Shown here one piece after another: positions 1 to 64,000 of a DNA stretch of 64,000 nt (positions within the stretch are counted from its first letter, which is position 1; each line of letters begins with the position of its first letter). The notes under the pieces were generated by a model that was not told where the DNA came from, did no database searches, and worked only from the letters and a program-made list of their open reading frames with translations. The stretch spans positions 1,378,001 to 1,442,000 of the forward strand of contig JACJID010000002.1 in NCBI GenBank assembly GCA_014138725.1, in the 5' to 3' direction. The position numbers and the translations under genes were made by a program. Source of the DNA: Kutzneria viridogrisea (GTDB lineage Bacteria > Actinomycetota > Actinomycetes > Mycobacteriales > Pseudonocardiaceae).

Positions 1-1218
1 GTGGAGCCCGACGAGGTCGTCGAGGTGCCCGGTTTACTGGACCTGTCCTGCCTGTGGCAGGTCTACGGCGTGGACCGCAAGGAGCTCAAGGACCCGCCGT
101 TCGTGCCGGCCACGCACCCCGCCTTCGCCGACCGCGAGACGCCCAAGAGCGTGTTCGCCACCCTGCGCGAGGGCGACGTCCTGGTGCACCACCCGTACGA
201 CTCCTTCTCCACCAGCGTGCAGCGCTTCATCGAGCAGGCCGCCGCGGACGAGAACGTGCTGGCCATCAAGCAGACCCTGTACCGGACCTCCGGTGACTCG
301 CCGATCGTGGACGCGCTGATGGACGCGGCCGAGGCGGGCAAGCAGGTCGTGGCGCTGGTGGAGCTCAAGGCGCGCTTCGACGAGGAGGCCAACATCAAGT
401 GGGCCCGCGCGCTGGAGCGGGCGGGCGTGCACGTGGTGTACGGGCTGGTGGGCCTCAAGACACACTGCAAGACCTCGCTGGTGATCCGCCAGGAGGGCTC
501 CACCATCCGGCGCTACTGCCACATCGGCACCGGCAACTACAACCCGAAGACGGCTCGGCTGTACGAGGACGTGGGCATCCTCACCGCGGAGCCGACCATC
601 GGCGCCGACCTGACCGACCTGTTCAACGTGCTGACCGGCTACGCGCGCCAGGACACCTACCGCAGCCTGCTGGTCGCGCCCTACGGGGTGCGGCGCGGCA
701 TCGTGCAGCGCATCGAGCGGGAGATCGAGCACGCCCGCGCGGGACGTGCGTCCGGGGTGCGGCTGAAGATGAACTCCTTGGTGGACGAGCAGGTCATCGA
801 CGCGCTGTACCGGGCTTCCCAGGCGGGCGTGCGGGTCCAGGTCGTGGTGCGCGGCATCTGCGCGCTCAAGCCCGGCGTGCCCGGTCTGAGCGAGAACATC
901 CAGGTGCGCTCGATCCTGGGCCGCTTCCTGGAGCACTCCAGGATCGCGCAGTTCCACGGCAGCCAGGAGCTGTGGATCGGCAGCGCGGACATGATGCACC
1001 GCAACCTGGACCGCCGCGTCGAGGTGATGCTGCGGGTGACCGATCCCAAGCTGATCGCGCAGCTGTCCTCGGTGTTGGACTCCGCGCTGGACCCGGCGAC
1101 CCGCTGCTGGGTGCTGGGCACCAGCGGCACCTGGGACCCCTCGCCCTCGGACGGTTCGCAGGTGCGCGACCACCAGGCCGAGCTGATGCGCCAGCACAGT
1201 GCGAAGGAACAGGTGTGA
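1..1218 (+). CDS. ppk1: Polyphosphate kinase 1, C-terminal ~405 residues (5' truncated by window)
   Basis: PPK1 reversibly transfers the ATP gamma-phosphate onto polyphosphate. The visible part contains the two phospholipase-D-like C-terminal domains. The first catalytic His motif is in LKTHCK (about residue 155 of the fragment), followed by [12 protein letters not shown]; the second is in [10 protein letters not shown] (about residue 310). The family is about 700 residues, so roughly the first 300 lie upstream of the window and the true start is not visible. The stop codon overlaps the GTG of the next gene (GTGA at 1215-1218), which implies translational coupling. A polyphosphate kinase next to a MutT1-type Nudix/phosphatase is a conserved actinobacterial arrangement. 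Confidence 0.95.
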
Positions 1219-2144
1219 CGATCCACGCTGCCGGTGTCGCCCTGTGGCGCCGGACCCCGGCCGGTGAGCTCGAGGTGGCCGTGGTGCACCGGCCGCGCTA
1301 CGACGACTGGTCGCTGCCCAAGGGCAAGTCGGACAACGGGGAGACGGTCCCGGAGACGGCGTACCGGGAAACGGTCGAGGAGACCGGTTACCGGCCCGTG
1401 CTGGGTCGCAGGCTGCCCTCGGCGCACTACAGCGTCGAGGGCAGGGCCAAGGTGGTGGACTACTTCTCCGCGCGGGTGGCCGGGGGCTCCTTCCTTGCCA
1501 ACGAGGAAGTGGACCGGCTGCGCTGGCTCAGCCCTGCCAAGGCGGCCAAGACGGTCACCCACCGGCACGACCGCGCGGTGCTGGCCGAGCTGACCGCGGT
1601 GCCCGTGGACCTGACCACCGTGCTGCTCGTGCGGCACGCCAAGGCGGGCAAGCGGGACGAGTGGCCCGGGGAGGACGACCTGCGCCCGTTGAGCCCGGCA
1701 GGGCTGCGCCAGGCGGCGGGACTACGCCGCCTGCTGCCGTTGTTCGGCGCCGACCGGGTGCATTCCGCCCCGCTGGTGCGCTGTGCGGACACGGTGCGCG
1801 GGGTGGCCGAGGACCTGGACACTCAGCCGATTGCGGAACCGCTGCTGTCCGAGCGGCACTACTGGGACAGCCCTTCCGCGGGGGTGGCCCGTCTGTTGGA
1901 GATCGCCGCTGCCGGTGGCACCCCGGTCGTTTCCAGCCAAGGCGGGGTCATTCCCGACCTGGTGACCCGGTTGGCCGATCTGGGCGGGGTGGAATTGCCT
2001 GCCGTGCAGGCCAAGAAAGGCAGCCTCTGGGTGCTGTCGCTGACCCCCGCGGACAACGGCCGATCCGGTGCGGCACCGCGACTGGTCGCCGCGGACTACT
2101 ACCCCAGTCCGCTGCCCGCCCCACGCCCCAGCGGGAAATACTGA
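1215..2144 (+). CDS. mutT1: MutT1-type Nudix hydrolase fused to histidine phosphatase
   Basis: A 309-residue two-domain protein. The N-terminal Nudix domain has the box GKSDNGET...RETVEETGY at about residues 37-59. The C-terminal histidine-phosphatase domain starts near residue 135 with [10 protein letters not shown] in place of the classic RHG. Mycobacterial MutT1 with this architecture hydrolyses 8-oxo-(d)GTP and diadenosine polyphosphates; the same role is inferred here. The GTG at 1215 was chosen because it overlaps the ppk1 stop and gives the full Nudix strand ([13 protein letters not shown]). The gene is probably co-transcribed with ppk1 and ends at the strong hairpin at 2189-2234. Confidence 0.9.
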
Positions 2145-2188
2145 CAGTTCGTCGCGAATTGCCGTTGCCGGGCAACGAGAGCGCGAAT

Positions 2189-2234
2189 AGGGCGAGGGAC
2201 CTGCCGATTGGCGTATCGGCAGGTCCCTCGCCCT
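2189..2234. terminator. Perfect 20-bp hairpin between convergent mutT1 and hup
   Basis: Arms 2189-2208 and 2215-2234 are exact inverted complements (AGGGCGAGGGACCTGCCGAT) around a 6-nt loop. There is no long T tract on either side. The position between two 3' ends suggests a bidirectional terminator. Confidence 0.8.
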
Positions 2235-2314
2235 GGTACTCGCCCGGCACGCGCGGGTCGTGTGTCGGGACGTAGCGCGACCGGCTCAGTGGGTGGCTGC
2301 TCCGGTCACGGCAT

Positions 2315-2929
2315 TCACTTCTTGGCGGCAGCGGCCTTCTTCGGCGCGGCCTTCTTCGCGGTGGCGGTCGCCTTCTTCGGCGCGGCCTTCGCGGTGGTGG
2401 TCGCCTTGGCGGCGGCGGCCGGCTTCGCGGCAGCGGCGCGCTTCGGGGCGGCCTTGGTGGCGGTCGCCTTGGCGGCGGCCGGCTTCGCGGCGGGCTTGGC
2501 GGCAGCCGTGGTCCGACGCGTGGTGGCCGGCTTGGCAGCGGTGGCGGCGGCGGCCCTGGTGCGGGTCGCGGCCGGCTTCGCGGCAGCGGCGGGCTTGGCG
2601 GCAGCGGTCGTGGTGCGCGCGGCCGGCTTGGCGGCGGACACCTTCGGCAGCTTCTTGGCACCGCTGATGACGTCCTTGAACGTCGTACCAGCGCGGAAGG
2701 CGGGAACGTTGGTCTTCTTCACCTTCACGGTCTCGCCAGTGCGCGGGTTGCGCGCGGTGCGGGCGGCACGCGCCCGCTTCTCGAAGACGCCGAAGCCCGT
2801 GACGTTGACCTTCTCGCCCTTGTGGACGGTGCGGACGACGATGTCGACCAGACCGTCGACCGCGGTGCTGGCGGCCTTCTTGTCGCCGAGACGCTCCGCA
2901 AGAGCCTCAATCAGTTGGGCCTTGTTCAC
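2315..2929 (-). CDS. hup: HU-family nucleoid protein with Lys/Ala-rich C-terminal tail
   Basis: A 204-residue DNA-binding protein. Residues 1-95 form the HU fold ([38 protein letters not shown] is the DNA-binding arm region). The rest is a low-complexity tail of about 100 residues of [10 protein letters not shown] and KKA repeats, as in mycobacterial HupB and Streptomyces HupS. The tail is histone-H1-like and known in that family to strengthen DNA compaction. The GTG at 2929 was preferred over one 21 nt upstream because GGAGG lies 8 nt before it. The tail is coded by a near-repetitive GCC/AAG pattern, a likely source of length variation between strains. Confidence 0.93.
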
Positions 2930-3149
2930 CTTCAGTCCCTCCCAGGACACTTTCGGCCCTGATGTTGGGCCACTTCTGGCACACGGTAAGCCCTAACGCC
3001 AAGAATTTCCACGCGCCACGCCCATTTTTCTCTTGGCGATGCGCCGGATCCGCTCCTCTGGGGGACACAAACCCCGATTCGGCAGCGGCGAGGGAGAGTC
3101 TGAGAGGCCGCCGGAATGCCTGCCGCAGCAGGAATCCGGCGGCCCTCGA

Positions 3150-3752
3150 TCAGCCGGTCACGACGGGGTTCGTTGTCGGCAGCCAACTTGGCCGTGCGGC
3201 TTCGAAACCGTCGATCTCGGCGACGTTTCGCAAGGTCAGGCCGATGTCGTCCAGTCCTTCCAGCAGCCGCCAACGGGTGTAGTCGTCGATGAAGAAGGGC
3301 GCGGAGAAGTCCTTGGCGCGGACCACCTTCGCCGCCAGATCGACCGTGACCTCGGTGCCCGGCTCGTTCTCCAGCAGCTTCCACAACAACTCGATGTCGG
3401 CCTGCTCACACTGAGCGGCCACCAGGCCCTGCTTGCCCGCGTTACCCCGGAAGATGTCGGCGAACCGGGCGGAGATGACCACCCGGAAGCCGTAGTCCAT
3501 CAGCGCCCACACGGCGTGCTCCCGCGAGGAGCCGGTGCCGAAGTCCGGGCCCGCGACCAGAACGCTGCCCGCGCGGTAGGGCTCGGCGTTGAGCACGAAG
3601 TGCTCGTCGGCGCGCCAGGCGGCGAACAGCCCGTCCTCGAACCCGGTGCGGGTGACCCGCTTGAGGTAGACGGCCGGGATGATCTGGTCGGTGTCCACGT
3701 TGGACCGGCGCAGCGGCACGCCGACCCCGGTGTGGCTGGTGAAGGGTTCCAT
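3150..3752 (-). CDS. leuD: 3-isopropylmalate dehydratase small subunit
   Basis: A 200-residue LeuD swivel domain, partner of LeuC in converting 2-isopropylmalate to 3-isopropylmalate for leucine synthesis. It has the start [27 protein letters not shown] and the signature [13 protein letters not shown], both family-typical; the length is standard. It starts 17 nt downstream of the leuC stop, so the two form a leuCD operon. The 220 bp between its stop and hup on the same strand contain the hup promoter region and no other gene that I can see. Confidence 0.97.
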
Positions 3753-3769
3753 GTCTGCTCAGGCGCCTT

Positions 3770-5173
3770 TCAGTCCAGGTCCTCGGGCGAGGACAGGGTT
3801 CCGCGCACGGCCGTCGCCGCGGCCACCAGCGGGGAGACCAGATGGGTCCGCCCGCCTTTGCCCTGCCTGCCCTCGAAGTTGCGGTTGGAGGTCGACGCGC
3901 TGCGCTCACCGGGCGCGAGCTGGTCGGGGTTCATGCCCAGGCACATCGAGCAGCCCGCCGACCGCCACTCGGCCCCGGCCTGCGTGAACACCTCGTGCAG
4001 CCCTTCGGCTTCGGCCTGTGCGCGCACGCGCATCGAGCCCGGCACGACGAGCATGCGCACCTGCTGGGCCACCTGCCTGCCGCGCAACACCTCCGCGGCG
4101 GCCCGCAGGTCCTCGATGCGCCCGTTGGTGCAGGAGCCCAGGAAGACCGTGTCCACGTGGATCTCGCGCAGCGGGGTACCCGGGGTCAGGCCCATGTAGG
4201 CCAGGGCCTTCTCCGCGGCCACCTTCGCGTTGTCGTCACCGAACTGCTCCGGGTCGGGCACCCGCTCGCCCAGCGGCAGGCCCTGCCCCGGGTTGGTGCC
4301 CCAGGTGACGAACGGGGTGAGGCTGTCCGCGTCGATGTGCACCTCGGTGTCGAACTCCGCGTCGGCATCGGTACCCAGCGAGCGCCAGTACTCCACCGCG
4401 GTGTCCCAGTCCGCGCCACGCGGGGCGTGCGGGCGGCCCTTGAGGTACTCGAAGGTCGTCTCGTCCGGCGCGATCATGCCGGCCCGTGCGCCCGCCTCGA
4501 TCGACATGTTGCACACGGTCATCCGGGCCTCCATGGACAGCGCGCGGATCGCGCTGCCCCGGTACTCCAGGATGTAGCCCTGGCCGCCGCCGGTGCCGAT
4601 CTTCGCGATCACCGCGAGGATCACGTCCTTGGCGGTGACCCCGGGCCGCAGCTCCCCCTCGACGTTGATCGCCATCGTCTTGAAGGGGCGCAGCGGCAGG
4701 GTCTGCGTGGCCAGCACGTGCTCCACCTCGGAGGTGCCGATGCCGAAGGCGATCGAGCCGAACGCGCCGTGCGTGGAGGTGTGGCTGTCCCCGCACACCA
4801 CCGTCATGCCGGGCTGGGTCAGGCCCAGCTGCGGACCGACCACGTGCACGATGCCCTGCTCCACATCGCCCATCGGGTGCAGCCGCACGCCGAACTCCGC
4901 GCAGTTGCGGCGAAGCGTCTCCACCTGGGTGCGCGACACCGGGTCGGCGATCGGCAGGTCGATGCCGACCGTGGGCACGTTGTGGTCCTCGGTGGCGATG
5001 GTCAGGTCCGGCCTGCGCACCGGCCGTCCCGCGAGCCGGAGCCCGTCGAACGCCTGTGGGCTGGTGACCTCGTGCACCAGGTGCAGGTCGATGTAGATGA
5101 GATCGGGCTCTGCCCCGTCGCCCTTGCGCACCAGGTGCGCGTCCCACACTTTCTCCGCCAGCGTGCGGCCCAT
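3770..5173 (-). CDS. leuC: 3-isopropylmalate dehydratase large subunit
   Basis: A 467-residue aconitase-superfamily subunit. The 4Fe-4S ligands are visible as GSCTNGR (about residue 345) and [10 protein letters not shown] (about 405-410); [14 protein letters not shown] is the family signature. The ATG is preceded by GGAGGAGCA. It reads away from ndgR across a 71-bp intergenic region that carries an inverted-repeat operator. In Streptomyces, NdgR is known to bind the leuC promoter, so repression or activation by NdgR is the expected control here. Confidence 0.97.
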
Positions 5174-5212
5174 TGCTCCTCCGAGTGCTGCCCAGGATTT
5201 CGCGGATCTGGA

Positions 5213-5238
5213 CTTCCCACATGTCGGGAAGCTAGTAT
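5213..5238 (+). promoter_or_regulatory. Inverted-repeat operator and ndgR -10 between leuC and ndgR
   Basis: CTTCCC (5213-5218) and GGGAAG (5226-5231) form an inverted repeat with a 7-nt centre. The ndgR -10 box TAGTAT (5233-5238) follows one base later and lies 6 nt before the ndgR GTG. The repeat therefore sits in the -35/-10 spacer of ndgR and about 40 bp upstream of the leuC start. I infer an NdgR autoregulatory site. Confidence 0.6.
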
Positions 5239-5244
5239 CGCGAC

Positions 5245-5946
5245 GTGGGACAGCATAGCGGGATCGGAGTTCTGGACAAGGCCGTGGCCGTGCTCAGCGC
5301 GGTGGCGAAGGATCCGTGCGGGCTCGCCGAGCTCTGCACGCGAACCGGTCTGCCGCGCGCCACCGCGCACCGGCTCGCCGTCGGCCTTGAGGTGCACCGC
5401 TTGCTGCGCCGCGGATCCGACGGCCGGTGGCGTCCCGGCGCGGCGCTGGCCGAACTCGCCGGTGGCGCCACCGATCCGTTGCTCGACGCGGCCTCCGCCG
5501 TGCTGCCGAGGCTGCGCGACATCACCGGGGAGAGCGTGCAGCTCTACCGGCGCGACGGGATGCAGCGGATCTGCGTGGCCGCGGCGGAACCGCCGAGCGG
5601 CCTGCGGGACACCGTGCCGGTCGGCGCGCGGTTGCCGATGACCGCCGGGTCCGGGGCCAAGGTGCTCGCCGCGTGGGCGGACCCCGCGACCCAGCGCTCA
5701 CTGCTGACCGAGGCGCTGTTCGGCGAGCGCACCCTGTTGGAGGTGCGCCGGCGCGGCTGGGCGCAGAGCGTCGGCGAGCGCGAGCCCGGTGTCGCCAGCG
5801 TGTCCGCACCCGTGCGCGACTCCAGCGGTGTGGTCATCGCCGCCGTCTCCGTTTCCGGCCCCGTGGACCGCATGGGCCGCCGACCCGGTGGCCGCTGGGC
5901 CGCCGACCTGCTCGCCGCCGCCGAGGCCCTCCAGAACCGCCTCTGA
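5245..5946 (+). CDS. ndgR: IclR-family regulator NdgR
   Basis: A 233-residue IclR protein: winged helix in the first ~65 residues ([45 protein letters not shown]) followed by the effector domain. Synteny with leuCD identifies it as NdgR, the actinobacterial regulator of leucine and other amino-acid genes. The GTG at 5245 lies 6 nt after TAGTAT with no Shine-Dalgarno, so the mRNA is probably leaderless. It is transcribed divergently from leuCD. Downstream lies a repeat array and then the IS30 insertion. Confidence 0.93.
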
Positions 5947-5989
5947 CCCCACCGCCAAACCCCGGGCTGGGGCCGCACTCGCCCCAGCC

Positions 5990-6212
5990 CGGCGACGACG
6001 AGCCCCGGCCTGAGGCGGGCGAGTCCCGGCCTGAGGCACACGAGTCCCGCCCAGCCGCACGCGAGTCCCGCTCTGGGGACGACGAGTCCCGGCTTGAGGC
6101 GGGCGAGTCCCGGCTAGTAGCGCGCAAGTCCCGCTTCAGGGACGGCGAGTCCCGGCCCAGTGACGGCGAACCCCGCCCTACCACGCGCGAGTCCCGGCCA
6201 GTAGCTCGGCGC
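5990..6212. repeat. Array of about ten degenerate 21-bp units, core CGAGTCCCG
   Basis: Consecutive units such as GCGGGCGAGTCCCGGCCTGAG recur exactly every 21 bp. The core is CGAGTCCCG, with variants CAAGTCCCG, CGAACCCCG and CGAGCCCCG. The region lies between the convergent 3' ends of ndgR and the tRNA genes, upstream of the IS30 element. No stop codon breaks some frames because 21 is a multiple of 3; those open frames look like artefacts. The same unit recurs at six or more other places in the window. Confidence 0.85.
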
Positions 6213-6270
6213 GGAACCTTGACCGTGTCTCGCCGACGACCACCCAGCCACGCTCGCCGACGCGGGCCAT

Positions 6271-6283
6271 GTCCTGAAAGTGC
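6271..6283. repeat. Left stub of a palindrome split by the IS element
   Basis: GTCCTGAAAGTGC at 6271-6283 joins precisely to 7530 onward if the IS and one AAGTGC copy are removed. The rebuilt sequence is a complete member of the TGAAAGTGCCGTTC palindrome family. Confidence 0.75.
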
Positions 6284-7523
6284 GGTGGGTTCATGTGGTG
6301 GTTGCAATGGGGGGTTTGCCGGACAGTACCCGCTGGAGTGCTTCGGCGGGGGTGATCCAGCCCAGGGTCTTGCGGGGCCTGCCGTTGAGCAGGACCGCGA
6401 CGCGTGCGAGGTCCTCCGCGGAGTGCGCGGACAGGTCGGTGCCCTTGGGGAAGTACTGGCGCAGCAGCCCGTTGGTGTTCTCATTCGAGCCACGTTGCCA
6501 GGGTGAGTGCGGGTCACAGAAGTAGATCGCCAGGTCGGTGGCCAGACTGATCTCGGCATGCCGGGCCATCTCCTTGCCCTGGTCCCAGGTCAACGACCGC
6601 CACAGGTGCGTGGGCAGGGACCGGATGGTCTCGATCATCCGGTCCCGCACCCGCGCCGCGTCATGCCCGTCGGGCAGGTGCAGCAGCAGGCAGTACCGGG
6701 TGGAACGCTCGACCAGAGTCCCGATCGCGGACCTGTTACCCCGCCCCAGGATCAGGTCACCCTCCCAATGCCCGGGCACCGCCCGGTCGGCGGCCTCGGC
6801 GGGACGTTCGGAGATACTGACCATGCCCGGGATCCGGCCCGCCCCCGAGACGGGCGCACCGCTGGCCCGGCGGGGGCGGCGTAGCGCCCGCCCGGTCCGC
6901 AGACACGCCGCCAGCTCACGGCGCAACGCGCCCCGGCCCTGGACGTAGATCGACTGGTAGATCGTCTCGTGCGACACCCGCATCTCCGGCCGGTCGGGAA
7001 AGGTCGTCTCCAGCGTGGCAGCGACCTGCTCCGGTGACCAACCCCGCTCCAGCCCGGCCTGGACCCAGCCCCGCAGGACCGGGTCGGAGGCCAGCCGCGC
7101 GACCTTGGGCCGCCGGGCCCGCGCCCTCGCGGCCCGCTCCGCGGCCACCGCCCGATACCCCCGCCGCCCACCGTTACGGCCGACCTCACGACTGACCGTG
7201 CAGGCCGGACGCCCCAGACCCGCCGCGATCCGGGCGAACGAGTCACCCGCGGCGATCCCGCGGGAGATCGCCTCCCGCTCGACCAACGACAGGAACCGGT
7301 TCGACAGTGGGCGGGGCGCGTTACCGATCACCCCGCCAGCCTGCCGGAACCACCGCCGCCCGGTCTCATGACTGACCCCGACCATCCCCGACGCGGGCCG
7401 GACCGCATGACCAGCCCGGACCACCTCCCAAAACCTCACCCGCACAGCGCGGGGTAGCTGGGCCCGTCCAGTCATCACAACTCCACTCGATCACAAGCAG
7501 TGTTGCAACCACCCCCTGAACCC
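6284..7523 (-). mobile_element. IS30-family insertion sequence
   Basis: About 1.24 kb containing one transposase gene. Imperfect terminal inverted repeats are visible: 6286-6307 (TGGGTTCATGTGGTGGTTGCAA) and the complement of 7503-7524, matching at 20 of 22 positions. AAGTGC flanks both ends (6278-6283 and 7524-7529) and may be a target duplication, though IS30 elements usually make shorter ones, so the exact ends are uncertain by a few bases. The element sits inside the stem of a palindromic repeat. It looks intact and may be active. Confidence 0.85.
6291..7478 (-). CDS. IS30-family transposase
   Basis: A 395-residue DDE transposase. The N-terminal helix-turn-helix region (residues ~10-110) includes FWEVVRAGHAVRPASGMVGVS and the IS30-type second HTH. 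The catalytic domain shows the acidic triad: GHWEGDLILG, SLTWDQGKEMARH and DPHSPWQRGSNENTNGLLR. The length is typical or slightly long. The stop codon lies inside the left terminal repeat, a compact layout usual for this family. No frameshift or internal stop is present, so the protein should be functional. Confidence 0.95.
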   Translation of the reverse strand: MMTGRAQLPRAVRVRFWEVVRAGHAVRPASGMVGVSHETGRRWFRQAGGVIGNAPRPLSNRFLSLVEREAISRGIAAGDSFARIAAGLGRPACTVSREVGRNGGRRGYRAVAAERAARARARRPKVARLASDPVLRGWVQAGLERGWSPEQVAATLETTFPDRPEMRVSHETIYQSIYVQGRGALRRELAACLRTGRALRRPRRASGAPVSGAGRIPGMVSISERPAEAADRAVPGHWEGDLILGRGNRSAIGTLVERSTRYCLLLHLPDGHDAARVRDRMIETIRSLPTHLWRSLTWDQGKEMARHAEISLATDLAIYFCDPHSPWQRGSNENTNGLLRQYFPKGTDLSAHSAEDLARVAVLLNGRPRKTLGWITPAEALQRVLSGKPPIATTT

Positions 7524-7565
7524 AAGTGCCGTTCAGGACACTGGATGCCCTGAACGGCACTTTCA
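7524..7565. repeat. Right part of the IS-split palindrome
   Basis: GTGCCGTTCAGG ... CCCTGAACGGCAC is an inverted repeat immediately outside the IS. Together with the stub at 6271-6283 it rebuilds a full palindrome with TGAAAGTGCCGTTCAGG arms. Confidence 0.75.
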
Positions 7566-7619
7566 AGACACCGCAGCCTCGGCTCGGACCGGATACCAGG
7601 TCAACGATGCGCGACGCGC

Positions 7620-7777
7620 CAGTAGTGGCGCGCAAGCCCGGCTCCGGGGACAACGAACCCCACCCTGGCGCGGGCAAGTAACAGCGATCAGGGGAGCACC
7701 AGTCCCGCTCTGCCGTCGACCACGGTCATGAAAGTGCCGTTCATGACACTGACCGTCCCAAAGGGCACCTTCATGAC
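7620..7777. repeat. Decayed 21-bp units followed by a second imperfect palindrome
   Basis: From 7620 to about 7712 there are degraded copies of the CGAGTCCCG unit (GCAAGCCCGG, CGAACCCCAC, CAGTCCCGCTC). 7725-7777 is a decayed member of the palindrome family: TCATGAAAGTGCCGTTCATGAC ... GGGCACCTTCATGAC. Nothing coding is seen between the IS and tRNA-Glu. Confidence 0.7.
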
Positions 7778-7860
7778 CCCACGCCCCGGACAAGGGCCTG
7801 ACAGACCCAAAAAGCGAAAGAGCTCTGGGTAGCAATGCCACCCAGAGCTCTCACACTCTG

Positions 7861-7933
7861 TAGCCCCGACGGGATTCGAACCCGCGCTACCGCCTTGAGA
7901 GGGCGGCGTCCTAGGCCGCTAGACGACGGGGCC
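7861..7933 (-). tRNA. tRNA-Glu (CTC)
   Basis: On the minus strand a 73-nt cloverleaf can be drawn. The acceptor stem is GGCCCCG/CGGGGCT, the anticodon stem-loop CCGCC-CTCTCAA-GGCGG with anticodon CTC, and the T arm GCGGG-TTCGAAT-CCCGT. The discriminator is A and CCA is not encoded. It follows tRNA-Gln on the same strand, as is usual near gltX in actinobacteria. Confidence 0.95.
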
Positions 7934-8002
7934 AGGACTTTCTCTTACTGGACTTACCTTAGCAGATCCTCGGGAGGACCTTGCACCGGGGGTTGTCCAG
8001 TG

Positions 8003-8074
8003 CTGGGGTACCAGGACTCGAACCTAGACTAACTGAACCAGAATCAGTCGTGCTGCCAATTACACCATACCCCA
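8003..8074 (-). tRNA. tRNA-Gln (CTG)
   Basis: A 72-nt cloverleaf on the minus strand. The acceptor stem is TGGGGTA/TACCCCA with discriminator G, the anticodon arm ACTGA-TTCTGGT-TCAGT with anticodon CTG, and a T loop TTCGAGT. CCA is not encoded. It lies 69 bp upstream of tRNA-Glu, probably in one transcript. Confidence 0.95.
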
Positions 8075-8211
8075 ATGGCATTCTGATCAGCTTTGGGCTG
8101 TCCAGCTCTCTTGCCCGTGGCCTCTCCGTGCTGCCGGAATGAATACTAGACCATGAGTGGCCAGAACACGAAATCGACCCCCCACGTGGGCCGACTGCGC
8201 TGGTCAGAGGC

Positions 8212-8946
8212 TCAGCAGACGCCGCCGGACAGCTCGCACACGATCAGCTCGGGCAGCTCCGCCAGACTGCTGATGGTCGATACGCCCGAAGGCGCAGGAC
8301 CCGACTCGCCCGTCCGGTTCAGCCACACCCCGTGCATTCCCGCGTCGCGGGCGCCGATGGCATCCAGATCGAGCCGGTCACCCACGTGCACGGTCTCGGC
8401 CAGGTCCACGCCCAGGTCGAGACAGGCGGTGCGGAAGATGGCGGGATCGGGTTTGGCAACCCCGAGCTCACCTGCGATGACGACCTCGTCGAAGAACTCG
8501 GAAAGCCCCACCGCGGCGATCTTCGCGCGCTGATGGGGCCCCGAGGCGTTGGTCACGGCGGCCACCTTGATGCCGGTGGCGCGCAGCCAGTCCAGGCAGG
8601 GGAGTGTGTCCTCGAACACCCGCCAGGACTGCTCCATCGCGTCCAGCCGGTACTGCTCCCTGCGGTCGACCTCCGCGTCGTCCAGGCACTCCCCGAGGTC
8701 GGCGAAGAAGGCCCTGGTGCGCTCGCGGCGCATGGTGTCGTAGTCGCACTCGCCCGAGATGACCCGCGCCACGTGCTCGTCGGTCGTGCGCTGCCAGGCC
8801 GGCCAAGCGTCATCGCGGCCGATCATCGCGCTCAACACCGATCTCACCGAACCGCCGTAGTCAATCAGCGTGTCGTCGATGTCCAGGCAAACTGCTCGGA
8901 TTTCGGCGGTCTTCTGTGCGGGAACAGCGGGGAGAACGGATGTCAC
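8212..8946 (-). CDS. HAD-superfamily phosphatase
   Basis: A 244-residue HAD hydrolase. Motif I is CLDIDDTLIDYG (nucleophile and acid/base Asp at residues ~22 and 24). Motif II Thr/Ser lies in VTNASGPHQRAK, motif III Lys near GELGVAKPDPAIF, and motif IV in VHVGDRLDLDAIGARDAGM. An alpha-helical cap of about 80 residues sits between motifs I and II, as in the phosphoglycolate-phosphatase/YjjG type. The substrate cannot be assigned. It reads toward the tRNAs and lies just downstream of the gltX remnant, whose operon it probably once shared. Confidence 0.85.
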   Translation of the reverse strand: MTSVLPAVPAQKTAEIRAVCLDIDDTLIDYGGSVRSVLSAMIGRDDAWPAWQRTTDEHVARVISGECDYDTMRRERTRAFFADLGECLDDAEVDRREQYRLDAMEQSWRVFEDTLPCLDWLRATGIKVAAVTNASGPHQRAKIAAVGLSEFFDEVVIAGELGVAKPDPAIFRTACLDLGVDLAETVHVGDRLDLDAIGARDAGMHGVWLNRTGESGPAPSGVSTISSLAELPELIVCELSGGVC

Positions 8947-9016
8947 CAGGTGAGGCTAGGTGTGCGAAGCAGGTCGGCGATTCGGCTAACAAGGTGATCC
9001 TGCGGCCGAGTTGCGG

Positions 9017-9343
9017 TCACTCTCCGCCGATGTTCGATTCCAGTACGCGGTTGGGCCGGTCCAGCGAACGTTCGCGCCCCAGCAGGACCATCGACTCGTA
9101 GAGCAGCGGTGACACAGTGCGACCGGCCACAGCCACCCTGACCGGGGCGAATGCCTTGCACCGCTTGAGCCCCACGCCGTCGACGAGGGCCCCCTCGACA
9201 CCCGCGGCGGTCCCCTCCGGCAGGGCCGTCAGCGCCTGGATGGAGGCCGCCAGCACCGCCCGGGCGTCGGCACCAAGCGCCTTCGCAGCCGAACCCACCT
9301 TCGGGGTGAATTCCTCCTCACGGGTGACAGAAAAGCAATGATC
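9017..9343 (-). pseudogene. gltX: C-terminal remnant of glutamyl-tRNA synthetase
   Basis: The reading frame VGSAAKALGADARAVLAA...VDGVGLKRCKAFAPVRVAVAGRTVSPLLYESMVLLGRERSLDR matches the anticodon-binding C-terminal end of bacterial GltX (typical end: PVRVAVTGR.SPPLFESM.LLGRE.SL.R). The similarity can be followed upstream to about 9340 (FSVTREEEFTPK) and then stops. A GltX of about 490 residues would need another ~1.1 kb, which is absent: the HIGH and KMSKS domains are gone. In related actinobacteria gltX lies between the FAH gene and these tRNAs, so this is the old site. A working copy must exist elsewhere. Confidence 0.8.
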
Positions 9344-9489
9344 GACCGCGCCGCGGAGAGCACCGTGCGCAGCGGGATCTGCCGAGCGTGACGGAGAGCA
9401 GGTCCGCTCCGCGGGCGGCGTCGGCGCCCTCGACGCGGACCGGGTGAACCGGCTTGACCTCGGCCTGCCTCAGGAGCATCCTGAGCTTA

Positions 9490-9505
9490 TTCAACGAGTG
9501 TTGAA
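9490..9505 (+). promoter_or_regulatory. Palindromic operator upstream of FAD monooxygenase
   Basis: TTCAAC-GAGT-GTTGAA is a perfect 6-bp inverted repeat 13 nt before the monooxygenase start. It resembles TetR-type operators found before flavin monooxygenase genes. No TetR gene is adjacent; the regulator would be encoded elsewhere or has been lost. Confidence 0.55.
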
Positions 9506-9518
9506 AAGAGGGGTCGAG

Positions 9519-10745
9519 ATGGACAGGACGACGTGTTGTGTGGTGGGTGGCGGCCCGGCGGGCATGGTGCTGGGGCTGCTGCTGGCGCGGGCGGGCGTTG
9601 ACGTGACGGTGCTGGAGAAGCACGGCGACTTCCTGCGCGACTTCCGCGGCGACACGGTGCACGCCTCGACGCTGAACCTGCTGGACGAACTGGGGCTGGG
9701 TGAGGCGTTCGCGAAGGTGCCGCACCAGAAGGTGACGGAACTGGGACTGCCGGTGGGCACCGACACGACCCTGCCGGTGGACCTGACGAGGTTGCCAGGC
9801 AAGCACAAGCACATCGCGATGGTGCCGCAGTGGGACTTCCTGGACATGCTCGCCGAGGCGGCCAACGCCGAGCCGGGCTTCCACCTGCGGATGAACACCG
9901 AGGCCACCGGCCTGATCACCGACGGGGGCCGGGTCACCGGGGTCGCCTACCGCACCAGGGACGGCCAGACCGGCGAGATCGCCGCCGACCTCACGGTGGC
10001 CTGCGACGGGCGCGGCTCGCTGCTGCGCGCGGCCAAGGGCCTGGGCATCCACTCGTGGCAGGTGCCGATGGACTGCTGGTGGTTCCGGCTGCCACGCACC
10101 GAGGCCGACCGGCGGGGCCTCGGCGGGGTCATCGGCGCCAACCGGATGCTGATCTACATCGACCGCGGCGACTACTTCCAGATCGCGTTCCTGATCGAGA
10201 AGGGCAGCGACGCGCGCTGGCGCGAGGAGGGCGTGCGGTCGCTGCGGGACAGCATCGCGGGAATCGCGCCGTGGCTGGCCGACCGGCTGGACGCCGTCGA
10301 GTCGCTGGACGAGGTCAAGCTGCTGGACGTCAAGCTGGACCGGCTGGACAAGTGGTTCGACGAGGGCCTGCTGTGCATCGGCGACGCGGCGCACGCCATG
10401 TCACCGGTCGGCGGGGTCGGCATCAACCTGGCGGTGCAGGACGCCGTTGCCACGGCACGACTGCTGGCCGGACCGCTGCGCCGGGGCACGGTGACGACCG
10501 CCGACCTGGCCAAGGTGCAGCGCCGTCGCAAGCCGGCCACCGTGATCACCCAGGGCATGCAGCGCCTGCTGCACGACAAGGCCATCAGGCCCGCCCTGCA
10601 GGGGCGGATGGACATCGCTGGTGGCCAGCGGGCGCCGTTGCCGCTGCGGGTGCTGGCGAAGTTCCCGGCGCTGGGCATCCTGCCCGCCTACCTGATGGCG
10701 ATCGGCGTCCGCCCCGAGCACGCCCCCGGGTTCGCCCGCCGCTGA
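9519..10745 (+). CDS. FAD-dependent aromatic hydroxylase-type monooxygenase
   Basis: A 408-residue PHBH-fold flavoprotein. GxGxxG-type FAD site: CCVVGGGPAGMVLGLLLARAGVDVTVLEKH (residues 6-35). The DG motif is TVACDGRGSLLRAAKGL, and the second FAD motif is CIGDAAHAMSPVGGVGINLAVQDA near residue 290. Such enzymes hydroxylate aromatic or polyketide substrates with NAD(P)H and O2; the substrate is unknown. The ATG at 9519 was chosen for the GAGGGG 5 nt upstream; the longer in-frame start at 9444 reads through the operator. It lies in the gap where gltX would be expected and is probably an acquired gene. Confidence 0.88.
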   Translation: MDRTTCCVVGGGPAGMVLGLLLARAGVDVTVLEKHGDFLRDFRGDTVHASTLNLLDELGLGEAFAKVPHQKVTELGLPVGTDTTLPVDLTRLPGKHKHIAMVPQWDFLDMLAEAANAEPGFHLRMNTEATGLITDGGRVTGVAYRTRDGQTGEIAADLTVACDGRGSLLRAAKGLGIHSWQVPMDCWWFRLPRTEADRRGLGGVIGANRMLIYIDRGDYFQIAFLIEKGSDARWREEGVRSLRDSIAGIAPWLADRLDAVESLDEVKLLDVKLDRLDKWFDEGLLCIGDAAHAMSPVGGVGINLAVQDAVATARLLAGPLRRGTVTTADLAKVQRRRKPATVITQGMQRLLHDKAIRPALQGRMDIAGGQRAPLPLRVLAKFPALGILPAYLMAIGVRPEHAPGFARR

Positions 10746-10757
10746 GGACTCACCGGG

Positions 10758-10930
10758 TGCGGCCCCAGCGCGTGTCGGCGCTTCCGGTACCGCGTGTCGG
10801 ACGTTCCGGGACGGTGTGTTGCGCCGACACACCGCACGGGAAACGCCGACACGCGGTGCCCTGCGCGGGACTCGCCCGCGGCAGAACGGGACTCGCGCGC
10901 CGGTGGGCGGGACTCGCGGGCCCCAGAGCG
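10758..10930. repeat. Inverted GTGTCGG blocks plus 21-bp units between convergent genes
   Basis: From 10770 there are direct copies of CGTGTCGG(C/A)G(C/T)TCC, then complementary copies (GCCGACACACCGC, GCCGACACGCGG). After these come three 21-bp units in the inverted sense (GCGGGACTCG at about 10865-10925). The whole set separates the monooxygenase and response-regulator 3' ends. Confidence 0.8.
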
Positions 10931-10934
10931 GGAG

Positions 10935-11582
10935 TCAGTGCGGGACGCGGCCGCTGAGGACCATGGCGACGACCTGGGCCCGGTCCCGTGCGCCGAGTTT
11001 GCGCAGGATCGCCTTCACGTGGGTCTTCACGGTGTCGGTGCTGATGAACAGGTGGCGGCCGATGCTGGTGTTGTCCAGCCCCTTGAGCATCTCGGCCAGC
11101 ACGTCGAACTCGCGGGCGGACAGCTGGGGAAGCCCCGTGTGCGGCGGCAGCTCCGCTGGCGGGCTCACCAACCCGCCCAGCCTCGGGTCGAGCAGGGTGT
11201 CGGTGCCGGTGAGCACCTCGGCGAACGCGGGCAGCAGCTCGCGCAGCGGGGTGGTCTTGAGCAGGTATGCGGAGGCACCCTCCTCCAGTGCCGCCTTGGC
11301 CCATTCGGGGCTGTCCATCTCGCTGACCACCGCCGTGCGCGCCGTGGGCCGGTGTTCGCGCACGTCGCGCACGGTGCGCAGCGGCCCGCCTCCCGGCACG
11401 CACAGATCGGTGATCACGAGGTCGACGAGCAGCCCGCGCAGGCAGCGCAGCGCCTCGGCGGAGGTGTGCGCCACACCGACCACCCGGAAGCGCCGCGTGC
11501 GCTGCAAGCTGATCCGCAGTCCCTCGGTGATCAGCTGCGACGCGTCGACCAGAAGGACCCTTGCCGGATCGCCGATCTCCAT
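10935..11582 (-). CDS. Orphan NarL/FixJ-type response regulator
   Basis: A 215-residue protein with an N-terminal receiver domain and a C-terminal LuxR HTH (LSAREFDVLAEMLKGLDNTSIGRHLFISTDTVKTHVKAILRKLGARDR). The likely phospho-acceptor is Asp59 (DLVITDLCVPGG) and the conserved Lys is in YLLKTTP. One acidic pocket residue is replaced: the usual Asp-Asp is Asp13-Ala14 (LLVDASQL). That raises the possibility of phosphorylation-independent control. No histidine kinase is adjacent. The stop codon falls within a 21-bp repeat unit. It lies between FAH and the gltX remnant and probably arrived with the monooxygenase. Confidence 0.88.
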   Translation of the reverse strand: MEIGDPARVLLVDASQLITEGLRISLQRTRRFRVVGVAHTSAEALRCLRGLLVDLVITDLCVPGGGPLRTVRDVREHRPTARTAVVSEMDSPEWAKAALEEGASAYLLKTTPLRELLPAFAEVLTGTDTLLDPRLGGLVSPPAELPPHTGLPQLSAREFDVLAEMLKGLDNTSIGRHLFISTDTVKTHVKAILRKLGARDRAQVVAMVLSGRVPH

Positions 11583-11599
11583 CGATCACCTCCGCGGCG

Positions 11600-11649
11600 G
11601 CGTTGACGCAGATTGCTGACCTGGACGGTTTCGCAATCCGCGTCAACGC
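11600..11649 (-). promoter_or_regulatory. 17-bp inverted repeat upstream of the response regulator
   Basis: GCGTTGACGCAGATTGC (11600-11616) and GCAATCCGCGTCAACGC (11633-11649) are inverted copies matching at 16 of 17 positions around a 16-nt spacer. They begin 18 bp upstream of the regulator start. I infer an autoregulatory operator. The remaining bases to 11753 hold no gene that I can see. Confidence 0.55.
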
Positions 11650-11753
11650 GGGATAGCACGCCGCGGTTCACCTCCGGAAGCCGCCGGAGGGCCGGTACCC
11701 GCGAAGTTGGGCCGACCGGCCGACGGTGGCACCCGCCGGGCCGCCCAGTCCGG

Positions 11754-12527
11754 TTAGGCCAGCGCGACCTTGTTGGTCAGGGTGCCGATGCCCTCCACGC
11801 TGACCGAGACGGACTGGCCCTCGGCCAGCGGACCGACCCCGGCGGGCGTGCCGGTGAGGATGACGTCCCCGGGCAGCAGGGTCATCGAGCGGGTGATCCA
11901 CTCGATCAGCTCGCCCACCCCGTGCAGCAGCTCGGAGGTCCGCGAGTCCTGCTTGAGCTCACCGTCCAGCTCGGTGCGGATCTCCAGGTCGGAGGGGTCG
12001 AGGCTGGTCTCGATCCACGGGCCGAGCGGGCAGAACGTGTCGTGCCCCTTGGCCCTGGTCCACTGCCCGTCCTGCTTCTGCTGGTCGCGGGCGGTGACGT
12101 CGTTGGCGATGGTGTAGCCCAGGATCACCGAGGCGGCGTCCTCCGCCTTGACGTCCTTGCAGGGCAGCCCACCGATGACCACGGCCAGCTCGCCCTCGAA
12201 GTCCACCCGCGAGGACTCGCGGGGCAGCACGATGGTGGCGTCCGGGCCGATCACCGAGGTGGACGGTTTCATGAAGATGACCGGGTCGGCGGGCGCCTCA
12301 CCGCCCATCTCCCTGGCGTGGTCGGCGTAGTTCTTGCCAACGCACACCACCTTGGACGGGCGGATCGGGGCCAGCAGCTGGACGGAGGCCAGCGGCCAGG
12401 TGCGGCCGGTGAACTTGGGGTCCTCGAACACCGAGGTGGCGAGTTCGGCAGCGATCAGGCTGTCCGGCTCGCCACCGATGGCGACGAAGGACGCCCCTTC
12501 CGAGTGAGAGATACGAGCGAAGCGCAC
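11754..12527 (-). CDS. Fumarylacetoacetate hydrolase-family protein
   Basis: A 257-residue FAH-fold enzyme of the 2-hydroxyhepta-2,4-diene-1,7-dioate isomerase/acylpyruvase group. The short N-terminal region (MRFARISHSEGASFVAIGG) is followed by the FAH domain. Metal-binding residues are visible in VDFEGELAVVIGG and in NDVTARDQQ; GDVILTGTPAGVGPLAEG is the conserved C-terminal loop. The substrate is not assignable. In mycobacteria the orthologous gene lies directly upstream of gltX on the same strand; here gltX has been replaced. It starts 9 bp after the cimA stop, so it is probably in the cimA transcript. Confidence 0.9.
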   Translation of the reverse strand: MRFARISHSEGASFVAIGGEPDSLIAAELATSVFEDPKFTGRTWPLASVQLLAPIRPSKVVCVGKNYADHAREMGGEAPADPVIFMKPSTSVIGPDATIVLPRESSRVDFEGELAVVIGGLPCKDVKAEDAASVILGYTIANDVTARDQQKQDGQWTRAKGHDTFCPLGPWIETSLDPSDLEIRTELDGELKQDSRTSELLHGVGELIEWITRSMTLLPGDVILTGTPAGVGPLAEGQSVSVSVEGIGTLTNKVALA

Positions 12528-12536
12528 CTGACCAAC

Positions 12537-14159
12537 TTAGCCGCCCGCGGCCACCTGGCGGACCCGCAGCGCCTTGTGCGCGAGAGCGTCACACAGCGCG
12601 AGCCAGCTGGCCTCGACGATGTTGCCGTGCACACCCACGGTGACCCACTCGCGTTCCCCGTCGGTGGACTCGACCAGGACCCTGGTCACCGCGTCGGTCC
12701 CGGCGTGGTCTGTCAGTATGCGCACCTTGTAATCGGCCAGCTCCACGGTGTCCATCCAGGACAGGTGCGGCAGCAGTGCCTTGCGCAGCGCGGCGTCCAG
12801 GGCGTGCACCGGGCCGTTGCCCTCGGCGGTGGCGATCACCCGCTCCCCACCGACGTGCACCTTGACCGTGGCCTCGGACACGACCTCCCCGTCCGGGCGG
12901 TGGTCCAGCAGCACCCGGTAGGACTCCAGGGTGAACGGCGGTTCGTCCACTTCGGACAGCTCGGCGCGCAGCAGCAGCTCCAGCGAGGCGTCGGCCGCCT
13001 CGAAGGACCAGCCCTTGGCCTCCAGCTCCTTGACCCTGCGCACGGCGGAGCCGACCGCCGCCTCCTGACCGGTCAGGTCGAGCCCGAGCTCACGTCCCTT
13101 GAGCTCCAGGCTCGCCCGACCGGCCATCTCGGTGACCAGGACCCGCATGCCGTTGCCGACGGTGACCGGATCGATGTGGTTGTACAGCTCCGGATCCACC
13201 TTGATCGCGCTCGCGTGCAGCCCCGCCTTGTGGGCGAAGGCCGAGGCCCCGACGTAGGCCTGGTGGGTGTCGGGGGCGAGGTTCGCGATCTCCGCGAGGG
13301 CATGGGAGACGCGGGTCAGCTCGGCGGTGGAGTCGGTGGGTAGCACCGGCATGCCGAGCTTGGTCACGAGGTTCCCGATGACGGCGAACAGGTCGGCGTT
13401 GCCCGCCCGTTCCCCGTACCCGTTCGCGGTGCACTGGACGTGGCTGGCGCCCGCCTGCACCGCGGCGATCGTGTTGGCCACCGCGCAGGAAGTGTCGTCC
13501 TGACAGTGGATGCCGACGCGGAAGCCGGTACGCGCCATGACCTCCGTGACGGTTTCCGCCAGTTTCAACGGCAGCTGCCCGCCATTGGTGTCGCAGAGCA
13601 CGACCACGTCCGCGCCGCCGTCCACAGCGGACTCCAGCACGCGCAGCGCGCAGTCCGGGTCGTGGGCGTAGCCGTCGAAGAAGTGCTCGGCGTCGAGGAA
13701 GACCCGGCGGCCCTCGGACACCAGGTACCGCACGGTGTCGCGGACCATCGCGCAGTTCTCGGCGAGGTCGGTGCGCAGCGCGCGCTCGATGTGCCTGCGG
13801 TCGGACTTGGCCACCAGCGTGACCACCGGGGCCTGGGAGTCCAGCAGTGCGCGCACCTGCTGGTCCTCCTGCACGGCCACGCCCGCCTTGCGGGTCGCGC
13901 CGAAGGCCACCAGCACGGCGTGCCGCAGCTCCAGCTCCCCCGCCGCGGCCCTGGCGAAGAACTCGGTGTCCTTGGGCAGCGCGCCCGGCCAGCCGCCCTC
14001 GATGAAGCCCACCCCGAGGCCGTCGAGCAGTCTGGCCACGGCCAGCTTGTCGGTGGCCGAGTAGGTGATGCCCTCGCGCTGTGCCCCGTCGCGCAGCGTC
14101 GTGTCGTAGACGTGGAAGCCGTCGCCGAGCGGCGTTGCGGCGGGACTGGTGCGGGTCAC
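12537..14159 (-). CDS. cimA: (R)-citramalate synthase
   Basis: A 540-residue member of the isopropylmalate/homocitrate/citramalate synthase family. It condenses pyruvate with acetyl-CoA to give citramalate, a threonine-independent route to 2-oxobutyrate and isoleucine. The catalytic start motif is FHVYDTTLRDGAQREG; metal ligands are in GIHCQDDTSCAVANT (HxD) and HVQCTANGYGERAGNADL. A LeuA-type allosteric dimer domain occupies residues ~400-540. The GTG at 14159 was chosen for the GAGGAG about 10 nt upstream and the family-typical N-terminus. The gene is preceded by an Ile-codon leader peptide and hairpins, pointing to attenuation by isoleucine. Confidence 0.93.
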   Translation of the reverse strand: MTRTSPAATPLGDGFHVYDTTLRDGAQREGITYSATDKLAVARLLDGLGVGFIEGGWPGALPKDTEFFARAAAGELELRHAVLVAFGATRKAGVAVQEDQQVRALLDSQAPVVTLVAKSDRRHIERALRTDLAENCAMVRDTVRYLVSEGRRVFLDAEHFFDGYAHDPDCALRVLESAVDGGADVVVLCDTNGGQLPLKLAETVTEVMARTGFRVGIHCQDDTSCAVANTIAAVQAGASHVQCTANGYGERAGNADLFAVIGNLVTKLGMPVLPTDSTAELTRVSHALAEIANLAPDTHQAYVGASAFAHKAGLHASAIKVDPELYNHIDPVTVGNGMRVLVTEMAGRASLELKGRELGLDLTGQEAAVGSAVRRVKELEAKGWSFEAADASLELLLRAELSEVDEPPFTLESYRVLLDHRPDGEVVSEATVKVHVGGERVIATAEGNGPVHALDAALRKALLPHLSWMDTVELADYKVRILTDHAGTDAVTRVLVESTDGEREWVTVGVHGNIVEASWLALCDALAHKALRVRQVAAGG

Positions 14160-14201
14160 TTGTCGCGCTCCTCGCGGTGGTGGGGTCGGGCCCTGAAAAG
14201 C

Positions 14202-14231
14202 AAAAAGACCCCCTGCGAAGGCAAGAGGTCT
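14202..14231 (-). terminator. Attenuator terminator upstream of cimA
   Basis: On the minus strand AGACCTCTTGC pairs with GCAGGGGGTCT (two G-U pairs) around CTTC, followed by a T run. It lies about 43 bp before the cimA GTG and directly after the leader hairpin, as expected for a transcription attenuator. Confidence 0.75.
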
Positions 14232-14269
14232 GCGCACCGGGTGCTGGACTACAGCACTACCCGGTGCGC
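14232..14269 (-). promoter_or_regulatory. Leader hairpin of the cimA attenuator
   Basis: The arms GCGCACCGGGT and ACCCGGTGCGC, extended by G(T)GCTG/CAGCAC pairs, form a long hairpin. The leader-peptide stop codon is inside it. A ribosome stalled at the Ile codons would free or block this hairpin and so decide the fate of the terminator. Confidence 0.7.
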
Positions 14270-14301
14270 GGGGGAATAATGATCATGCCGTGGAGGGCCA
14301 C
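14257..14301 (-). CDS. Ile-rich leader peptide of cimA (MALHGMIIIPPRTG)
   Basis: Fourteen codons starting with GTG at 14301, or nine if the ATG at 14286 is used (MIIIPPRTG). Three consecutive isoleucine codons (ATC ATT ATT) precede the hairpin, and the TAG stop lies within it. Six nucleotides before the GTG is GAGCAT, a possible -10, with TTGGTA 18 bp further up. This fits a leaderless leader-peptide transcript like that of ilvB in this window. I infer isoleucine-dependent attenuation; the layout is seen and the mechanism is inferred. Confidence 0.7.
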   Translation of the reverse strand: MALHGMIIIPPRTG

Positions 14302-14480
14302 GTTTTCATGCTCGCACACACACGCCGCCCGTACCAAGCCTCGGGCCAAAACTCCCACCCGTTGGGATGACTGCGCCGTTCGGCGCCCATCTGGTCCACC
14401 TCGGCGGAATTGGTCTGGTCCTCTGACCGCACTCGGAGAACGCTTACGAGGGCTGCCTGCGAACGGGAGGAGAACGACTC

Positions 14481-15698
14481 GTGACCACGGTGGTGCTGCT
14501 GGGCACTCTGGACACCAAGGGACCGGAGTACGCCTGGCTGGTCGACCGCGTGCGGGTGGCGGGCTGCGAGACGGTGCTGGTGGACACCGGGGTGCTCGGC
14601 GAACCGGGGGCGCTGGCCGACGTGCCGCGCGAACGGGTGAGCGAGCAGCTGGGCCGTCTGCGCATCGACAAGGACCGCGGGGCGGCGATCGCCGCGATGG
14701 CCGAGGGCGCCGCGGAGCTGGTGGTCGACCTGCACCGGCAGGGGCAGTTGCACGGGGTGCTCGCGGTGGGCGGGTCCAGCGGGTCGGCGCTGGCCGCGCA
14801 CGCGATGCGGGCGCTGCCGGTCGGCGTGCCCAAGCTGCTGGTGTCCACGATGGCCGCGGGCGACTGCTCACCGTACGTGGGCGGCAGCGACATCACGATG
14901 ATGTACTCGGTGGTGGACATCGCGGGCATCAACCAGGTGTCCGAACGGGTGCTGGGCAACGCCGCCGCCGCGATAGCGGGCATGGCGCTGGCCTACCACG
15001 AGTCCGAGCGCTACCCGAGCAGGCACGACCGGCCGCTGGTCGCGGCGAGCATGTTCGGCGTGACCACCCCGGCGGTGGACGCGGCGCGTGGGCGGCTGGA
15101 GGAGCTGGGCTACGAGGTGCTGGTGTTCCACGCCACCGGCGCGGGCGGGCGCTCGCTGGAGTCGCTGGCCGACGGCGGCTTCCTGGCCGGGGTCCTGGAC
15201 CTGACCACCACCGAGCTGGCCGACGACCTGGTGGGCGGGGTGCTCACCGCGGGGCCGCGGCGGCTCACCGCGGCCGCCCGCAACGGGGTGCCGCAGGTGG
15301 TCAGCGCGGGCGCGCTGGACATGGTCAACTTCGGGCCGCTGGACAGCGTGCCCGCGCGCTTCACCGGCCGCACCACGCACGTGCACAACCCGAGCGTGAC
15401 ACTGGTCCGCACCACCGGGCCGGAGCTGGCCGAGCTGGGCAGGCGGATCGCCGCGAAGCTCTCGGCGAGCACCGGGCCCACCGCGTTCTTCCTGCCGAAG
15501 CGGGGGTTCTCCGCGCTCGACGCGCCGGGCGGGCCCTTCCACGACCCGGCGGCCAACGCCGAGTTCGCCGAGCAGTTGCGGTCCGGGCTGGCCACCAGCA
15601 CGGTGGAGCTGCACGAACTGGACCAGCACGTCAACGACGCCGAGTTCGCCGTGGCCGCGGCCGAGCGGCTGCACGAGTTGATCAGGGAGTCGCCGTGA
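14481..15698 (+). CDS. Tm-1-like ATP-binding domain protein (UPF0261)
   Basis: A 405-residue member of the UPF0261/Tm-1-like family, whose plant homologue Tm-1 binds ATP and a viral replicase. It starts VTTVVLLGTLDTKGPEYAWLVDRV, the family N-terminus, with a Gly-rich segment LAVGGSSGSALAAHAMRALPVGVPKLLVSTMAAG. The C-terminal half includes GRTTHVHNPSVTLVRTT. The GTG at 14481 has GGGAGGAGAA upstream. The stop overlaps the next start (GTGA), so it is coupled to the TIM-barrel partner; in fungi and many bacteria the two domains are fused or adjacent. The biochemical function is unknown. Confidence 0.88.
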   Translation: MTTVVLLGTLDTKGPEYAWLVDRVRVAGCETVLVDTGVLGEPGALADVPRERVSEQLGRLRIDKDRGAAIAAMAEGAAELVVDLHRQGQLHGVLAVGGSSGSALAAHAMRALPVGVPKLLVSTMAAGDCSPYVGGSDITMMYSVVDIAGINQVSERVLGNAAAAIAGMALAYHESERYPSRHDRPLVAASMFGVTTPAVDAARGRLEELGYEVLVFHATGAGGRSLESLADGGFLAGVLDLTTTELADDLVGGVLTAGPRRLTAAARNGVPQVVSAGALDMVNFGPLDSVPARFTGRTTHVHNPSVTLVRTTGPELAELGRRIAAKLSASTGPTAFFLPKRGFSALDAPGGPFHDPAANAEFAEQLRSGLATSTVELHELDQHVNDAEFAVAAAERLHELIRESP

Positions 15699-16570
15699 AC
15701 CGCAGCACCGCACTCGCCCGACTTGTCTCCACTGTGGACGGAGGGGGCTCCGTGATCGGCGCGGGTGCGGGCACCGGCCTGTCCGCGAAGTGCGCGGAGC
15801 TGGGCGGGGTGGATCTGATCATCGTCTACAACTCGGGCCGGTTCCGGATGGCCGGGCGCGGGTCGCTGGCCGGGCTGATGCCCTACGGGGACGCCAACGG
15901 AATCGTGGTGGAGATGGCGGCCGAGGTGCTGCCGGTGGTGCGGGACACGCCCGTGCTGGCCGGGGTGTGCGGCACCGACCCGTTCCGGCTGATGCCGGTG
16001 TTCCTGGACCAGTTGGCGGCCATGGGCTACTGCGGGGTGCAGAACTTCCCCACGGTGGGCCTGATCGACGGCACGTTCCGGGCCAACCTGGAGGAGACCG
16101 GGATGGGCTACGCGCTGGAGGTGGAGCTGATCCGCCTCGCCAGGGAACGGGACCTGCTCACCGCCCCGTACGTGTTCGACCCGGAGCAGGCGGCGCGCAT
16201 GGCCGAGGCGGGCGCGGACGTGCTGGTGCCGCACATGGGCCTGACCACCAGCGGCACGATCGGCGCGCGCACCGCGCTGGGCCTGGACGAGGCGGTGGAC
16301 CGGGTGCAGGCGATGCGCGACGCCGCCGTACGGGTGAACCCGGACGTGCTCGTGCTCTGCCACGGCGGCCCGATCGCCGAGCCGGAGCACGCGGAGTACG
16401 TGCTGTCGCGGACCACCGGGGTGGTCGGCTTCTTCGGTGCGTCCTCTGTGGAGCGACTGCCCACGGAGGTGGCGCTGACCGAGCGCGTGCGGCAGTTCAA
16501 GCGACTGGAACCAGGCCGTCGAACAGGCGGTACAGCGCCCGACGGAACCGGTCTTCCGCGTCCTCGGTGA
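15695..16570 (+). CDS. Phosphoenolpyruvate-hydrolase-family TIM-barrel protein
   Basis: A 291-residue TIM-barrel protein of the PEP-hydrolase-like/TIM-barrel signal-transduction family that partners UPF0261 proteins. Visible signatures are SVIGAGAGTGLSAKCAELGGVDLIIVYNSGRFRMAGRGSLAG near the N-terminus and the internal GYCGVQNFPTVGLIDGTFRANLEETGMGY. The last ~20 residues (GRRTGGTAPDGTGLPRPR) look non-homologous: the reading frame runs 74 bp into the opposing TetR 3' end. The native stop may have been lost in the rearrangement of the locus. Translational coupling with the upstream gene implies a common pathway, substrate unknown. Confidence 0.85.
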   Translation: MNRSTALARLVSTVDGGGSVIGAGAGTGLSAKCAELGGVDLIIVYNSGRFRMAGRGSLAGLMPYGDANGIVVEMAAEVLPVVRDTPVLAGVCGTDPFRLMPVFLDQLAAMGYCGVQNFPTVGLIDGTFRANLEETGMGYALEVELIRLARERDLLTAPYVFDPEQAARMAEAGADVLVPHMGLTTSGTIGARTALGLDEAVDRVQAMRDAAVRVNPDVLVLCHGGPIAEPEHAEYVLSRTTGVVGFFGASSVERLPTEVALTERVRQFKRLEPGRRTGGTAPDGTGLPRPR

Positions 16571-17096
16571 GGTCCATTGAGGACAGTGAACGGGTGAACA
16601 GCGGGTAGTCCCCGCTGCCCATGGCCTCCTTGATCGCGGTGAGCGCGCGCTCCTCGGGCTGCGTCCACGCGGGGTTGAGCTCGCCCCGCACGTGCATGAC
16701 GATCACCCGGCCGAACAGCACCATGGCCTCGAACTGGGTGTGCGCGGGCAACCCCGCCGGTTGCAGCAGGCGCAGCACGTGTTCGGCGTGCCGCAGCACG
16801 GTGGGCGTGATGAACACCCGCCCGACGGCAAGGTCCGCCCACCACGGGTGCCGGAAGAGCCACTCGCGCATGACCTTCGCCAGTTCGTAGAGGTCCTGGC
16901 GCCAGTCCCCGCCCGGCTCGCGCTGGTAGTCCGCGGCGCCCATCACCGCGTCGATCATCAACTCGTGCAGGTCCTCCTTGCGCCGCACGTAGTTGTACAG
17001 CGACATCGGGGCCAGCCCCACCTCCGCGGCCACCCTGCGGATGCTCACCGCCGCCAGGCCCTCCGCGTCGGCCAGGGCCACGGCCGCGGCGGCGGT
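16497..17096 (-). pseudogene. TetR-family regulator lacking its N-terminal residues
   Basis: The frame reads AVALADAEGLAAVSIRRVAAEVGLAPMSLYNYVRRKEDLHELMIDAVMG, a clear TetR HTH, followed by a TetR C-terminal domain ending FDGLVPVA. Homology begins abruptly at about 17096; the first ~15-20 residues (normally ...RIVAA at helix 1) are missing. Upstream of the junction the frame runs antisense to a hydrolase remnant. An in-frame start further up could give a chimeric product, so residual function is possible. It overlaps the 3' end of the TIM-barrel gene. Confidence 0.75.
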
Positions 17097-17451
17097 GCTC
17101 GACGCGCTGGACTGGGCGGACGCGCACGTCCTGGGCATCTCGAAGGGCGGGGTGGTGGCGCAGTTCCTCGCGGTGCGACACCCCGCTCGGGTCCGCACCC
17201 CGACCTCGGTGATGAGCTTCTCCTCGCTGGAGATCGGCAACCGGTCCTGGCCCGAGGGGATCATGGTGCCGGACCTGGCGGCGTCCATGCGCGCGGCCGT
17301 GGCGGCGATGCGCTCGCCCGGGTTCCCCGCGGACGAGGAGTTCCTGGAGAACACGCTCCGGATCAAGCGGGAGCGGGGTTGGGACCTGCCGCGCGCACTG
17401 TGGCCCGCGATCGTCGCGGAGGTCCGGGCGCTGGCCGACCGGGCCCGCTGA
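17095..17451 (+). pseudogene. Alpha/beta hydrolase fragment
   Basis: Starting exactly where the TetR homology ends, the plus strand reads VLDALDWADAHVLGISKGGVVAQFLAVRHPARVRTPTSVMS. This is the nucleophile-elbow region of an alpha/beta hydrolase (G-I-S-K-G here). Everything before it, about 75 residues with the first strands, is absent, and the C-terminal part with the catalytic Asp and His is shortened. The ~120 remaining residues cannot form a complete hydrolase. The gene was once divergent from the TetR gene; a deletion has removed both 5' ends and the shared promoter. Confidence 0.75.
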
Positions 17452-17460
17452 GGGTCGTCA

Positions 17461-17505
17461 TGAAAGTGCCGTTCGAGACACTGGATGTCTCGAACGGCAC
17501 TTTCA
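17461..17505. repeat. Perfect 20-bp palindrome (TGAAAGTGCCGTTC family)
   Basis: The arms TGAAAGTGCCGTTCGAGACA (17461-17480) and its exact complement (17486-17505) flank CTGGA. It lies between the hydrolase remnant and the leuB 3' end and could terminate both. It is the best-preserved copy of the family in the window. Confidence 0.9.
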
Positions 17506-17519
17506 TGGCATTGACGAGC

Positions 17520-18560
17520 TCAGGCGCCCGCGCGGGCGTTGGAGGACACCAGTGCGGCCAGCCGGTCGCCCACCGCGTAGGTGGCGCCGGGCGAGGCGTG
17601 GTCGCGGGTGGCCAGGTCGAAGGCCACCGAGGCCTCGATGCGCCGGGCCGCCTCGGACTCACCGAGGTGGTCGAGCATCAGGGCCACCGAGAGCACGGCG
17701 GCGGTCGGGTCGGCGATGCCCTGCCCGGCGATGTCCGGGGCGCTGCCGTGCACCGGCTCGAACATGCTCGGGTTGCGCCGGGTCACGTCGAGGTTGCCGC
17801 TGGCGGCCAGCCCGATGCCGCCGGTCACCGCGGCGGCCAGGTCGGTGAGGATGTCGCCGAACAGGTTGTCGGTGACGATCACGTCGAACCGCCCGGGGTC
17901 GGTCACCATGTGGATGGTGGCCGAGTCCACGTGCTGGTAGGAGACCGTCACGTCCGGGTACTGCAGCGACACCTCCTCCACGACCCGGGACCACAGCGAA
18001 CCGGCGTGGGTCAGCACGTTGGTCTTGTGCACCAGGGTCAGGTGCTGGCGGGGCCGCTTGGCCGCCCTGGCGAACGCGTCGCGCACCACCCGGTCCACGC
18101 CGAACGAGGTGTTGATGCTGACCTCGGTGGCGATCTCGTTGGGGGTGTCCTTGCGCAGCAGGCCACCGTTGCCCGCGTACAGGCCCTCGGTGCCCTCGCG
18201 CACGACGACCATGTCGATGTCCGGCGGGTCCGCGATGGGGCTGCGGACGCCGGGGTAGAGGCGAGCAGGCCTCAGGTTCACGTGGTGGTCGAGTTCGAAG
18301 CGCAGGCGCAGCAGCAGCCCGCGCTCCAGGATGCCGCTGGGCACCGAGGGATCGCCGACCGCGCCGAGCAGGATCGCGTCGTGCTGGCGCAGTTCACCGA
18401 GCACCGACTCCGGCAGCAGCTCGCCGGTGGCGTGCCACCGCGCCGCCCCGAGGTCGTACCGGGTGATCTCCGCAGTGGGAACCACCTCGCCGAGCACCTT
18501 GAGTGCCTCGGCGACCACCTCGGGCCCGATCCCGTCACCCGGGATCACCGCGAGCCGCAT
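17520..18560 (-). CDS. leuB: 3-isopropylmalate dehydrogenase
   Basis: A 346-residue beta-decarboxylating dehydrogenase: it oxidises 3-isopropylmalate to 2-oxoisocaproate with NAD+. It starts [23 protein letters not shown]; the substrate/metal region includes [33 protein letters not shown], and the NAD site [23 protein letters not shown] 18560 has GGGAGGTG upstream. It directly follows a 15-codon open frame whose TGA abuts the leuB ATG, suggesting coupled translation. It is separated from the leuCD operon by 12 kb. Confidence 0.97.
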
Positions 18561-18608
18561 TCACACACCTCCCAGGCTGAGGTCCCACGCCGGGACCTTG
18601 TCCATCAT
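18561..18608 (-). CDS. Possible leaderless uORF before leuB (MMDKVPAWDLSLGGV)
   Basis: Fifteen codons end in TGA immediately followed by the leuB ATG. TAGCCT (18615-18620) lies 6 nt before the ATG, the spacing of a leaderless -10. An internal hairpin AGGTCCC-GGCGT-GGGACCT lies inside it. Only two Leu and two Val codons are present and they are not consecutive, so classic attenuation is doubtful; translational coupling is more likely. Confidence 0.4.
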   Translation of the reverse strand: MMDKVPAWDLSLGGV

Positions 18609-18723
18609 TCGCGAAGGCTACCCGTACTTCGCCCACTGATCGGAGTTCGGACACGCTTCTGGGGTGATCTCTCCCGAAGTGCGGGACACCCGGTTGGCGT
18701 AAGACCCACTCGATCAGGTGAGT

Positions 18724-18756
18724 GCGGGGCCGTGACCGGCCGGAACACGGCCCCGC
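18724..18756 (-). terminator. Terminator after serA
   Basis: GCGGGGCCGTG (18724-18734) and CACGGCCCCGC (18746-18756) form a perfect 11-bp stem 10 bp past the serA stop. There is no T tract, as is common in high-GC actinobacteria. Confidence 0.75.
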
Positions 18757-18765
18757 AGGCCAGGA

Positions 18766-20364
18766 TCAGCCGAACGTGACCGCGCGCACGGTGTGCGCGC
18801 CCACGGCGGCACCGATCGGGCCGACCACGCCCGCGTCCACCGGACGGTCCACCCGCAGCAGCATGACGGCGTCGGCCCCGTCCTTGGTCTGGCTGATCTG
18901 CGCGGCCTCCACGTTCACGCCCGCCTCGCCGAGCAGGGTGCCCACGGTGCCCATCACGCCGGGGCGGTCCGGGTACTCCAGCAGCAGCACGTTGCCCTCG
19001 GCGCGCAGGTCGAAGTGCCTGCCGTTGACCTCGACCAGCTTCTCGACGGCCTGCAACCCGCTGATCGTGCCGGAGACGCTGAGCGAGGTGCCGTCGGCCA
19101 TGCCCGCCCGCACCGTGACCAGGCTGCGGTGGTTGGCGCTCTCCGGCTCCTTGACCAGGTCCACGGCCACGCCGAGGGTCGCCGCCAGCGCGGGGGCGTT
19201 CACGAAGGTGACCTGCTCCTCGACGATGCCCGAGAAGACACCGCGCAGTGCCGCCAGGGGCAGCACCGTGACGTCCTCGTTGGACAGTTCGCCGCGCACC
19301 AGCACGGTCACCGAGGAGGGCGCCTTGCCCGCCAGCGCCGAGAGCAGCACGCCCAGCTTCTGGGTCAGCCCGAGGTAGGGCCGCACCTCCTCGCCGACCA
19401 CGCCGCCGCTCTGCACGTTCACCGCGTCGGGCACGAAGTCCCCGCGCAGGGCCAGCCGCACCGAACGGGCCACGTCGGTGCCCGCCCGGTCCTGGGCCTC
19501 GGCGGTGGAGGCGCCCAGGTGCGGGGTGACGACCACGTTGGGCAGCTCGAACAGCGGGCTGGCGGTGGTCGGCTCGGTCTCGAACACGTCCACACCGGCA
19601 CCGCCGACGTGACCGTCCCGAATGGACTCCGCGAGCGCGGCCTCGTCGATCAGGCCACCGCGCGCGGCGTTGACGATGATGACGCCCTTCTTGGTGCGGG
19701 CCAGCTGCTCCTTGCCGATGAGCCCCTTGGTCTCCGGGGTCTTGGGCAGGTGGATGGAGATCGCGTCCGCGCGCTCCAGCAGCTCGTCCAGGGTGACCAG
19801 CTCGATGCCCAGCTGGGCGGCGCGGGCCGGTGCCACGTAGGGGTCGTAGGCGATCAGGTTGGTGCCGAAGGCGGCGAGCCGGGCCGCGAACAGCTGGCCG
19901 ATCTTGCCGAGGCCCACCACGCCGACGGTCTTGCCGTTGAGCTCCACGCCCGAGTAGGCGCTGCGCTTCCACTCGCCCGCGCGCAGGCTGGCGCTGGCCT
20001 CGGGGATGCGCCGGGCCACCGCGAGCAGCAGGCCAACGGCGTGCTCGGCGGCCGAGGTGATGTTGGAGGTGGGCGCGTTCACGACCATGACCCCGCGCTG
20101 GGTGGCCGCGGGCACCTCCACGTTGTCCAGGCCAACACCGGCCCTGGCGACGACCTTGAGCCGGTTGCTCGCGCCGAGCACCTCGGCGTCGACCTTGGTC
20201 GCCGAGCGCACCAGCAGCGCGTCGGCCTCGGCCACGGCGGAGAGCAGGGCCGGGCGGTCTGTCCCGTCCACGTGGCGGATCTCGACCTCGTCACCGAACA
20301 CCTCGATGACCGAGGGGGCGAGCTTCTCGGCGATCAGGACGACTGGACGACTGGCATTGGTCAC
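18766..20364 (-). CDS. serA: D-3-phosphoglycerate dehydrogenase
   Basis: A 532-residue SerA, first step of serine synthesis. It has the NAD-binding GxGxxG (VGVVGLGKIGQLFAARL), the catalytic Arg/Glu/His of the D-2-hydroxyacid dehydrogenase family (NAARGGLIDEAALAE; VTPHLGASTAEAQDRAG), the intervening domain typical of long actinobacterial SerA, and a C-terminal ACT domain (LLEYPDRPGVMGTVGTLLGEAGVNVEAAQIS) for serine feedback. The GTG at 20364 was chosen because it has GGAG about 8 nt upstream and matches the family N-terminus. It lies between ilvC and leuB on the same strand, a conserved actinobacterial order. Confidence 0.96.
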   Translation of the reverse strand: MTNASRPVVLIAEKLAPSVIEVFGDEVEIRHVDGTDRPALLSAVAEADALLVRSATKVDAEVLGASNRLKVVARAGVGLDNVEVPAATQRGVMVVNAPTSNITSAAEHAVGLLLAVARRIPEASASLRAGEWKRSAYSGVELNGKTVGVVGLGKIGQLFAARLAAFGTNLIAYDPYVAPARAAQLGIELVTLDELLERADAISIHLPKTPETKGLIGKEQLARTKKGVIIVNAARGGLIDEAALAESIRDGHVGGAGVDVFETEPTTASPLFELPNVVVTPHLGASTAEAQDRAGTDVARSVRLALRGDFVPDAVNVQSGGVVGEEVRPYLGLTQKLGVLLSALAGKAPSSVTVLVRGELSNEDVTVLPLAALRGVFSGIVEEQVTFVNAPALAATLGVAVDLVKEPESANHRSLVTVRAGMADGTSLSVSGTISGLQAVEKLVEVNGRHFDLRAEGNVLLLEYPDRPGVMGTVGTLLGEAGVNVEAAQISQTKDGADAVMLLRVDRPVDAGVVGPIGAAVGAHTVRAVTFG

Positions 20365-20524
20365 GGCACAGCTCCAAGGTGGTTGGCATCGCCCGACAAG
20401 GCAGCGCTGTAGCAGCAGGCTGGGGCCCATCCGCACGGCGCTGTGCTGGGACCACGACGCATTTTACGAGGTCCACGGCCATCGCGGGGCACCGGTGTTA
20501 ACTCGGTCGCAAAGCGGACGTAAC

Positions 20525-20794
20525 TCACCGTCCCCACTCGAACTCACCGAGCCGGGCACCCCCGATGAAGGCGGTCCACTCCCCCGGGGTGAACACCAGC
20601 ACCGGCCCGTCCGGGTGCGCGGCGTTGCGCATCACGGTGTAGGTCACGCCGTCGGTGTGCTCGATCTCGGCGATCTCCACGTTGGCGTCCTCCGGCACCG
20701 CGAACCGGCTGACCCGCCACTGCGCACCTGTCAGGTCCAGTGCACCCCTGACCTGCGACTTGTCGTCGTAGATCGGCGCCGTTTCCTCCGTCAT
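20525..20794 (-). CDS. DUF397-domain protein
   Basis: An 89-residue protein containing the DUF397 signature (ALDLTGAQWRVSRF...VEIAEIEHTDGVTYTVMRNAAHPDGPVLVFTPGEWTAFIGGARLGEFEW). DUF397 proteins in actinomycetes usually sit beside XRE-family regulators and can act as their small partners, as in the Streptomyces WhiJ-type systems. No such regulator is adjacent here, so this is an orphan. ATG 20794 is preferred over an upstream in-frame start because the domain begins soon after. It lies downstream of a terminator following ilvC. Confidence 0.8.
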   Translation of the reverse strand: MTEETAPIYDDKSQVRGALDLTGAQWRVSRFAVPEDANVEIAEIEHTDGVTYTVMRNAAHPDGPVLVFTPGEWTAFIGGARLGEFEWGR

Positions 20795-20816
20795 GAACCC
20801 CGACAGTAGATGACTA

Positions 20817-20850
20817 CGGGCGGCGAACACCCTCGGGTGCTCGCCGCCCG
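20817..20850 (-). terminator. Terminator after ilvC
   Basis: CGGGCGGCGAACACC pairs with GGTGCTCGCCGCCCG (14 of 15) around a 4-nt loop, 20 bp past the ilvC stop. It separates the ilvBNC operon from the DUF397 gene. Confidence 0.75.
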
Positions 20851-20870
20851 CAACGGCCTAATCCCGTCAC

Positions 20871-22422
<1,552 letters not shown>

Positions 22423-22426
22423 GGGT

Positions 22427-24265
22427 TTACGCGTCCTCGTCGAACAGCGGGCGGATGCCACGCGCGGCCATGATCTGGTCGTTGCCGGTGCCCGCCGCGA
22501 CCATCGGCCACACCTGGGCGTCCTTGCCGACCACGAAGTCCACCACGACCGGCCGGTCGTTGATCTCCATGGCCCTGGCGATGGTGGCGTCGACCTCCTC
22601 GCGGGTCTCGCAGCGCAGCCCCACGCAGCCCAGCGCCTCGGCCAGCAGCTTGAAGTCCGGGATGCGGTGCTTGTGCGTGCCGAGGTCGGTCTGCGAGTAG
22701 CGCTCGCTGTAGAACAGGTTCTGCCACTGGCGGACCATGCCCAGGTTGCCGTTGTTGATCACGGCGACCTTGATCGGCGCACCCTCGATCGCGCAGGTGG
22801 CCAGCTCCTGGTTGGTCATCTGGAAGCAGCCGTCCCCGTCGATGGCCCAGACCACCTTGTCCGGCTGGCCGAACTTGGCGCCCATCGCGGCGGGCACCGC
22901 GAAGCCCATCGTGCCAAGGCCGCCGGAGTTGATCCAGGTGCCGGGCCGTTCGTACTTGACGAACTGGGCCGCCCACATCTGGTGCTGGCCGACCCCCGCG
23001 GTGTAGATCGCCTCGGGGCCCGCGATGGAGCCGATCCGCTCGATGACGTACTGCGGGGACAGCGCCCCGTCGGCGGGCCAGTCGTAGCCCAGCGGGAAAC
23101 TCTCCCGCCAGCCGGAGGTCTGCGCGGTCCAGGGGGCCAGGTCGGCGGTGCCGCCGTGCTCCCGCTCGGCCCGCACCGCGGCGATCAGCTCGACCAGGAT
23201 CTCCTTGCAGTCACCCACGATCGGCACGTCGGCGCGGCGGTTCTTGGAGATCTCGGCCGGGTCGATGTCGGCGTGCACGACCTGGGCCTCGGGCGCGAAG
23301 GAGGACAGCTGGCCGGTGACCCGGTCGTCGAACCGGGTGCCCAGCGCGATCAGCAGGTCCGACTTCTGCATGGCGGCGACCGCGGACACCGTGCCGTGCA
23401 TGCCGGGCATGCCCAGGTGCTGCGGGTGCGAGTCGGGGAACGCGCCGCGGGCCATCAGCGTGGTGACCACCGGGATGCCGGTCAGCTCGGCCAGCTCGCG
23501 CAGCTGCTCGGTGGCGCCCGCCTTGAGCACGCCGCCGCCCACGTACAGCACGGGCCGGTGCGCGCTGGTGATCAGCTTGGCCGCCTCGCGCACCTGCTTG
23601 CCGTGCGGGCGGGTGGTCGGCCGGTAGCCGGGCAGCCGCAGCTCGGGCGGCCAGGAGAAGGAGGTGGTCTCCTGGAGCACGTCCTTGGGGATGTCCACCA
23701 GCACGGGGCCGGGTCGGCCGGTGCTCGCGATGTGGAACGCCTCGGCGATCGCGCGCGGGATCTCCGCGGGATCGGTGACGAGCACGTTGTGCTTGGTGAT
23801 CGGCATGGTGATGCCACAGATGTCGGCTTCCTGGAACGCGTCGGTGCCGATCAGCGCCCTGGTCTGCTGGCCGGTGATGGCCACCACGGGAACCGAGTCC
23901 ATGTACGCGTCGGCCAGCGGGGTGACCAGGTTGGTGGCGCCGGGGCCCGAGGTGGCCATGCACACGCCGACCCGGCCGGTGGCCTGCGCGTAGCCGGTGG
24001 CCGCGTGACCGGCCCCCTGCTCGTGACGGACCAGCACGTGGCGCAGCTTGGTGGAGTCCAGCAGCGAGTCGTAGGCGGGCATGATCGTGCCGCCGGGAAT
24101 GCCGAACACGACCTCGCAGCCGACCGCCTCGAGGGAGCGGACGAGGGAGGCGGCGCCGGAGACGCGCACGGGCGTGCCACTGGGCGGCGCGGGTTTCGGG
24201 GGTGGGCCAGGGCGCGGGGTGTGTGCTCCTGGGACCGGGGCCTGTCGCGAGGTTGCGCTGGTCAT
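22427..24265 (-). CDS. ilvB: Acetolactate synthase large (catalytic) subunit
   Basis: A 612-residue ThDP-dependent acetohydroxyacid synthase. The N-terminal ThDP Glu lies in [21 protein letters not shown], the FAD-binding centre in the middle domain, and the ThDP motif is [18 protein letters not shown]. The first ~35 residues are a Pro/Ala-rich extension, as in mycobacterial IlvB. The ATG at 24265 was chosen because of its position after the attenuator and the family start. It leads the ilvBNC operon behind a leader peptide and hairpins. Confidence 0.97.
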
Positions 24266-24307
24266 CGGGGCTGCCTCGGGGGGTCGGTTTTGTGGAGTCA
24301 AGACATG

Positions 24308-24348
24308 AAAAAACCCCCGCCAACCACGAGCTGTGGTCGTACGAGGGT
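24308..24348 (-). terminator. Attenuator terminator of ilvBNC
   Basis: On the minus strand ACCCTCG pairs with CGGGGGT (one G-U), with an inner CCAC/GTGG stem, followed by TTTTTT. It lies about 45 bp upstream of the ilvB start. Confidence 0.8.
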
Positions 24349-24349
24349 C

Positions 24350-24392
24350 GCGCACCGACGCGGACTCGGATCAGTCCTAGGCGTCGGTGCGC
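24350..24392 (-). promoter_or_regulatory. Leader hairpin of the ilvB attenuator
   Basis: GCGCACCGACGC (24350-24361) and GCGTCGGTGCGC (24381-24392) are exact inverted arms. The leader-peptide stop lies between them. This is the same arrangement as in front of cimA, and the arms share the GCGCACC start. Confidence 0.75.
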
Positions 24393-24424
24393 CTCGGAAG
24401 TACGAGGCCGGTGTTGCGCAGCAT
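24377..24424 (-). CDS. Branched-chain leader peptide of ilvB (MLRNTGLVLPRRTDA)
   Basis: Fifteen codons with Leu-Val-Leu in the middle, ending inside the leader hairpin. Its ATG lies 7 nt after the -10 TACCGT, so the transcript probably begins at or next to the ATG (leaderless), as known for ilvB leader peptides in other actinobacteria. Starvation for Leu or Val would stall the ribosome at these codons and prevent termination; the mechanism is inferred from the layout. Confidence 0.8.
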   Translation of the reverse strand: MLRNTGLVLPRRTDA

Positions 24425-24431
24425 GGAGTGG

Positions 24432-24461
24432 ACGGTACTGCGGCGATCCGAACGGCGTCAA
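24432..24461 (-). promoter_or_regulatory. Promoter of ilvBNC
   Basis: The -35 TTGACG (complement of 24456-24461) and -10 TACCGT (complement of 24432-24437) are separated by 18 bp. The predicted start coincides with the leader-peptide ATG at 24424. Confidence 0.75.
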
Positions 24462-24520
24462 CTCTGCGGGAAAGTTGTCCCGAATGGTGGACGCGAAAAG
24501 TGCAGTGCGACCATCAAGGC

Positions 24521-24931
24521 GTGAGCGAACCCGCAGCCCCTTCAATCCAACGAGTGATCTTCCGGGTGCCCACGAGCGGCCTGATCGCGGTGGGTTTCCT
24601 GGCGCTGTGCGCCACGCCACTGGCGACCACCGTGCCCGGCCTGGCCGTGCTGTACGTGATCCCGGTCGCGCTGGCCGCCTGGGTGATCCGCTCGCGCACC
24701 GTGGTGGACGCCAACCGGCTGGTGCCGCGCCGGCTCCTCGGGGCCACCACCCTGGCCTGGACCGAGATCGCCTCGCTGAAGCTGCCCAAGCGAGGCTGGG
24801 TCACGGCCGTGCGCGCCGACGGCGGCGAGGTGCCGCTGCCCGGGGTGCGGCTGCGCCACCTGCCGATGCTGGCCGCCCTCAGCGGGGGCCGCCTGGACGA
24901 CCCGACCGCCGAACGGCCCGCGGCGGAGTAA
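24521..24931 (+). CDS. Small membrane protein with PH-like domain
   Basis: A 136-residue protein. Two hydrophobic segments (about residues 20-37 and 40-57: LIAVGFLALCATPLATTVPG; AVLYVIPVALAAWVI) are followed by a cytoplasmic region (SRTVVDANRLVPRRLLGATTLAWTEIASLKLPKRGWVTAVRADGGEVPLPGVRLRHLPML) typical of actinobacterial bacterial-PH (bPH6-type) proteins. The role is unknown. The GTG at 24521 lies 6 nt after GACCAT, a possible leaderless -10. It is divergent from the ilvBNC operon and 87 bp upstream of ilvD, a position conserved in relatives. Confidence 0.8.
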   Translation: MSEPAAPSIQRVIFRVPTSGLIAVGFLALCATPLATTVPGLAVLYVIPVALAAWVIRSRTVVDANRLVPRRLLGATTLAWTEIASLKLPKRGWVTAVRADGGEVPLPGVRLRHLPMLAALSGGRLDDPTAERPAAE

Positions 24932-25018
24932 CCTGGTGGGCACCGCCGAGTTCGACCACGGGCGCGCCCACCGTCGCGTCCTGCCAGTTTCGCGTTCCTG
25001 AAGGACTTTGGAGGGGCA

Positions 25019-26863
25019 GTGCCTCAGCTGCGCTCCCGCACCACGACCCACGGCCGCAACGCAGCGGGTGCCCGCGCGCTGTGGCGGGCGACCGGCATGA
25101 CCGACAGCGACTTCGGCAAGCCGATCGTGGCCATCGCCAACTCCTACACCCAGTTCGTGCCCGGTCACGTGCACCTGCGCGACCTCGGCGACATCGTGGC
25201 CGGGGCGATCCGCGCCGCGGGCGGGGTGCCCAGGGAGTTCCACACCATCGCGGTGGACGACGGCATCGCCATGGGCCACAGCGGAATGCTCTACTCGCTG
25301 CCCTCCCGCGAGATCATCGCCGACTCGGTGGAGTACATGGTCAACGCGCACCAGGCCGACGCGCTGGTGTGCATCTCCAACTGCGACAAGATCACGCCCG
25401 GCATGCTCAACGCCGCGATGCGGATCAACATCCCGGTGGTGTTCGTCTCCGGCGGGCCCATGGAGGCGGGCAAGGCGGTGGTGGTGGACGGGGTCGCGCA
25501 CGCGCCCACCGACCTGATCACCGCGATCTCCGCGTCGGCCAACGCCGCCGTGGACGAGGACGGCCTGTCGATCGTGGAGCGCTCGGCCTGCCCGACCTGC
25601 GGCTCCTGCTCGGGCATGTTCACCGCCAACTCGATGAACTGCCTCACCGAGGCCCTCGGCCTGGCCCTGCCCGGCAACGGGTCCACGCTGGCCACGCACT
25701 CGGCGCGGCGCGAACTGTTCGAGCGCGCGGGCACGACCGTGGTGGAGCTGTGCCGCCGCTGGTACGGCGAGGACGACGAGTCGGCCCTGCCGCGCTCGAT
25801 CGCCAACCGCGAGGCCTTCGAGAACGCCATGGCGCTGGACATGGCCATGGGCGGGTCCACCAACACCGTGCTGCACATCCTGGCCGCCGCCCAGGAGGGT
25901 GAGGTGGACTTCACCCTCGCCGACATCGAGGCGATCAGCCGCCGGGTGCCCTGCCTGTCCAAGGTGGCGCCGAACTCCGACTACCACATGGAGGACGTGC
26001 ACCGGGCCGGCGGCATCCCCGCCATCCTGGGCGAGCTGTGGCGCGGCGGGCTGCTCAACACCGGCGTGGCCACCGTGCACAGCCCCAGCCTGGAGCAGTG
26101 GCTGTCCACCTGGGACATCCGCGCCGAGAACCCCTCGGAACAGGCCGTGGAGCTGTTCCACGCCGCGCCGGGCGGGGTGCGCACCACGGAGGCGTTCTCC
26201 ACCAGCAACCGGTGGTCCAGTGTGGACACCGACGCCGCCGGGGGGTGTGTGCGCGACGTGGCGCACGCCTACACCAAGGACGGCGGCCTGGCCGTGCTGC
26301 GCGGCAACCTGTCCGAGGCCGGTGCCGTGATCAAGACCGCGGGCATCGAGGAGTCGCTGTGGCGCTTCCAGGGCCCGGCGCGCGTGGTGGAGAGCCAGGA
26401 GGAGGCCGTCTCGGCCATCCTGAACAAGCAGATCCAGCCCGGGGAGGTGCTCGTGGTGCGCTACGAGGGCCCGGCGGGTGGCCCCGGCATGCAGGAGATG
26501 CTGCACCCCACGGCGTTCCTCAAGGGCGCGGGCCTTGGCAAGAAGTGCGCACTGATCACCGACGGACGCTTCTCCGGCGGCTCCTCGGGCATCTCGGTGG
26601 GCCACATCTCCCCCGAGGCGGCCCACGGCGGGGCGATCGGCCTGGTCGAGGACGGGGACCAGGTGCTGATCGACGTGCACGAGCGCAAGCTGGAACTGCT
26701 GGTGGAGCCCGAGGTGCTGGCCGAGCGCCGGGCCAAGATGGACTCCAGAGAACGGCCCTGGCAGCCCCGTGACCGCCAGCGCAAGGTGAGCCTGGCCCTG
26801 CGGGCCTACGCCAAGCTGACGACCTCGGCCGCCACGGGTGCCGTCCGCGACCCAGGCCTGTAG
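25019..26863 (+). CDS. ilvD: Dihydroxy-acid dehydratase
   Basis: A 614-residue IlvD, Fe-S dehydratase giving the 2-oxo acids of valine and isoleucine. The cluster and signature cysteines are in [11 protein letters not shown] (about residue 122) and [19 protein letters not shown] (about 195-212); the C-terminal motif [20 protein letters not shown] is standard. The GTG has GGAGGGG 4 nt upstream. It completes, with ilvBNC and leuBCD, the branched-chain pathway encoded in this window, apart from leuA, ilvE and ilvA. Confidence 0.97.
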
Positions 26864-26884
26864 CCGGGGACTCACCCCCCCGAG

Positions 26885-27189
26885 GCGCCGACACGCCAGC
26901 CAGCCGCGCGTGTCGGCGCTTCGAGCACCGCGTGTCGGCGCCTCACGTACGGTGTGTCGGCGCTTCGCGTACGTGCTCCCAGCGCTTGGGATTTCGTACC
27001 GGAACTGTCAACACGCCGTACCGGAACCGCCGACACGCGGTACCGCAAGCGCCGACACGCGCCGCCCCACCCCGCGAGTCCCGCTCTGGTGCACGCGAGT
27101 CCCGCCCGGCCGCTCGCGAATCCCGGTCACCAGCGGGCGAGTCCCGCCCGGCCACGCGCGAGTCCCGCCCAGCCGCCCGCGAATCCCGG
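26885..27189. repeat. Composite inverted GTGTCGGCGC blocks and six 21-bp units
   Basis: The first half holds three copies of CG(T)GTGTCGGCGCTTCG-type sequence, then a centre around GTGCTCCCAGCGCTTGGG, then three complementary GCCGACACGCG copies. It continues into six units with CGAGTCCCG or CGAATCCCG every 21 bp (27067-27189). The last unit abuts the GNAT stop. The block lies between convergent ilvD and GNAT genes. Confidence 0.85.
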
Positions 27190-27747
27190 TCAGGCCGCCG
27201 ACAGCCAGGGGCGCCGGTCCCCGCTGACCAGGGTCCACAACTCCCCGTCCTGGCGCTCCTCGTTGATCGGGTACTCCTTGCGCAGCACGCCCTCCAGGGT
27301 CATGCCCAGCCGCTTGGCCACGGCGGCGCTCGCGTCGTTGCCCACCGCGGTGCGCCACTCCACCCGCGCCATGCCCCGCACGTCGAAGGCCCAGTCGATC
27401 ATGTGCTGGGCGGCCAGCGTGACCAGGCCGCGGCCCTGCGCGGAAGGCGCCAGCCACACACCCAGTTCGCAGTTGCCCGAGCGCACGTCGAACACCCGGA
27501 ACACCGCCCCGCCCACCAGTTGCCCGTCCTGCCGGATGCCGTAGATCCGCGCCCCGTCGACGGCCTGCGAGTCGGCGTAGCGCTGGAGGTACTCGCGGGC
27601 GCTGTCCACGTCGATGACGACCCAGGCCAGCCCGACCCACGGCGCGAGGTGCTCGCGGATGCCCTCGATGTGGTCGGCGAACTCCTCGGCCTGCCACGGC
27701 TCCAACGGCACCAGTTCGGCACCGTCACGCAGAAAACGGCTCAACAC
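27190..27747 (-). CDS. RimJ/RimL-type GNAT N-acetyltransferase
   Basis: A 185-residue GNAT. The acetyl-CoA motif A is LGVWLAPSAQGRGLVTLAAQHMIDWAF (Q/RxxGxG/A variant QGRGLV) and the RimJ-like end is VAKRLGMTLEGVLRKEYPI. Typical substrates are N-terminal amines of ribosomal proteins or small molecules; not assignable here. The GTG at 27747 was chosen because GAGGAGG lies 6 nt upstream. It is divergent from ridA, with 28 bp between start codons. Confidence 0.85.
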   Translation of the reverse strand: MLSRFLRDGAELVPLEPWQAEEFADHIEGIREHLAPWVGLAWVVIDVDSAREYLQRYADSQAVDGARIYGIRQDGQLVGGAVFRVFDVRSGNCELGVWLAPSAQGRGLVTLAAQHMIDWAFDVRGMARVEWRTAVGNDASAAVAKRLGMTLEGVLRKEYPINEERQDGELWTLVSGDRRPWLSAA

Positions 27748-27775
27748 CGGGCGACCTCCTCGGTAGGGTCCGATC

Positions 27776-28186
27776 ATGCCCATCCACGACCGGTTCACCT
27801 CGGTACCGAACGTAGCTCCTGGTAACGGCTACGCACACGCGATTACCGCCTCCGGCCGACTTGCCTTCGTGTCCGGGCAGATCGCCGTGGACGCCAACGG
27901 GGCGCTGGTCGGCGCGGGCGACCTCGGGGCGCAGACCAGGCAGGCACTGACCAACCTGCACAACGTGCTGCGTGAACTGGGCGCCGACTGGCCCGAGGTC
28001 GTCAAGCTCACCTGGTTCGTGACCGATGTCAGCGACCTGCCAGCACTGCGCGCGGTGCGCGACGAACTGATCAGGCCCTCGCTGGGCGAGCTGCCCAACC
28101 CGGCCAGTTCCCTGGTGCAGGTCGCTTCCCTGTTCCGGCCCGAGTTCCTGGTGGAGGTCGAGGCCGTGGTGGCGCTCAGCGAATGA
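27776..28186 (+). CDS. RidA/YjgF-family protein
   Basis: A 136-residue RidA-family protein. RidA enzymes hydrolyse reactive enamine/imine intermediates from PLP enzymes such as threonine dehydratase. The family start AHAITASGRLAFVSGQIAVDANG and the segment LGAQTRQALTNLHNVLRELGADWPEVVKLTWFVTD are present. The canonical RidA substrate Arg near the C-terminus is not evident, so it may belong to an Rid1-7 subgroup. TAGGGT lies 6 nt before the ATG, suggesting a leaderless mRNA. Its 3' end overlaps the opposing response-regulator gene by 11 bp. Confidence 0.85.
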   Translation: MPIHDRFTSVPNVAPGNGYAHAITASGRLAFVSGQIAVDANGALVGAGDLGAQTRQALTNLHNVLRELGADWPEVVKLTWFVTDVSDLPALRAVRDELIRPSLGELPNPASSLVQVASLFRPEFLVEVEAVVALSE

Positions 28187-28790
28187 CGCCCCGGCGGCGG
28201 CCCTCCGCGGTCGCCGCCGTGCGGTTGTCCACGCCGAGCTTGCCGAACACCTGCACCAGGTGGGACTTCACGGTCGCCTCGGTGATGAACAACTGCCGTG
28301 CGATGGCGCGGTTGCTCGCGCCCTCGGCGGCCAGTTGCAGGATCTCGGTCTCACGGGCGGTCAAAGCCGTGCCGGGCATGCGTTTGCGGGCGCCCAACCG
28401 GGAGGCCACCAGCGGCGCCAGCACGGTCTGCCCGCTCGCCGCGCCGCGAATCGCACGCAGCAGCTCGGCGGGCTGGGTGTCCTTGAGCAGGTACCCTGTC
28501 GCACCGGCCTCGATCGCGCGCAGGATGTCGGCGTCGCTGTCGTACGTGGTCAGCACGAGCACCCGCGCCCCGCTGTCGCCAGCGCAGATCCGCCGCGTCG
28601 CCTCCGCCCCGTCGATGCCCTGCCCCAGTTGCAGGTCCATCAGCACGACATCGGCCTGGGCCGCCAACTCCACGGCGCGCTGCCCGTCGCCCGCCTCACC
28701 GACCAGCTCGACGTCGGGCGCCTCGGCGAGCAGCGCGCGCAGCCCCGCCCGCACCACGGGGTGGTCGTCCACCAGCAGCACCCTGATCAC
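28176..28790 (-). CDS. NarL-type response regulator
   Basis: A 204-residue regulator: receiver domain (VIRVLLVDDHPVVRAGL with the acidic pair; phospho-acceptor Asp in DVVLMDLQLGQG; Thr in VLVLTTYD; Lys in GYLLKDTQPAELL) and LuxR HTH (LTARETEILQLAAEGASNRAIARQLFITEATVKSHLVQVFGKLGVDNRTAA). It starts with GTG overlapping the kinase stop (GTGA at 28787-28790). It probably controls the divergent ABC exporter genes. Confidence 0.93.
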   Translation of the reverse strand: MIRVLLVDDHPVVRAGLRALLAEAPDVELVGEAGDGQRAVELAAQADVVLMDLQLGQGIDGAEATRRICAGDSGARVLVLTTYDSDADILRAIEAGATGYLLKDTQPAELLRAIRGAASGQTVLAPLVASRLGARKRMPGTALTARETEILQLAAEGASNRAIARQLFITEATVKSHLVQVFGKLGVDNRTAATAEGRRRGVIR

Positions 28791-29836
28791 GTCGGGATCC
28801 TCGCGCCGAGGGCCGTGCCGCCACCCGGCGCCGACTCCACCACCAGCTGCCCACCGACCTCCGCGAGCCGGGCACGCATCGCCGACAGGCCCACGCCGGT
28901 GCCGGAGGTCGGGGCGCTGCCCGGTGGCCGGGCCGGGTCGAAGCCCCGTCCGTCGTCGACCACGTCCAGGCTCACCGCCCCGGGCTGGTACGTCAGCGTG
29001 ACCCGCACCCGGTCGGCGGCGGCGTGTGCCCGCACGTTGGCCAGCCCGCCCTGGGCCACCCGCAACAGGGTCACCTCCACCTGGGTCGCCAGCGGCACGG
29101 GATCCCCGTCCACGAGGAACTCCGCCCGCTGCGCGGTGGCGAGCCTGCGCAGCGCGTCGGCCAGCGGGCGACCGTCCAGTTCGGCCGGAGTCATGGCCCG
29201 CACGACCCGGCGTGCCTGCTCCAGGCTGTCCCGCGCCGTGCCCAGCGCGGTGTCGAGGTGCTCGCCCGCGTTGGCCGACTGCAGGAGCAGCACGATGCTG
29301 GACAGCCCCTGCGCCACCGTGTCGTGGATCTCGCGTGCCATGCGCTCGCGCTCGGCGGCCACGGCGAGTTCGGCGGTGAGCGCGGCGTTGGCCTCGCTCT
29401 CGTCGCGCAGTCCCTTGTAGACGATCGTCATCACGGTGGCGATGCCCGCGCCGATCACCGGCCCGAGCACGCCCGCGAACCCCCGCTGACCGCCCACGAA
29501 CGCGGCAACGGCCGTCAGCCCGACCATCGCCGTGACGGCCAGTCGCATCGGCAGCATTTGCAGGTGCAGCAGCATCAATGCGAAGGCCACCCACACGAAG
29601 TCGGCCGACAGCAGCACAAGTCCGACCCAGCCCGCGGTGAGCACGAGCAGCCACCACACGGCCACGGCCCGCTGCCGCGTCCGCCGCGCCAGCAACACCC
29701 CGACCAGGTACCAGGCCAGCAACACGGCGGCGCAGACCGCGGTCGGCACCGAGCGCACACCGACCGCGAGCAGCACGAAGAACAGCACGTGCAGCGACCT
29801 GCGCAGCAGGACGAGGGCGAAGGAACTGGTTCTCAT
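28787..29836 (-). CDS. NarL-type sensor histidine kinase
   Basis: A 349-residue HisKA_3 kinase. Five to six transmembrane segments fill residues ~10-145 with almost no extracytoplasmic domain, so it is an intramembrane-sensing type. The H-box is ERERMAREIHDTVAQGLSSIVLLLQSA (His at about residue 172) and the ATP-binding lid GTGVGLSAMRARLAEVGGQL. It is coupled to the response-regulator gene and divergent, by 87 bp, from an FtsX-type permease and its ATPase. That resembles antibiotic- or envelope-stress-sensing modules (LiaRS/BceRS-like), which is an inference. Confidence 0.92.
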   Translation of the reverse strand: MRTSSFALVLLRRSLHVLFFVLLAVGVRSVPTAVCAAVLLAWYLVGVLLARRTRQRAVAVWWLLVLTAGWVGLVLLSADFVWVAFALMLLHLQMLPMRLAVTAMVGLTAVAAFVGGQRGFAGVLGPVIGAGIATVMTIVYKGLRDESEANAALTAELAVAAERERMAREIHDTVAQGLSSIVLLLQSANAGEHLDTALGTARDSLEQARRVVRAMTPAELDGRPLADALRRLATAQRAEFLVDGDPVPLATQVEVTLLRVAQGGLANVRAHAAADRVRVTLTYQPGAVSLDVVDDGRGFDPARPPGSAPTSGTGVGLSAMRARLAEVGGQLVVESAPGGGTALGARIPT

Positions 29837-29923
29837 GGCACCGCAACGCTAACCCGCTTCGCGCGGGCGCGCCTCCAACCTTCGATTGATGTGCCGCGGG
29901 CCGTGCCGCAGCAGGCTGGTGGC

Positions 29924-30922
29924 ATGTTCCTCGCACTGCGCGAGCTGCGGTTCGCCCGCGGCCGCTTCAGCCTGTTCTGCGGTGTCATCGCCCTGATGAC
30001 ACTGATGGTCGTGCTGCTGACCGGGCTCACCGCCGGTCTCGGCGCGGCCAGTGTGTCCGCTGTGGACGCACTGCCCGGCACGGCGCTGGCCTTCTCCGCC
30101 GAGCCTAAGGTCTCCTTCGCGACCAGCTCGGTCAGCGAGCAGGACCAGCGCGCGCTCGCTGCCAAGGCGGGCGTCCACTCCGCCACGCCCATCGGCGTCT
30201 CTACCGCCAAGTTGACGGGGGCCGTCGCCGTACTCGGCGGAGTCCCCGGCAGCTCCCCCACCGCCGGTGGCGTGCTCGTGCCACCCTCGCTCGGGCTGGC
30301 CACCGGCAGCCATGTGCGGGTCAACGACCAGGACCTGGTCGTCACCGGCAGCACCTCGGAGCACTCGTTGAACCACCTGCCCGCGGTGTACGTCTCACTG
30401 GACACGTGGCGCCGCGTCGCGCACACCTCCGGCGCCACGGCGATCCTCGTGGACGCCGAGCCCGGCGCCGACCTGTCCTCGGCAGGTCTGACCACGTTGA
30501 GCAGGACCGAGGCGTACTCGGCCGTCGGCAGCTACTCCTCGGAACAGGGCTCGCTGAACCTGATGACCGGGCTGCTGCTGGGCATCTCGGCGCTGGTGGT
30601 CGGCGCGTTCTTCACCGTGTGGACCATGCAGCGCGGCCACGACCTCGCCGTGGTGCGGGCGATCGGCGCCAGCCGTTCCTACCTGCTGCGCGACGCACTG
30701 GGGCAAGCCGCCCTGGTGCTGGTGATCGGCGCGGGCCTGGGCACCGCGCTGGCCACCGGCCTGGGACTGGCCGCCAGCACCGCCGTGCCGTTCGTGCTCG
30801 CACCGTCCACTGTGCTCGTTCCGATGGCGTTGATGGTCCTGGTCGGGCTCGTCGGCGCCACCTTCGCGGTACGCCGCGTGACCACCGTCGACCCGTTGAC
30901 CGCACTGGGAGCCGCACGATGA
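29924..30922 (+). CDS. FtsX-type ABC transporter permease
   Basis: A 332-residue permease with the MacB/FtsX layout: one N-terminal TM (residues ~15-40), an extracytoplasmic domain of about 170 residues, and three C-terminal TMs (from LNLMTGLLLGISALVVGAFFTVWTMQRGHDLAVVRAIGASRSYLLRDALGQAALVL). The motif RAIGASRSYLLRD is characteristic of the cytoplasmic coupling helix. It is likely to pair with the ATPase encoded immediately downstream (ATGA overlap). Such half-size systems export lipids or peptides or act mechanically in the envelope. Confidence 0.9.
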   Translation: MFLALRELRFARGRFSLFCGVIALMTLMVVLLTGLTAGLGAASVSAVDALPGTALAFSAEPKVSFATSSVSEQDQRALAAKAGVHSATPIGVSTAKLTGAVAVLGGVPGSSPTAGGVLVPPSLGLATGSHVRVNDQDLVVTGSTSEHSLNHLPAVYVSLDTWRRVAHTSGATAILVDAEPGADLSSAGLTTLSRTEAYSAVGSYSSEQGSLNLMTGLLLGISALVVGAFFTVWTMQRGHDLAVVRAIGASRSYLLRDALGQAALVLVIGAGLGTALATGLGLAASTAVPFVLAPSTVLVPMALMVLVGLVGATFAVRRVTTVDPLTALGAAR

Positions 30923-31596
30923 GTGAGCTTGCGAACGAATCATCAAGCACAGGGCCGGCGATGAGCCTGCACCTGGACGAAGTCCTGTTGACCTACCCCG
31001 ACGGCGACCGCCGGGTGACCGCACTGGACCGGGTGAGCCTGCACGTGGCCCCGGGCGAGTTCGTCGCCGTCACCGGGCCGTCCGGCTCGGGCAAGTCGAG
31101 CCTGCTCGCCGTGGCGGGCAAGCTGATCGCCCCGGAAGCCGGTTCGGTGCGGGTCACCGGCACCGTGGGATTCGTCTTCCAGCAGGCGAACCTGCTGCCC
31201 GCGTTGACCGCGCTGGACCAACTGCTGCTGGTCGGCCACATCGGAGGCCGCCAGGACCGCGCGCGGGCACAGCGCCTGCTCGCCGAGGTCGGCCTCACCG
31301 AGCAGGTGAACCGCCGACCGCACCAGCTCTCCGGCGGTCAGCGGCAACGGGTTGGCGTGGCGCGGGCGCTCATGGGCGAGCCCTCGGTGCTGCTCGTGGA
31401 CGAGCCGACCTCGGCCCTGGACCACGAACGCGGCCGGGCCGTGGTGGAACTGCTGCGCCGCGTCACCGACACGCACCAGGTCGCGACCCTCGTGGTCACC
31501 CACGACCTGGCTCACCTGGACCTGGTGGACCGCACCGTGACGATGCTGGACGGCAGGCTCAGCGCAGCAGGAAGTGCAGCGCTGCCACGGCGCTGA
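30919..31596 (+). CDS. ABC transporter ATP-binding protein (MacB/LolD type)
   Basis: A 225-residue ATPase with Walker A GPSGSGKSSLL, Q-loop VFQQANLLPALTALDQL, signature LSGGQRQRVGVARAL, Walker B VLLVDEPTSALD and H-loop VVTHDLAHL. The first 14 residues (MSELANESSSTGPA) look like an added extension: the family start corresponds to MSLHLDEVLLTYPDGD at 30961. The same kind of 5' sequence occurs at 63815. The 3' end overlaps the opposing doxX-like gene by 38 bp. Confidence 0.93.
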   Translation: MSELANESSSTGPAMSLHLDEVLLTYPDGDRRVTALDRVSLHVAPGEFVAVTGPSGSGKSSLLAVAGKLIAPEAGSVRVTGTVGFVFQQANLLPALTALDQLLLVGHIGGRQDRARAQRLLAEVGLTEQVNRRPHQLSGGQRQRVGVARALMGEPSVLLVDEPTSALDHERGRAVVELLRRVTDTHQVATLVVTHDLAHLDLVDRTVTMLDGRLSAAGSAALPRR

Positions 31597-32140
31597 CGGC
31601 CAGCAGGAGGAAGACCGTGCCGAAACCGAGGGGTCGGCGGAACCAGGGCAGCGGCCGGTCCAGCGCCATGCGGCCCGGTCCGGCGAACAGCAGGGCGAAG
31701 GCGCTGGCGCCCAGCATGGCGGCCAACTCGTAGGTGGACAGGCCGCCGTTCCAGTCCAGCACGACGGTGTTGCCGACCACCGCGAGCACGGCGGCCGCCG
31801 CGAGCGGGGTGAGCAGGCCCAGCACCAGCAGCGCGGCGCCGCCGAGTTCGGTGCCCGCCAGGGCGTATGCCAGGGTGCCGGACTGCTTGAACCCGGCCGT
31901 CTGCAAGGACTTCGCGAAGTCCTCGATGCCCTTGCCGCCGAGCACGCCGAACAGGCGCTGCGCCCCGTGCACGCCGACGATGCCCGCGAGCATCAGGCGC
32001 AGCGCGAGCAGGCCGAGGTCGGCCCCGGCGTGCCAGCGCAGCGGCTCCCTGGCAGGTGGCCCCGGCTCGCCGTACTCCTCGTCCTCCTCGAAGTGGTGCG
32101 TGCCCCCTGCGGTGAACTCAGTGGCGTCGAAGGTGCTCAC
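31559..32140 (-). CDS. DoxX-family membrane protein
   Basis: A 193-residue protein with a ~45-residue acidic cytoplasmic N-terminus and four TM segments (from GLLALRLMLAGIVGVHGAQRLFG on). The DoxX signature GxxxxxHGxxKLFG is present as GIVGVHGAQRLFGVLGGKG. DoxX proteins are small membrane oxidoreductase-associated subunits; the precise role is unknown. The GTG at 32140 lies 7 nt after TAGTTT with no ribosome-binding site, hence probably leaderless. Confidence 0.85.
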   Translation of the reverse strand: MSTFDATEFTAGGTHHFEEDEEYGEPGPPAREPLRWHAGADLGLLALRLMLAGIVGVHGAQRLFGVLGGKGIEDFAKSLQTAGFKQSGTLAYALAGTELGGAALLVLGLLTPLAAAAVLAVVGNTVVLDWNGGLSTYELAAMLGASAFALLFAGPGRMALDRPLPWFRRPLGFGTVFLLLAVSAVAALHFLLR

Positions 32141-32194
32141 CGGGCGCAAACTAGGGCAAGGCGGGCCCGTACGGGACCGCCGAACAGAGCACCG

Positions 32195-33121
32195 CTAGTA
32201 CTCGCCTCGGACCAGGTTGCGCGGTTCCAGGCCCTGGACGAAGCGCGCCACCTCGGCCGCGGCGATCCGGTAGGCGCGCTTCTCCCGGCCCGTCGTGCTG
32301 CCAGCCACGTGCGGGGTGATCAGCACGTTGTCCAGCTCCCACAAGGGATGTCCCTCCGGTAGCGGCTCCGGGTCGGTCACGTCCAGCGCCGCGCGCAGCC
32401 GCCCGGTGCGCAGCTCCGCCAGCAGCGCCTCGGTGTCCACGACCGGGCCCCGCGCGGCGTTGACCAGGATCGCCCCGTCGTCCATGGCCGCGAGGAACTT
32501 GCTGTCGACCATGCCAAGAGTGTCGGTGGTCTGCGGTACAACGATGACAACCGCGTCCTGGGCGGCCAGCAGTCCGGGCAGTTCGTGCTCGCCGTGCACC
32601 CCGTCGCGCGCGGTCCTGCCCACCAGGGTGACCGTCACGTCGAACGGGTCCAGACGGCGCTTGAGCTCGCGCCCGAGGTCACCGGCCCCGACGACGAGCA
32701 CCCGCTTGTCCTGCAAGGTGTCGGTGACCTGGAAGTCCCAGCGGCCCGCCCGCTGGGCCCGATCGAACGAGGGGAGGTGGCGGTAGAAGGACAACAGAAC
32801 GGCGAGCACCCACTCCGCGGTGCTGCCACCGTGCGCGCCACGGCAGGTCGACAGGGCCACACCCTCGGGCAACTGGCCGAGCCACACCTCGGCACCAGCG
32901 CTGAGCAGCTGCACCAGCCGCAGCTTGGGCAGCCGCGCCACCAGGGGCACGGCCTTGCGCCCGGCCAGGAACGGCGGGATCAGCACCTCGGCCTCGGCGG
33001 CGTCGGCGGGCAGGTCCTGCCCCACCTCGTAGCGCAGCGGGCGCACCCCGGGCACTGCGGCGAGGGCGGACAGGGCGTGGTCGTCCGGTACCAGCACGGT
33101 GATAGGGGTTGCCTCGGGCAC
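32195..33121 (-). CDS. D-isomer-specific 2-hydroxyacid dehydrogenase
   Basis: A 308-residue NAD-dependent dehydrogenase. The Rossmann site is VLVVGAGDLGRELKRRLDPF, the catalytic region includes NAARGPVVDTEALLAEL (Arg), an Asp/Glu in DVTDPEPLPEGHPLWE and the His in NVLITPHVAGST. It is shorter than SerA and lacks an ACT domain, so it is more like glyoxylate/hydroxypyruvate or phosphonate-type reductases. The GTG start and the start of the divergent hydrolase are only 18 bp apart. Confidence 0.88.
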   Translation of the reverse strand: MPEATPITVLVPDDHALSALAAVPGVRPLRYEVGQDLPADAAEAEVLIPPFLAGRKAVPLVARLPKLRLVQLLSAGAEVWLGQLPEGVALSTCRGAHGGSTAEWVLAVLLSFYRHLPSFDRAQRAGRWDFQVTDTLQDKRVLVVGAGDLGRELKRRLDPFDVTVTLVGRTARDGVHGEHELPGLLAAQDAVVIVVPQTTDTLGMVDSKFLAAMDDGAILVNAARGPVVDTEALLAELRTGRLRAALDVTDPEPLPEGHPLWELDNVLITPHVAGSTTGREKRAYRIAAAEVARFVQGLEPRNLVRGEY

Positions 33122-33126
33122 AGTGG

Positions 33127-33133
33127 CACACTA
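33127..33133. promoter_or_regulatory. Shared bidirectional -10 between two leaderless genes
   Basis: CACACTA on the plus strand reads TAGTGTG on the minus strand. TAGTGT lies 6 nt before the dehydrogenase GTG and CACACT lies 7 nt before the hydrolase ATG. Only 18 bp separate the two start codons, so one symmetric -10 probably serves both directions. Confidence 0.45.
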
Positions 33134-33139
33134 CTGCCG

Positions 33140-34051
33140 ATGCGGGAAGACGAAGTCCTGTCGACCGACGGCACCAGGATCCGGACCTGGTCCACCGAGT
33201 CGGCCGGTCCCCCGGTGCTGCTGTGCCCTGGCCTGGGCACGGTCCCGGAGAGCTGGCCCGGTCTGCTGCTGCCGGACTGTGGTGTGCGCGTGCACAGCTG
33301 GTACCACCGCGGCACCATGGGCTCCGCGCGGCCCGCCGATCCCGCCCGCGTCGCCCTGGACGACCACGTGGCCGACGCCCTGGCCGTGCTGGACGCCACC
33401 GGGGTGGAGCGCTGCGTGGTGCTGGGCTGGTCGGTGGGCGTGATGGTCGGCGCCGAACTGGCGCTGCGCCACCCGGACCGGGTCACCGGCCTGATGCTGG
33501 CCGCGGGCACCCCCGGCGACTTCTACGCCGGGGTCGGCGGCCCGTTCGGCCTGCCCACCGGGCTGCGCCGCGAACTGGCCCGGGGCGGCACCCAGGCCCT
33601 GCGGCTGGCCGGGCCGCTGCTGGACCTGGTCACGCACCGGTTCCCGGTCAACGGGCTGACCATGACCCTGCTCCGGCACAGCGGGTTCATGCTGCCGGGC
33701 AGCACCTCGGAGGCGGTCGTCGCGATGATGCGCCGGTTCCGGGCGCACGACTGGCGCTGGTACTTCACGCTGGCCGCCGCCCTGGCCGCCGAGCCCGCGC
33801 AGGACCTGTCCGGCCTGCGCTGCCCGGTCACGCTGCTGTCCGGCCGCTACGACGTGCTCGCCGACGCGGCCACCTCGGCCAGTGCACTGGCCGCGCTGCC
33901 GCAGGCCCGGATGCGTGTGCTGCCCACCACACACTTCCTGCCGCTGGAGGCCCCCGAGGTGGTGCGGGAGGAGCTGAGCCTGCTGCTGGACCGGGTCGCC
34001 ACCGTGCGCCGTTGGCACCCGCTCACCCCGGATTCACGGCAGCGCACCTAG
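33140..34051 (+). CDS. Alpha/beta-fold hydrolase
   Basis: A 303-residue hydrolase. The nucleophile elbow is VVLGWSVGVMVGAELALRHP (G-W-S-V-G), the likely catalytic Asp lies in LLSGRYDVLADA and the His in LPTTHFLPLEAPE. The oxyanion region is LLCPGLGTVPESW. A cap region lies between. The substrate is unknown. It is probably leaderless and is followed after 11 bp by a lipoprotein gene that has its own possible -10. Confidence 0.85.
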   Translation: MREDEVLSTDGTRIRTWSTESAGPPVLLCPGLGTVPESWPGLLLPDCGVRVHSWYHRGTMGSARPADPARVALDDHVADALAVLDATGVERCVVLGWSVGVMVGAELALRHPDRVTGLMLAAGTPGDFYAGVGGPFGLPTGLRRELARGGTQALRLAGPLLDLVTHRFPVNGLTMTLLRHSGFMLPGSTSEAVVAMMRRFRAHDWRWYFTLAAALAAEPAQDLSGLRCPVTLLSGRYDVLADAATSASALAALPQARMRVLPTTHFLPLEAPEVVREELSLLLDRVATVRRWHPLTPDSRQRT

Positions 34052-34062
34052 GCTGGGTCATC

Positions 34063-35235
34063 ATGCGACGTGCGAGCCGAGTGGTCCTGCCCTCGGTGGC
34101 GCTCGGCCTGGTGCTGACCGCCTGCGCGAGTTTCCCCGAGCAGTCCGGGCCCGCGCCCACCTGGCAACCGCAATCCAGGCTCACCGAGCAGGCAGGCCCC
34201 CAGCCCAACCTGCCCGGCGGCACCGACGCGGGCGGCAGTGGCGGCGGCCCCAACGGCCGCTCCGGCCCGCCCACCTCCATTCCGCCGCCCCAGGGCTGCA
34301 AGGACTTCGACACCGCCGTGATCGGCACCTGCCTGTCCCCGGTCTCCGCCGTGGCCGCGCTGCCCGGCGGCGCGACCGGGCTGGGCGCCGAGCGCAGCAC
34401 GGGCCGGGTGCTGACCCTCCAGCGCGACGTGGATCCCAAGCAGATCGCCAAGCTGGACGTGGACGCCAGCGGGGACGGCGGGCTGACCGGCCTGGTGCTG
34501 TCCCCGACCTACCGCGAGGACCAGCTCGTCTACGCGTACATCACCACCGCCAGCGACAACCGCGTGGTGCGGTTCGCGCCCGGCGACAGCCCCAAGCCCG
34601 TGCTCACCGGCATCCCCAAGGGCGCCCGCGACAACCGCGGCTCGCTGGCCGTGGACCACAAGGGGGCGCTGCTCGTGGCCACCGGGGACGCCGGTGACCC
34701 GGGTGCCGCCGCCGACCCGAACTCGCTCGCGGGCAAGCTGCTGCGCATCGACGGTGCGGGCAAGCCCGCCGCGGGCAACCCGAACCCGGACTCGGCGGTG
34801 ATCGCCTCCGGGCTGAGCGCGCCCGGCGGGGTGTGCACCACCCTGGACGGCGGCACCACCTGGGTCACCGACCAGACCGGCACCGGCGACCAGCTGTACA
34901 AGGTCAGTCCCGGCAAGCCGGTGGGCGCGCCCGCGTGGACCTGGCCGGACAAGCCCGGTGTGGCGGGCTGCGCCGCGTTCAGCTCCATGATCATGGTGGC
35001 CACCACGCACCGCCCCGGGGTGCAGAACCTCGCGCTGAACAAGAACGGCTCGTTCAGCGGCAAGCCCGTGCAGGCCCTGGACGACAGCCACGGCTACGGG
35101 CAGATCGCCGCGGTGGACATCGTGGACGAGCAGCACGCGCTGATCGGCACCGTGAACAAGGACGGCGGCAAGCCCGTCTCCAGCGACGACCGGGTCGTGC
35201 TGATCATCCGCCCCCAGGGCAGCCCCACCGACTGA
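34063..35235 (+). CDS. Secreted lipoprotein with PQQ-type glucose/sorbosone dehydrogenase beta-propeller
   Basis: A 390-residue lipoprotein. The signal peptide ends in the lipobox LVLTACASF (Cys at residue ~21), followed by a disordered Pro/Gly-rich linker to ~75. The remaining ~310 residues resemble the six-bladed GSDH fold (GLTGLVLSPTYREDQLVYAYITTASDNRVVRF; GNRGSLAVDHKGALLVATGDAGDPGAAADPNSLAGKLLRIDGAGKPAAGNP). That places it with LppZ of mycobacteria. It binds no obvious cofactor by motif, and enzyme activity is uncertain. TAGGCT lies 8 nt before the ATG, so it may be leaderless. Confidence 0.85.
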   Translation: MRRASRVVLPSVALGLVLTACASFPEQSGPAPTWQPQSRLTEQAGPQPNLPGGTDAGGSGGGPNGRSGPPTSIPPPQGCKDFDTAVIGTCLSPVSAVAALPGGATGLGAERSTGRVLTLQRDVDPKQIAKLDVDASGDGGLTGLVLSPTYREDQLVYAYITTASDNRVVRFAPGDSPKPVLTGIPKGARDNRGSLAVDHKGALLVATGDAGDPGAAADPNSLAGKLLRIDGAGKPAAGNPNPDSAVIASGLSAPGGVCTTLDGGTTWVTDQTGTGDQLYKVSPGKPVGAPAWTWPDKPGVAGCAAFSSMIMVATTHRPGVQNLALNKNGSFSGKPVQALDDSHGYGQIAAVDIVDEQHALIGTVNKDGGKPVSSDDRVVLIIRPQGSPTD

Positions 35236-35254
35236 CCGCCCCCACCCCCACCAC

Positions 35255-35395
35255 CCGGCGAGTCCCGCTCTCCCGCACGCGAGTCCCGCTCTCCAACGCA
35301 CGAGTCCCGCCCTGCGGACCACCGCTGGGCGGGACTCGGTTGCTGCTGAGCGGGACTCGTCGTCCCCAGAGCGGGACTCGCGGTCGGTTGGTGGC
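35255..35395. repeat. Inverted arrangement of 21-bp CGAGTCCCG units
   Basis: Three units read CGAGTCCCGC (35259-35310) and three read the complement GCGGGACTCG (35330-35392), each spaced 21 bp. This makes one long imperfect inverted repeat between the convergent lipoprotein and gatB 3' ends. Confidence 0.85.
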
Positions 35396-35401
35396 GCGCG
35401 G

Positions 35402-36907
35402 TCAGCTCTCGCAGCGGGAGATGATCAGCTCGCGGACGCGCTTGGCGTCGGCCTGGCCCTTGGTGGCCTTCATGACCGCACCCACGATCGCGCCCGCCGC
35501 CGCCACCTTGCCGCCGCGGATCTTCTCCGCCACGTCCGGCTGCGCGGCCAGCGCCTCGTCGATCGCCGCCAGCAGGGCCGAGTCGTCCGAGACGACCTTG
35601 AGCCCGCGCTGCTCCACGACCTGCTCGGGCTCGCCCTCACCGGCCAGCACGCCGTCCACGACCTCGCGGGCCAGCTTGTTGGTCAGGCTGCCCTCGGCCA
35701 CCAGCGCGATCACCTTGGCCACCTGGGCCGGGGTGATCGGCAGGGCGGTGAGCTCGGTGCCCGTGGCGTTGGCCTTCTGCGACAGGTACGACACCCACCA
35801 GGACCGCGCCTCGGCGGGCGGTGCGCCCGCGTCGACTGTGGCCGCGACGATGTCCAGCGCGTCGGCGTTGACCAGGTCCCGCAGCTCCAGGTCGGTGAGG
35901 TTCCACTCGGCCTGGATGCGCTGGCGGCGCTGCCAGGGCAGCTCCGGCAGGGTGGCCGCCAACTGCTCGACCCACTCGCGCGCGGGCGCGATCGGCACCA
36001 GGTCGGGCTCCGGGAAGTACCGGTAGTCCTCGGCGGTCTCCTTGGCGCGCCCCGAGGAGGTGCTGCCGGTGGACTCGTCGAAGTGCCGGGTCTCCTGGCG
36101 GATGGTGCCGCCGCCCGCGAGCACCGCGGCGTGCCGGGTCATCTCGTAGCGCACGGCGCGCTCGACGCTGCGCAGGGAGTTGACGTTCTTGGTCTCCGTG
36201 CGGGTACCGAACACCTCGGTGCCCTTGGGCATCAGCGAGACGTTGGCGTCGCAGCGCAGCGAGCCCTGGTCCATGCGCACGTCGGACACGCCCAGTGCGC
36301 GCAGCAGGTCGCGCAGCGCGGAGACGTACGCCCTGGCCACCTCCGGTGCCCGCGCCCCGGTGCCGACCAGCGGCTTGGTCACGATCTCGATCAGCGGCAC
36401 GCCAGCGCGGTTGTAGTCCAGCAGCGAGTGCTCGGCACCGTGGATGCGGCCGGTGGCGCCGCCCACGTGCAGCGACTTGCCGGTGTCCTCCTCCATGTGC
36501 GCGCGCTCGATGTCGACCCGGAAGACCTCGCCGTCGTCCAGCAGCACGTCGAGGTGGCCGTTGAAGGCGATCGGCTCGTCGTACTGGGAGGTCTGGAAGT
36601 TCTTGGGCATGTCCGGGTAGAAGTAGTTCTTCCGCGCGAACCGGCACCACTGCGCGATCTCGCAGTTCAGCGCCAGCCCGATGCGGATCGCCGACTCGAC
36701 CGCGGTGCCGTTGACCACCGGCAGCGCGCCGGGCATGCCCAGGCAGGTCGGGCAGACGTTGGTGTTCGGCTCGCCGCCGAAGACGTTCGCGCAGCCGCAG
36801 AACATCTTCGTGTTGGTGTTCAGCTCGACGTGCACCTCGAGCCCGAGCACCGGGTCGAACCGCTCCAGGACCTCGTCGTAGTCCATCAGCTCGGCCACTG
36901 CGGTCAC
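35402..36907 (-). CDS. gatB: Asp-tRNA(Asn)/Glu-tRNA(Gln) amidotransferase subunit B
   Basis: A 501-residue GatB. It phosphorylates mischarged Glu-tRNA(Gln) or Asp-tRNA(Asn) before amidation. Signatures: [20 protein letters not shown] with paired Cys, [16 protein letters not shown], and a C-terminal YqeY-type tRNA-binding domain (residues ~360-500). Zn-ligand cysteines CGC...CPTC are present. Start GTG overlaps the stop of the small membrane gene (GTGA). Presence of gatCAB together with tRNA-Gln indicates the indirect Gln-tRNA route. Confidence 0.97.
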
Positions 36908-37107
36908 TGCTCCTCGTCCTTCCGCGCGCCACGGATGGCGAGCGCGCCGCCGGTCAGCGCCACCAGCACGCTGGCCGCCGCGTTCACCAGGGACAGCTTG
37001 TCCTTCTTCTCCAACGCCTTGCGCGCCTGCGCACCGGCCGCGATCACCCCGATCAGCGAGCCGATCAGCGTGATGGCGGTGCGGATGTTCTTCGCGGAGT
37101 TGTTCAT
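36904..37107 (-). CDS. Small membrane protein inserted between gatA and gatB
   Basis: A 67-residue protein: [20 protein letters not shown] at the N-terminus, with two short hydrophobic stretches (about 12-26 and 40-60) joined by a basic loop ([10 protein letters not shown]), and a charged C-terminus RKDEEQ. It is joined by ATGA to gatA and by GTGA to gatB, so all are translationally coupled. No named family is recognised. A small membrane gene at this place is not part of the amidotransferase; a link to it is only contextual. Confidence 0.75.
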
Positions 37108-38624
37108 CGGGCGCTGGCCTCCAGTTCGGGCACGCGGTGGATCAGTGCGCCACCGGCGGCCGCGTCGCGGGCCACCTCGTAGGCCGCGGCGACCCGGTAC
37201 ATCCGGTCGTCGGCCAGTGCCGGGGCCATGATCTGGAAGCCGACCGGAAGACCGTCCTCCTCGGACAGTCCACAGGGGACGCTCATGGCCGCGTTGCCCG
37301 CCAGGTTCGACGGGATGGTGCACAGGTCGGCCAGGTACATCTGCATCGGGTCGCCGACCCGCTCGCCGATGGGGAAGGCCGTGGTCGGGGTCGTCGGCGC
37401 GACCAGCACGTCCACCTGCTCGTAGGCGGCGGCGAAGTCGCGGGAGATCAGCGTGCGCACCTTCTGCGCCGAGCCGTAGTAGGCGTCGTAGTAGCCCGCC
37501 GACAGGGCGTAGGTGCCGAGGATGACGCGCCGCTTGACCTCGGGGCCGAAGCCCGCCTCGCGGGTCAGCGACATGACCTGCTCCGCCGACAGCGCGGCAT
37601 CGCCCTCGCCGACCCGCAGGCCGTAGCGCATGGCGTCGAACCGGGCCAGGTTCGAGGAGCACTCGCTCGGCGCGATCAGGTAGTACGCGGGCAGCGCCAG
37701 GGTGAAGCTGGGGCAGGACACCTCGACGACCTCGGCGCCCAGCTTGCGCAGCTGGTCCACCGCGGTGTCGAAGGCGGCGACCACGCCCGGCTGGTAGCCC
37801 TCGCCGCGGAACTCGCGCACCACGCCGACCTTCACACCGCTGAGGTCACCGGCGGCACCGGCGCGCGCGGCGGCGACCACGGCGGGCACCGGCTGGTCGA
37901 TGGAGGTGGAGTCCAGGGGGTCGTGCCCGGCGATCACCTCGTGCAGCAGGGCCGCGTCCAGCACCGTGCGGGCGCAGGGACCGGCCTGGTCCAGCGAGGA
38001 GGAGAACGCCACCAGGCCGTACCGGGAGACACCGCCGTAGGTGGGCTTGACGCCCACCGTGCCGGTGACCGCGCCGGGCTGGCGGATCGAGCCGCCGGTG
38101 TCGGTGCCGATGGCCAGCGGGGCCTCGAAGGCGGCCAGTGCCGCGGAGGAGCCGCCGCCGGAACCGCCCGGGATCCGGTCGAGGTCCCACGGGTTGCGGG
38201 TGGGGCCGTAGGCGGAGTTCTCGGTGGAGGAGCCCATCGCGAACTCGTCCATGTTGGTCTTGCCCAGGATGATCACGCCCGCCTCGCGCAGCCGCCGGGT
38301 GACGGTCGCGTCGTAGGGCGGCACCCAGCCCTCGAGCATCTTCGAGCCGCAGGTGGTGGGCATGTCCTGCGTGGTGAGCACGTCCTTGAGCGCCAGCGGC
38401 ACCCCGGCCAGCGGGGAGGCCACGTGGCCCTGCGCGATGTCCTCGTCCACCTTGCGGGCGGCGGCCAGCGCGCCCTCGGCGTCCACGTGCAGGAAGGCGT
38501 GCACGGCCGGGTCCACCGCGGTGATGCGGTCCAGGTGCGCCTGGGTCACCTCGACCGAGGACACCTCCCGCGCGGCGATCTTCGCGGCCAGCTCGGCGGC
38601 CGTCTGCCTGATCAGGTCACTCAC
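37104..38624 (-). CDS. gatA: Asp-tRNA(Asn)/Glu-tRNA(Gln) amidotransferase subunit A
   Basis: A 506-residue amidase-signature protein that releases ammonia from glutamine. The catalytic Lys lies in [11 protein letters not shown] (about residue 80) and the Ser-cisSer pair in [15 protein letters not shown] (about 155-170) and [15 protein letters not shown]. Start GTG 38624 overlaps the gatC stop. The order gatC-gatA-small gene-gatB is tightly packed. Confidence 0.97.
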
Positions 38625-38920
38625 TGTTCCTCCCCCAGGATGCGCGGCACGCGGAAGCGCCCGTCCTCGGCGGCCGGGGCGCCGGACAGCGCCTGCTGCT
38701 GGGTCAGTCCGGGGCGGACCACGTCTTCACGGAACACGTTGGTCAACGGCACGGCGTGCGAGGTCGGCGGCACGTCCTGCGAGGCGACCTCACCGACGCG
38801 GGCCACCGACTGCAGGATCACGTCGAGCTGGCCGGCGAACAGGTCCAGTTCATCCTCGGTCACGGCCAACCTGGCCAGCCGGGCGAGGTGCGCGACCTCG
38901 TCTCGGGAGATGCTGGGCAT
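38621..38920 (-). CDS. gatC: Asp-tRNA(Asn)/Glu-tRNA(Gln) amidotransferase subunit C
   Basis: A 99-residue GatC, the strap that joins GatA and GatB. The family start [34 protein letters not shown] is clear, and the C-terminus has [11 protein letters not shown] (typical F.VP.IL). The ATG at 38920 is preferred over one 18 nt upstream because GGAGAG is then 10 nt away. The 233 bp to the divergent ACT gene carry the gat promoter; no other gene is seen there. Confidence 0.95.
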
Positions 38921-39153
38921 CGGCGAGGGTCTCTCCATGCATGGGATGGGATGTGCGGGGACCGACCGAGTCTAGGACCCGCGTACGCCGAGGTCCGAAC
39001 GGGTATCGGCGGGGCCGTGCGCGCGGGGCCGTGATTTTACCGTCCCGCAACGCGGACGGAGGATCGGAATGGTCACCCGGGTCTGCGAGAATCGGCGCCC
39101 GGCACGACCGCGCGGGCGGCGAGGTTCCGCGCACGAAGCAGGAGGCGCGCACC

Positions 39154-39807
39154 TTGTCCTTCCTGATCCGGGTCCAGCTCCCGGACCGTCCCGGCACCCT
39201 GGGCGCAGTGGCAACGGCGCTCGGCGAGATCGGGGCCGACATCCTCAGCGTGGACGTGGTGGAGCGGTCCCCGGGGGTCGCCATCGACGACCTCGTCGTG
39301 GAACTGCCCTCCGGCCGCCTGCCCGACGTGCTCATCACCGCCGCCGAGTCCATCGACGGGGTCGAGGTGGACGCCGTGCGCCCCTATGCCGGGGTGCTCA
39401 ACACGCACCGCGAGCTGGAGCTGGTCGAGGAGGTCGCCGCCCAGCCACGTGCCGGGTTGCAGATCTTCACCGAGGGCGTGCCGCGCATCGTCCGCGCCGG
39501 CTGGGCCCTCGTGGTGACCCAGGACGCCAACGGGGTGCACCGGCTGGCCGCCTCCACCGCCGCGCCGGAGACCCGCTTGGACAGCCCGCCGTGGCTGCCG
39601 CTGCAGCGCGCGACGATCCTCGACGGCGAGGAGGGCTGGGTACCCGAGACCTGGCGCGAGCTGGGCACCGAACTGGCCGCCACCCCTCTGGGCAAGCCCG
39701 AGCGGGTGCTGCTGGTCGGCAGACCGGGCGGCCCGATGTTCCGCGCCGCCGAACTGGCCCGGCTCGCCCACCTGGCGGGAATCGTGGCCGTGGTGCTGCC
39801 CGACTGA
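39154..39807 (+). CDS. ACT-domain protein
   Basis: A 217-residue protein with an N-terminal ACT domain (LSFLIRVQLPDRPGTLGAVATALGEIGADILSVDVVERSPG) and a C-terminal half with GNAT-like remnants (GLQIFTEGVPRIVRAGWALVV). The orthologous gene lies between gatCAB and ligA in mycobacteria as well. ACT domains bind amino acids; the ligand is unknown. The TTG start was selected because GGAGG lies 8 nt upstream and the ACT strand begins at once; a more common start codon is absent nearby. Confidence 0.8.
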   Translation: MSFLIRVQLPDRPGTLGAVATALGEIGADILSVDVVERSPGVAIDDLVVELPSGRLPDVLITAAESIDGVEVDAVRPYAGVLNTHRELELVEEVAAQPRAGLQIFTEGVPRIVRAGWALVVTQDANGVHRLAASTAAPETRLDSPPWLPLQRATILDGEEGWVPETWRELGTELAATPLGKPERVLLVGRPGGPMFRAAELARLAHLAGIVAVVLPD

Positions 39808-39956
39808 GCCCGGGGCGCTCGCCCCTACCCATGAACATCCCCCGCCACTCCCAGGGGGGCGACCCCGGTACCAGTCTACCGCCCCACCCCGACAGTTGAT
39901 CTTGCTGAAGATCGGGATGTGGACAACTCGGCGGGTGTGGACAGACGGGTGACGTG

Positions 39957-40124
39957 TCACGAAGGTGCCGTTCAGGGCGTTCAACGTCGCGAACGGCACC
40001 TTCATGACGACCCCACCGAGACGCGCTGCGAAAGGACCATTCGCTGCGCTCAGCGCAGTGAAAGCCACCTTCGCGGCGGCCGTGGCACGCTCACCGCGCC
40101 GTGAACGGCACCTTCAGGACATGC
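39957..40124. repeat. Cluster of palindrome-family elements between ACT and BKACE genes
   Basis: GAAGGTGCCGTTC (39961-39973) with GAACGGCACCTTC (39991-40003) is one copy. The region 40023-40075 (CGAAAGGACCATTC ... GAAAGCCACCTTCGC) is a diverged copy, and 40101-40120 (TGAACGGCACCTTCAGG) a half copy that supplies the BKACE stop codon. From 39808 to 39956 I see nothing coding. Confidence 0.75.
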
Positions 40125-40824
40125 GCTGGGCGGTGGCGACGAGCGTGGCGTTGCCGGGGGCGGGGCGGCCGTCGGGCAGCAGCAGCGTGTCCTCGAGGCC
40201 GATCCGCGTGGCGAGGCCGAGCCGACGGGCGGCGGCGAGCACGGGCCACGCGGTGGCATCCTCACCGTGCAGCAGTACGGGCAAGTCGACCCAGTCGAGG
40301 GCCTGGAGCAGTGCGTGGGCCTCGTCGAGTGCCGCGGCGTCGGGCTGGACCTCGGCGAGGACACGCACGGCGGCTGGCGGCAGTCCACGCTGGCGGAGTT
40401 CCTGTGCCGCGGCGCAATGGAACACACCGAGTTCGACGGCGATCCCGGCGGTGTGCAGGGACTCGCACACCTCGTACCAGCCCGCCTCGTGCACGTTGAC
40501 GGAGGCGATGTCGGGCCGCCCGGCGGCGAGGCAACTCCAGCCCGCGACGAGTTCGGCGCGGCGCATGGGGTCGGGCACGATCCACGCCGCGGTGGTCACG
40601 CCGATCTCGGCACCGGGCACGGCGGCGCGCACGACGGACACGGCGGTGGCCACCTCGGGGCCGGCGAGCACCTGGAGCCCGGCGGCGTCGCGCGGGTGGA
40701 TGTGCAGCGCGAGCACGCCGAGTTCGGCCACGGCGGCGGCGTCGGCGGCGAGTTGCTGCGGGGTGATCGGCAGCGCGGGATGTGATCCGGCGGCACGGGC
40801 GCCGTTCAGACAAGCCTGCAGCAT
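40114..40824 (-). CDS. BKACE-family (DUF849) beta-keto acid cleavage enzyme
   Basis: A 236-residue TIM-barrel protein of the BKACE family, Zn-dependent condensing enzymes that cleave a beta-keto acid with acetyl-CoA. It starts LQACLNGARAAGSHPALPITPQQLAADAAAVAELG; the metal-binding His pair is in LALHIHPRDAAG. The C-terminal segment TRIGLEDTLLLPDGRPAPGNATLV is characteristic. At 236 residues it is shorter than many members (270-310), as in the compact actinobacterial subgroup. Its last codons (RMS) and stop fall inside a repeat element, so the native end may have been altered. The substrate is unknown. Confidence 0.82.
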   Translation of the reverse strand: MLQACLNGARAAGSHPALPITPQQLAADAAAVAELGVLALHIHPRDAAGLQVLAGPEVATAVSVVRAAVPGAEIGVTTAAWIVPDPMRRAELVAGWSCLAAGRPDIASVNVHEAGWYEVCESLHTAGIAVELGVFHCAAAQELRQRGLPPAAVRVLAEVQPDAAALDEAHALLQALDWVDLPVLLHGEDATAWPVLAAARRLGLATRIGLEDTLLLPDGRPAPGNATLVATAQRMS

Positions 40825-41053
40825 CGTGGGCCTCCAACCCTCATCACTGAACGTGCCCGATCACTGGGGGTCGAGCAACACGGCCACGCGGCGCAACACG
40901 ATTGCTCAGTCGTGTAACAACGATTCATTCGATCGAGTTAAACGCCCTGTGATCTGCGACGGAACGGTTCGCAGAGCTTGGCCACCGCCCGGAACGTCCA
41001 GTACGTTCCGTAGTCAGCTGGGGACGCCCGGCGGTGACCACGAGGAGACCCGG

Positions 41054-41491
41054 ATGCGCTGCCACCGCAAGTCGGTGCACCCCGAGGCCGCGTTGGCCGT
41101 CTCGGCGGGCATCACCGGAATCACCTTCGCCGCGGTGGTCGCGGTGATGGCCGTGCAGCACGCCTCAGACCAGGCGACCCAGGTCCGCAACGCGGGCCCG
41201 CTCCCGGCACCGCCCAAGCCGTCGACGACGACCACGGCCCCGCCGACCACCACCGTGCCTCCGCAGGCCGCGACCCCGCCGGTCGTGGTGATCACCAAGG
41301 AGGTCACGGTCACCCAGCAGGTCACCCCGCCGCCGAGCACCTCCGCGCGCTCCGTCCAGCCCAGGGAACTGCCCCCGCAGAACACCGGCACCAAGTCACC
41401 GCTGGCCCGGCAGATGCAGCAGATGTCGGAGTTCGTGCAGCAGTGGCCCAGCTTCGCCGGTGACGTGTTCGACACCTACACCGGTCGCTGA
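41054..41491 (+). CDS. Small secreted/membrane-anchored protein with Thr-Pro linker
   Basis: A 145-residue protein: a short basic N-terminus, one hydrophobic segment (about 15-37: ALAVSAGITGITFAAVVAVMAV), then a Pro/Thr-rich low-complexity stalk (STTTTAPPTTTVPP) and a C-terminal region FVQQWPSFAGDVFDTYTGR. It looks like a single-pass protein with an extracytoplasmic stalk. GAGGAG precedes the ATG by 6 nt. No family is recognised. Upstream, GGAACGT-CCAGT-ACGTTCC (40991-41009) is a possible operator. The 229 bp between this gene and BKACE hold only such signals. Confidence 0.7.
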   Translation: MRCHRKSVHPEAALAVSAGITGITFAAVVAVMAVQHASDQATQVRNAGPLPAPPKPSTTTTAPPTTTVPPQAATPPVVVITKEVTVTQQVTPPPSTSARSVQPRELPPQNTGTKSPLARQMQQMSEFVQQWPSFAGDVFDTYTGR

Positions 41492-42095
41492 GAGCCCACT
41501 GCGGCGACGGCACGGCAGAGCACCGCGTAGGGCACCACACACGATCCACAACAGGGCACTGCCCTGCTAGGCCCAGTGACTGCACGGCGGACACACCGAG
41601 GGGCATGCCCCAGTCCGGGGTCTGCGGCAGGCGCACGGCGCGGGCGATCAGCAGCGCCCCCGCGATCGGCGGGCAGGCGGCCGTGGTGCCGTACACGGAG
41701 CACTCCCCGTTGACGGGCAACAGGAAACACGGGCAGCAACAGCACGAGCCACAGCCAGCGCAGCAGGCCGTCCGGTAAGCAGACGAGCAGGCGCACGACC
41801 AGGACCGAGGCGAGCAGGGCCGCGGTGACCGCCAACAGCGTGGCGCACCAGATCCACGGCGTTGGCGGACCGCGCCAGGCGCGCACCCGTGTGGTTAGCA
41901 GCTGCACCGCGCCCAGGGCCTGCCAGGCGGCCAGGGCGAGCACCCGCGCAGCGGGTGATCACCCAGCCGCCAGCACAGCCAGAAAGCTGGGCACAGCCGC
42001 GGCGAGCACGCTGGTGAACACCTGCACCGGCGCCAACCCGACCGCACAGCAGGCCGAGACCAGCAGGAGGAGGGCACCGGCCAGGGCGGATGGAA
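41476..42095 (-). pseudogene. Degraded multi-pass membrane protein gene
   Basis: On the minus strand downstream of ligA the frame reads hydrophobic sequence ALAGALLLLVSACCAVG...PSFLAVLAAG. It then hits TGA (41959-41961) and continues in the same frame as LALAAWQALGAVQLLTTR...ATLLAVTAALLASVLVVRLLVCLPDG...LVLLLPVF. Near 41705 the hydrophobic character passes to another frame (NGECSVYGTTAACPPIAGALLIARAVRL). One in-frame stop and one frameshift indicate a dead gene. No start codon is evident at its upstream edge. The family is not recognised. Confidence 0.45.
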
Positions 42096-42098
42096 CCG

Positions 42099-44231
<2,133 letters not shown>

Positions 44232-44252
44232 TTAACGCCCACCACCGACAAG

Positions 44253-45011
44253 TCAGGCCGAGTCGGTGTGCTCGATTGGGTTGCCGTCGGCGTCCTGCCC
44301 CGCCAGGCCGCGGACCAGGGTGCGCAACTCCAGCAGGGTGATGGCGGCGTCCGGCGCGCTGACGGCGGTCTCCACCCGGCGCAGCCGTTCGGCCGCGAGC
44401 CGTTCGCCGAGGGTGGCGTCCAGGGGGAGGAAGGTCATCGCGGTGCGGGCCTCGTCGGTGAGCTGGGACAGGCCGGGGTGGTGCACGGCCACGTCCACCA
44501 CGCCCGCGTCGGCGTCGACCTGGGCGACCACGCGCACGTCGGCCAGGCGCAGGCGGTGCTCCCCGATGTTGACGGTGACCTCGGTCGGGTCCGGCACGGG
44601 CGGTACCGAGTCGTGGTACTCCCAGATCAGGTCCTCGGGCGGGGCGGCGGCCCGCCAGGCGTCGGTGTAGGGCCGCAGGTCCGAGCGCTCCTGCCCGGTG
44701 ACCACCAGCGCGTACACGGCGCGCTGCCCGCGTTCCACGGAGAAGTGCAGCTCCGGGTGGATCGCGGCGACCTCCTCGCAGAGCAGGTGCTCGATGCGTT
44801 TGGGCTCGCTGTCGCCCAGGGCCGAGTTGATCTGCGGCAGCTGGTCCTGCCAGCGCTGCCAGAACCGTTCCACGAGCGCGACGGGGTCCGCCGATGCCGG
44901 TTCGAGCCACTCCGCGACCTGCTCGGAATCCGGCTCGACGGCCTCAGCCCTGTCGTGCTCGACGCGGCGACGTCGCCACGGGAACCACTTCATCCCTCCA
45001 TTGTCCGCCAC
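44253..45011 (-). CDS. Conserved hypothetical protein
   Basis: A 252-residue (246 if the ATG at 44993 is used) soluble acidic protein. The basic start MKWFPWRRRRVEHDRAEAV is followed by residues ~40-140 with VALVERFWQRWQDQLPQINSALGDSEPKRIEHLLCEEVAAIHPELHFSVERG; no motif of a named enzyme is recognised. Proteins of this type are widespread in actinobacteria without assigned function. It is 30 bp upstream of ligA on the same strand and may be co-transcribed with it. The GTG/ATG choice is unresolved: GGAGGG lies too close to the inner ATG. Confidence 0.65.
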   Translation of the reverse strand: MADNGGMKWFPWRRRRVEHDRAEAVEPDSEQVAEWLEPASADPVALVERFWQRWQDQLPQINSALGDSEPKRIEHLLCEEVAAIHPELHFSVERGQRAVYALVVTGQERSDLRPYTDAWRAAAPPEDLIWEYHDSVPPVPDPTEVTVNIGEHRLRLADVRVVAQVDADAGVVDVAVHHPGLSQLTDEARTAMTFLPLDATLGERLAAERLRRVETAVSAPDAAITLLELRTLVRGLAGQDADGNPIEHTDSA

Positions 45012-45080
45012 TGCGCGGGATTGGCGAGGGGGTGGGTGCGTTCGGGGCAGTGAATACCGCCGTTTGCCACTTGTCCACGA

Positions 45081-45974
45081 CTATCGGCGCGGTCTGGTAG
45101 CCACCGCGAGCAGCTCGGCGGCCGGTCCGACCAGCCGCCGACCGCCGGGCCAGGCCGCACGAAGGCGCCTGCGCAGGTCGATGCCGGGTACCTCGACCGG
45201 CACCAGGCGGCCCTCGGCGAGGTCGGTGGCCACGGCCAGTTCGCTGAGCACGGCCGGTCCGGCCCCGGCGATCACCGCACCGCGCACGGCGGTGGTGGAG
45301 CCCAGTTCCAGCAACGGTTCGGCGCGCGCGGTGACCCTGCGCAGCGCGCGATCCAGGGTCTCGCGGGTGCCCGAGCCGGGTTCGCGCACCACCAGCGGGG
45401 TGGCGGCCAGTTCCCCGGCGTCCACCGGGCGTCGGCGCCGTGCCCACGGGTGCTCGGGCAGCACCACGACCACCAGCCGGTCCACCGCCACCACCCGGCT
45501 GGCCAGCTCGCGCGGCACGGTCGGCGACTCCACGAAGCCCAGGTCCACCTCCCCGCGGCGCAGCAGGTCGAGCACCGCGTCCGAGTTGGCCACCCGCAGC
45601 CCCACGTGCAGCTCCGGCCGCGACCGGCGCAACTCCCCCAGCCAGCCCGGCGCCAGGTGCTCGGCCACGGTGAGGCTGGCCGCCACCCGCAGCTGTGCGT
45701 CCTGGCGCTCGCGCAGGGCCTGCGCCCCGGTGAGCAGGCCGTCCACCTCGTGCAGCACCCGGCGGGCCCAGTCGGTGACGACCTGCCCCGGCTCGGTGAG
45801 GGTGGACCCGCGCCGGGTGCGGTCCACCAGCGCCAGGCCGAGCCTGCGCTCCAGGGTCGCCAGCCGCTTGCTCGCCGAGGGCTGCGCGATGCCCAGTTCC
45901 TCCGCGGCCCGGCCCAGGCTGCCCAGTTCGGCCACGAGCACGAGCAGCCGCAACGAGTCCAGGTCGGGAGTCAT
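45081..45974 (-). CDS. LysR-family regulator divergent from yeiH-like gene
   Basis: A 297-residue LysR protein: the N-terminal winged helix LDSLRLLVLVAELGSLGRAAEELGIAQPSASKRLATLERRLGLALVDRTRRGSTLTEPG (residues ~4-62) and a periplasmic-binding-like effector domain. The ATG at 45974 gives the usual LysR start. It is divergent by 70 bp from the sulfate-exporter-like membrane gene; the pair resembles CysB/CbbR-like LysR controlling YeiH-family genes. GGGTATGACCC in the shared promoter is a candidate site. Confidence 0.92.
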   Translation of the reverse strand: MTPDLDSLRLLVLVAELGSLGRAAEELGIAQPSASKRLATLERRLGLALVDRTRRGSTLTEPGQVVTDWARRVLHEVDGLLTGAQALRERQDAQLRVAASLTVAEHLAPGWLGELRRSRPELHVGLRVANSDAVLDLLRRGEVDLGFVESPTVPRELASRVVAVDRLVVVVLPEHPWARRRRPVDAGELAATPLVVREPGSGTRETLDRALRRVTARAEPLLELGSTTAVRGAVIAGAGPAVLSELAVATDLAEGRLVPVEVPGIDLRRRLRAAWPGGRRLVGPAAELLAVATRPRR

Positions 45975-45981
45975 AGCCCCA

Positions 45982-45992
45982 GGGTATGACCC
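45982..45992. promoter_or_regulatory. Candidate LysR operator
   Basis: GGGT-ATG-ACCC is an exact inverted repeat 8 bp upstream of the LysR ATG and 53 bp upstream of the divergent gene. Its position suits autoregulation. Confidence 0.4.
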
Positions 45993-46044
45993 GGTGCCCG
46001 GTTGACCGCTACCGCCACGCGGGCCGCGGGCGCAGGCTCTCGGC

Positions 46045-46914
46045 GTGGGAATCCTGATGGTGGCGGTGCTCGTGGGCGTGGTGGTCGGCAACCTGCCGGT
46101 CCTGCCCTCCTCGGTACGGCCTGTGCTGTCGTTGTGGACCAAGCGCCTGCTGCGGGCCGGGGTGGTGCTCGTCGGCCTGCAACTGGCCGTGCCACAGGTG
46201 CTCGCGCTGGGGGCGGGCACCGTGCTGGCGGTCGTCGTCACGGTCGCGGTGACCTTCTTCGGCACGCTCGCACTGGGCCGCCTGTTCGGTGTGTCGCGCG
46301 GGCTGTCCATGCTGGTCGCCACCGGGTTCTCGATCTGCGGCGCGTCCGCGATCGCCGCCGCCGAGGGCGTGGTCGAGTCCGAGGAGGACGAGGTCGCCAC
46401 GGCGGTCGCGCTGGTCACGGTGTTCGGCAGCCTCACGATGCTGACCCTGCCGCTGCTCGCCGACGGGCTGGCGCTGGGCCGGTGGTCGGGGCTGACCGTG
46501 CAGGAGGTCGCGCAGGTCGTGGTCGCCGCCTCACCGGCAGGGGCCGCCGCCGTGGGCACGGCCGTGGCGATCAAGCTCAGCCGGGTCGTGCTCCTGGCTC
46601 CGGTCGTCGCGGGCATGGGCGTCTGGCGGCGGGCCGCCAACTCCACCGGTGAGCGGCCGCCGCTCGTGCCGGTGTTCGTCCTCGGGTTCCTGGCCATGGT
46701 GGTGCTGCGCAGCCTGAACGTGCTGCCCGCGTGGGCGCTGGACCTGGCCAAGGACGGCAGCACCTGGCTGCTGGCGGGCGCGTTGTTCGGGCTCGGTTGC
46801 GCGGTCCGCCTGCGGGCGATGGCCAAGACCGGGCTGCGGGCGCTGCTGCTCGGCGCGGCGTCCACGGTGCTGGTGGTCGGCACGGGGTGGGTGAGCCTGG
46901 CGGTGCTGGGCTGA
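46045..46914 (+). CDS. YeiH-family (UPF0324) putative sulfate exporter, short N-terminus
   Basis: A 289-residue polytopic membrane protein with eight or nine TM segments. Family signatures include LWTKRLLRAGVVLVGLQL and the Gly/Ala-rich motif MLVATGFSICGASAIAAAEGVVESEEDEVATAVALVTVFG. Relatives are usually about 330-350 residues; the missing part is the first TM helix or two, because a stop codon lies 40 bp upstream in frame and the first usable start is the GTG at 46045. Either this is a short variant or the 5' end has been eroded. It is regulated, by inference, by the divergent LysR protein. Confidence 0.8.
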   Translation: MGILMVAVLVGVVVGNLPVLPSSVRPVLSLWTKRLLRAGVVLVGLQLAVPQVLALGAGTVLAVVVTVAVTFFGTLALGRLFGVSRGLSMLVATGFSICGASAIAAAEGVVESEEDEVATAVALVTVFGSLTMLTLPLLADGLALGRWSGLTVQEVAQVVVAASPAGAAAVGTAVAIKLSRVVLLAPVVAGMGVWRRAANSTGERPPLVPVFVLGFLAMVVLRSLNVLPAWALDLAKDGSTWLLAGALFGLGCAVRLRAMAKTGLRALLLGAASTVLVVGTGWVSLAVLG

Positions 46915-46934
46915 GCGCAGCGTGCGGCGTGGGG

Positions 46935-47176
46935 CAGGCGTCGCGTGTCGGCGCTTCGCGGGCGGCGTGTCGGCGCTTCCTGCACGGTGTGTTCGCGCTT
47001 CGCGGGCGGTGTGTCGGCGCTCCGCGGGCGGTTTCCCAGTTCGTGGGAGGCCGCACGGCGGGCGCGAACACGGCGTACCGCTGGCGCCGACACGCGGTAC
47101 CGGACGCGCCGACACGCGGGGTTCAGGCGTCACCACGCGGGACTCGCGGGCCGGTGAGCGGGACTCGCCGTCGGCG
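46935..47176. repeat. Composite inverted GTGTCGGCGC blocks with two 21-bp units
   Basis: Four direct GTGT(C)GGCGCTTC/TCC copies (46947-47025), a centre near GTTTCCCAGTTCGTGGGAGG, then complementary GCGCCGACACGCGG copies (47083-47120). Two GCGGGACTCG units lie at 47137 and 47158. The block separates convergent YeiH and beta-lactamase-like genes. Confidence 0.8.
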
Positions 47177-48130
47177 TCACAGGAAGGGCTTGACGGCGGC
47201 TTTGGCGGCGGCGGAGACCTGGGCTATGCCCGTGTCCTCGTCGGGTTGCGAGCCGGACAGCACGGCGATCAGGAACGTGTGCCCCCCGCTGACGACCTGG
47301 CCGATGCTGTTCACGGCCCACAGGTCGTTGTCGGCGTCCACGGGCAGCCAGCCGTTCTTCAGCACCGGCGTCGTCCCGCGGTCAGCCGCCGCGGACACGC
47401 CCCACACCTGGTCCGGCTCGATGTTGCTCATCAGGCCGATCGCGTAGGAACGGGCCGCCTGCGACAACGGTGAGCGGCTGGTCGTCAGCGCGGTCAGCAA
47501 CTGCAACTGGTCGCCGACCGTGGTGGTGGTCAGCCCCCAGTAGTCGTCGGCGCCGGGATCGGTGGCGGTGAGCCCGAACTTGGTGTTGGCGGCCCGCATG
47601 CCCGCCTCGCTGCCCGCCTCGTCCCACAGCGCGGTGGCCGAGTCGTTGTCGCTGTTCTCGATCATCTGCTGGGCGGCCTGCTGCTGGCCCGAGGTCAGCG
47701 AGATGCCCTGCTGCTGGGTCTGCAACAGCAGCACCGCGAGGATGTCGGCCTTGACGATGCTGGCCGTGGTGAAGCTCTGCTTGCCGTTGTAGCTGGCGGA
47801 GGTGCCGGTGCTCACGTCCAGCACGCCCACCGAGAGCTGGCCGGTGAGGTTGGCCAGCACGGGGGCCAGCGCCTCGGCGAGCGCGTCGTCCGGGGACTTG
47901 GCCGGGCCGCTGCTGGACGTGGCGGGCGGTGGCGTGGCGGTGGTGGTCGTGGTGCGGGTGGCCCGGCTGACCGCGCTGGGCGTGGCGGACACGGCGACCG
48001 GTTGGCCGTGCACCTGCGCGGTGTAGCCGGCGCCGATGGTGAGCCCTGCCACCACGGCGCCGACCGACATCGCGCACAGCACACCGACAACGCGCGACCG
48101 AGTCCAGGTTCCGCCAGCTCTCAAGGCCAT
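47177..48130 (-). CDS. Secreted class A beta-lactamase-like serine hydrolase
   Basis: A 317-residue exported protein. N-terminal signal/anchor (VVGVLCAMSVGAVVAGLTIGAG), a Thr/Pro linker (residues ~50-75), then a beta-lactamase/transpeptidase-like fold. The nucleophile motif is SIVK (SxxK) in SFTTASIVKADILAVLLL, the second motif SDN in IENSDNDSATALW, and the third KxG corresponds to LKNGWLPVDADNDLW. The Glu166 omega-loop motif of true class A lactamases is not obvious, so hydrolysis of antibiotics is uncertain. Related actinobacterial proteins are of unknown function. Confidence 0.82.
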   Translation of the reverse strand: MALRAGGTWTRSRVVGVLCAMSVGAVVAGLTIGAGYTAQVHGQPVAVSATPSAVSRATRTTTTTATPPPATSSSGPAKSPDDALAEALAPVLANLTGQLSVGVLDVSTGTSASYNGKQSFTTASIVKADILAVLLLQTQQQGISLTSGQQQAAQQMIENSDNDSATALWDEAGSEAGMRAANTKFGLTATDPGADDYWGLTTTTVGDQLQLLTALTTSRSPLSQAARSYAIGLMSNIEPDQVWGVSAAADRGTTPVLKNGWLPVDADNDLWAVNSIGQVVSGGHTFLIAVLSGSQPDEDTGIAQVSAAAKAAVKPFL

Positions 48131-48225
48131 GACGACCAGGTTCGGTCACGCACCTGCGGGGAAGCTGAAGGTCGAGGTGCGAGATTCCTAAGATTTCCCT
48201 GTACGGATTGCCAGGTTGGCGGTGA

Positions 48226-50079
48226 TCAGGCCTTTCCAGCGGTCAGGCTCATCGCCAGCGCAGCCGTGGAGGTGAAGTCCAGCGCGGGCTCCGAGCTCTG
48301 CCAGGTGCGGACGTCGTCCATGTACCGCGAGCTGCTGGAGTCGTACTGCTTGAACGAGGACACCCCGCAGGACTTGCCGCCCTCGGGCAGGTCGTCGATC
48401 TTCTTGAACGAACCGGCTCCGTTGGGGCCGTTGACCACGGCGCCGACGACCACCTTGCCGCCGCCGTCCAGGCTGCCCGCCAGGTTGGCGACCTGGTGCT
48501 GCATGCAGTGCGGGAAGGTGCTGCCCACGCCGACGACCAGCGAGGTGCCCCAGGCGTTGGAGCCCAGGGTGAAGTCGCGCTGCTGGGTGGCGAAGGCGTC
48601 GTAGTCGTGCGAACCGGTCAGCGAACGGTAGAGCAGGGCCGTTGCCACGTAACCGAAGCTGTGGCTGGCGACGTCGAAGTCGGTGACCGAGGCCCCGGTG
48701 CGGAACGGGCTGCGCGCGGACTCGGCGACCCCGTCCTGGAGCTGGCGCTTGAGGTCGGCGAGCAGCTGCGCCTCGGTGACGTCGATCTTCACCTGAGCGG
48801 AACCGCGGATGAGCCTGACCAGGTCCGCGTGGGCCAGCGCGCTGGTGTCGTACACGTTGAGCGTGCCCTTGTCGCCGCCGCCGAGGTAGGACTTGGCCCA
48901 CTTGCCCGCGTCCTGGGTCCACCCGGCGGCCCGGCTGTCACCGAGCGCGCGACCGGCCAGCGCCAACTCCGCGGCGCCCAGCTCCAGGTCGTCCAGGTGG
49001 GAGGACTCGGGGTAGTAGCTGTGCGGGTACGCGGAGACGAGCGAGCCGCCCGAGGTGTTGGCCTTGCCGTACACCGCGGCGGCCGTGGCCAGGTACCTCG
49101 TGGCGGTGGCACGGTCGCTGGCGGCCAGGTTCTGCGCCGCGACGGCGAAGGCCGCGGCCACCCGGCCCGCCAGGTTGGGGCTGATCGACTGGCCGGGGTT
49201 GTTGGCGCGGAACACCGGGCGGTACTTCACGTAGTACTGGCTGTCCCCCGGCTTGACGTTGAGCGCGTCGTCGGCCTCGGGCAGCCGCCACACGTCGTGG
49301 TCCCCGACGAAATCGCCCTTGCTGCCGCCGTTGCCGACGCCGACCTGGGCGTAGAGCACGCCCTTGTCCCCGTCCCACATCTTCTCGAGCCAGTCCAGGC
49401 CGTAGCGGGACTCGGCGGCCAGCGCGGCGCTGGGGTTGCTGCGCTGGGACAGCAGCAGGTTGGTCACCGCGTAGGAGGTGGTCTCGGTGAACTTGAGGTA
49501 GTCGCCAGCGTCGAACCAGCCGCCGGAGACGTCGACCGGGCCGCCGGACTTCTTGAGCTTGCTGGTGATCGCGTCGTCGGAGTTGAAGGTCGGCGTGTCG
49601 TAGACGTCGGCCTTCTTGTCGGCGAGGTGGCTGGGCTTGCGGCCGAGCGCGCCGGGGATCACCTCCGATCCGTCGCGCTGCGCCTGGAAGAACCGCACCA
49701 CGGCGTCGGCGACCGGCCCGAACAGGGCGGTGGCGCTGTCCACGCGGAACGCGGGCGAACTCGTGCCGCCGACCTTGACCTGGTACGTGCCCGCGGTGCG
49801 CAGCGCGCTGAGGTCGATCGGGTAGACGGCCGAGTAGGCGGTGCTCCACTTGCCGGTGCTGGCGCCGAGCTTGCCGGTCAGCGCCGTCTTCCCGGACTGG
49901 TCGACCACGGTGAACGCGGCACCGGCCGAGGAGCTGGTGCCCATCAGGTAGGCGGTCTTGGCTTCGTCGGTGGCGTACCCGACCTGGTCCACGCGGATCT
50001 GCGTGGCCGTGGCGGCCGTGGCGGGCACGCCGATCGCCGTCGTCGCCAGCACGGCGACGAGCACGGGTGTGAGGCGCAT
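48226..50079 (-). CDS. Secreted GH9-family glycoside hydrolase
   Basis: A 617-residue exported enzyme. The signal peptide ends near ATAA^T (residue ~24), a CelD-type Ig-like N-terminal domain runs to ~115, and the GH9 (alpha/alpha)6 barrel covers ~120-610. The nucleophile/base pair region is GGWFDAGDYLKF; a C-terminal acid is likely the Glu in WQSSEPALDFTSTAAL. GH9 members are mostly endoglucanases, but some with this domain order are exo-beta-glucosaminidases, relevant given the nearby chitinase. No carbohydrate-binding module is present. GGAGG lies just before the ATG. An inverted repeat upstream suggests a ROK/LacI-type repressor. Confidence 0.9.
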   Translation of the reverse strand: MRLTPVLVAVLATTAIGVPATAATATQIRVDQVGYATDEAKTAYLMGTSSSAGAAFTVVDQSGKTALTGKLGASTGKWSTAYSAVYPIDLSALRTAGTYQVKVGGTSSPAFRVDSATALFGPVADAVVRFFQAQRDGSEVIPGALGRKPSHLADKKADVYDTPTFNSDDAITSKLKKSGGPVDVSGGWFDAGDYLKFTETTSYAVTNLLLSQRSNPSAALAAESRYGLDWLEKMWDGDKGVLYAQVGVGNGGSKGDFVGDHDVWRLPEADDALNVKPGDSQYYVKYRPVFRANNPGQSISPNLAGRVAAAFAVAAQNLAASDRATATRYLATAAAVYGKANTSGGSLVSAYPHSYYPESSHLDDLELGAAELALAGRALGDSRAAGWTQDAGKWAKSYLGGGDKGTLNVYDTSALAHADLVRLIRGSAQVKIDVTEAQLLADLKRQLQDGVAESARSPFRTGASVTDFDVASHSFGYVATALLYRSLTGSHDYDAFATQQRDFTLGSNAWGTSLVVGVGSTFPHCMQHQVANLAGSLDGGGKVVVGAVVNGPNGAGSFKKIDDLPEGGKSCGVSSFKQYDSSSSRYMDDVRTWQSSEPALDFTSTAALAMSLTAGKA

Positions 50080-50123
50080 GGGTTCCTCCGGTGCAGGGGC
50101 CGGCGGCGGTTGGAGCCCAATTA

Positions 50124-50143
50124 GTTAAGTTTGTTTCCTTAAC
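50124..50143 (-). promoter_or_regulatory. Inverted repeat upstream of GH9 gene
   Basis: GTTAAG-TTTGTTTC-CTTAAC, with exact 6-bp arms, lies 45 bp upstream of the GH9 start in an unusually AT-rich stretch. The form is like sites of ROK-family sugar repressors. Confidence 0.55.
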
Positions 50144-50163
50144 CTAGCAGCCTGTGACTCGGC

Positions 50164-51201
50164 TCACCAGCCCTCCGGCGGCTCCACGAACGCCTTGCCC
50201 AGGTCGCGCACCAGGGCCAGGGACCGGCGCACCCACGCGTGGCTCGCCCCGGCCAGCCCGCAGGACGGGGTGGGCACGGCGCGCGCGGCCAGCAGGGCGC
50301 GGTCGAACCCGAGCCGGTCCACCAGGTCCAGCGCGGGCTGGGCCGCGGCCCGCAGCTCCAGCGGGGTCTCCGGGGCGATACCGGGGACCAGGCCCAGCAG
50401 CAGGGTGGCGCCGGAGTCCCAGGTCTCGCCGATCTCGTCCCACACCGAGGTGGGCGCCCCGCGCAGCGCGGTCAGGTCGAAGGCGATGCCCTCCGCACCG
50501 GCCCCGCGGATCAGCGAGAACGGCGGGCGGTTCGCGCAGCAGTGCACCAGCACCGGCTGGCCGGTGGCGGTCCGCGCGGCCTCGATCACCGAGCCGAGCA
50601 GGTCGCGGGCCTCCGGCTCGGGCACGGCGGGCACCATGCCCAGCTTGGACGGGGTGGGCAGCAACCCGTTGAGCACCGAGGGCAGCGCGGGCTCGTCCAG
50701 TTGCACGACCACGCGGGCGCCGGTGCGCTTGGCGACCTCGGCGGCGTGCCCGGCAAGGCCCTCCGACAGCGAGGCCGCGAACTCGCGCAGGGCTCCACGG
50801 TCGGTCAGCACGCGGTGGCCCCTGGCGAGCTCGACCTGGGAGGCCAGGGTCCACGGCCCCGCGGCCTGCACCTTGACCACCTCGGGCCGCACCCCGGCGC
50901 GCTCCACAGCCTCCTCGAAGGCGTCCAGGTCGAACTTGAGCAGGTCCACCGCCCGCCGGTGGTCACGGCCGGGCCGCGTGCTCACCCGGTAGCCCGAGGG
51001 CACCACCTCCACGGCCAGTTCCACCAGCAGGCCCGCGGTGCGCCCGATCAGGTCGGCGCCGACCCCGCGCGCGGGCAGTTCGGGCAGGTGCGGCAGCTCG
51101 GGGAGCTCGCCGACGACCACGCGGGCCGCCTCGCCGGGGTCGGTGCCGGGTAGCGAGCCGATGCCGGTCGCGGCGGTGGCCGTCCAGGGTGTGTTCTGCA
51201 C
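50164..51201 (-). CDS. Cobalamin-independent methionine synthase-like protein
   Basis: A 345-residue protein with only the C-terminal MetE-type barrel. Zn ligands are visible as HCC in VLVHCCANRPPF and the Cys in TPSCGLAGASHAW; VVVQLDEPALPSVL is the conserved acidic strand. Full MetE is about 760 residues, so this is the short MetE-C type common in actinobacteria (Rv3015c-like), which normally neighbours ligA. The methyl donor and acceptor are unknown. The GTG at 51201 is chosen as the family start (ATGIGSLPGTDP follows soon); CACACT is 7 nt upstream. Confidence 0.85.
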   Translation of the reverse strand: MQNTPWTATAATGIGSLPGTDPGEAARVVVGELPELPHLPELPARGVGADLIGRTAGLLVELAVEVVPSGYRVSTRPGRDHRRAVDLLKFDLDAFEEAVERAGVRPEVVKVQAAGPWTLASQVELARGHRVLTDRGALREFAASLSEGLAGHAAEVAKRTGARVVVQLDEPALPSVLNGLLPTPSKLGMVPAVPEPEARDLLGSVIEAARTATGQPVLVHCCANRPPFSLIRGAGAEGIAFDLTALRGAPTSVWDEIGETWDSGATLLLGLVPGIAPETPLELRAAAQPALDLVDRLGFDRALLAARAVPTPSCGLAGASHAWVRRSLALVRDLGKAFVEPPEGW

Positions 51202-51239
51202 GTCGGACAGTGTGTCCTGCCGGTGTGCACAGCGCCCAA

Positions 51240-51283
51240 AAAGGTCTAGACCCATTGACTGTGTGGTCTAGGCCACTTACCGT
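51240..51283 (+). promoter_or_regulatory. Promoter with two DasR-type (dre) operators
   Basis: GGTCTAGACC (51243-51252) and TGTGGTCTAGGCCACT (51262-51277) match the published dre consensus A(C/G)TGGTCTAGACCA(C/G)T; the second agrees at 14 of 16. A promoter TTGACT (51255-51260), 17-bp spacer, TACCGT (51278-51283) contains the second site wholly within its spacer. The downstream genes encode a 3D-domain protein and a chitinase, a classical DasR target. Confidence 0.8.
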
Positions 51284-51440
51284 TTGGGGGCACGCGTGAA
51301 CCCAACGGGAACTTCCCCGCGTAGAGCGGAGCGTCGCTCGATGCGGGCGGCAGCGTGGTGTGGGGGCGTGACGCGCCCTCGCCCCCACACCACAGACTGC
51401 CCCGCAACTCTGTGCCCCCTGCCGCAGAGAGGTCGACCCC

Positions 51441-52184
51441 ATGCGTTCTGCACCCGTGCTGCTCGCCTGCGCGCTGGCCGTCACCGGACTGACCGTGACC
51501 GCCCAGCCAGCGCACGCGGCAACCTTCCCCGCCTGCCAGCACTTCTACCCCGGCCCCATCCCGGACAGACCGGTCACCGGGGGCACGGCACCGGGCAGCC
51601 TCACGCCCCCGGTCTCGGTCGACACCCGGCTGCCCGCGCCCGGTGGGGTGTCCGGCGGGGTCAGCGGCTCCTCGGTGGTGTTCACCTTCGACCGGGTGCC
51701 CGGGGCGGTGGCCTATCGGGCCTTCCGCAACGGGCAGGCCCTGCAGTGGATCAGCGACTGGGGCCAGCCCACGCTGACCGTCACCGACGCCAATCCCTGT
51801 GCGGACGCCAACTACCAGCTGTACGCGATGAGCGAGGCCAGCGGCTCGGAGCCCTCGATCGGCCAGGTCTCCACCGCGTACCGGGTGGGCGGTTCCGGGC
51901 AGCTCGCGCCGTACGCGCTGGCCAAGGGCAGCACCCTGACCTACCGGGTCACCTCGTACAACGACAGCGGCCAGACCGCGCTGGGCTACCACGCCGGTCC
52001 GGGCTTCTGCGCGGTGGACGTGCGCAACATCCCCTGGGGCACCAGGTTCTTCGTGCCCGGCTACGGGCACTGCTACGCCGCCGACATCGGCAGCTGGATC
52101 AAGGACGACATCGTCGACGTGTGGCTGCCCGGCACACAGGCCGACAGCTGGGGCATACAGCGTCAGACACTCGTGGTCGAGTAA
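51441..52184 (+). CDS. Secreted protein with FnIII-like and 3D domains
   Basis: A 247-residue exported protein. Signal peptide cleaved after AQPAHA (residue ~29). Residues ~60-130 look like a fibronectin type III-like beta-sandwich (SVVFTFDRVPGAVAYRAFRNGQAL). Residues ~150-247 form a 3D (three-Asp) double-psi barrel, with PGYGHCYAADIGSWIKDDIVDVWLPG bearing the conserved Asp residues. 3D domains occur in lytic transglycosylases (MltA) and Rpf/YabE-type cell-wall enzymes. It is 12 bp upstream of the chitinase and shares its DasR-type promoter, so cell-wall or chitin turnover is the inferred role. Confidence 0.82.
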   Translation: MRSAPVLLACALAVTGLTVTAQPAHAATFPACQHFYPGPIPDRPVTGGTAPGSLTPPVSVDTRLPAPGGVSGGVSGSSVVFTFDRVPGAVAYRAFRNGQALQWISDWGQPTLTVTDANPCADANYQLYAMSEASGSEPSIGQVSTAYRVGGSGQLAPYALAKGSTLTYRVTSYNDSGQTALGYHAGPGFCAVDVRNIPWGTRFFVPGYGHCYAADIGSWIKDDIVDVWLPGTQADSWGIQRQTLVVE

Positions 52185-52196
52185 AGGAGCTTCACC

Positions 52197-53531
52197 ATGT
52201 CCGCCAAGCGTTTGCTGGTGGCCGGTCTCGCCGCAGTGCCGGTGGCCGCGCTGTTCACCCTGTCCGGGATGGCCGGTGCGGACACCTCGCCGACGGCCGC
52301 CTTCAGCACCGACTCCACCTGGGGCAGCGGCTACCAGGCCAGGTACACCGTCAGCGCGGGCTCCTCGGCGCTGAGCAGCTGGAAGGTGGAGTTCGACCTG
52401 CCCAGCGGCACCAGCCTGGGGTCCTACTGGGACGCGCAGGACTCCCCCAGCGGCAACCACCACGTGTTCACCAACCGCGAGTACAACGGCGGGGTCGCGG
52501 CCGGGGCGAGCGCCTCGTTCGGCTTCCTGGTCAACGGTTCCGGCCAGCCCGCCAACTGCAAGCTCAACGGCCAGCCCTGTGGCGGCGGCGCCCCGCCGAC
52601 CAGCACCACGACAACCCCGCCCAGCACGACCACGACAACGACAACAACGTCCCCGCCGACCGGGACGGGCGCGCGGTTCTCCCCGTACATCGACATCACC
52701 TACGCGAGCCCGACCCTGGCCGAGGTGGCCAGGGCCACCGGCCAGAAGAACTTCAACCTGGCCTTCGCGCTGGGCGACAGCACCGGCTGCAACCCGTCCT
52801 GGGGCGGCACGATCCCGCTCACCGACAGCCGGGTCCTCGGCGAGGTCAACGACCTGCGCGCGCTGGGCGGCAGCGTCACGGTGTCCACCGGCGGGGCGGC
52901 CGGGCCGTACCTGGAGAACGTGTGCGGCTCGGTGGACGCGCTCACCAACGCGTACCTGAAGTCCCTGGACGCCGTGGGCAGCAACAGCCTGGACGTGGAC
53001 ATCGAGGCCTCCATCCCGACGGCCACGGTCAACCAGGCGCTGCTCAACGTGCAGAAGGCCCGCGGCACCACGATCAGCTACACGCTGCGGGTGCAGGGCC
53101 AGGACTACGGGGTCGACCCGTTCTCCGTGTCGGTGTTGCAGGACGCGGCATCGCGCGGGCTGAACGTGCTGGTCAACCCGATGGTGATGGACTTCGGCTA
53201 CACCGGGGGCTGGGGTGACGCGATCATCAGCGCCGCCAACGCCACCCTGGGCCAGCTCAAGACGATCTGGCCCGGCAAGTCCGATGCCGACCTGAAGTCC
53301 ATGCTGGGGCTCACCCCGATGATCGGCGTGAACGACAGCGGCATGGTCACCACGCAGGCCGTGGCCCAGCAGGTGCTCAGCTACGCGCAGAGCAACCACA
53401 TCGGACGGCTCGCGTTCTGGTCGGTTGGCCGGGACAACGGCGGGTGCAGCGGTGGCGTCTCACCGACCTGCTCGGGCATCCAGCAGGGCCTGTACGAGTT
53501 CACCAACCTGTTCAAGTCCTTCACTGGTTGA
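52197..53531 (+). CDS. Secreted GH18 chitinase with CBM2
   Basis: A 444-residue chitinase. Signal peptide to about residue 29, CBM2-type carbohydrate-binding domain ~30-125 (WGSGYQARYTVSAGSSALSSWKVEFDLPSGTSLGSYW), a Thr/Pro linker ~128-158, and a GH18 TIM barrel ~160-440. The catalytic motif is LDVDIEAS (D-x-D-x-E, acid Glu near residue 266). The architecture is like Streptomyces ChiA/ChiC-type enzymes with a cellulose/chitin-binding module. An AAAGGAGCT ribosome-binding site precedes the ATG. Induction by chitin breakdown products via DasR is inferred from the operators. Confidence 0.93.
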   Translation: MSAKRLLVAGLAAVPVAALFTLSGMAGADTSPTAAFSTDSTWGSGYQARYTVSAGSSALSSWKVEFDLPSGTSLGSYWDAQDSPSGNHHVFTNREYNGGVAAGASASFGFLVNGSGQPANCKLNGQPCGGGAPPTSTTTTPPSTTTTTTTTSPPTGTGARFSPYIDITYASPTLAEVARATGQKNFNLAFALGDSTGCNPSWGGTIPLTDSRVLGEVNDLRALGGSVTVSTGGAAGPYLENVCGSVDALTNAYLKSLDAVGSNSLDVDIEASIPTATVNQALLNVQKARGTTISYTLRVQGQDYGVDPFSVSVLQDAASRGLNVLVNPMVMDFGYTGGWGDAIISAANATLGQLKTIWPGKSDADLKSMLGLTPMIGVNDSGMVTTQAVAQQVLSYAQSNHIGRLAFWSVGRDNGGCSGGVSPTCSGIQQGLYEFTNLFKSFTG

Positions 53532-53901
53532 GCAGGCGGCCGAGCGCGGCGCTGGCAGCGGCGTCGCGCTCGGCGAGCCCGGTCAACTCGGCCGCGAGCA
53601 GCTCCAGCCACTGCTCCACGGTCACGGCCCTGCGGCTGATCACCACCCCGCGGACCACCTGGTGCGCCTCGGCCTCCACCCCGCCGCGCTTGCCCGCGCG
53701 CAGCTCCAGCAGCCGGTCCTGGCCGTGCACGCGCACCGCCAGCGGCTCACCGCCCCGGCCGAACAGGCCGCGCCTGCGTTCCACCTCGACCATTCCCGGC
53801 GGCAGGGCGTCACCGAGCACGTGGGAGAGCACCCGCGCGTAGGACTCGACATCGGCCCGGTCGGCCCGCAGCGCGGCCACCACCAGGTGGGTGTCCCACA
53901 T
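53521..53901 (-). CDS. Conserved hypothetical protein downstream of YbjQ pair
   Basis: A 126-residue basic-to-acidic soluble protein: MWDTHLVVAALRADRADVESYARVLSHVLGDALPPGMVEVERRRGLFGRGGEPLAVRVHGQDRLLELRAG. No named family is recognised. GAGGGGG lies 6 nt before the ATG. It starts 11 bp after the stop of the two-domain YbjQ gene and is probably the last gene of that operon; its 3' end overlaps the chitinase stop by 11 bp in the convergent sense. Confidence 0.7.
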   Translation of the reverse strand: MWDTHLVVAALRADRADVESYARVLSHVLGDALPPGMVEVERRRGLFGRGGEPLAVRVHGQDRLLELRAGKRGGVEAEAHQVVRGVVISRRAVTVEQWLELLAAELTGLAERDAAASAALGRLLNQ

Positions 53902-53912
53902 GTGCGTCCCCC

Positions 53913-54719
53913 TCAGTCCGTCAGCGGCAGCACGAGCTGCGGCTTGGCGATGGTGTGGTCCTCGCGCAGCGGCCGGATCGCCGTGCCGATCGCGAAGAAC
54001 TCCGTGGTGTGCCCGCCCCAGTTGTGCGGCAGGGACAGCAGTTGCACGCCCACGATGCCCTCGGCGGCCAGCTGCTCGGCCTCGGCCTGCATGCGGCTCA
54101 TGGCCAGCTCCCGCGCGTCGTAGAGGGCCTCGGTGAACTGCGGGATCTCCACGTTCTGCCCGATGTTGCCGATCGCCTGCCAGAACCGCTGGTGCGCCAC
54201 GTGGTACACGCAGGTGCCCATCACCATGCCCAGCGGGGCGTAACCGGACTGGATCAGCGTCCAGAAGTCCTGCCCGCTCAGGTCCGAGGTGAACGGTTTG
54301 CCCGTGTTGTTGCGCCACTGGCCGGGTTCGTCCGCCTTGACCGCCGTGCCCACCGCGATGAACTCGGCCAGGTCGTTGCCGAACTGCTTGAAGTCGATCT
54401 CCAGGCGGACGCCCACGATGCCGTCGGCGCCGAGCACCTCGGCCTCGGCCTCCATGCGGGTCATGGCCAGCTCCCTGGCGTGGTACATCGCCTGGGAGAG
54501 CACCTCCAGCTCCTGGTTGCGGTTCCACCGGCCCAGTTGGAAGCCCACGTGGTAGATGCTCGACCCGAGCACCAGGCCCAGCGGCCGGAACCCCGCCTCG
54601 CGCACGAGCAGGAACTCGTTGACGCTCAGGTCCGAGGTGAACAGGCTGCCCTGCTGGCCGGGGCGCATGTGCGACAACCGGTTCAGCGCGTCCTGCGGGA
54701 TGCCTTGTGGGGTGCTCAT
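53913..54719 (-). CDS. Tandem YbjQ-type (heavy-metal-binding domain) protein
   Basis: A 268-residue protein made of two YbjQ/UPF0145-like domains (about 25-130 and 140-262). Each has the family pattern ...LGxVxGxxxYHV...LxxAxYxARELAMxRMxAEAExLGADGIVGV, then ...EFxAIGTAV/I. YbjQ folds into ring-like pentamers; metal binding is only suggested by the domain name. Two direct copies in one chain imply gene duplication. Its start overlaps the preceding YbjQ-like gene (ATGA). Confidence 0.85.
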   Translation of the reverse strand: MSTPQGIPQDALNRLSHMRPGQQGSLFTSDLSVNEFLLVREAGFRPLGLVLGSSIYHVGFQLGRWNRNQELEVLSQAMYHARELAMTRMEAEAEVLGADGIVGVRLEIDFKQFGNDLAEFIAVGTAVKADEPGQWRNNTGKPFTSDLSGQDFWTLIQSGYAPLGMVMGTCVYHVAHQRFWQAIGNIGQNVEIPQFTEALYDARELAMSRMQAEAEQLAAEGIVGVQLLSLPHNWGGHTTEFFAIGTAIRPLREDHTIAKPQLVLPLTD

Positions 54720-55507
54720 CGGCGGTTCCTGTTCTCTGTCAGCGGCATGACGGTCAGCGCACCGGTCGGTGCCCTGCGCGCCCCCGGGTCGTGGACGATG
54801 GTGGTGCCGAACGCGGTGGCCATCGCGAAGACCACCGCCTCCTGGTAGGCCCAGCTGTCCACGCTGAGGGCGCCGACGATCGCGCCCTCGGCGTGTCCGC
54901 TGTGGACGGCGGCGTCCAGTTCGGCCCGCGCCCTGGACCGCACGCGGGTGATCAGCCTGGTGAACACGGGGATCTCGTTGTTGCCCGCGAACGGGGTCAT
55001 CCGCGAGCGGGTCGTGTAGTCCACCTGCACGGCGTCCACCGCCACGGCGACCGCCACGTCCACCGGGCGCCAGCCGCCGTGCAGCAGCTTGGCCACGTCG
55101 GTACCGGACAACTCGGTCGTGAACAGGTGCCCGGTCGGCGGCCACGGGGCGTGCACCGCCGTGCCCAGCACCACGAACTCGGTCGCGAACCCGCCCACCG
55201 GCTTGGTCTGGATCCGCACGCCGACCACCCCGTGCGCCCCGATGCCGCGCGCCTCCACCCGCATCCGGTCCAGGGCCACCCGGTAGCCGCGGCGGATGCC
55301 GCGCTCGTAGCCAGCGGCGTCGTAGTAGCGCACCTGCTGGCCCTGCACCACGCAGCCCATCACCTCGCCGACCGGCGTGAGGTCCACTCCGCGCAGGCCC
55401 GCGGCCGCCGGGGTGGACAGCAGCGAGGTGCGCAGCCCCGAGGCGGCCGCCCTGCGGATGCGCTCGGCGGCGACCGGTGGCAGGCCCTGCCCGTCCCATT
55501 CGGCCAC
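54716..55507 (-). CDS. Second, divergent YbjQ-type protein
   Basis: A 263-residue protein with one well-conserved and one degenerate YbjQ-like half: YYDAAGYERGIRRGYRVALDRMRVEARGIGAHGVVGVRIQTKPVGG...FATEFVVLGTAVHAP, then TELSGTDVAKLLHGGWRPVDVAVAVAV and ...AIVGALSVDSWAYQEAVVFAMATAFGTTIV. The GTG at 55507 follows GGAGAGGAGG. It leads a three-gene operon. A cell-surface or stress role is often proposed for the family; none can be shown here. Confidence 0.8.
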   Translation of the reverse strand: MAEWDGQGLPPVAAERIRRAAASGLRTSLLSTPAAAGLRGVDLTPVGEVMGCVVQGQQVRYYDAAGYERGIRRGYRVALDRMRVEARGIGAHGVVGVRIQTKPVGGFATEFVVLGTAVHAPWPPTGHLFTTELSGTDVAKLLHGGWRPVDVAVAVAVDAVQVDYTTRSRMTPFAGNNEIPVFTRLITRVRSRARAELDAAVHSGHAEGAIVGALSVDSWAYQEAVVFAMATAFGTTIVHDPGARRAPTGALTVMPLTENRNRR

Positions 55508-55694
55508 GGCGCCTCCTCTCCCCCGTCCATCGTGGCACTGCTCGCCGTGACGGCAACGTGATGCGCGGCGCGGGGTGTCGAGGCAATCGGGCAGACAGGA
55601 CGACCCCGGCGATCACCTGGTACGCCCCAGGTCCTGCTGGGACGGTCGCGGCGGTGCAGACTGCGCGGAGCAGTTCGCCACGAGGAGGAACCTC

Positions 55695-56045
55695 ATGCAC
55701 GTCGTCGCCCAGGTGCTGGTCGGGCTGGTCGCCCTGATCCACGTCTACATCCTCGTGCTGGAGATGTTCCTGTGGACGACCCCGCGCGGGCGTGCCGCGT
55801 TCGGCCTGGAGCCGGAGTTCGCCGAGCAGACCAAGGCGCTGGCCGCCAACCAGGGCCTCTACAACGGCTTCCTGGCCGCCGGGCTGATCTGGGGCCTGAT
55901 CGGTAGCTGGCCCGCCCAGGTGTTCTTCCTGGTCTGCGTGGTCGTCGCGGGAGTGTACGGCGCGGCCACCGCGAGCAGGCGCATCCTGTACGTGCAGGCG
56001 CTGCCGGCCGTGCTGGCGCTGATCGCCGTTCTGGTCTCCGGCTGA
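55695..56045 (+). CDS. DUF1304 membrane protein
   Basis: A 116-residue four-helix membrane protein: MHVVAQVLVGLVALIHVYILVLEMFLWTTPRGRAAFGL is the DUF1304 start, with further TMs at ~50-70, 75-92 and 97-115. The function is unknown. The ATG at 55695 follows GAGGA; longer upstream in-frame starts lack any conserved sequence. Confidence 0.9.
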   Translation: MHVVAQVLVGLVALIHVYILVLEMFLWTTPRGRAAFGLEPEFAEQTKALAANQGLYNGFLAAGLIWGLIGSWPAQVFFLVCVVVAGVYGAATASRRILYVQALPAVLALIAVLVSG

Positions 56046-56191
56046 GCGCGTCCCGGCTACCATCGGCGCCGGACCGACCCCAGCGAGTGAACTTCCGACG
56101 AACTCCCGCCGACGCCTAGCTCTTTCGGGGCTAGTCCTCGGTTCCCGACTCGGCTGATACTGCGTCCACGCGGCCGGGTGGAGGGAGGGTC

Positions 56192-57451
56192 ATGAACCGA
56201 CCGTTCCCGCTCCGCCCTGCCACGTGGGCGCTGCGCCACGCACCACGAAGCGTGCTCGTGTTCTACCTCAGCGTGGAAGCGCTTGCCTTGGTGCTGGTGT
56301 TCGCCCTGCCCAGTCCGGCGCCCACGGGGCTGGACTGGCTGCACTTCGCGGTGCTGCTCGGGCTCGGCGTGGCCCAGGCCGAGCTGTCCCGGCGCACCGA
56401 ACGGCTGCGCCGCTACCTGGTCGGCACGGTCAACGCCGACATGGCCTCGGTGTGGACCTTCGCGGGCGCGCTGGTGCTGCCCTCGCTGCTGGCCGCCCTG
56501 TTGACCGTGGGCGTCTACCTGCACCTGATCGGCCGGGTCTGGCGCGCGCCGTCCAGCCGTCCGACCAACCGGATCGTGTTCAGCGCCAGCACGGTGGTGC
56601 TCGCCTGCCTGGCCGTCGGCCCGGTCCTGCGCGCCGTCGCGGGCGGCACCGAACTGGACATGGGCCCGCGCGGGCTGGTGGCCGTGGCGCTCGCGATGCT
56701 CGCCTACACGCTGATCAACAGCGTGCTGGTGTTCGTCGGCCTGCGGCTGCGGCACCCGGACAGCCCGCTGAGCACGCTCACCGGCGGCTGGGACAACAAC
56801 GTGCTCGAACTGGCCACGCTGTGCCTTGGCGCGATGACCGCCGCGGTGCTGGCCTCCCGGCCGTACCTGGTGCCGCTGATCCTGCTGCCGATCGTGATGC
56901 TGCACCGCAGCATGCTGATGCGCCAGTTCCAGGAGATGGCCACCCGCGACCAGAAGACCGGGGTACTCAACGCCGTGGCCTGGCACGACGTGGCCACCAG
57001 GGAGCTGGACCGCGCCACCAGGCAGCTCGGCGGCTTCGGCGTGCTGATGATCGACATCGACCACTTCAAACGGGTCAACGACACGCACGGCCACCTGGTC
57101 GGCGACACGGTGCTCAAGCACGTGGCGGTGGCGCTGGAGCAGCACGTCCGCGACTACGACTCGGTGGGCCGCTTCGGCGGTGAGGAATTCGTGGTGCTGC
57201 TGCCCGAGACGCCGCACGCCGACGTGATCAGCGTGGCCGAGCGCCTGCGCAACGCCATCGGCGACCTGGTGATCCGCGACCAGGCAGCGACCGTGACCGA
57301 CCTGTCGGCCTCCATCGGCGTGGCGGTCTACCCGCACGACGGGCTGGTGATCGACCGCCTGCTGATGGCCGCCGACAACGCCCTGTACGTGGCCAAGCGC
57401 ACCGGCCGCAACCGGGTCGTCAGCCTGGCCGACCGCGGCGAATCCGCCTGA
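56192..57451 (+). CDS. Membrane-bound diguanylate cyclase
   Basis: A 419-residue protein: six or so TM segments in residues ~20-235, then a GGDEF domain. The active-site motif is GGEEF and an I-site RxxD (RDYD) lies five residues before it, so product feedback by c-di-GMP is likely. No EAL domain and no extracellular sensor domain are present; the membrane region itself may sense. GGAGGGAGGG precedes the ATG. The 146 bp upstream contain a small CTAGC/GCTAG hairpin but no riboswitch that I recognise. Confidence 0.93.
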   Translation: MNRPFPLRPATWALRHAPRSVLVFYLSVEALALVLVFALPSPAPTGLDWLHFAVLLGLGVAQAELSRRTERLRRYLVGTVNADMASVWTFAGALVLPSLLAALLTVGVYLHLIGRVWRAPSSRPTNRIVFSASTVVLACLAVGPVLRAVAGGTELDMGPRGLVAVALAMLAYTLINSVLVFVGLRLRHPDSPLSTLTGGWDNNVLELATLCLGAMTAAVLASRPYLVPLILLPIVMLHRSMLMRQFQEMATRDQKTGVLNAVAWHDVATRELDRATRQLGGFGVLMIDIDHFKRVNDTHGHLVGDTVLKHVAVALEQHVRDYDSVGRFGGEEFVVLLPETPHADVISVAERLRNAIGDLVIRDQAATVTDLSASIGVAVYPHDGLVIDRLLMAADNALYVAKRTGRNRVVSLADRGESA

Positions 57452-57489
57452 TCCTCGGCGAGCGGCCCACCCCGCAGCGACCCAGCAGC

Positions 57490-57602
57490 GCGTGTCGGAC
57501 GTTCCGGTACCGCGTGTCGGCGCTTGCGGTACGCGGTCTCACGGGCTGGGAAACCGCCCGCTGAGTGCGAACACACCGTCCGCGAAGCGCCGACACGCGG
57601 GG
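57490..57602. repeat. Inverted GTGTCGG block
   Basis: CGTGTCGGACGTTCCGGTACCG and CGTGTCGGCGCTTGCGGTACGCGG, a centre near GGTCTCACGGGCTGGGAAACC, then GCGAAGCGCCGACACGCGG in the inverted sense. It is the same architecture as at 26885 and 46935. Confidence 0.75.
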
Positions 57603-57773
57603 CCCACCCGGTGAGTCCGCGCTTTCGGTACGGCGAGTCCCGCCCTGGGGCACGCGGGGCCCACCCGGTGAGTCCGCGCTTTCGGTACGGCGAGTCCCGC
57701 CCTGGGGCACGCGGGGCCCACCCGGTGAGTCCGCGCTTTCGGTACGGCGAGTCCCGCCCTGGGGCACGCGAGT
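57603..57773. repeat. Three near-identical 57-bp tandem repeats
   Basis: The unit starting CCCACCCGGTGAGTCCGCGC recurs at 57603, 57660 and 57717 with period 57 and almost no differences. Each copy contains one CGAGTCCCG core. Its identity suggests recent duplication, by slippage or assembly; it lies in the convergent gap between the cyclase and LysR genes. Confidence 0.9.
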
Positions 57774-57910
57774 CCCGGCCTCAGGCACGCGAGTCCCGCG
57801 CAGCCGCAGCCGAATCCCGCCCTGGGGCACGCGAGTCCGGCTCTGGGGAGCGCGAGTCCCGGCCTCAGGCAGGCGAATCCCGGGCAGCCGCGGGCGAGTC
57901 CCGCGCAGGT
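57750..57910. repeat. Eight 21-bp CGAGTCCCG units running into the LysR 3' end
   Basis: Units such as CGCGAGTCCCGGCCTCAGGCA follow one another at 21-bp steps from 57750. The LysR gene on the other strand ends at 57865, within the array, so its last ~14 codons are made of repeat sequence. Confidence 0.85.
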
Positions 57911-58794
57911 GAGGGCTCCAGCACCTCGCCGAGCAGCGCCACGAGTTCGGCGACGAGTGCGGGCGGGCGCTTGCGGTGCACGACGTAGATCTCGCGGGCC
58001 GGGCGGATCCCACGCAGCTCGCGGACCGCCAGCCTGCTGGTGTCGATCTGGCTGAGCACGGTGATCGGCACCAACGAGATGCCCAGCCCGGCGGCGATGA
58101 GCGCGAGCGTCACCTCGTAGTCACGGGTCTCGTAGGCGACGTGCGGGCGCACTCCCGCGGCGCCGGCCAGGTGGTCCAGGCAGATCCGGTTGGGGATGCC
58201 CAGACCGCCGGAAATCCAGTCCTGGTCGGCCAGGTCGGCGAGTCCGATGTGGCCGGTGGCCCTGGGGTGGCCCGCGGGCAGCACGAGCCGCAGCGGGTCG
58301 GTGAGCAAACGCTTGCGGTGCAGGCCTGTGGCGCTGGGCAGGGTGCCGCCCGGGTAGCGGTGGGTGATGAGCAGGTCCAGGTCGCGCGAGGTGACCAGCC
58401 CGTAGCCCTCGGGCGGCTCGACGTCCACGAGGGACAGTTGCGCCGTGGGGTGCCTGCGGCGCAGGGCGGACAGCGCTTCCGGCACGAGCACCTTGCCCGC
58501 GGAGGAGAACGTGCCGATGGCCACGCGCTGCGGTTCGGCGCCGCGCACGGCCAGTTCGGCCTCACGCAGGTCGCCGAGCACGCGTTCGCCGTAACCGAGC
58601 AGGACCCGGCCGTTGGCCGTGAGGCGGACCCCGGTCGGGCCGCGCTCGACGAGTCGGCAGCCGACCTCGCGTTCGAGCTTGGCCAACTGCTGGGACAGCG
58701 CGGAGGGCGTGAACGACATGCGTTGTGCCGCCGCGGCGATGGAACCGGCATGCGCGACTTCGACCAGCACGCGCAGCCTGGCCAGGTCGAGCAT
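57865..58794 (-). CDS. LysR-family regulator with repeat-derived C-terminus
   Basis: A 309-residue LysR protein: HTH LARLRVLVEVAHAGSIAAAAQRMSFTPSALSQQLAKLEREVGCRLVERG (residues ~4-55) and a substrate-binding domain. It is divergent from a PLP dehydratase-like gene, with 69 bp between starts. Its last residues (SPARDSPAAARDSPA) are encoded by the 21-bp repeat array, so the original stop has apparently been lost or displaced. TTAAGTGCTCCTAA (58794-58807) at its start codon is a possible autoregulatory site. Confidence 0.88.
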   Translation of the reverse strand: MLDLARLRVLVEVAHAGSIAAAAQRMSFTPSALSQQLAKLEREVGCRLVERGPTGVRLTANGRVLLGYGERVLGDLREAELAVRGAEPQRVAIGTFSSAGKVLVPEALSALRRRHPTAQLSLVDVEPPEGYGLVTSRDLDLLITHRYPGGTLPSATGLHRKRLLTDPLRLVLPAGHPRATGHIGLADLADQDWISGGLGIPNRICLDHLAGAAGVRPHVAYETRDYEVTLALIAAGLGISLVPITVLSQIDTSRLAVRELRGIRPAREIYVVHRKRPPALVAELVALLGEVLEPSPARDSPAAARDSPA

Positions 58795-58863
58795 TAAGTG
58801 CTCCTAAGGTCGGGCCATTAGACTTCACTGGCGATTATGGCTGCTCCGGCTCACAGTGGTGCC

Positions 58864-59766
58864 ATGAACAAGCCGACCGCAGCCGATGTCGCCGAGGCGA
58901 CCGACCGGATCCGCCCCTACACCAGGCGCACGCCGTTGCTGCGCACCGAAGTGGACGGCAGGCCGCTGGTGCTGAAGCTGGAGCACCTGCAACTGAGCGG
59001 GTCCTTCAAGCTGCGCGGCGCGGTCAACGCCCTGCGCCACGGGGAGCGGCCGGACCAGGTGGTGACGGCCTCCGGTGGCAACCACGGGCTGGCGGTGGCC
59101 ACGGCGGCCGGGCTGCTCGGCGTGCAGGCCACGGTCTACGTGCCGGAGGGCACCCCGGCGGGCAAGGCGCGGCGGATCGAGGCCGCGGGCGCCAAGCTGG
59201 TGCGACACGGTCGGCACTACGCGGAGGCCGCGGCCGCTGCCGTGGACGAGGCGGCGGCGAGCGGCGCCAGGTACCTGCCCGCCTACGACGACCCCGCGGT
59301 GGTGGCGGGCCAGGGCACGATGGGTGCCGAGATCGTCGCCGACGCGCCCGAGGTGGACGCCGTGCTGGTCGCGGTCGGCGGCGGCGGGCTGGCCGCGGGC
59401 ACCGCGCTGGCGATCGGTCCCCGGCAGACGGTCGCCGTGGAGCCGGAGGGGTGCAGTGCGCTGCACCAGGCGCTGGCGGCCGGTGAGCCGGTGGACGTGG
59501 CGGTGGAGTCGGTGGCCTCCTCGGCGCTGGGCGCGACGCGGGTGGGCGCCGTGCCGTTCGCGGTGCTCAACGCGCCGGGGACCAGGTCTGTTCTGGTCAG
59601 CGACGCGGAGCTGCTCGCGGCCCGGGACCGGTTGTGGGAGGAGTTCCGGCTCGCCGTCGAGCCTGCGGCTGCCGTGCCGTTCGCGGCTTGGCTGGCGGGC
59701 CGGGTGGCGGCCGAACTGCCGTGTGTCGTGCTGTGCGGGGCGAACACGGACTGGACGCCCGCCTGA
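58864..59766 (+). CDS. Threonine/serine dehydratase-like PLP enzyme
   Basis: A 300-residue fold-type II PLP enzyme. The Schiff-base Lys lies in LSGSFKLRGAVNAL (about residue 50), the Asn-containing phosphate loop in TASGGNHGLAVA, and the Gly-rich loop in VAVGGGGLAAGTALA. It is shorter than IlvA and lacks a regulatory ACT domain, so it is a catabolic or racemase-type relative; the substrate is not fixed. The ATG at 58864 was taken because the family start (ADVAEATDRIRPYTRRTPLL) follows. It is probably controlled by the divergent LysR protein. It ends 11 bp before a perfect 24-bp hairpin. Confidence 0.87.
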   Translation: MNKPTAADVAEATDRIRPYTRRTPLLRTEVDGRPLVLKLEHLQLSGSFKLRGAVNALRHGERPDQVVTASGGNHGLAVATAAGLLGVQATVYVPEGTPAGKARRIEAAGAKLVRHGRHYAEAAAAAVDEAAASGARYLPAYDDPAVVAGQGTMGAEIVADAPEVDAVLVAVGGGGLAAGTALAIGPRQTVAVEPEGCSALHQALAAGEPVDVAVESVASSALGATRVGAVPFAVLNAPGTRSVLVSDAELLAARDRLWEEFRLAVEPAAAVPFAAWLAGRVAAELPCVVLCGANTDWTPA

Positions 59767-59777
59767 GCGGGCCGGGT

Positions 59778-59830
59778 GGCGTGAAGGTGGCTTTCACTGC
59801 GCTGTACGCAGTGAAAGCCACCTTCACGCC
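59778..59830. repeat. Perfect 24-bp palindrome serving as terminator
   Basis: GGCGTGAAGGTGGCTTTCACTGCG (59778-59801) and its exact complement (59807-59830) enclose CTGTA. It belongs to the same family as 17461-17505 but carries GGTGGCTTTC instead of GTGCCGTTC. It lies between convergent genes. Confidence 0.88.
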
Positions 59831-59877
59831 ACTCCGGGTCTGCCTCCCGCCCTGCGGCACCGCCCATGCCGCTGACG

Positions 59878-60024
59878 GGACTCACGCCCGGGTAAGCGGG
59901 ATTCACGCGCGCCAGAACGGGACTCGTCCACACCAGAGCGGGACTCGCCGCCGCCAAAGCGGGACTCACGCCCGAGTGAACGGGACTCACGCGCACCAAA
60001 GCGGGACTCGCCGACCGGGTGTGA
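59878..60024. repeat. Seven 21-bp units in the inverted sense (GCGGGACTC)
   Basis: Units such as GCGGGACTCGCCGCCGCCAAA recur every 21 bp from about 59878. The P450 stop lies just beyond, at 60032. Confidence 0.85.
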
Positions 60025-60031
60025 GCCGCTT

Positions 60032-61219
60032 TCAGGCCGTTACGGGCAGGCTCACCAGTCCGCGCATCACGCGGCAGGGGCGCCAGCGCAGGGCGTCCTC
60101 GGGCACGGCAAGGCGCGGGTCGCCGAGCCGGTCGAGCAGCAGCCGGAACGCGATGCCGCCTTCGAGCCGAGCCAGGGCGGCGCCGACGCAGAAGTGCGGT
60201 CCGCGGCCGAAGGCGAGGTGCTCGTTGGGGTCGCGGGCCAGGTCGAGCACGTCAGGCTCGGGGAAGCGGGCCTCGTCGCGGTTGGCGGAGCCGATCAGCA
60301 GGCTCACGATGTCGCCGGACTGGATCGTGTTGCCGTGCAAGGAGATCGGCTCGGCGGCCACGCGGAACGTGGCGTTGCGGACCGGCGAGTCGTAGCGCAG
60401 CAGTTCCTCGACCCCGGTGCGCATCAGCTCGGGCTCCTCGCGCAGCCGCCGCAGCTGCTCGGGGTTGCGCAGCAGCGCGAGCATGCCGTTGCCGATCAGG
60501 TTGACGGTCGTGTCGTGCCCGACGAGCAGCAGCAGGTAGGCGGTGCTGACCAGTTCCTCCTCGGTGAGCCGGTCACCGCGGGCGTGCGCCAGCGCACCGA
60601 GCAGGTCCAGCTCCGTGGCAGCGCCCAACCGCTTGCACGCCACCAACTGCCGAAGGAAGACCTGCAACTGCTCACGCGTGTCGCTGGCGTGGCTGGGCAC
60701 CATGGTGTCGGCGAGCAGTTGGCGGGTGGCCGGGGTGATCAGCTGCTCGGGCACGCCGAGGATCGTGCAGATCAGCGTGAACGTCAGCGGCAGGGCGAAG
60801 TCCTCGATCAGGTCCATGCCCTGAGCCGGGTCGGCGCGATCGAGCAGTTGCCGCGCGGTACCGGCGATGAGCGGCTCCAGCGCGGCGATGCGCCGGGGCA
60901 GGAAGGCCGCGCCCACCAGCTTGCGCAGCCTGGCGTGCTCCGGCGGGTCGGCGTGCACGAGGTGCCGGTTCGCGCCGAGCGGGCCCGACACGTAGCCGGG
61001 GACCAGGTCGGGGTTCTTGCTCAGCCGCTGGTCGGCGAGCAGGGACAGCACGTCCTCGTAGCGCGAGACGTACCAGACCGTGTAACCGCCCGCGCGCAAC
61101 TCGGGCAGGGCGGGCGCGTTCGCGCGCAGCCAGCCGAAGTACGGGTAGGGGTCCCGCCCGCGCTGGGCGGACAACTGCCTTGGCACCACGGGCACCGCCA
61201 GCACACGTGCGTCGACCAT
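60032..61219 (-). CDS. Cytochrome P450
   Basis: A 395-residue soluble bacterial P450. The I-helix oxygen motif is LLLVGHDTT (about residue 240), the ExxR motif lies in GVEELLRYDSPV, and the heme-Cys loop is FGRGPHFCVGAALAR (Cys at about 344). The length and sequence style are of the CYP105/107 group, typically oxidising polyketides, macrolides or xenobiotics. No ferredoxin or reductase gene is next to it. GGAAGG precedes the ATG by 5 nt; TATATT upstream is a possible -10. The natural substrate is unknown. Confidence 0.93.
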   Translation of the reverse strand: MVDARVLAVPVVPRQLSAQRGRDPYPYFGWLRANAPALPELRAGGYTVWYVSRYEDVLSLLADQRLSKNPDLVPGYVSGPLGANRHLVHADPPEHARLRKLVGAAFLPRRIAALEPLIAGTARQLLDRADPAQGMDLIEDFALPLTFTLICTILGVPEQLITPATRQLLADTMVPSHASDTREQLQVFLRQLVACKRLGAATELDLLGALAHARGDRLTEEELVSTAYLLLLVGHDTTVNLIGNGMLALLRNPEQLRRLREEPELMRTGVEELLRYDSPVRNATFRVAAEPISLHGNTIQSGDIVSLLIGSANRDEARFPEPDVLDLARDPNEHLAFGRGPHFCVGAALARLEGGIAFRLLLDRLGDPRLAVPEDALRWRPCRVMRGLVSLPVTA

Positions 61220-61319
61220 GGTTGCCTTCCACGAGGATTTTTCGATCTACCACGGAATATACGGTCGACCGGCCGTCGATCTCGCGCTCCGCCACTCGAC
61301 CGTGTGAGGGGTGAACGCG

Positions 61320-61490
61320 GTGCCGTTCGGCGACTTGACACCGGTTCCCGGTGGAGCCGACTACCAGGCCCGCGCCGACCAGCACTACACCACCACGTGC
61401 AGCGGCCAGCACCGCAACCAGTGGTTGGCGGTGCTGGCCGCGTCCCTGCTGACTCAGCGCACCTTCGTGCCCCCGACCGGGCTCAGGTAG
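61320..61490 (+). CDS. Small hypothetical ORF
   Basis: Fifty-six codons from GTG 61320 (or 59 from GTG 61311), with GAGGGG about 9 nt upstream of the inner start: VPFGDLTPVPGGADYQARADQHYTTTC..., ending FVPPTGLR. No family is recognised. It lies between the divergent P450 start and the convergent esterase stop. It could be a genuine small gene or a remnant. Confidence 0.3.
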   Translation: MPFGDLTPVPGGADYQARADQHYTTTCSGQHRNQWLAVLAASLLTQRTFVPPTGLR

Positions 61491-61491
61491 C

Positions 61492-62724
61492 TCAGCGGAA
61501 CCAGCGGGTGTCGATCGCCTGCGCCATCGCGCGATAGCCCGCGTCGTTGGGGTGCAGGTGGTCTCCGCTGTCGAAGGCCGGGTTGATCCGGCTCGGCTGG
61601 GCGGCGTCGCGGGTGGCCGCGTCGAAGTCCACCACCCCGTCGAAACCGTCACGGTGCCCAGCGGTTGACCGCAGCCAGGCGTTGACCTGCTGCCGCTTGG
61701 CCTCGTTGGCGGGCTTGTCGTAGCCCGAGCCCGCGATCGCCGTCAGCGTGGCCCCGTAGACACGCAGCCCGTGTTCGTGGCCCCGCGCGACCAACTGCTG
61801 GTAGCCCTGCACCAACTGGTCGACGGTGATCCCCTCCTGCGGGCGGTCCGCCGTGCCGGGCAGCCCGATGTCGTTGATGCCGATCAGGACCACCGCGTAC
61901 CGCGCGCCCGGCTTGGCCAGCACGTCCCGGTCGAACCGGGCCAGGCCGTTGGGCCCGACGATGTCGTGCAGCAGCCGGTTGCCCGCGATGCCCTCGTCGA
62001 GCACCGACAGGCCCCTGCCCGCCAGCCGGTCGGCCAGGTAGTTCGGCCAGCGGCGGTTGGCGTCCACAGTGGACCCGGTGCCGTCGGTGATCGAGTCGCC
62101 GAAGGCCACCACCGCCTCGGTGGGCCGCTGGGTGCTCACCTCCACGTCGCTGAGGAAGAACCAGCTGGTGGTGGTGCTCGCGGCGGTCAGGTTCGCCGCC
62201 CCGACCTGGTTGCCGGCGGCCACGTACGAGGTCTGGCGCGCGTCGAAGTGCTGGGTGGGCACGCCGGTGTCCTGCGGCAGGTACAGGTCGACGGCCAGGT
62301 CGGCGCCGGCGCTCACGCGCAGGTCGACCGGGTCGGAGAGCACCTCGGCGCCGACCGGCACCGTGATGGTCTGCCGCCCGCCGAAGGTCAGCGCCCGCGC
62401 CGAGCCGGTGTCCACGGCCGAGCCGCTGGTGCGCTTGGCCAGGCGGGCCGCGCCGATCACCAGCGGGTGCTCGCCGAAGGTGTTGGCCAGCCGCACGCGG
62501 GCACGGGTGCCGTCGGTCCCCGGGTGCACGACCTCACGCAGGGTCTGGTCCGCGAACGGCTTGGCGTCCGGGATGAACGGGATCCCGCCGTGCCCGGACT
62601 GCGGTGCGGCGGCCCAGGTGTCCACCCAGTGCTCGCGCTGCGGTGCGGCGGTGGCGGTGGCGGGCACGGCGGCCAGCACGGCGACCGCGGCCAGCACGGC
62701 GGCGCCGAGACGTGTACTGATCAC
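61492..62724 (-). CDS. Secreted SGNH/GDSL-family esterase
   Basis: A 410-residue exported hydrolase. Signal peptide to about residue 28 (AVPATATAA). A beta-rich N-terminal domain (~30-190) precedes the SGNH domain: block I AVVAFGDSITDGTGS (Ser nucleophile about 206), block II Gly in DEGIAGNRLLHD, block III Asn in VVLIGINDIGLPG, and block V DHLHPNDAGYRAMA with catalytic Asp and His. Such two-domain enzymes deacylate glycans or lipids. The GTG at 62724 follows GGGGGAG. Substrate not assignable. Confidence 0.93.
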   Translation of the reverse strand: MISTRLGAAVLAAVAVLAAVPATATAAPQREHWVDTWAAAPQSGHGGIPFIPDAKPFADQTLREVVHPGTDGTRARVRLANTFGEHPLVIGAARLAKRTSGSAVDTGSARALTFGGRQTITVPVGAEVLSDPVDLRVSAGADLAVDLYLPQDTGVPTQHFDARQTSYVAAGNQVGAANLTAASTTTSWFFLSDVEVSTQRPTEAVVAFGDSITDGTGSTVDANRRWPNYLADRLAGRGLSVLDEGIAGNRLLHDIVGPNGLARFDRDVLAKPGARYAVVLIGINDIGLPGTADRPQEGITVDQLVQGYQQLVARGHEHGLRVYGATLTAIAGSGYDKPANEAKRQQVNAWLRSTAGHRDGFDGVVDFDAATRDAAQPSRINPAFDSGDHLHPNDAGYRAMAQAIDTRWFR

Positions 62725-63026
62725 GACAACTCCCCCTCTTCGGTGTTGACCTCCGATGGAACCTCGCGACCCCTCGCGACCCTTCCCGGTCGTGACCCAG
62801 GCCACACTTCGATCAGATTGAAATTTCAACGAAAAACTGCGAACCGGACCGCAATTGTCAGAAATGAGCACTGAATACCACGCGCATCCCAACCGGTTAC
62901 TCCGTTCAGCCGGACGCGAGAGAGAGGGCGGTCACACCGCCGTTAAATCCTCTTGCTGAGCCTTCTGGTCATTCCTAACGTTTTTCCCGGTTCACAAAAC
63001 CGCCGCTTCGACCGAAAGAGGAAATT
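62725..63026. other. 302-bp AT-rich intergenic region
   Basis: Contains a perfect 12-bp palindrome TTGAAATTTCAA (62818-62829), a short direct repeat ACC(C)CTCGCGACC near 62760-62780, and the divergent promoters of esterase and transglutaminase. It is richer in A/T than its surroundings. No gene is seen. Confidence 0.6.
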
Positions 63027-63815
63027 GTGCACAAGTGGTTTCTGCGCGCGGCTGTGGTGGCCGCGGTCGGGTTCGGGCTTCCGACCCTCATCGCCACGAC
63101 CGCTCAAGCCGCCGCCGTTGCCGCCCCCTCGCCCCGGGCTCCGCTGGCCCCGCCGCTGGCAGAGGACAGGTCCTACCGGACCTGGCGGGTCGAGGACTAC
63201 GTGGAAGCGTGGGAGAGGTACCACGGACGCGAGATGACCGAGGACGAGCGGGAGAACCTGGCGCGCGGCTGCATCGGGGTGACCGTGGTCAACCTCAACC
63301 GCGAGGACCTGAGCAACCCGCCGCTGAACCTGTCCTTCGGCAGCCTGCGGACCGCAGAGGCGGTGCAGGCCGCGCTGAACAAGATCGTCGACACCCACCC
63401 GAGCCCGGCCCAGTACGAGGCGGCCGTGGCCAAGGACCCGATCCTCAAGCGGCTGAAGAACGTCGTCAAGGCCCTGCCGAGCTGGATCGACTCGGCCAAG
63501 CTCAAGGCCTCGATCTTCTCCAAGCGCTTCTACTCCTGGCAGAACCCCGACTGGTCCGAGGAGCGGGCCCACACCACCTACCGGCCGGACCGCGAGACCG
63601 ACCAGGTGGACATGAGCACCTACCGGTACCGCGCGCGCCCGGGATATGTGAACTTCGACTACGGTTGGTTCGATCAGGACACCAACACCTGGTGGCACGC
63701 CAATCACGAGGAGCCGCGCATGGTGGTCTACCAGAGCACGCTGAGGCACTACTCGCGCCCTTTGCAGGATTTCGACGAGCAGGTCTTCACGGTGGCATTC
63801 GCGAAGAAGGACTGA
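63027..63815 (+). CDS. Microbial transglutaminase (protein-glutamine gamma-glutamyltransferase)
   Basis: A 262-residue exported protein. Signal peptide ends near TAQA (residue ~28), a short Pro/Ala-rich pro-region runs to about 50, and the rest matches the Streptomyces mobaraensis MTGase fold. Catalytic Cys82 lies in MTEDERENLARGCIGVTVVN, Asp211 in GYVNFDYGWFD and His224 in TWWHANHEEP, aligning with Cys64, Asp255 and His274 of the mature Streptomyces enzyme. At 262 residues it is far shorter than the 407-residue precursor; the loops between Cys and Asp and between Asp and His are trimmed. AGAGGAAATT precedes the GTG. It cross-links proteins outside the cell, Ca2+-independently by family. Confidence 0.85.
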   Translation: MHKWFLRAAVVAAVGFGLPTLIATTAQAAAVAAPSPRAPLAPPLAEDRSYRTWRVEDYVEAWERYHGREMTEDERENLARGCIGVTVVNLNREDLSNPPLNLSFGSLRTAEAVQAALNKIVDTHPSPAQYEAAVAKDPILKRLKNVVKALPSWIDSAKLKASIFSKRFYSWQNPDWSEERAHTTYRPDRETDQVDMSTYRYRARPGYVNFDYGWFDQDTNTWWHANHEEPRMVVYQSTLRHYSRPLQDFDEQVFTVAFAKKD

Positions 63816-64000
63816 TGAGCGAGCCCGCGAGCGAATCGATGAGCACGGAACGAGTGGTGAGCCTGCGCGGAACTGCCCGCAACGCACACGCGGGCGCCGT
63901 CCTGGTGCGCGGTGAGCAGGAGCCCCCGGTCTACATCGCCGGGCTGGCCGAGTGGGGCGAGCTGGCGGACCGGGAGGTGGAGGTGGTCGGCGTGCTCAGC
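63815..64000 (+). CDS. Unknown protein downstream of transglutaminase (3' truncated by window)
   Basis: The ATG overlaps the transglutaminase stop by one base (TGATG). Sixty-two codons are visible: a start-associated stretch MSEPASESMSTER, then VVSLRGTARNAHAGAVLVRGEQEPPVYIAGLAEWGELADREVEVVGVLS. The latter resembles small beta-rich domains of unknown function with a VxVxGxL pattern. Tight coupling to the transglutaminase raises the idea of an inhibitor or immunity-like partner, but no evidence beyond position exists. Confidence 0.6.
   Translation, partial: MSEPASESMSTERVVSLRGTARNAHAGAVLVRGEQEPPVYIAGLAEWGELADREVEVVGVLS

Follow-up and report, generated by a model that had tools for sequence, protein, structure and literature searches.

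What are the short, evenly spaced repeats that lie behind so many genes of Kutzneria viridogrisea, and what could they do there? The question is raised by a stretch of 64,000 nucleotides (the window), in which a sequence-only reading had picked out seven arrays of a conserved core repeated at 21-bp steps. In the part of the open-access literature surveyed for such repeats and for roadblock termination, no description of such arrays was found.

The 21-bp lattice and its 22-bp sister family

All seven arrays were recovered in 21-bp register, at the same coordinates or a few bases off (Table 1); that at 35255-35395, as corrected, consists of three units facing three inverted units. The window contains 33 exact CGAGTCCCG cores, compared with 2.32 +/- 1.68 (maximum 7) in 100 dinucleotide-preserving shuffles. 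Genome-wide, 679 pairs of CGAGTCCCG are spaced exactly 21 bp (690 with a step of 20-22 bp) and the control, the pattern read backwards, gave 0 in both counts, so the step holds as claimed and the family is larger than first described. When nine spacings (17 to 25) were tested with a three-core pattern, 116 matches in the genome fell at 21 and 1 elsewhere. Of the steps between same-strand neighbours, 310/351 in the first 1.264 Mb and 131/148 in another 400 kb measure exactly 21 bp. The 14- and 28-bp periods given by a chained-step period test were dismissed as artefacts of 42 = 3x14 and 84 = 3x28. A coding origin (21 bp being 7 codons) was also rejected, because the sister family has a 22-bp unit and the arrays begin behind stop codons.

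Table 1. Positions of repeat arrays and adjoining elements in the window
Feature	Position	Strand	Description
Hairpin	5962-5992		12-bp stem, separate from array, just ahead of 5999..6208 array
21-bp array	5999..6208	+	10 grid slots, 9 cores with at most 1 mismatch, one-way
22-bp family units	10772..10852	.	inverted arrangement, without canonical centre
21-bp array	10866..10916	-	3 cores, adjoining 22-bp family units
Symmetric 22-bp element	26910..27058	.	3 units per side; 17-bp centre CTCCCA-N5-TGGGAT at 26976-26992
21-bp array	27075..27188	+	6 cores with at most 1 mismatch
21-bp array	35259..35309	+	3 cores, face-to-face with 35330..35380 array, 29 bp start to start
21-bp array	35330..35380	-	3 cores; gap between glucose/sorbosone-dehydrogenase-like gene and gatB
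Symmetric 22-bp element	46945..47115	.	4 units left, 3 right; centre TTCCCA-N5-TGGGAG at 47033-47049
21-bp array	47138..47167	-	2 cores
Symmetric 22-bp element	57492..57596	.	2 units per side; centre GTCTCA-N5-TGGGAA at 57536-57552
57-bp tandem repeat	57594..57770	+	3.1 copies, 100% matches, one CGAGTCCCG core per copy
21-bp array	57748..57903	+	8 cores with at most 1 mismatch; last two overlap 3' end of convergent gene 57865-58794 (LysR-type by Pfam)
21-bp array	59876..60010	-	7 slots, 6 cores with at most 1 mismatch

The extended consensus of the unit is about CNG-CGAGTCCCG-NYCWS-NGG. The core is kept more than the rest of the unit, as had been claimed (identity 8.16/9, against 6.26/12 for the spacers of adjacent units), a difference partly inherent in the way the arrays were detected. 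The sequence between cores, described earlier as variable, is indeed less conserved but is not free to vary; positions 11-14 tend to Y-C-W-S and, the last unit of each array set aside, 94% of units have G at position 17. Most arrays (87%) also have a G directly ahead of their first core, and the G-rich strand of the unit carries one conserved GGG. Spacers at lag 1 are scarcely more alike than those of different arrays (5.62/12), near-identical pairs making up 3% and 2% respectively, while the core is kept; a simple satellite produced by slippage was rejected on these grounds, in agreement with the sequence-only reading. Block duplications are evident as raised spacer identity at lags 2, 3, 5, 8 and 11. 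No complementary covariation was found within the unit among 149 distinct units (largest paired-over-expected excess 0.10), which led to the rejection of a within-unit RNA hairpin such as CGCTC-TGGG-GAGCG, convincing when seen singly.

The phasing persists where the arrays change orientation. Back-to-back flips are 21 bp apart in 6 of 8 cases in a first set and 2 of 2 in a second; the first-set exceptions are a 7-bp chance core and a 44-bp distance with a GTGTC-containing stretch in between. Face-to-face flips lie near 19, 29, 39 or 50 bp. Chance one-mismatch cores (14 and 15 bp face-to-face, 7 bp back-to-back) were dropped before counting, and the 14 face-to-face distances kept from the 16 of the first set are 19, 28, 28, 29, 29, 30, 38, 38, 38, 39, 39, 40, 50 and 80 bp, with a Rayleigh R of 0.90 (0/5000 uniform draws as high). 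A ladder of about 8.5+10.3n was fixed before the second set was examined. This small set, from ten stretches picked for holding arrays and used for spacing and 22-bp elements, not for placement, gave 29, 39, 40, 51, 59 and 107 bp (134/5000 uniform draws as high); the 107-bp case, with 22-bp units in between, is in the Rayleigh figure and out of the ladder count. All five short distances are at most 1.5 bp off the pre-set ladder, and against a ladder refitted on the first set 4/5 fit (p 0.03), 51 bp being the miss. The helix idea passes a test that the sequence-only reading had not proposed, in that face-to-face flips step by roughly 10 bp. Face-to-face cores do not share the phase of back-to-back ones, however (about 8-9 bp + n x 10.3 against 21), and a single face for every core is too simple. 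The four flips measured in other genera, at 38, 72, 109 and 117 bp after a 1-bp correction, showed no clear ladder fit.

A second family, overlooked in the sequence-only reading, has the 22-bp unit GTGTCGGCGCTTC-N9 and lies beside or near 4 of the 7 window arrays. Its units are mirrored about a TTCCCA-N5-TGGGAA centre, in three such elements in the window, and keep to their grid across it: 13/15 face-to-face pairs are 48, 70, 92 or 114 bp apart, and the remaining two 46 and 68 bp. Mirrored spacers agree at 4.83/9 positions compared with 5.39/9 between elements; since they are not matched, the symmetry is that of DNA sites and not of an RNA stem.

Gene ends, hairpins and RNA structure

By the calls of a simple in-house gene finder, 7/7 window arrays are in convergent gaps. 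The statement that every array is convergent and never in a promoter region thus stands for the window but fails for the wider genome, where 97 arrays over 1.464 Mb divide into 59 convergent, 33 codirectional, 4 divergent and 1 overlapping a gene end. Among gaps of at least 40 bp, an array is present in 37/130 convergent, 24/393 codirectional and 3/209 divergent ones, and the equal frequency in promoters and genes that the sequence-only reading had named as contradicting it was not seen. Its claim of 3'-end placement is supported: 57/92 arrays overlap a stop codon or lie within 25 bp of one, and 19 of the 33 in codirectional gaps follow the upstream stop codon by no more than 50 bp. Relative to the nearer gene, 60/92 are in the sense orientation (p 0.005).

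Arrays and hairpins are anticorrelated. With the array sequence masked, and convergent gaps below 40 bp or above 600 bp left out, terminator-like stems were present in 10/31 gaps with an array and 56/88 without (Fisher p 0.003). In these 10 gaps a stem of at least 10 persists beyond the masked array, so the arrays are not invariably hairpin substitutes. By reading, about half of the stems left are those of the 22-bp family. The syntenic gatB gap, which has an inverted array in K. viridogrisea, has a hairpin in four relatives (G001, G002, G003 and G006). The scarcity of hairpins and the gatB gap lend indirect support to the termination role that had been suggested, which remains a putative one.

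One-way arrays of at least 4 units (n=29) displayed no mean excess of RNA structure on either strand (mean fold z +0.13 and +0.26; single arrays ranged from -3.5 to +3.4), and in this respect do not match an intrinsic terminator with its RNA hairpin and U run. Face-to-face arrays are able, by reading, to form imperfect stems. A known RNA family for the arrays was rejected after an Rfam search of the window at gathering thresholds gave two tRNAs as sole matches. Inside these tRNAs fall two cores with 1 mismatch each (7870 and 8012); the core is like a T-loop/T-stem stretch, which may hint at a tRNA-derived origin.

Relatives and comparable systems

The arrays are spread through the family and their core drifts. 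A sequence model of the 21-bp arrays gave at least 5 matches in 61/297 genomes of Pseudonocardiaceae, and one or two weak matches in 11 genomes of a 149-genome phylum sample outside the family. Exact 21-bp CGAGTCCCG pairs number 0-7 in six genomes of the same genus, compared with the 679 in K. viridogrisea, and 21-bp arrays with other cores recur in many genera. Three-core matches at 21 and elsewhere among spacings of 17 to 25 numbered 36 and 1 in G020 and 6 and 0 in G009, in stretches picked around core matches, where array density is not representative. At one gatB locus (L121) there are, by reading, 21-bp arrays with the core CGTGTCCGCA. This core is outside the pattern of a degenerate three-core scan that gave 0 matches in 18 Pseudonocardiaceae-group gatB loci. 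Those 18, pooled from the 80 named gatB loci of a lag analysis with exact 8-mers, did not have 21 bp as their top lag; in convergent gaps the leading lag was 22 bp. Dispersed palindromes of G005 and G006 have the core at both ends, resembling terminal inverted repeats, and core-to-core distances across these palindromes (62, 64, 64, 71, 73 and 81) gave no clear ladder fit. Long palindromes in relatives with the core at their ends, some with T-runs outside, are like bidirectional intrinsic terminators. G001 carries a run of the heptamer GAGTCCC.

REP, BIME and REPIN elements resemble the arrays in their many short intergenic copies and their convergent and unidirectional bias (here 59 + 33 of 97). 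One study places GTAG REPs in intergenic DNA, predominantly between convergent and unidirectional genes, and indicates that not all REP-bearing species have a RAYT (PMC3733652). REP and BIME units are, however, imperfect palindromes of 20-40 bp, whereas the 21-bp units are non-palindromic (149 distinct units, no covariation) and run head-to-tail with a fixed two-turn step. A REP-type transposase as mover of the repeats was rejected, as the profile of the Y1 (RAYT-type) transposase, PF01797, had no match in the K. viridogrisea genome (0/1), compared with matches in 5/14 control genomes. Plasmid iterons consist of direct repeats, each about 20-22 bp long and kept in helical register, with a conserved core and variable remainder, in few to many copies. 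The arrays have the same register (441/499 same-strand steps exactly 21 bp), but unlike iterons occur as dozens per Mb at gene 3' ends, with no replication locus as far as seen. The G-rich heptamers of Xanthomonas and Nostoc are enriched in noncoding DNA, frequently no more than 50 bp from a stop codon, and under-represented between divergent genes; they have a 7-bp unit, occur preferentially as four units and are linked to quadruplexes (PMC4692102). The likeness is in tandem noncoding repeats close to stop codons and rare between divergent genes; the difference is a 21-bp unit with one conserved GGG on its G-rich strand, where the heptamers give closely spaced G-tracts. Reb1 and TTF-I sites are protein-roadblock terminators, at which a DNA-bound protein halts RNA polymerase behind a gene. 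They resemble the arrays in proposed mode of action, the latter being bacterial, arrayed where Reb1 and TTF-I have one or few sites, and bound by a putative protein.

Possible roles of the arrays

The explanation we tentatively prefer, at somewhat below even confidence, is that the arrays at the 3' ends of genes bind protein in the manner of iterons, serving as a two-way roadblock terminator or boundary in place of hairpins. We infer protein binding, a block to RNA polymerase and one protein lineage reading all the cores. A sequence-specific putative protein would occupy each core on double-stranded DNA, and neighbouring bound proteins might touch at the fixed two-turn step, in the manner of initiator proteins on plasmid iterons. 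Inversions would be retained solely at helix-compatible distances. The 22-bp elements would be mirror-symmetric relatives whose dyad centre could nucleate a dimer. Placed directly after stop codons, and in many cases between two convergent genes, such a nucleoprotein block could do the job of hairpin terminators, stopping or insulating transcription from both directions, and so plausibly stands in for them. The sense bias, which a purely symmetric block does not need, and the 4/97 arrays in divergent gaps count against this.

The same phasing would equally fit a protein bound for chromosome topology or nucleoid organisation (gyrase- or GapR-like, at positive supercoils from convergent transcription), not termination. 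BIME/REP arrays of E. coli bind gyrase at gene 3' ends, and the arrays here are commonest in convergent gaps (37/130) and rare in divergent ones (3/209). We nevertheless consider this unlikely: it does not predict the scarcity of hairpins in array gaps, and a head-on supercoil domain is not expected at the 19/33 codirectional arrays close behind an upstream stop codon. A repeat family with no host function, spread or expanded by recombination and confined to the space behind genes because it does harm elsewhere, is likewise an improbable account. Lineage-specific copy number (679 pairs against 0-7), visible block duplications (lags 2, 3, 5, 8 and 11) and the core at both palindrome ends in G005 and G006 all suit it; yet adjacent units are rarely recent copies (3% vs 2%) though cores and step persist, flips occur at quantised distances, many genera have related 21-bp arrays built on other cores, and the Y1 REP transposase has no match in the genome.

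Action at the RNA level, with transcribed arrays that fold into hairpins or load Rho as a terminator or 3'-end stabiliser, is already weakened and seems to us quite improbable. The fold z means of the 29 one-way arrays (+0.13 and +0.26), the lack of covariation in 149 distinct units and of mirrored matching in the symmetric 22-bp elements all oppose it, and pairing does not explain why back-to-back cores lie 21 bp apart and face-to-face ones step by 10 bp, although in relatives long palindromes are bounded by cores (in some cases with T-runs beyond them), face-to-face arrays can make imperfect stems by reading, and the sense bias (60/92) is in keeping. A constant core, a variable 12-bp part and a fixed step also recall a CRISPR-like miniature repeat-spacer memory, or plasmid-type iterons for replication or partition. 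Either is very improbable indeed, the 12-bp 'spacers' being short and sharing the consensus YCWS..G, and dozens of arrays per Mb being dispersed across gene ends where iteron-type Rep binding implies a single replication or partition locus.

How transcription is ended and convergent genes are kept apart in GC-rich actinomycetes is still an open field. Extrapolation from 97 arrays in 1.464 Mb gives several hundred in the genome, and arrays of known core offer bait for the putative protein, together with predicted transcript-end positions. That the Pseudonocardiaceae end many transcription units with phased protein arrays behind stop codons in place of RNA hairpins, through a co-evolving core, a 22-bp sister and a putative protein lineage, is conceivable but doubtful. 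If the arrays do block polymerase, they would represent protein-based gene ending in bacteria, and would also be of use as a small insulator acting in both directions. Should their role be structural, helix-phased intergenic arrays found family-wide with a drifting core would still be a clear case of DNA-protein co-evolution.

Core counts and unit anatomy

The core CGAGTCCCG is present in 33 copies in the window, against 2.3 expected. All seven arrays picked out by the sequence-only reading were present, and their 21-bp register was confirmed. The genome scan for cores at 21-bp spacing that it had proposed was run on G000, the genome carrying the window (10,249,642 bases in 11 contigs); 690 core pairs lay at 20-22 bp, 679 of them at exactly 21 bp, and the reversed control pattern gave none. 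Some large regions seem to be avoided by the arrays. On contig C1 no exact core pair was listed over about 840 kb (approximately 462 kb-1,300 kb), and the adjoining stretches are rich in such pairs. Two tRNA genes in the window (7861-7933 and 8003-8074, minus strand) each contain one array core with a single mismatch, at 7870 and 8012.

Unit anatomy was determined from 97 arrays (490 units) in contiguous stretches totalling 1.464 Mb. The arrays range from 2 to 28 slots, with the unit consensus CGAGTCCCG-N-Y-C-W-S-N-G-G. Conservation of the core itself is partly by construction, because arrays were found via their cores, and the conserved flanking positions are free of that effect. The first core is directly preceded by G in 87% of the arrays, and position 17 is G in 94% of non-last units. 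Neighbouring units are not near-copies, since spacer identity is 6.26/12 for adjacent units, compared to 5.62/12 between arrays; block duplications become apparent at a lag of 2 or 3 units and at certain larger lags. CGT replaces CGA in the first unit of 9/97 arrays and in 3/393 other units, an excess which may mark the start of an array.

Position at gene ends and the 22-bp partner element

Genes were called with a simple home-made finder, and missed genes may hide in long codirectional distances; on these calls, 59 of the 97 arrays fall between convergent genes, 33 between codirectional and 4 between divergent ones, and one overlaps a gene end. Among gaps of at least 40 bp, arrays occupied 37 of the 130 convergent ones, 24 of the 393 codirectional ones and 3 of the 209 divergent ones. 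Convergent and codirectional gaps together account for 92 arrays, of which 57 overlapped the nearest stop codon or were within 25 bp of it; among the 33 codirectional ones, 19 had the upstream stop within 50 bp.

One-way arrays were rejected as RNA hairpins. The mean folding z of the 29 such arrays with four or more units was +0.13 and +0.26 by strand (single values from -3.5 to +3.4), and no pairing covariation was found within the units. Stems of 10 or more were then counted in convergent gaps of 40-600 bp with the array sequence masked. In G000 they were observed in 10/31 gaps with an array, compared to 56/88 without (Fisher p 0.003); the same-genus genomes G005 and G006 gave 13/19 and 17/25, and shuffled gaps 8/119. 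By reading, about half of the stems in the 10 array gaps belong to the 22-bp family. The gap at gatB (GatB assigned by Pfam) holds a 3+3 inverted array in G000, and by reading an ordinary hairpin in the same-genus genomes G001, G002, G003 and G006, with the corresponding gene ends in G004 and G005 falling outside the comparison. The 21-bp arrays occupy the niche of RNA hairpins, the one-way ones without being RNA hairpins. A dispersed terminator-like palindrome, approximately GTCATGAAAGTGCCGTTC...GAACGGCACTTTCATGAC, was seen in array-free gaps, at 17452 in the window and in many convergent gaps of G000.

TRF and direct reading revealed a 22-bp family, GTGTCGGCGCTTC-N9; four of the seven arrays in the window have it alongside or nearby. 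Its elements are mirror-like, with two to four units, then a 17-bp centre, TTCCCA-N5-TGGGAA, then inverted units, all on a single 22-bp grid; 13/15 face-to-face pairs of units are 48, 70, 92 or 114 bp apart. A strict search of 1.664 Mb gave 11 symmetric elements, three of them in the window. Convergent gaps house nine of the 11. Four are no more than 500 bp from a 21-bp array, and all four belong to the C2 stretch that surrounds the window. Mirrored spacers (4.83/9 alike) are no more alike than the spacers of other elements (5.39/9), which makes the symmetry look like one of DNA sites. The 21-bp and 22-bp families may be related, to judge from cores which start alike (CGAGTC and often CGTGTC). 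Situated between the two element types, a 57-bp tandem repeat appears to be a recent amplification.

Location of the partner elements, the tandem repeat and the dispersed palindromes
Feature	Location	Description
22-bp element	window, centre 26976	strict search
22-bp element	window, centre 47033	strict search
22-bp element	window, centre 57536	strict search
57-bp tandem repeat	window 57594-57770	3.1 copies, 100% matches; each copy has one array core plus a TTTCGGTACGG stretch
Dispersed palindromes, about 70-90 bp	loci L086, L088, L091, L095, L096, L099, L101 (G005, G006)	both ends carry CGAGTCCCG or a near copy

Helical phasing and orientation flips

Of the same-strand steps in the first 1.264 Mb, 310/351 were exactly 21 bp, as were 131/148 in a second set of 400 kb. 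Back-to-back flips were at 21 bp in 6/8 and 2/2 cases, respectively, the two exceptions being 7 bp (a chance core) and 44 bp, with a GTGTC-containing stretch in between. Face-to-face distances cluster near 19, 29, 39, 50 and 80 bp. After removal of two chance cores, the 14 distances of the first set fell on a ladder with a period of about 10.25 bp (Rayleigh 0.90, reached by 0/5000 uniform draws). A ladder was fixed in writing before the second set was retrieved; the distances in that set were 29, 39, 40, 51 and 59 bp, plus 107 bp with 22-bp units between. All five short distances were within 1.5 bp of the pre-written ladder, and four of five of a refitted one (p 0.03); with the 107 bp kept, the Rayleigh figure was matched by 134/5000 uniform draws.

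Such face-to-face steps are predicted by rotational register on B-DNA, and not by slippage or RNA pairing. Counting against rotational register, the face-to-face phase differs from the back-to-back phase, the few flips in other genera show no clear fit to the ladder, and neither do the G005 and G006 palindromes, with core distances of 62-81 bp.

Relatives and possible function

Long palindromes in G005 and G006 carry the core at either end; most are located directly 3' of stop codons, and some have outer T-runs. The two species have different inner parts in these palindromes, which have the appearance of bidirectional terminators that are mobile or have been copied. An element with two units per arm and a common loop is found in G003, G005 and G006. 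True 21-bp arrays with changed cores are present in other genera, namely in G020 (CGAGATCCGC), in G009 (CGAGTYGCAC and CGTGTCCTGC) and in Saccharomonospora sp. NB11 (CGTGTCCGCA). A degenerate three-core scan at 21 bp gave 116 matches in G000, 36 in G020 and 6 in G009, with at most one per genome elsewhere in the 17-25 bp range; no match came from the stretches of G005 and G006 or from the 80 gatB loci. A sequence-only model was built on 19 three-unit arrays, G000, G009 and G020 being in the training set. It matched (E 0.001 or better) at least 108 of 297 Pseudonocardiaceae genomes and at least 25 of 46 genera, with five or more matches in at least 61 genomes and 17 genera by hand count; these are lower bounds because 18 candidates were scored per genome. 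Among 149 Actinomycetota genomes, strong or many matches were confined to the window's own genome, and 11 others had one or two weak ones. In G001 a run of the heptamer GAGTCCC (L043, C14 at about 78,400; 21 = 3 x 7) is reminiscent of the Xanthomonas and Nostoc heptamers.

REP/BIME elements are placed like the 21-bp arrays in the parts consulted (PMC3733652), but the label fails on unit palindromes and on transposase. A published survey of spaced motif pairs across 569 prokaryotic genomes describes, in the portion consulted, other pairs between convergent genes, the array motif not being among them (PMC5217627). A word search of the K. albida genome paper (PMC4210621) gave no such repeat, and the mainly open-access literature covered gave no description of the arrays. 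Their organisation resembles that of iterons, an analogy by which any replication role would be putative.

A role in chromosome topology, instead of termination, is a serious rival explanation, as is a repeat family without function. We nevertheless favour arrays bound by a putative protein and, less firmly, a service in ending or insulating transcription. What can be said most safely is that the arrays form a DNA-level family, helically phased and located at gene 3' ends.
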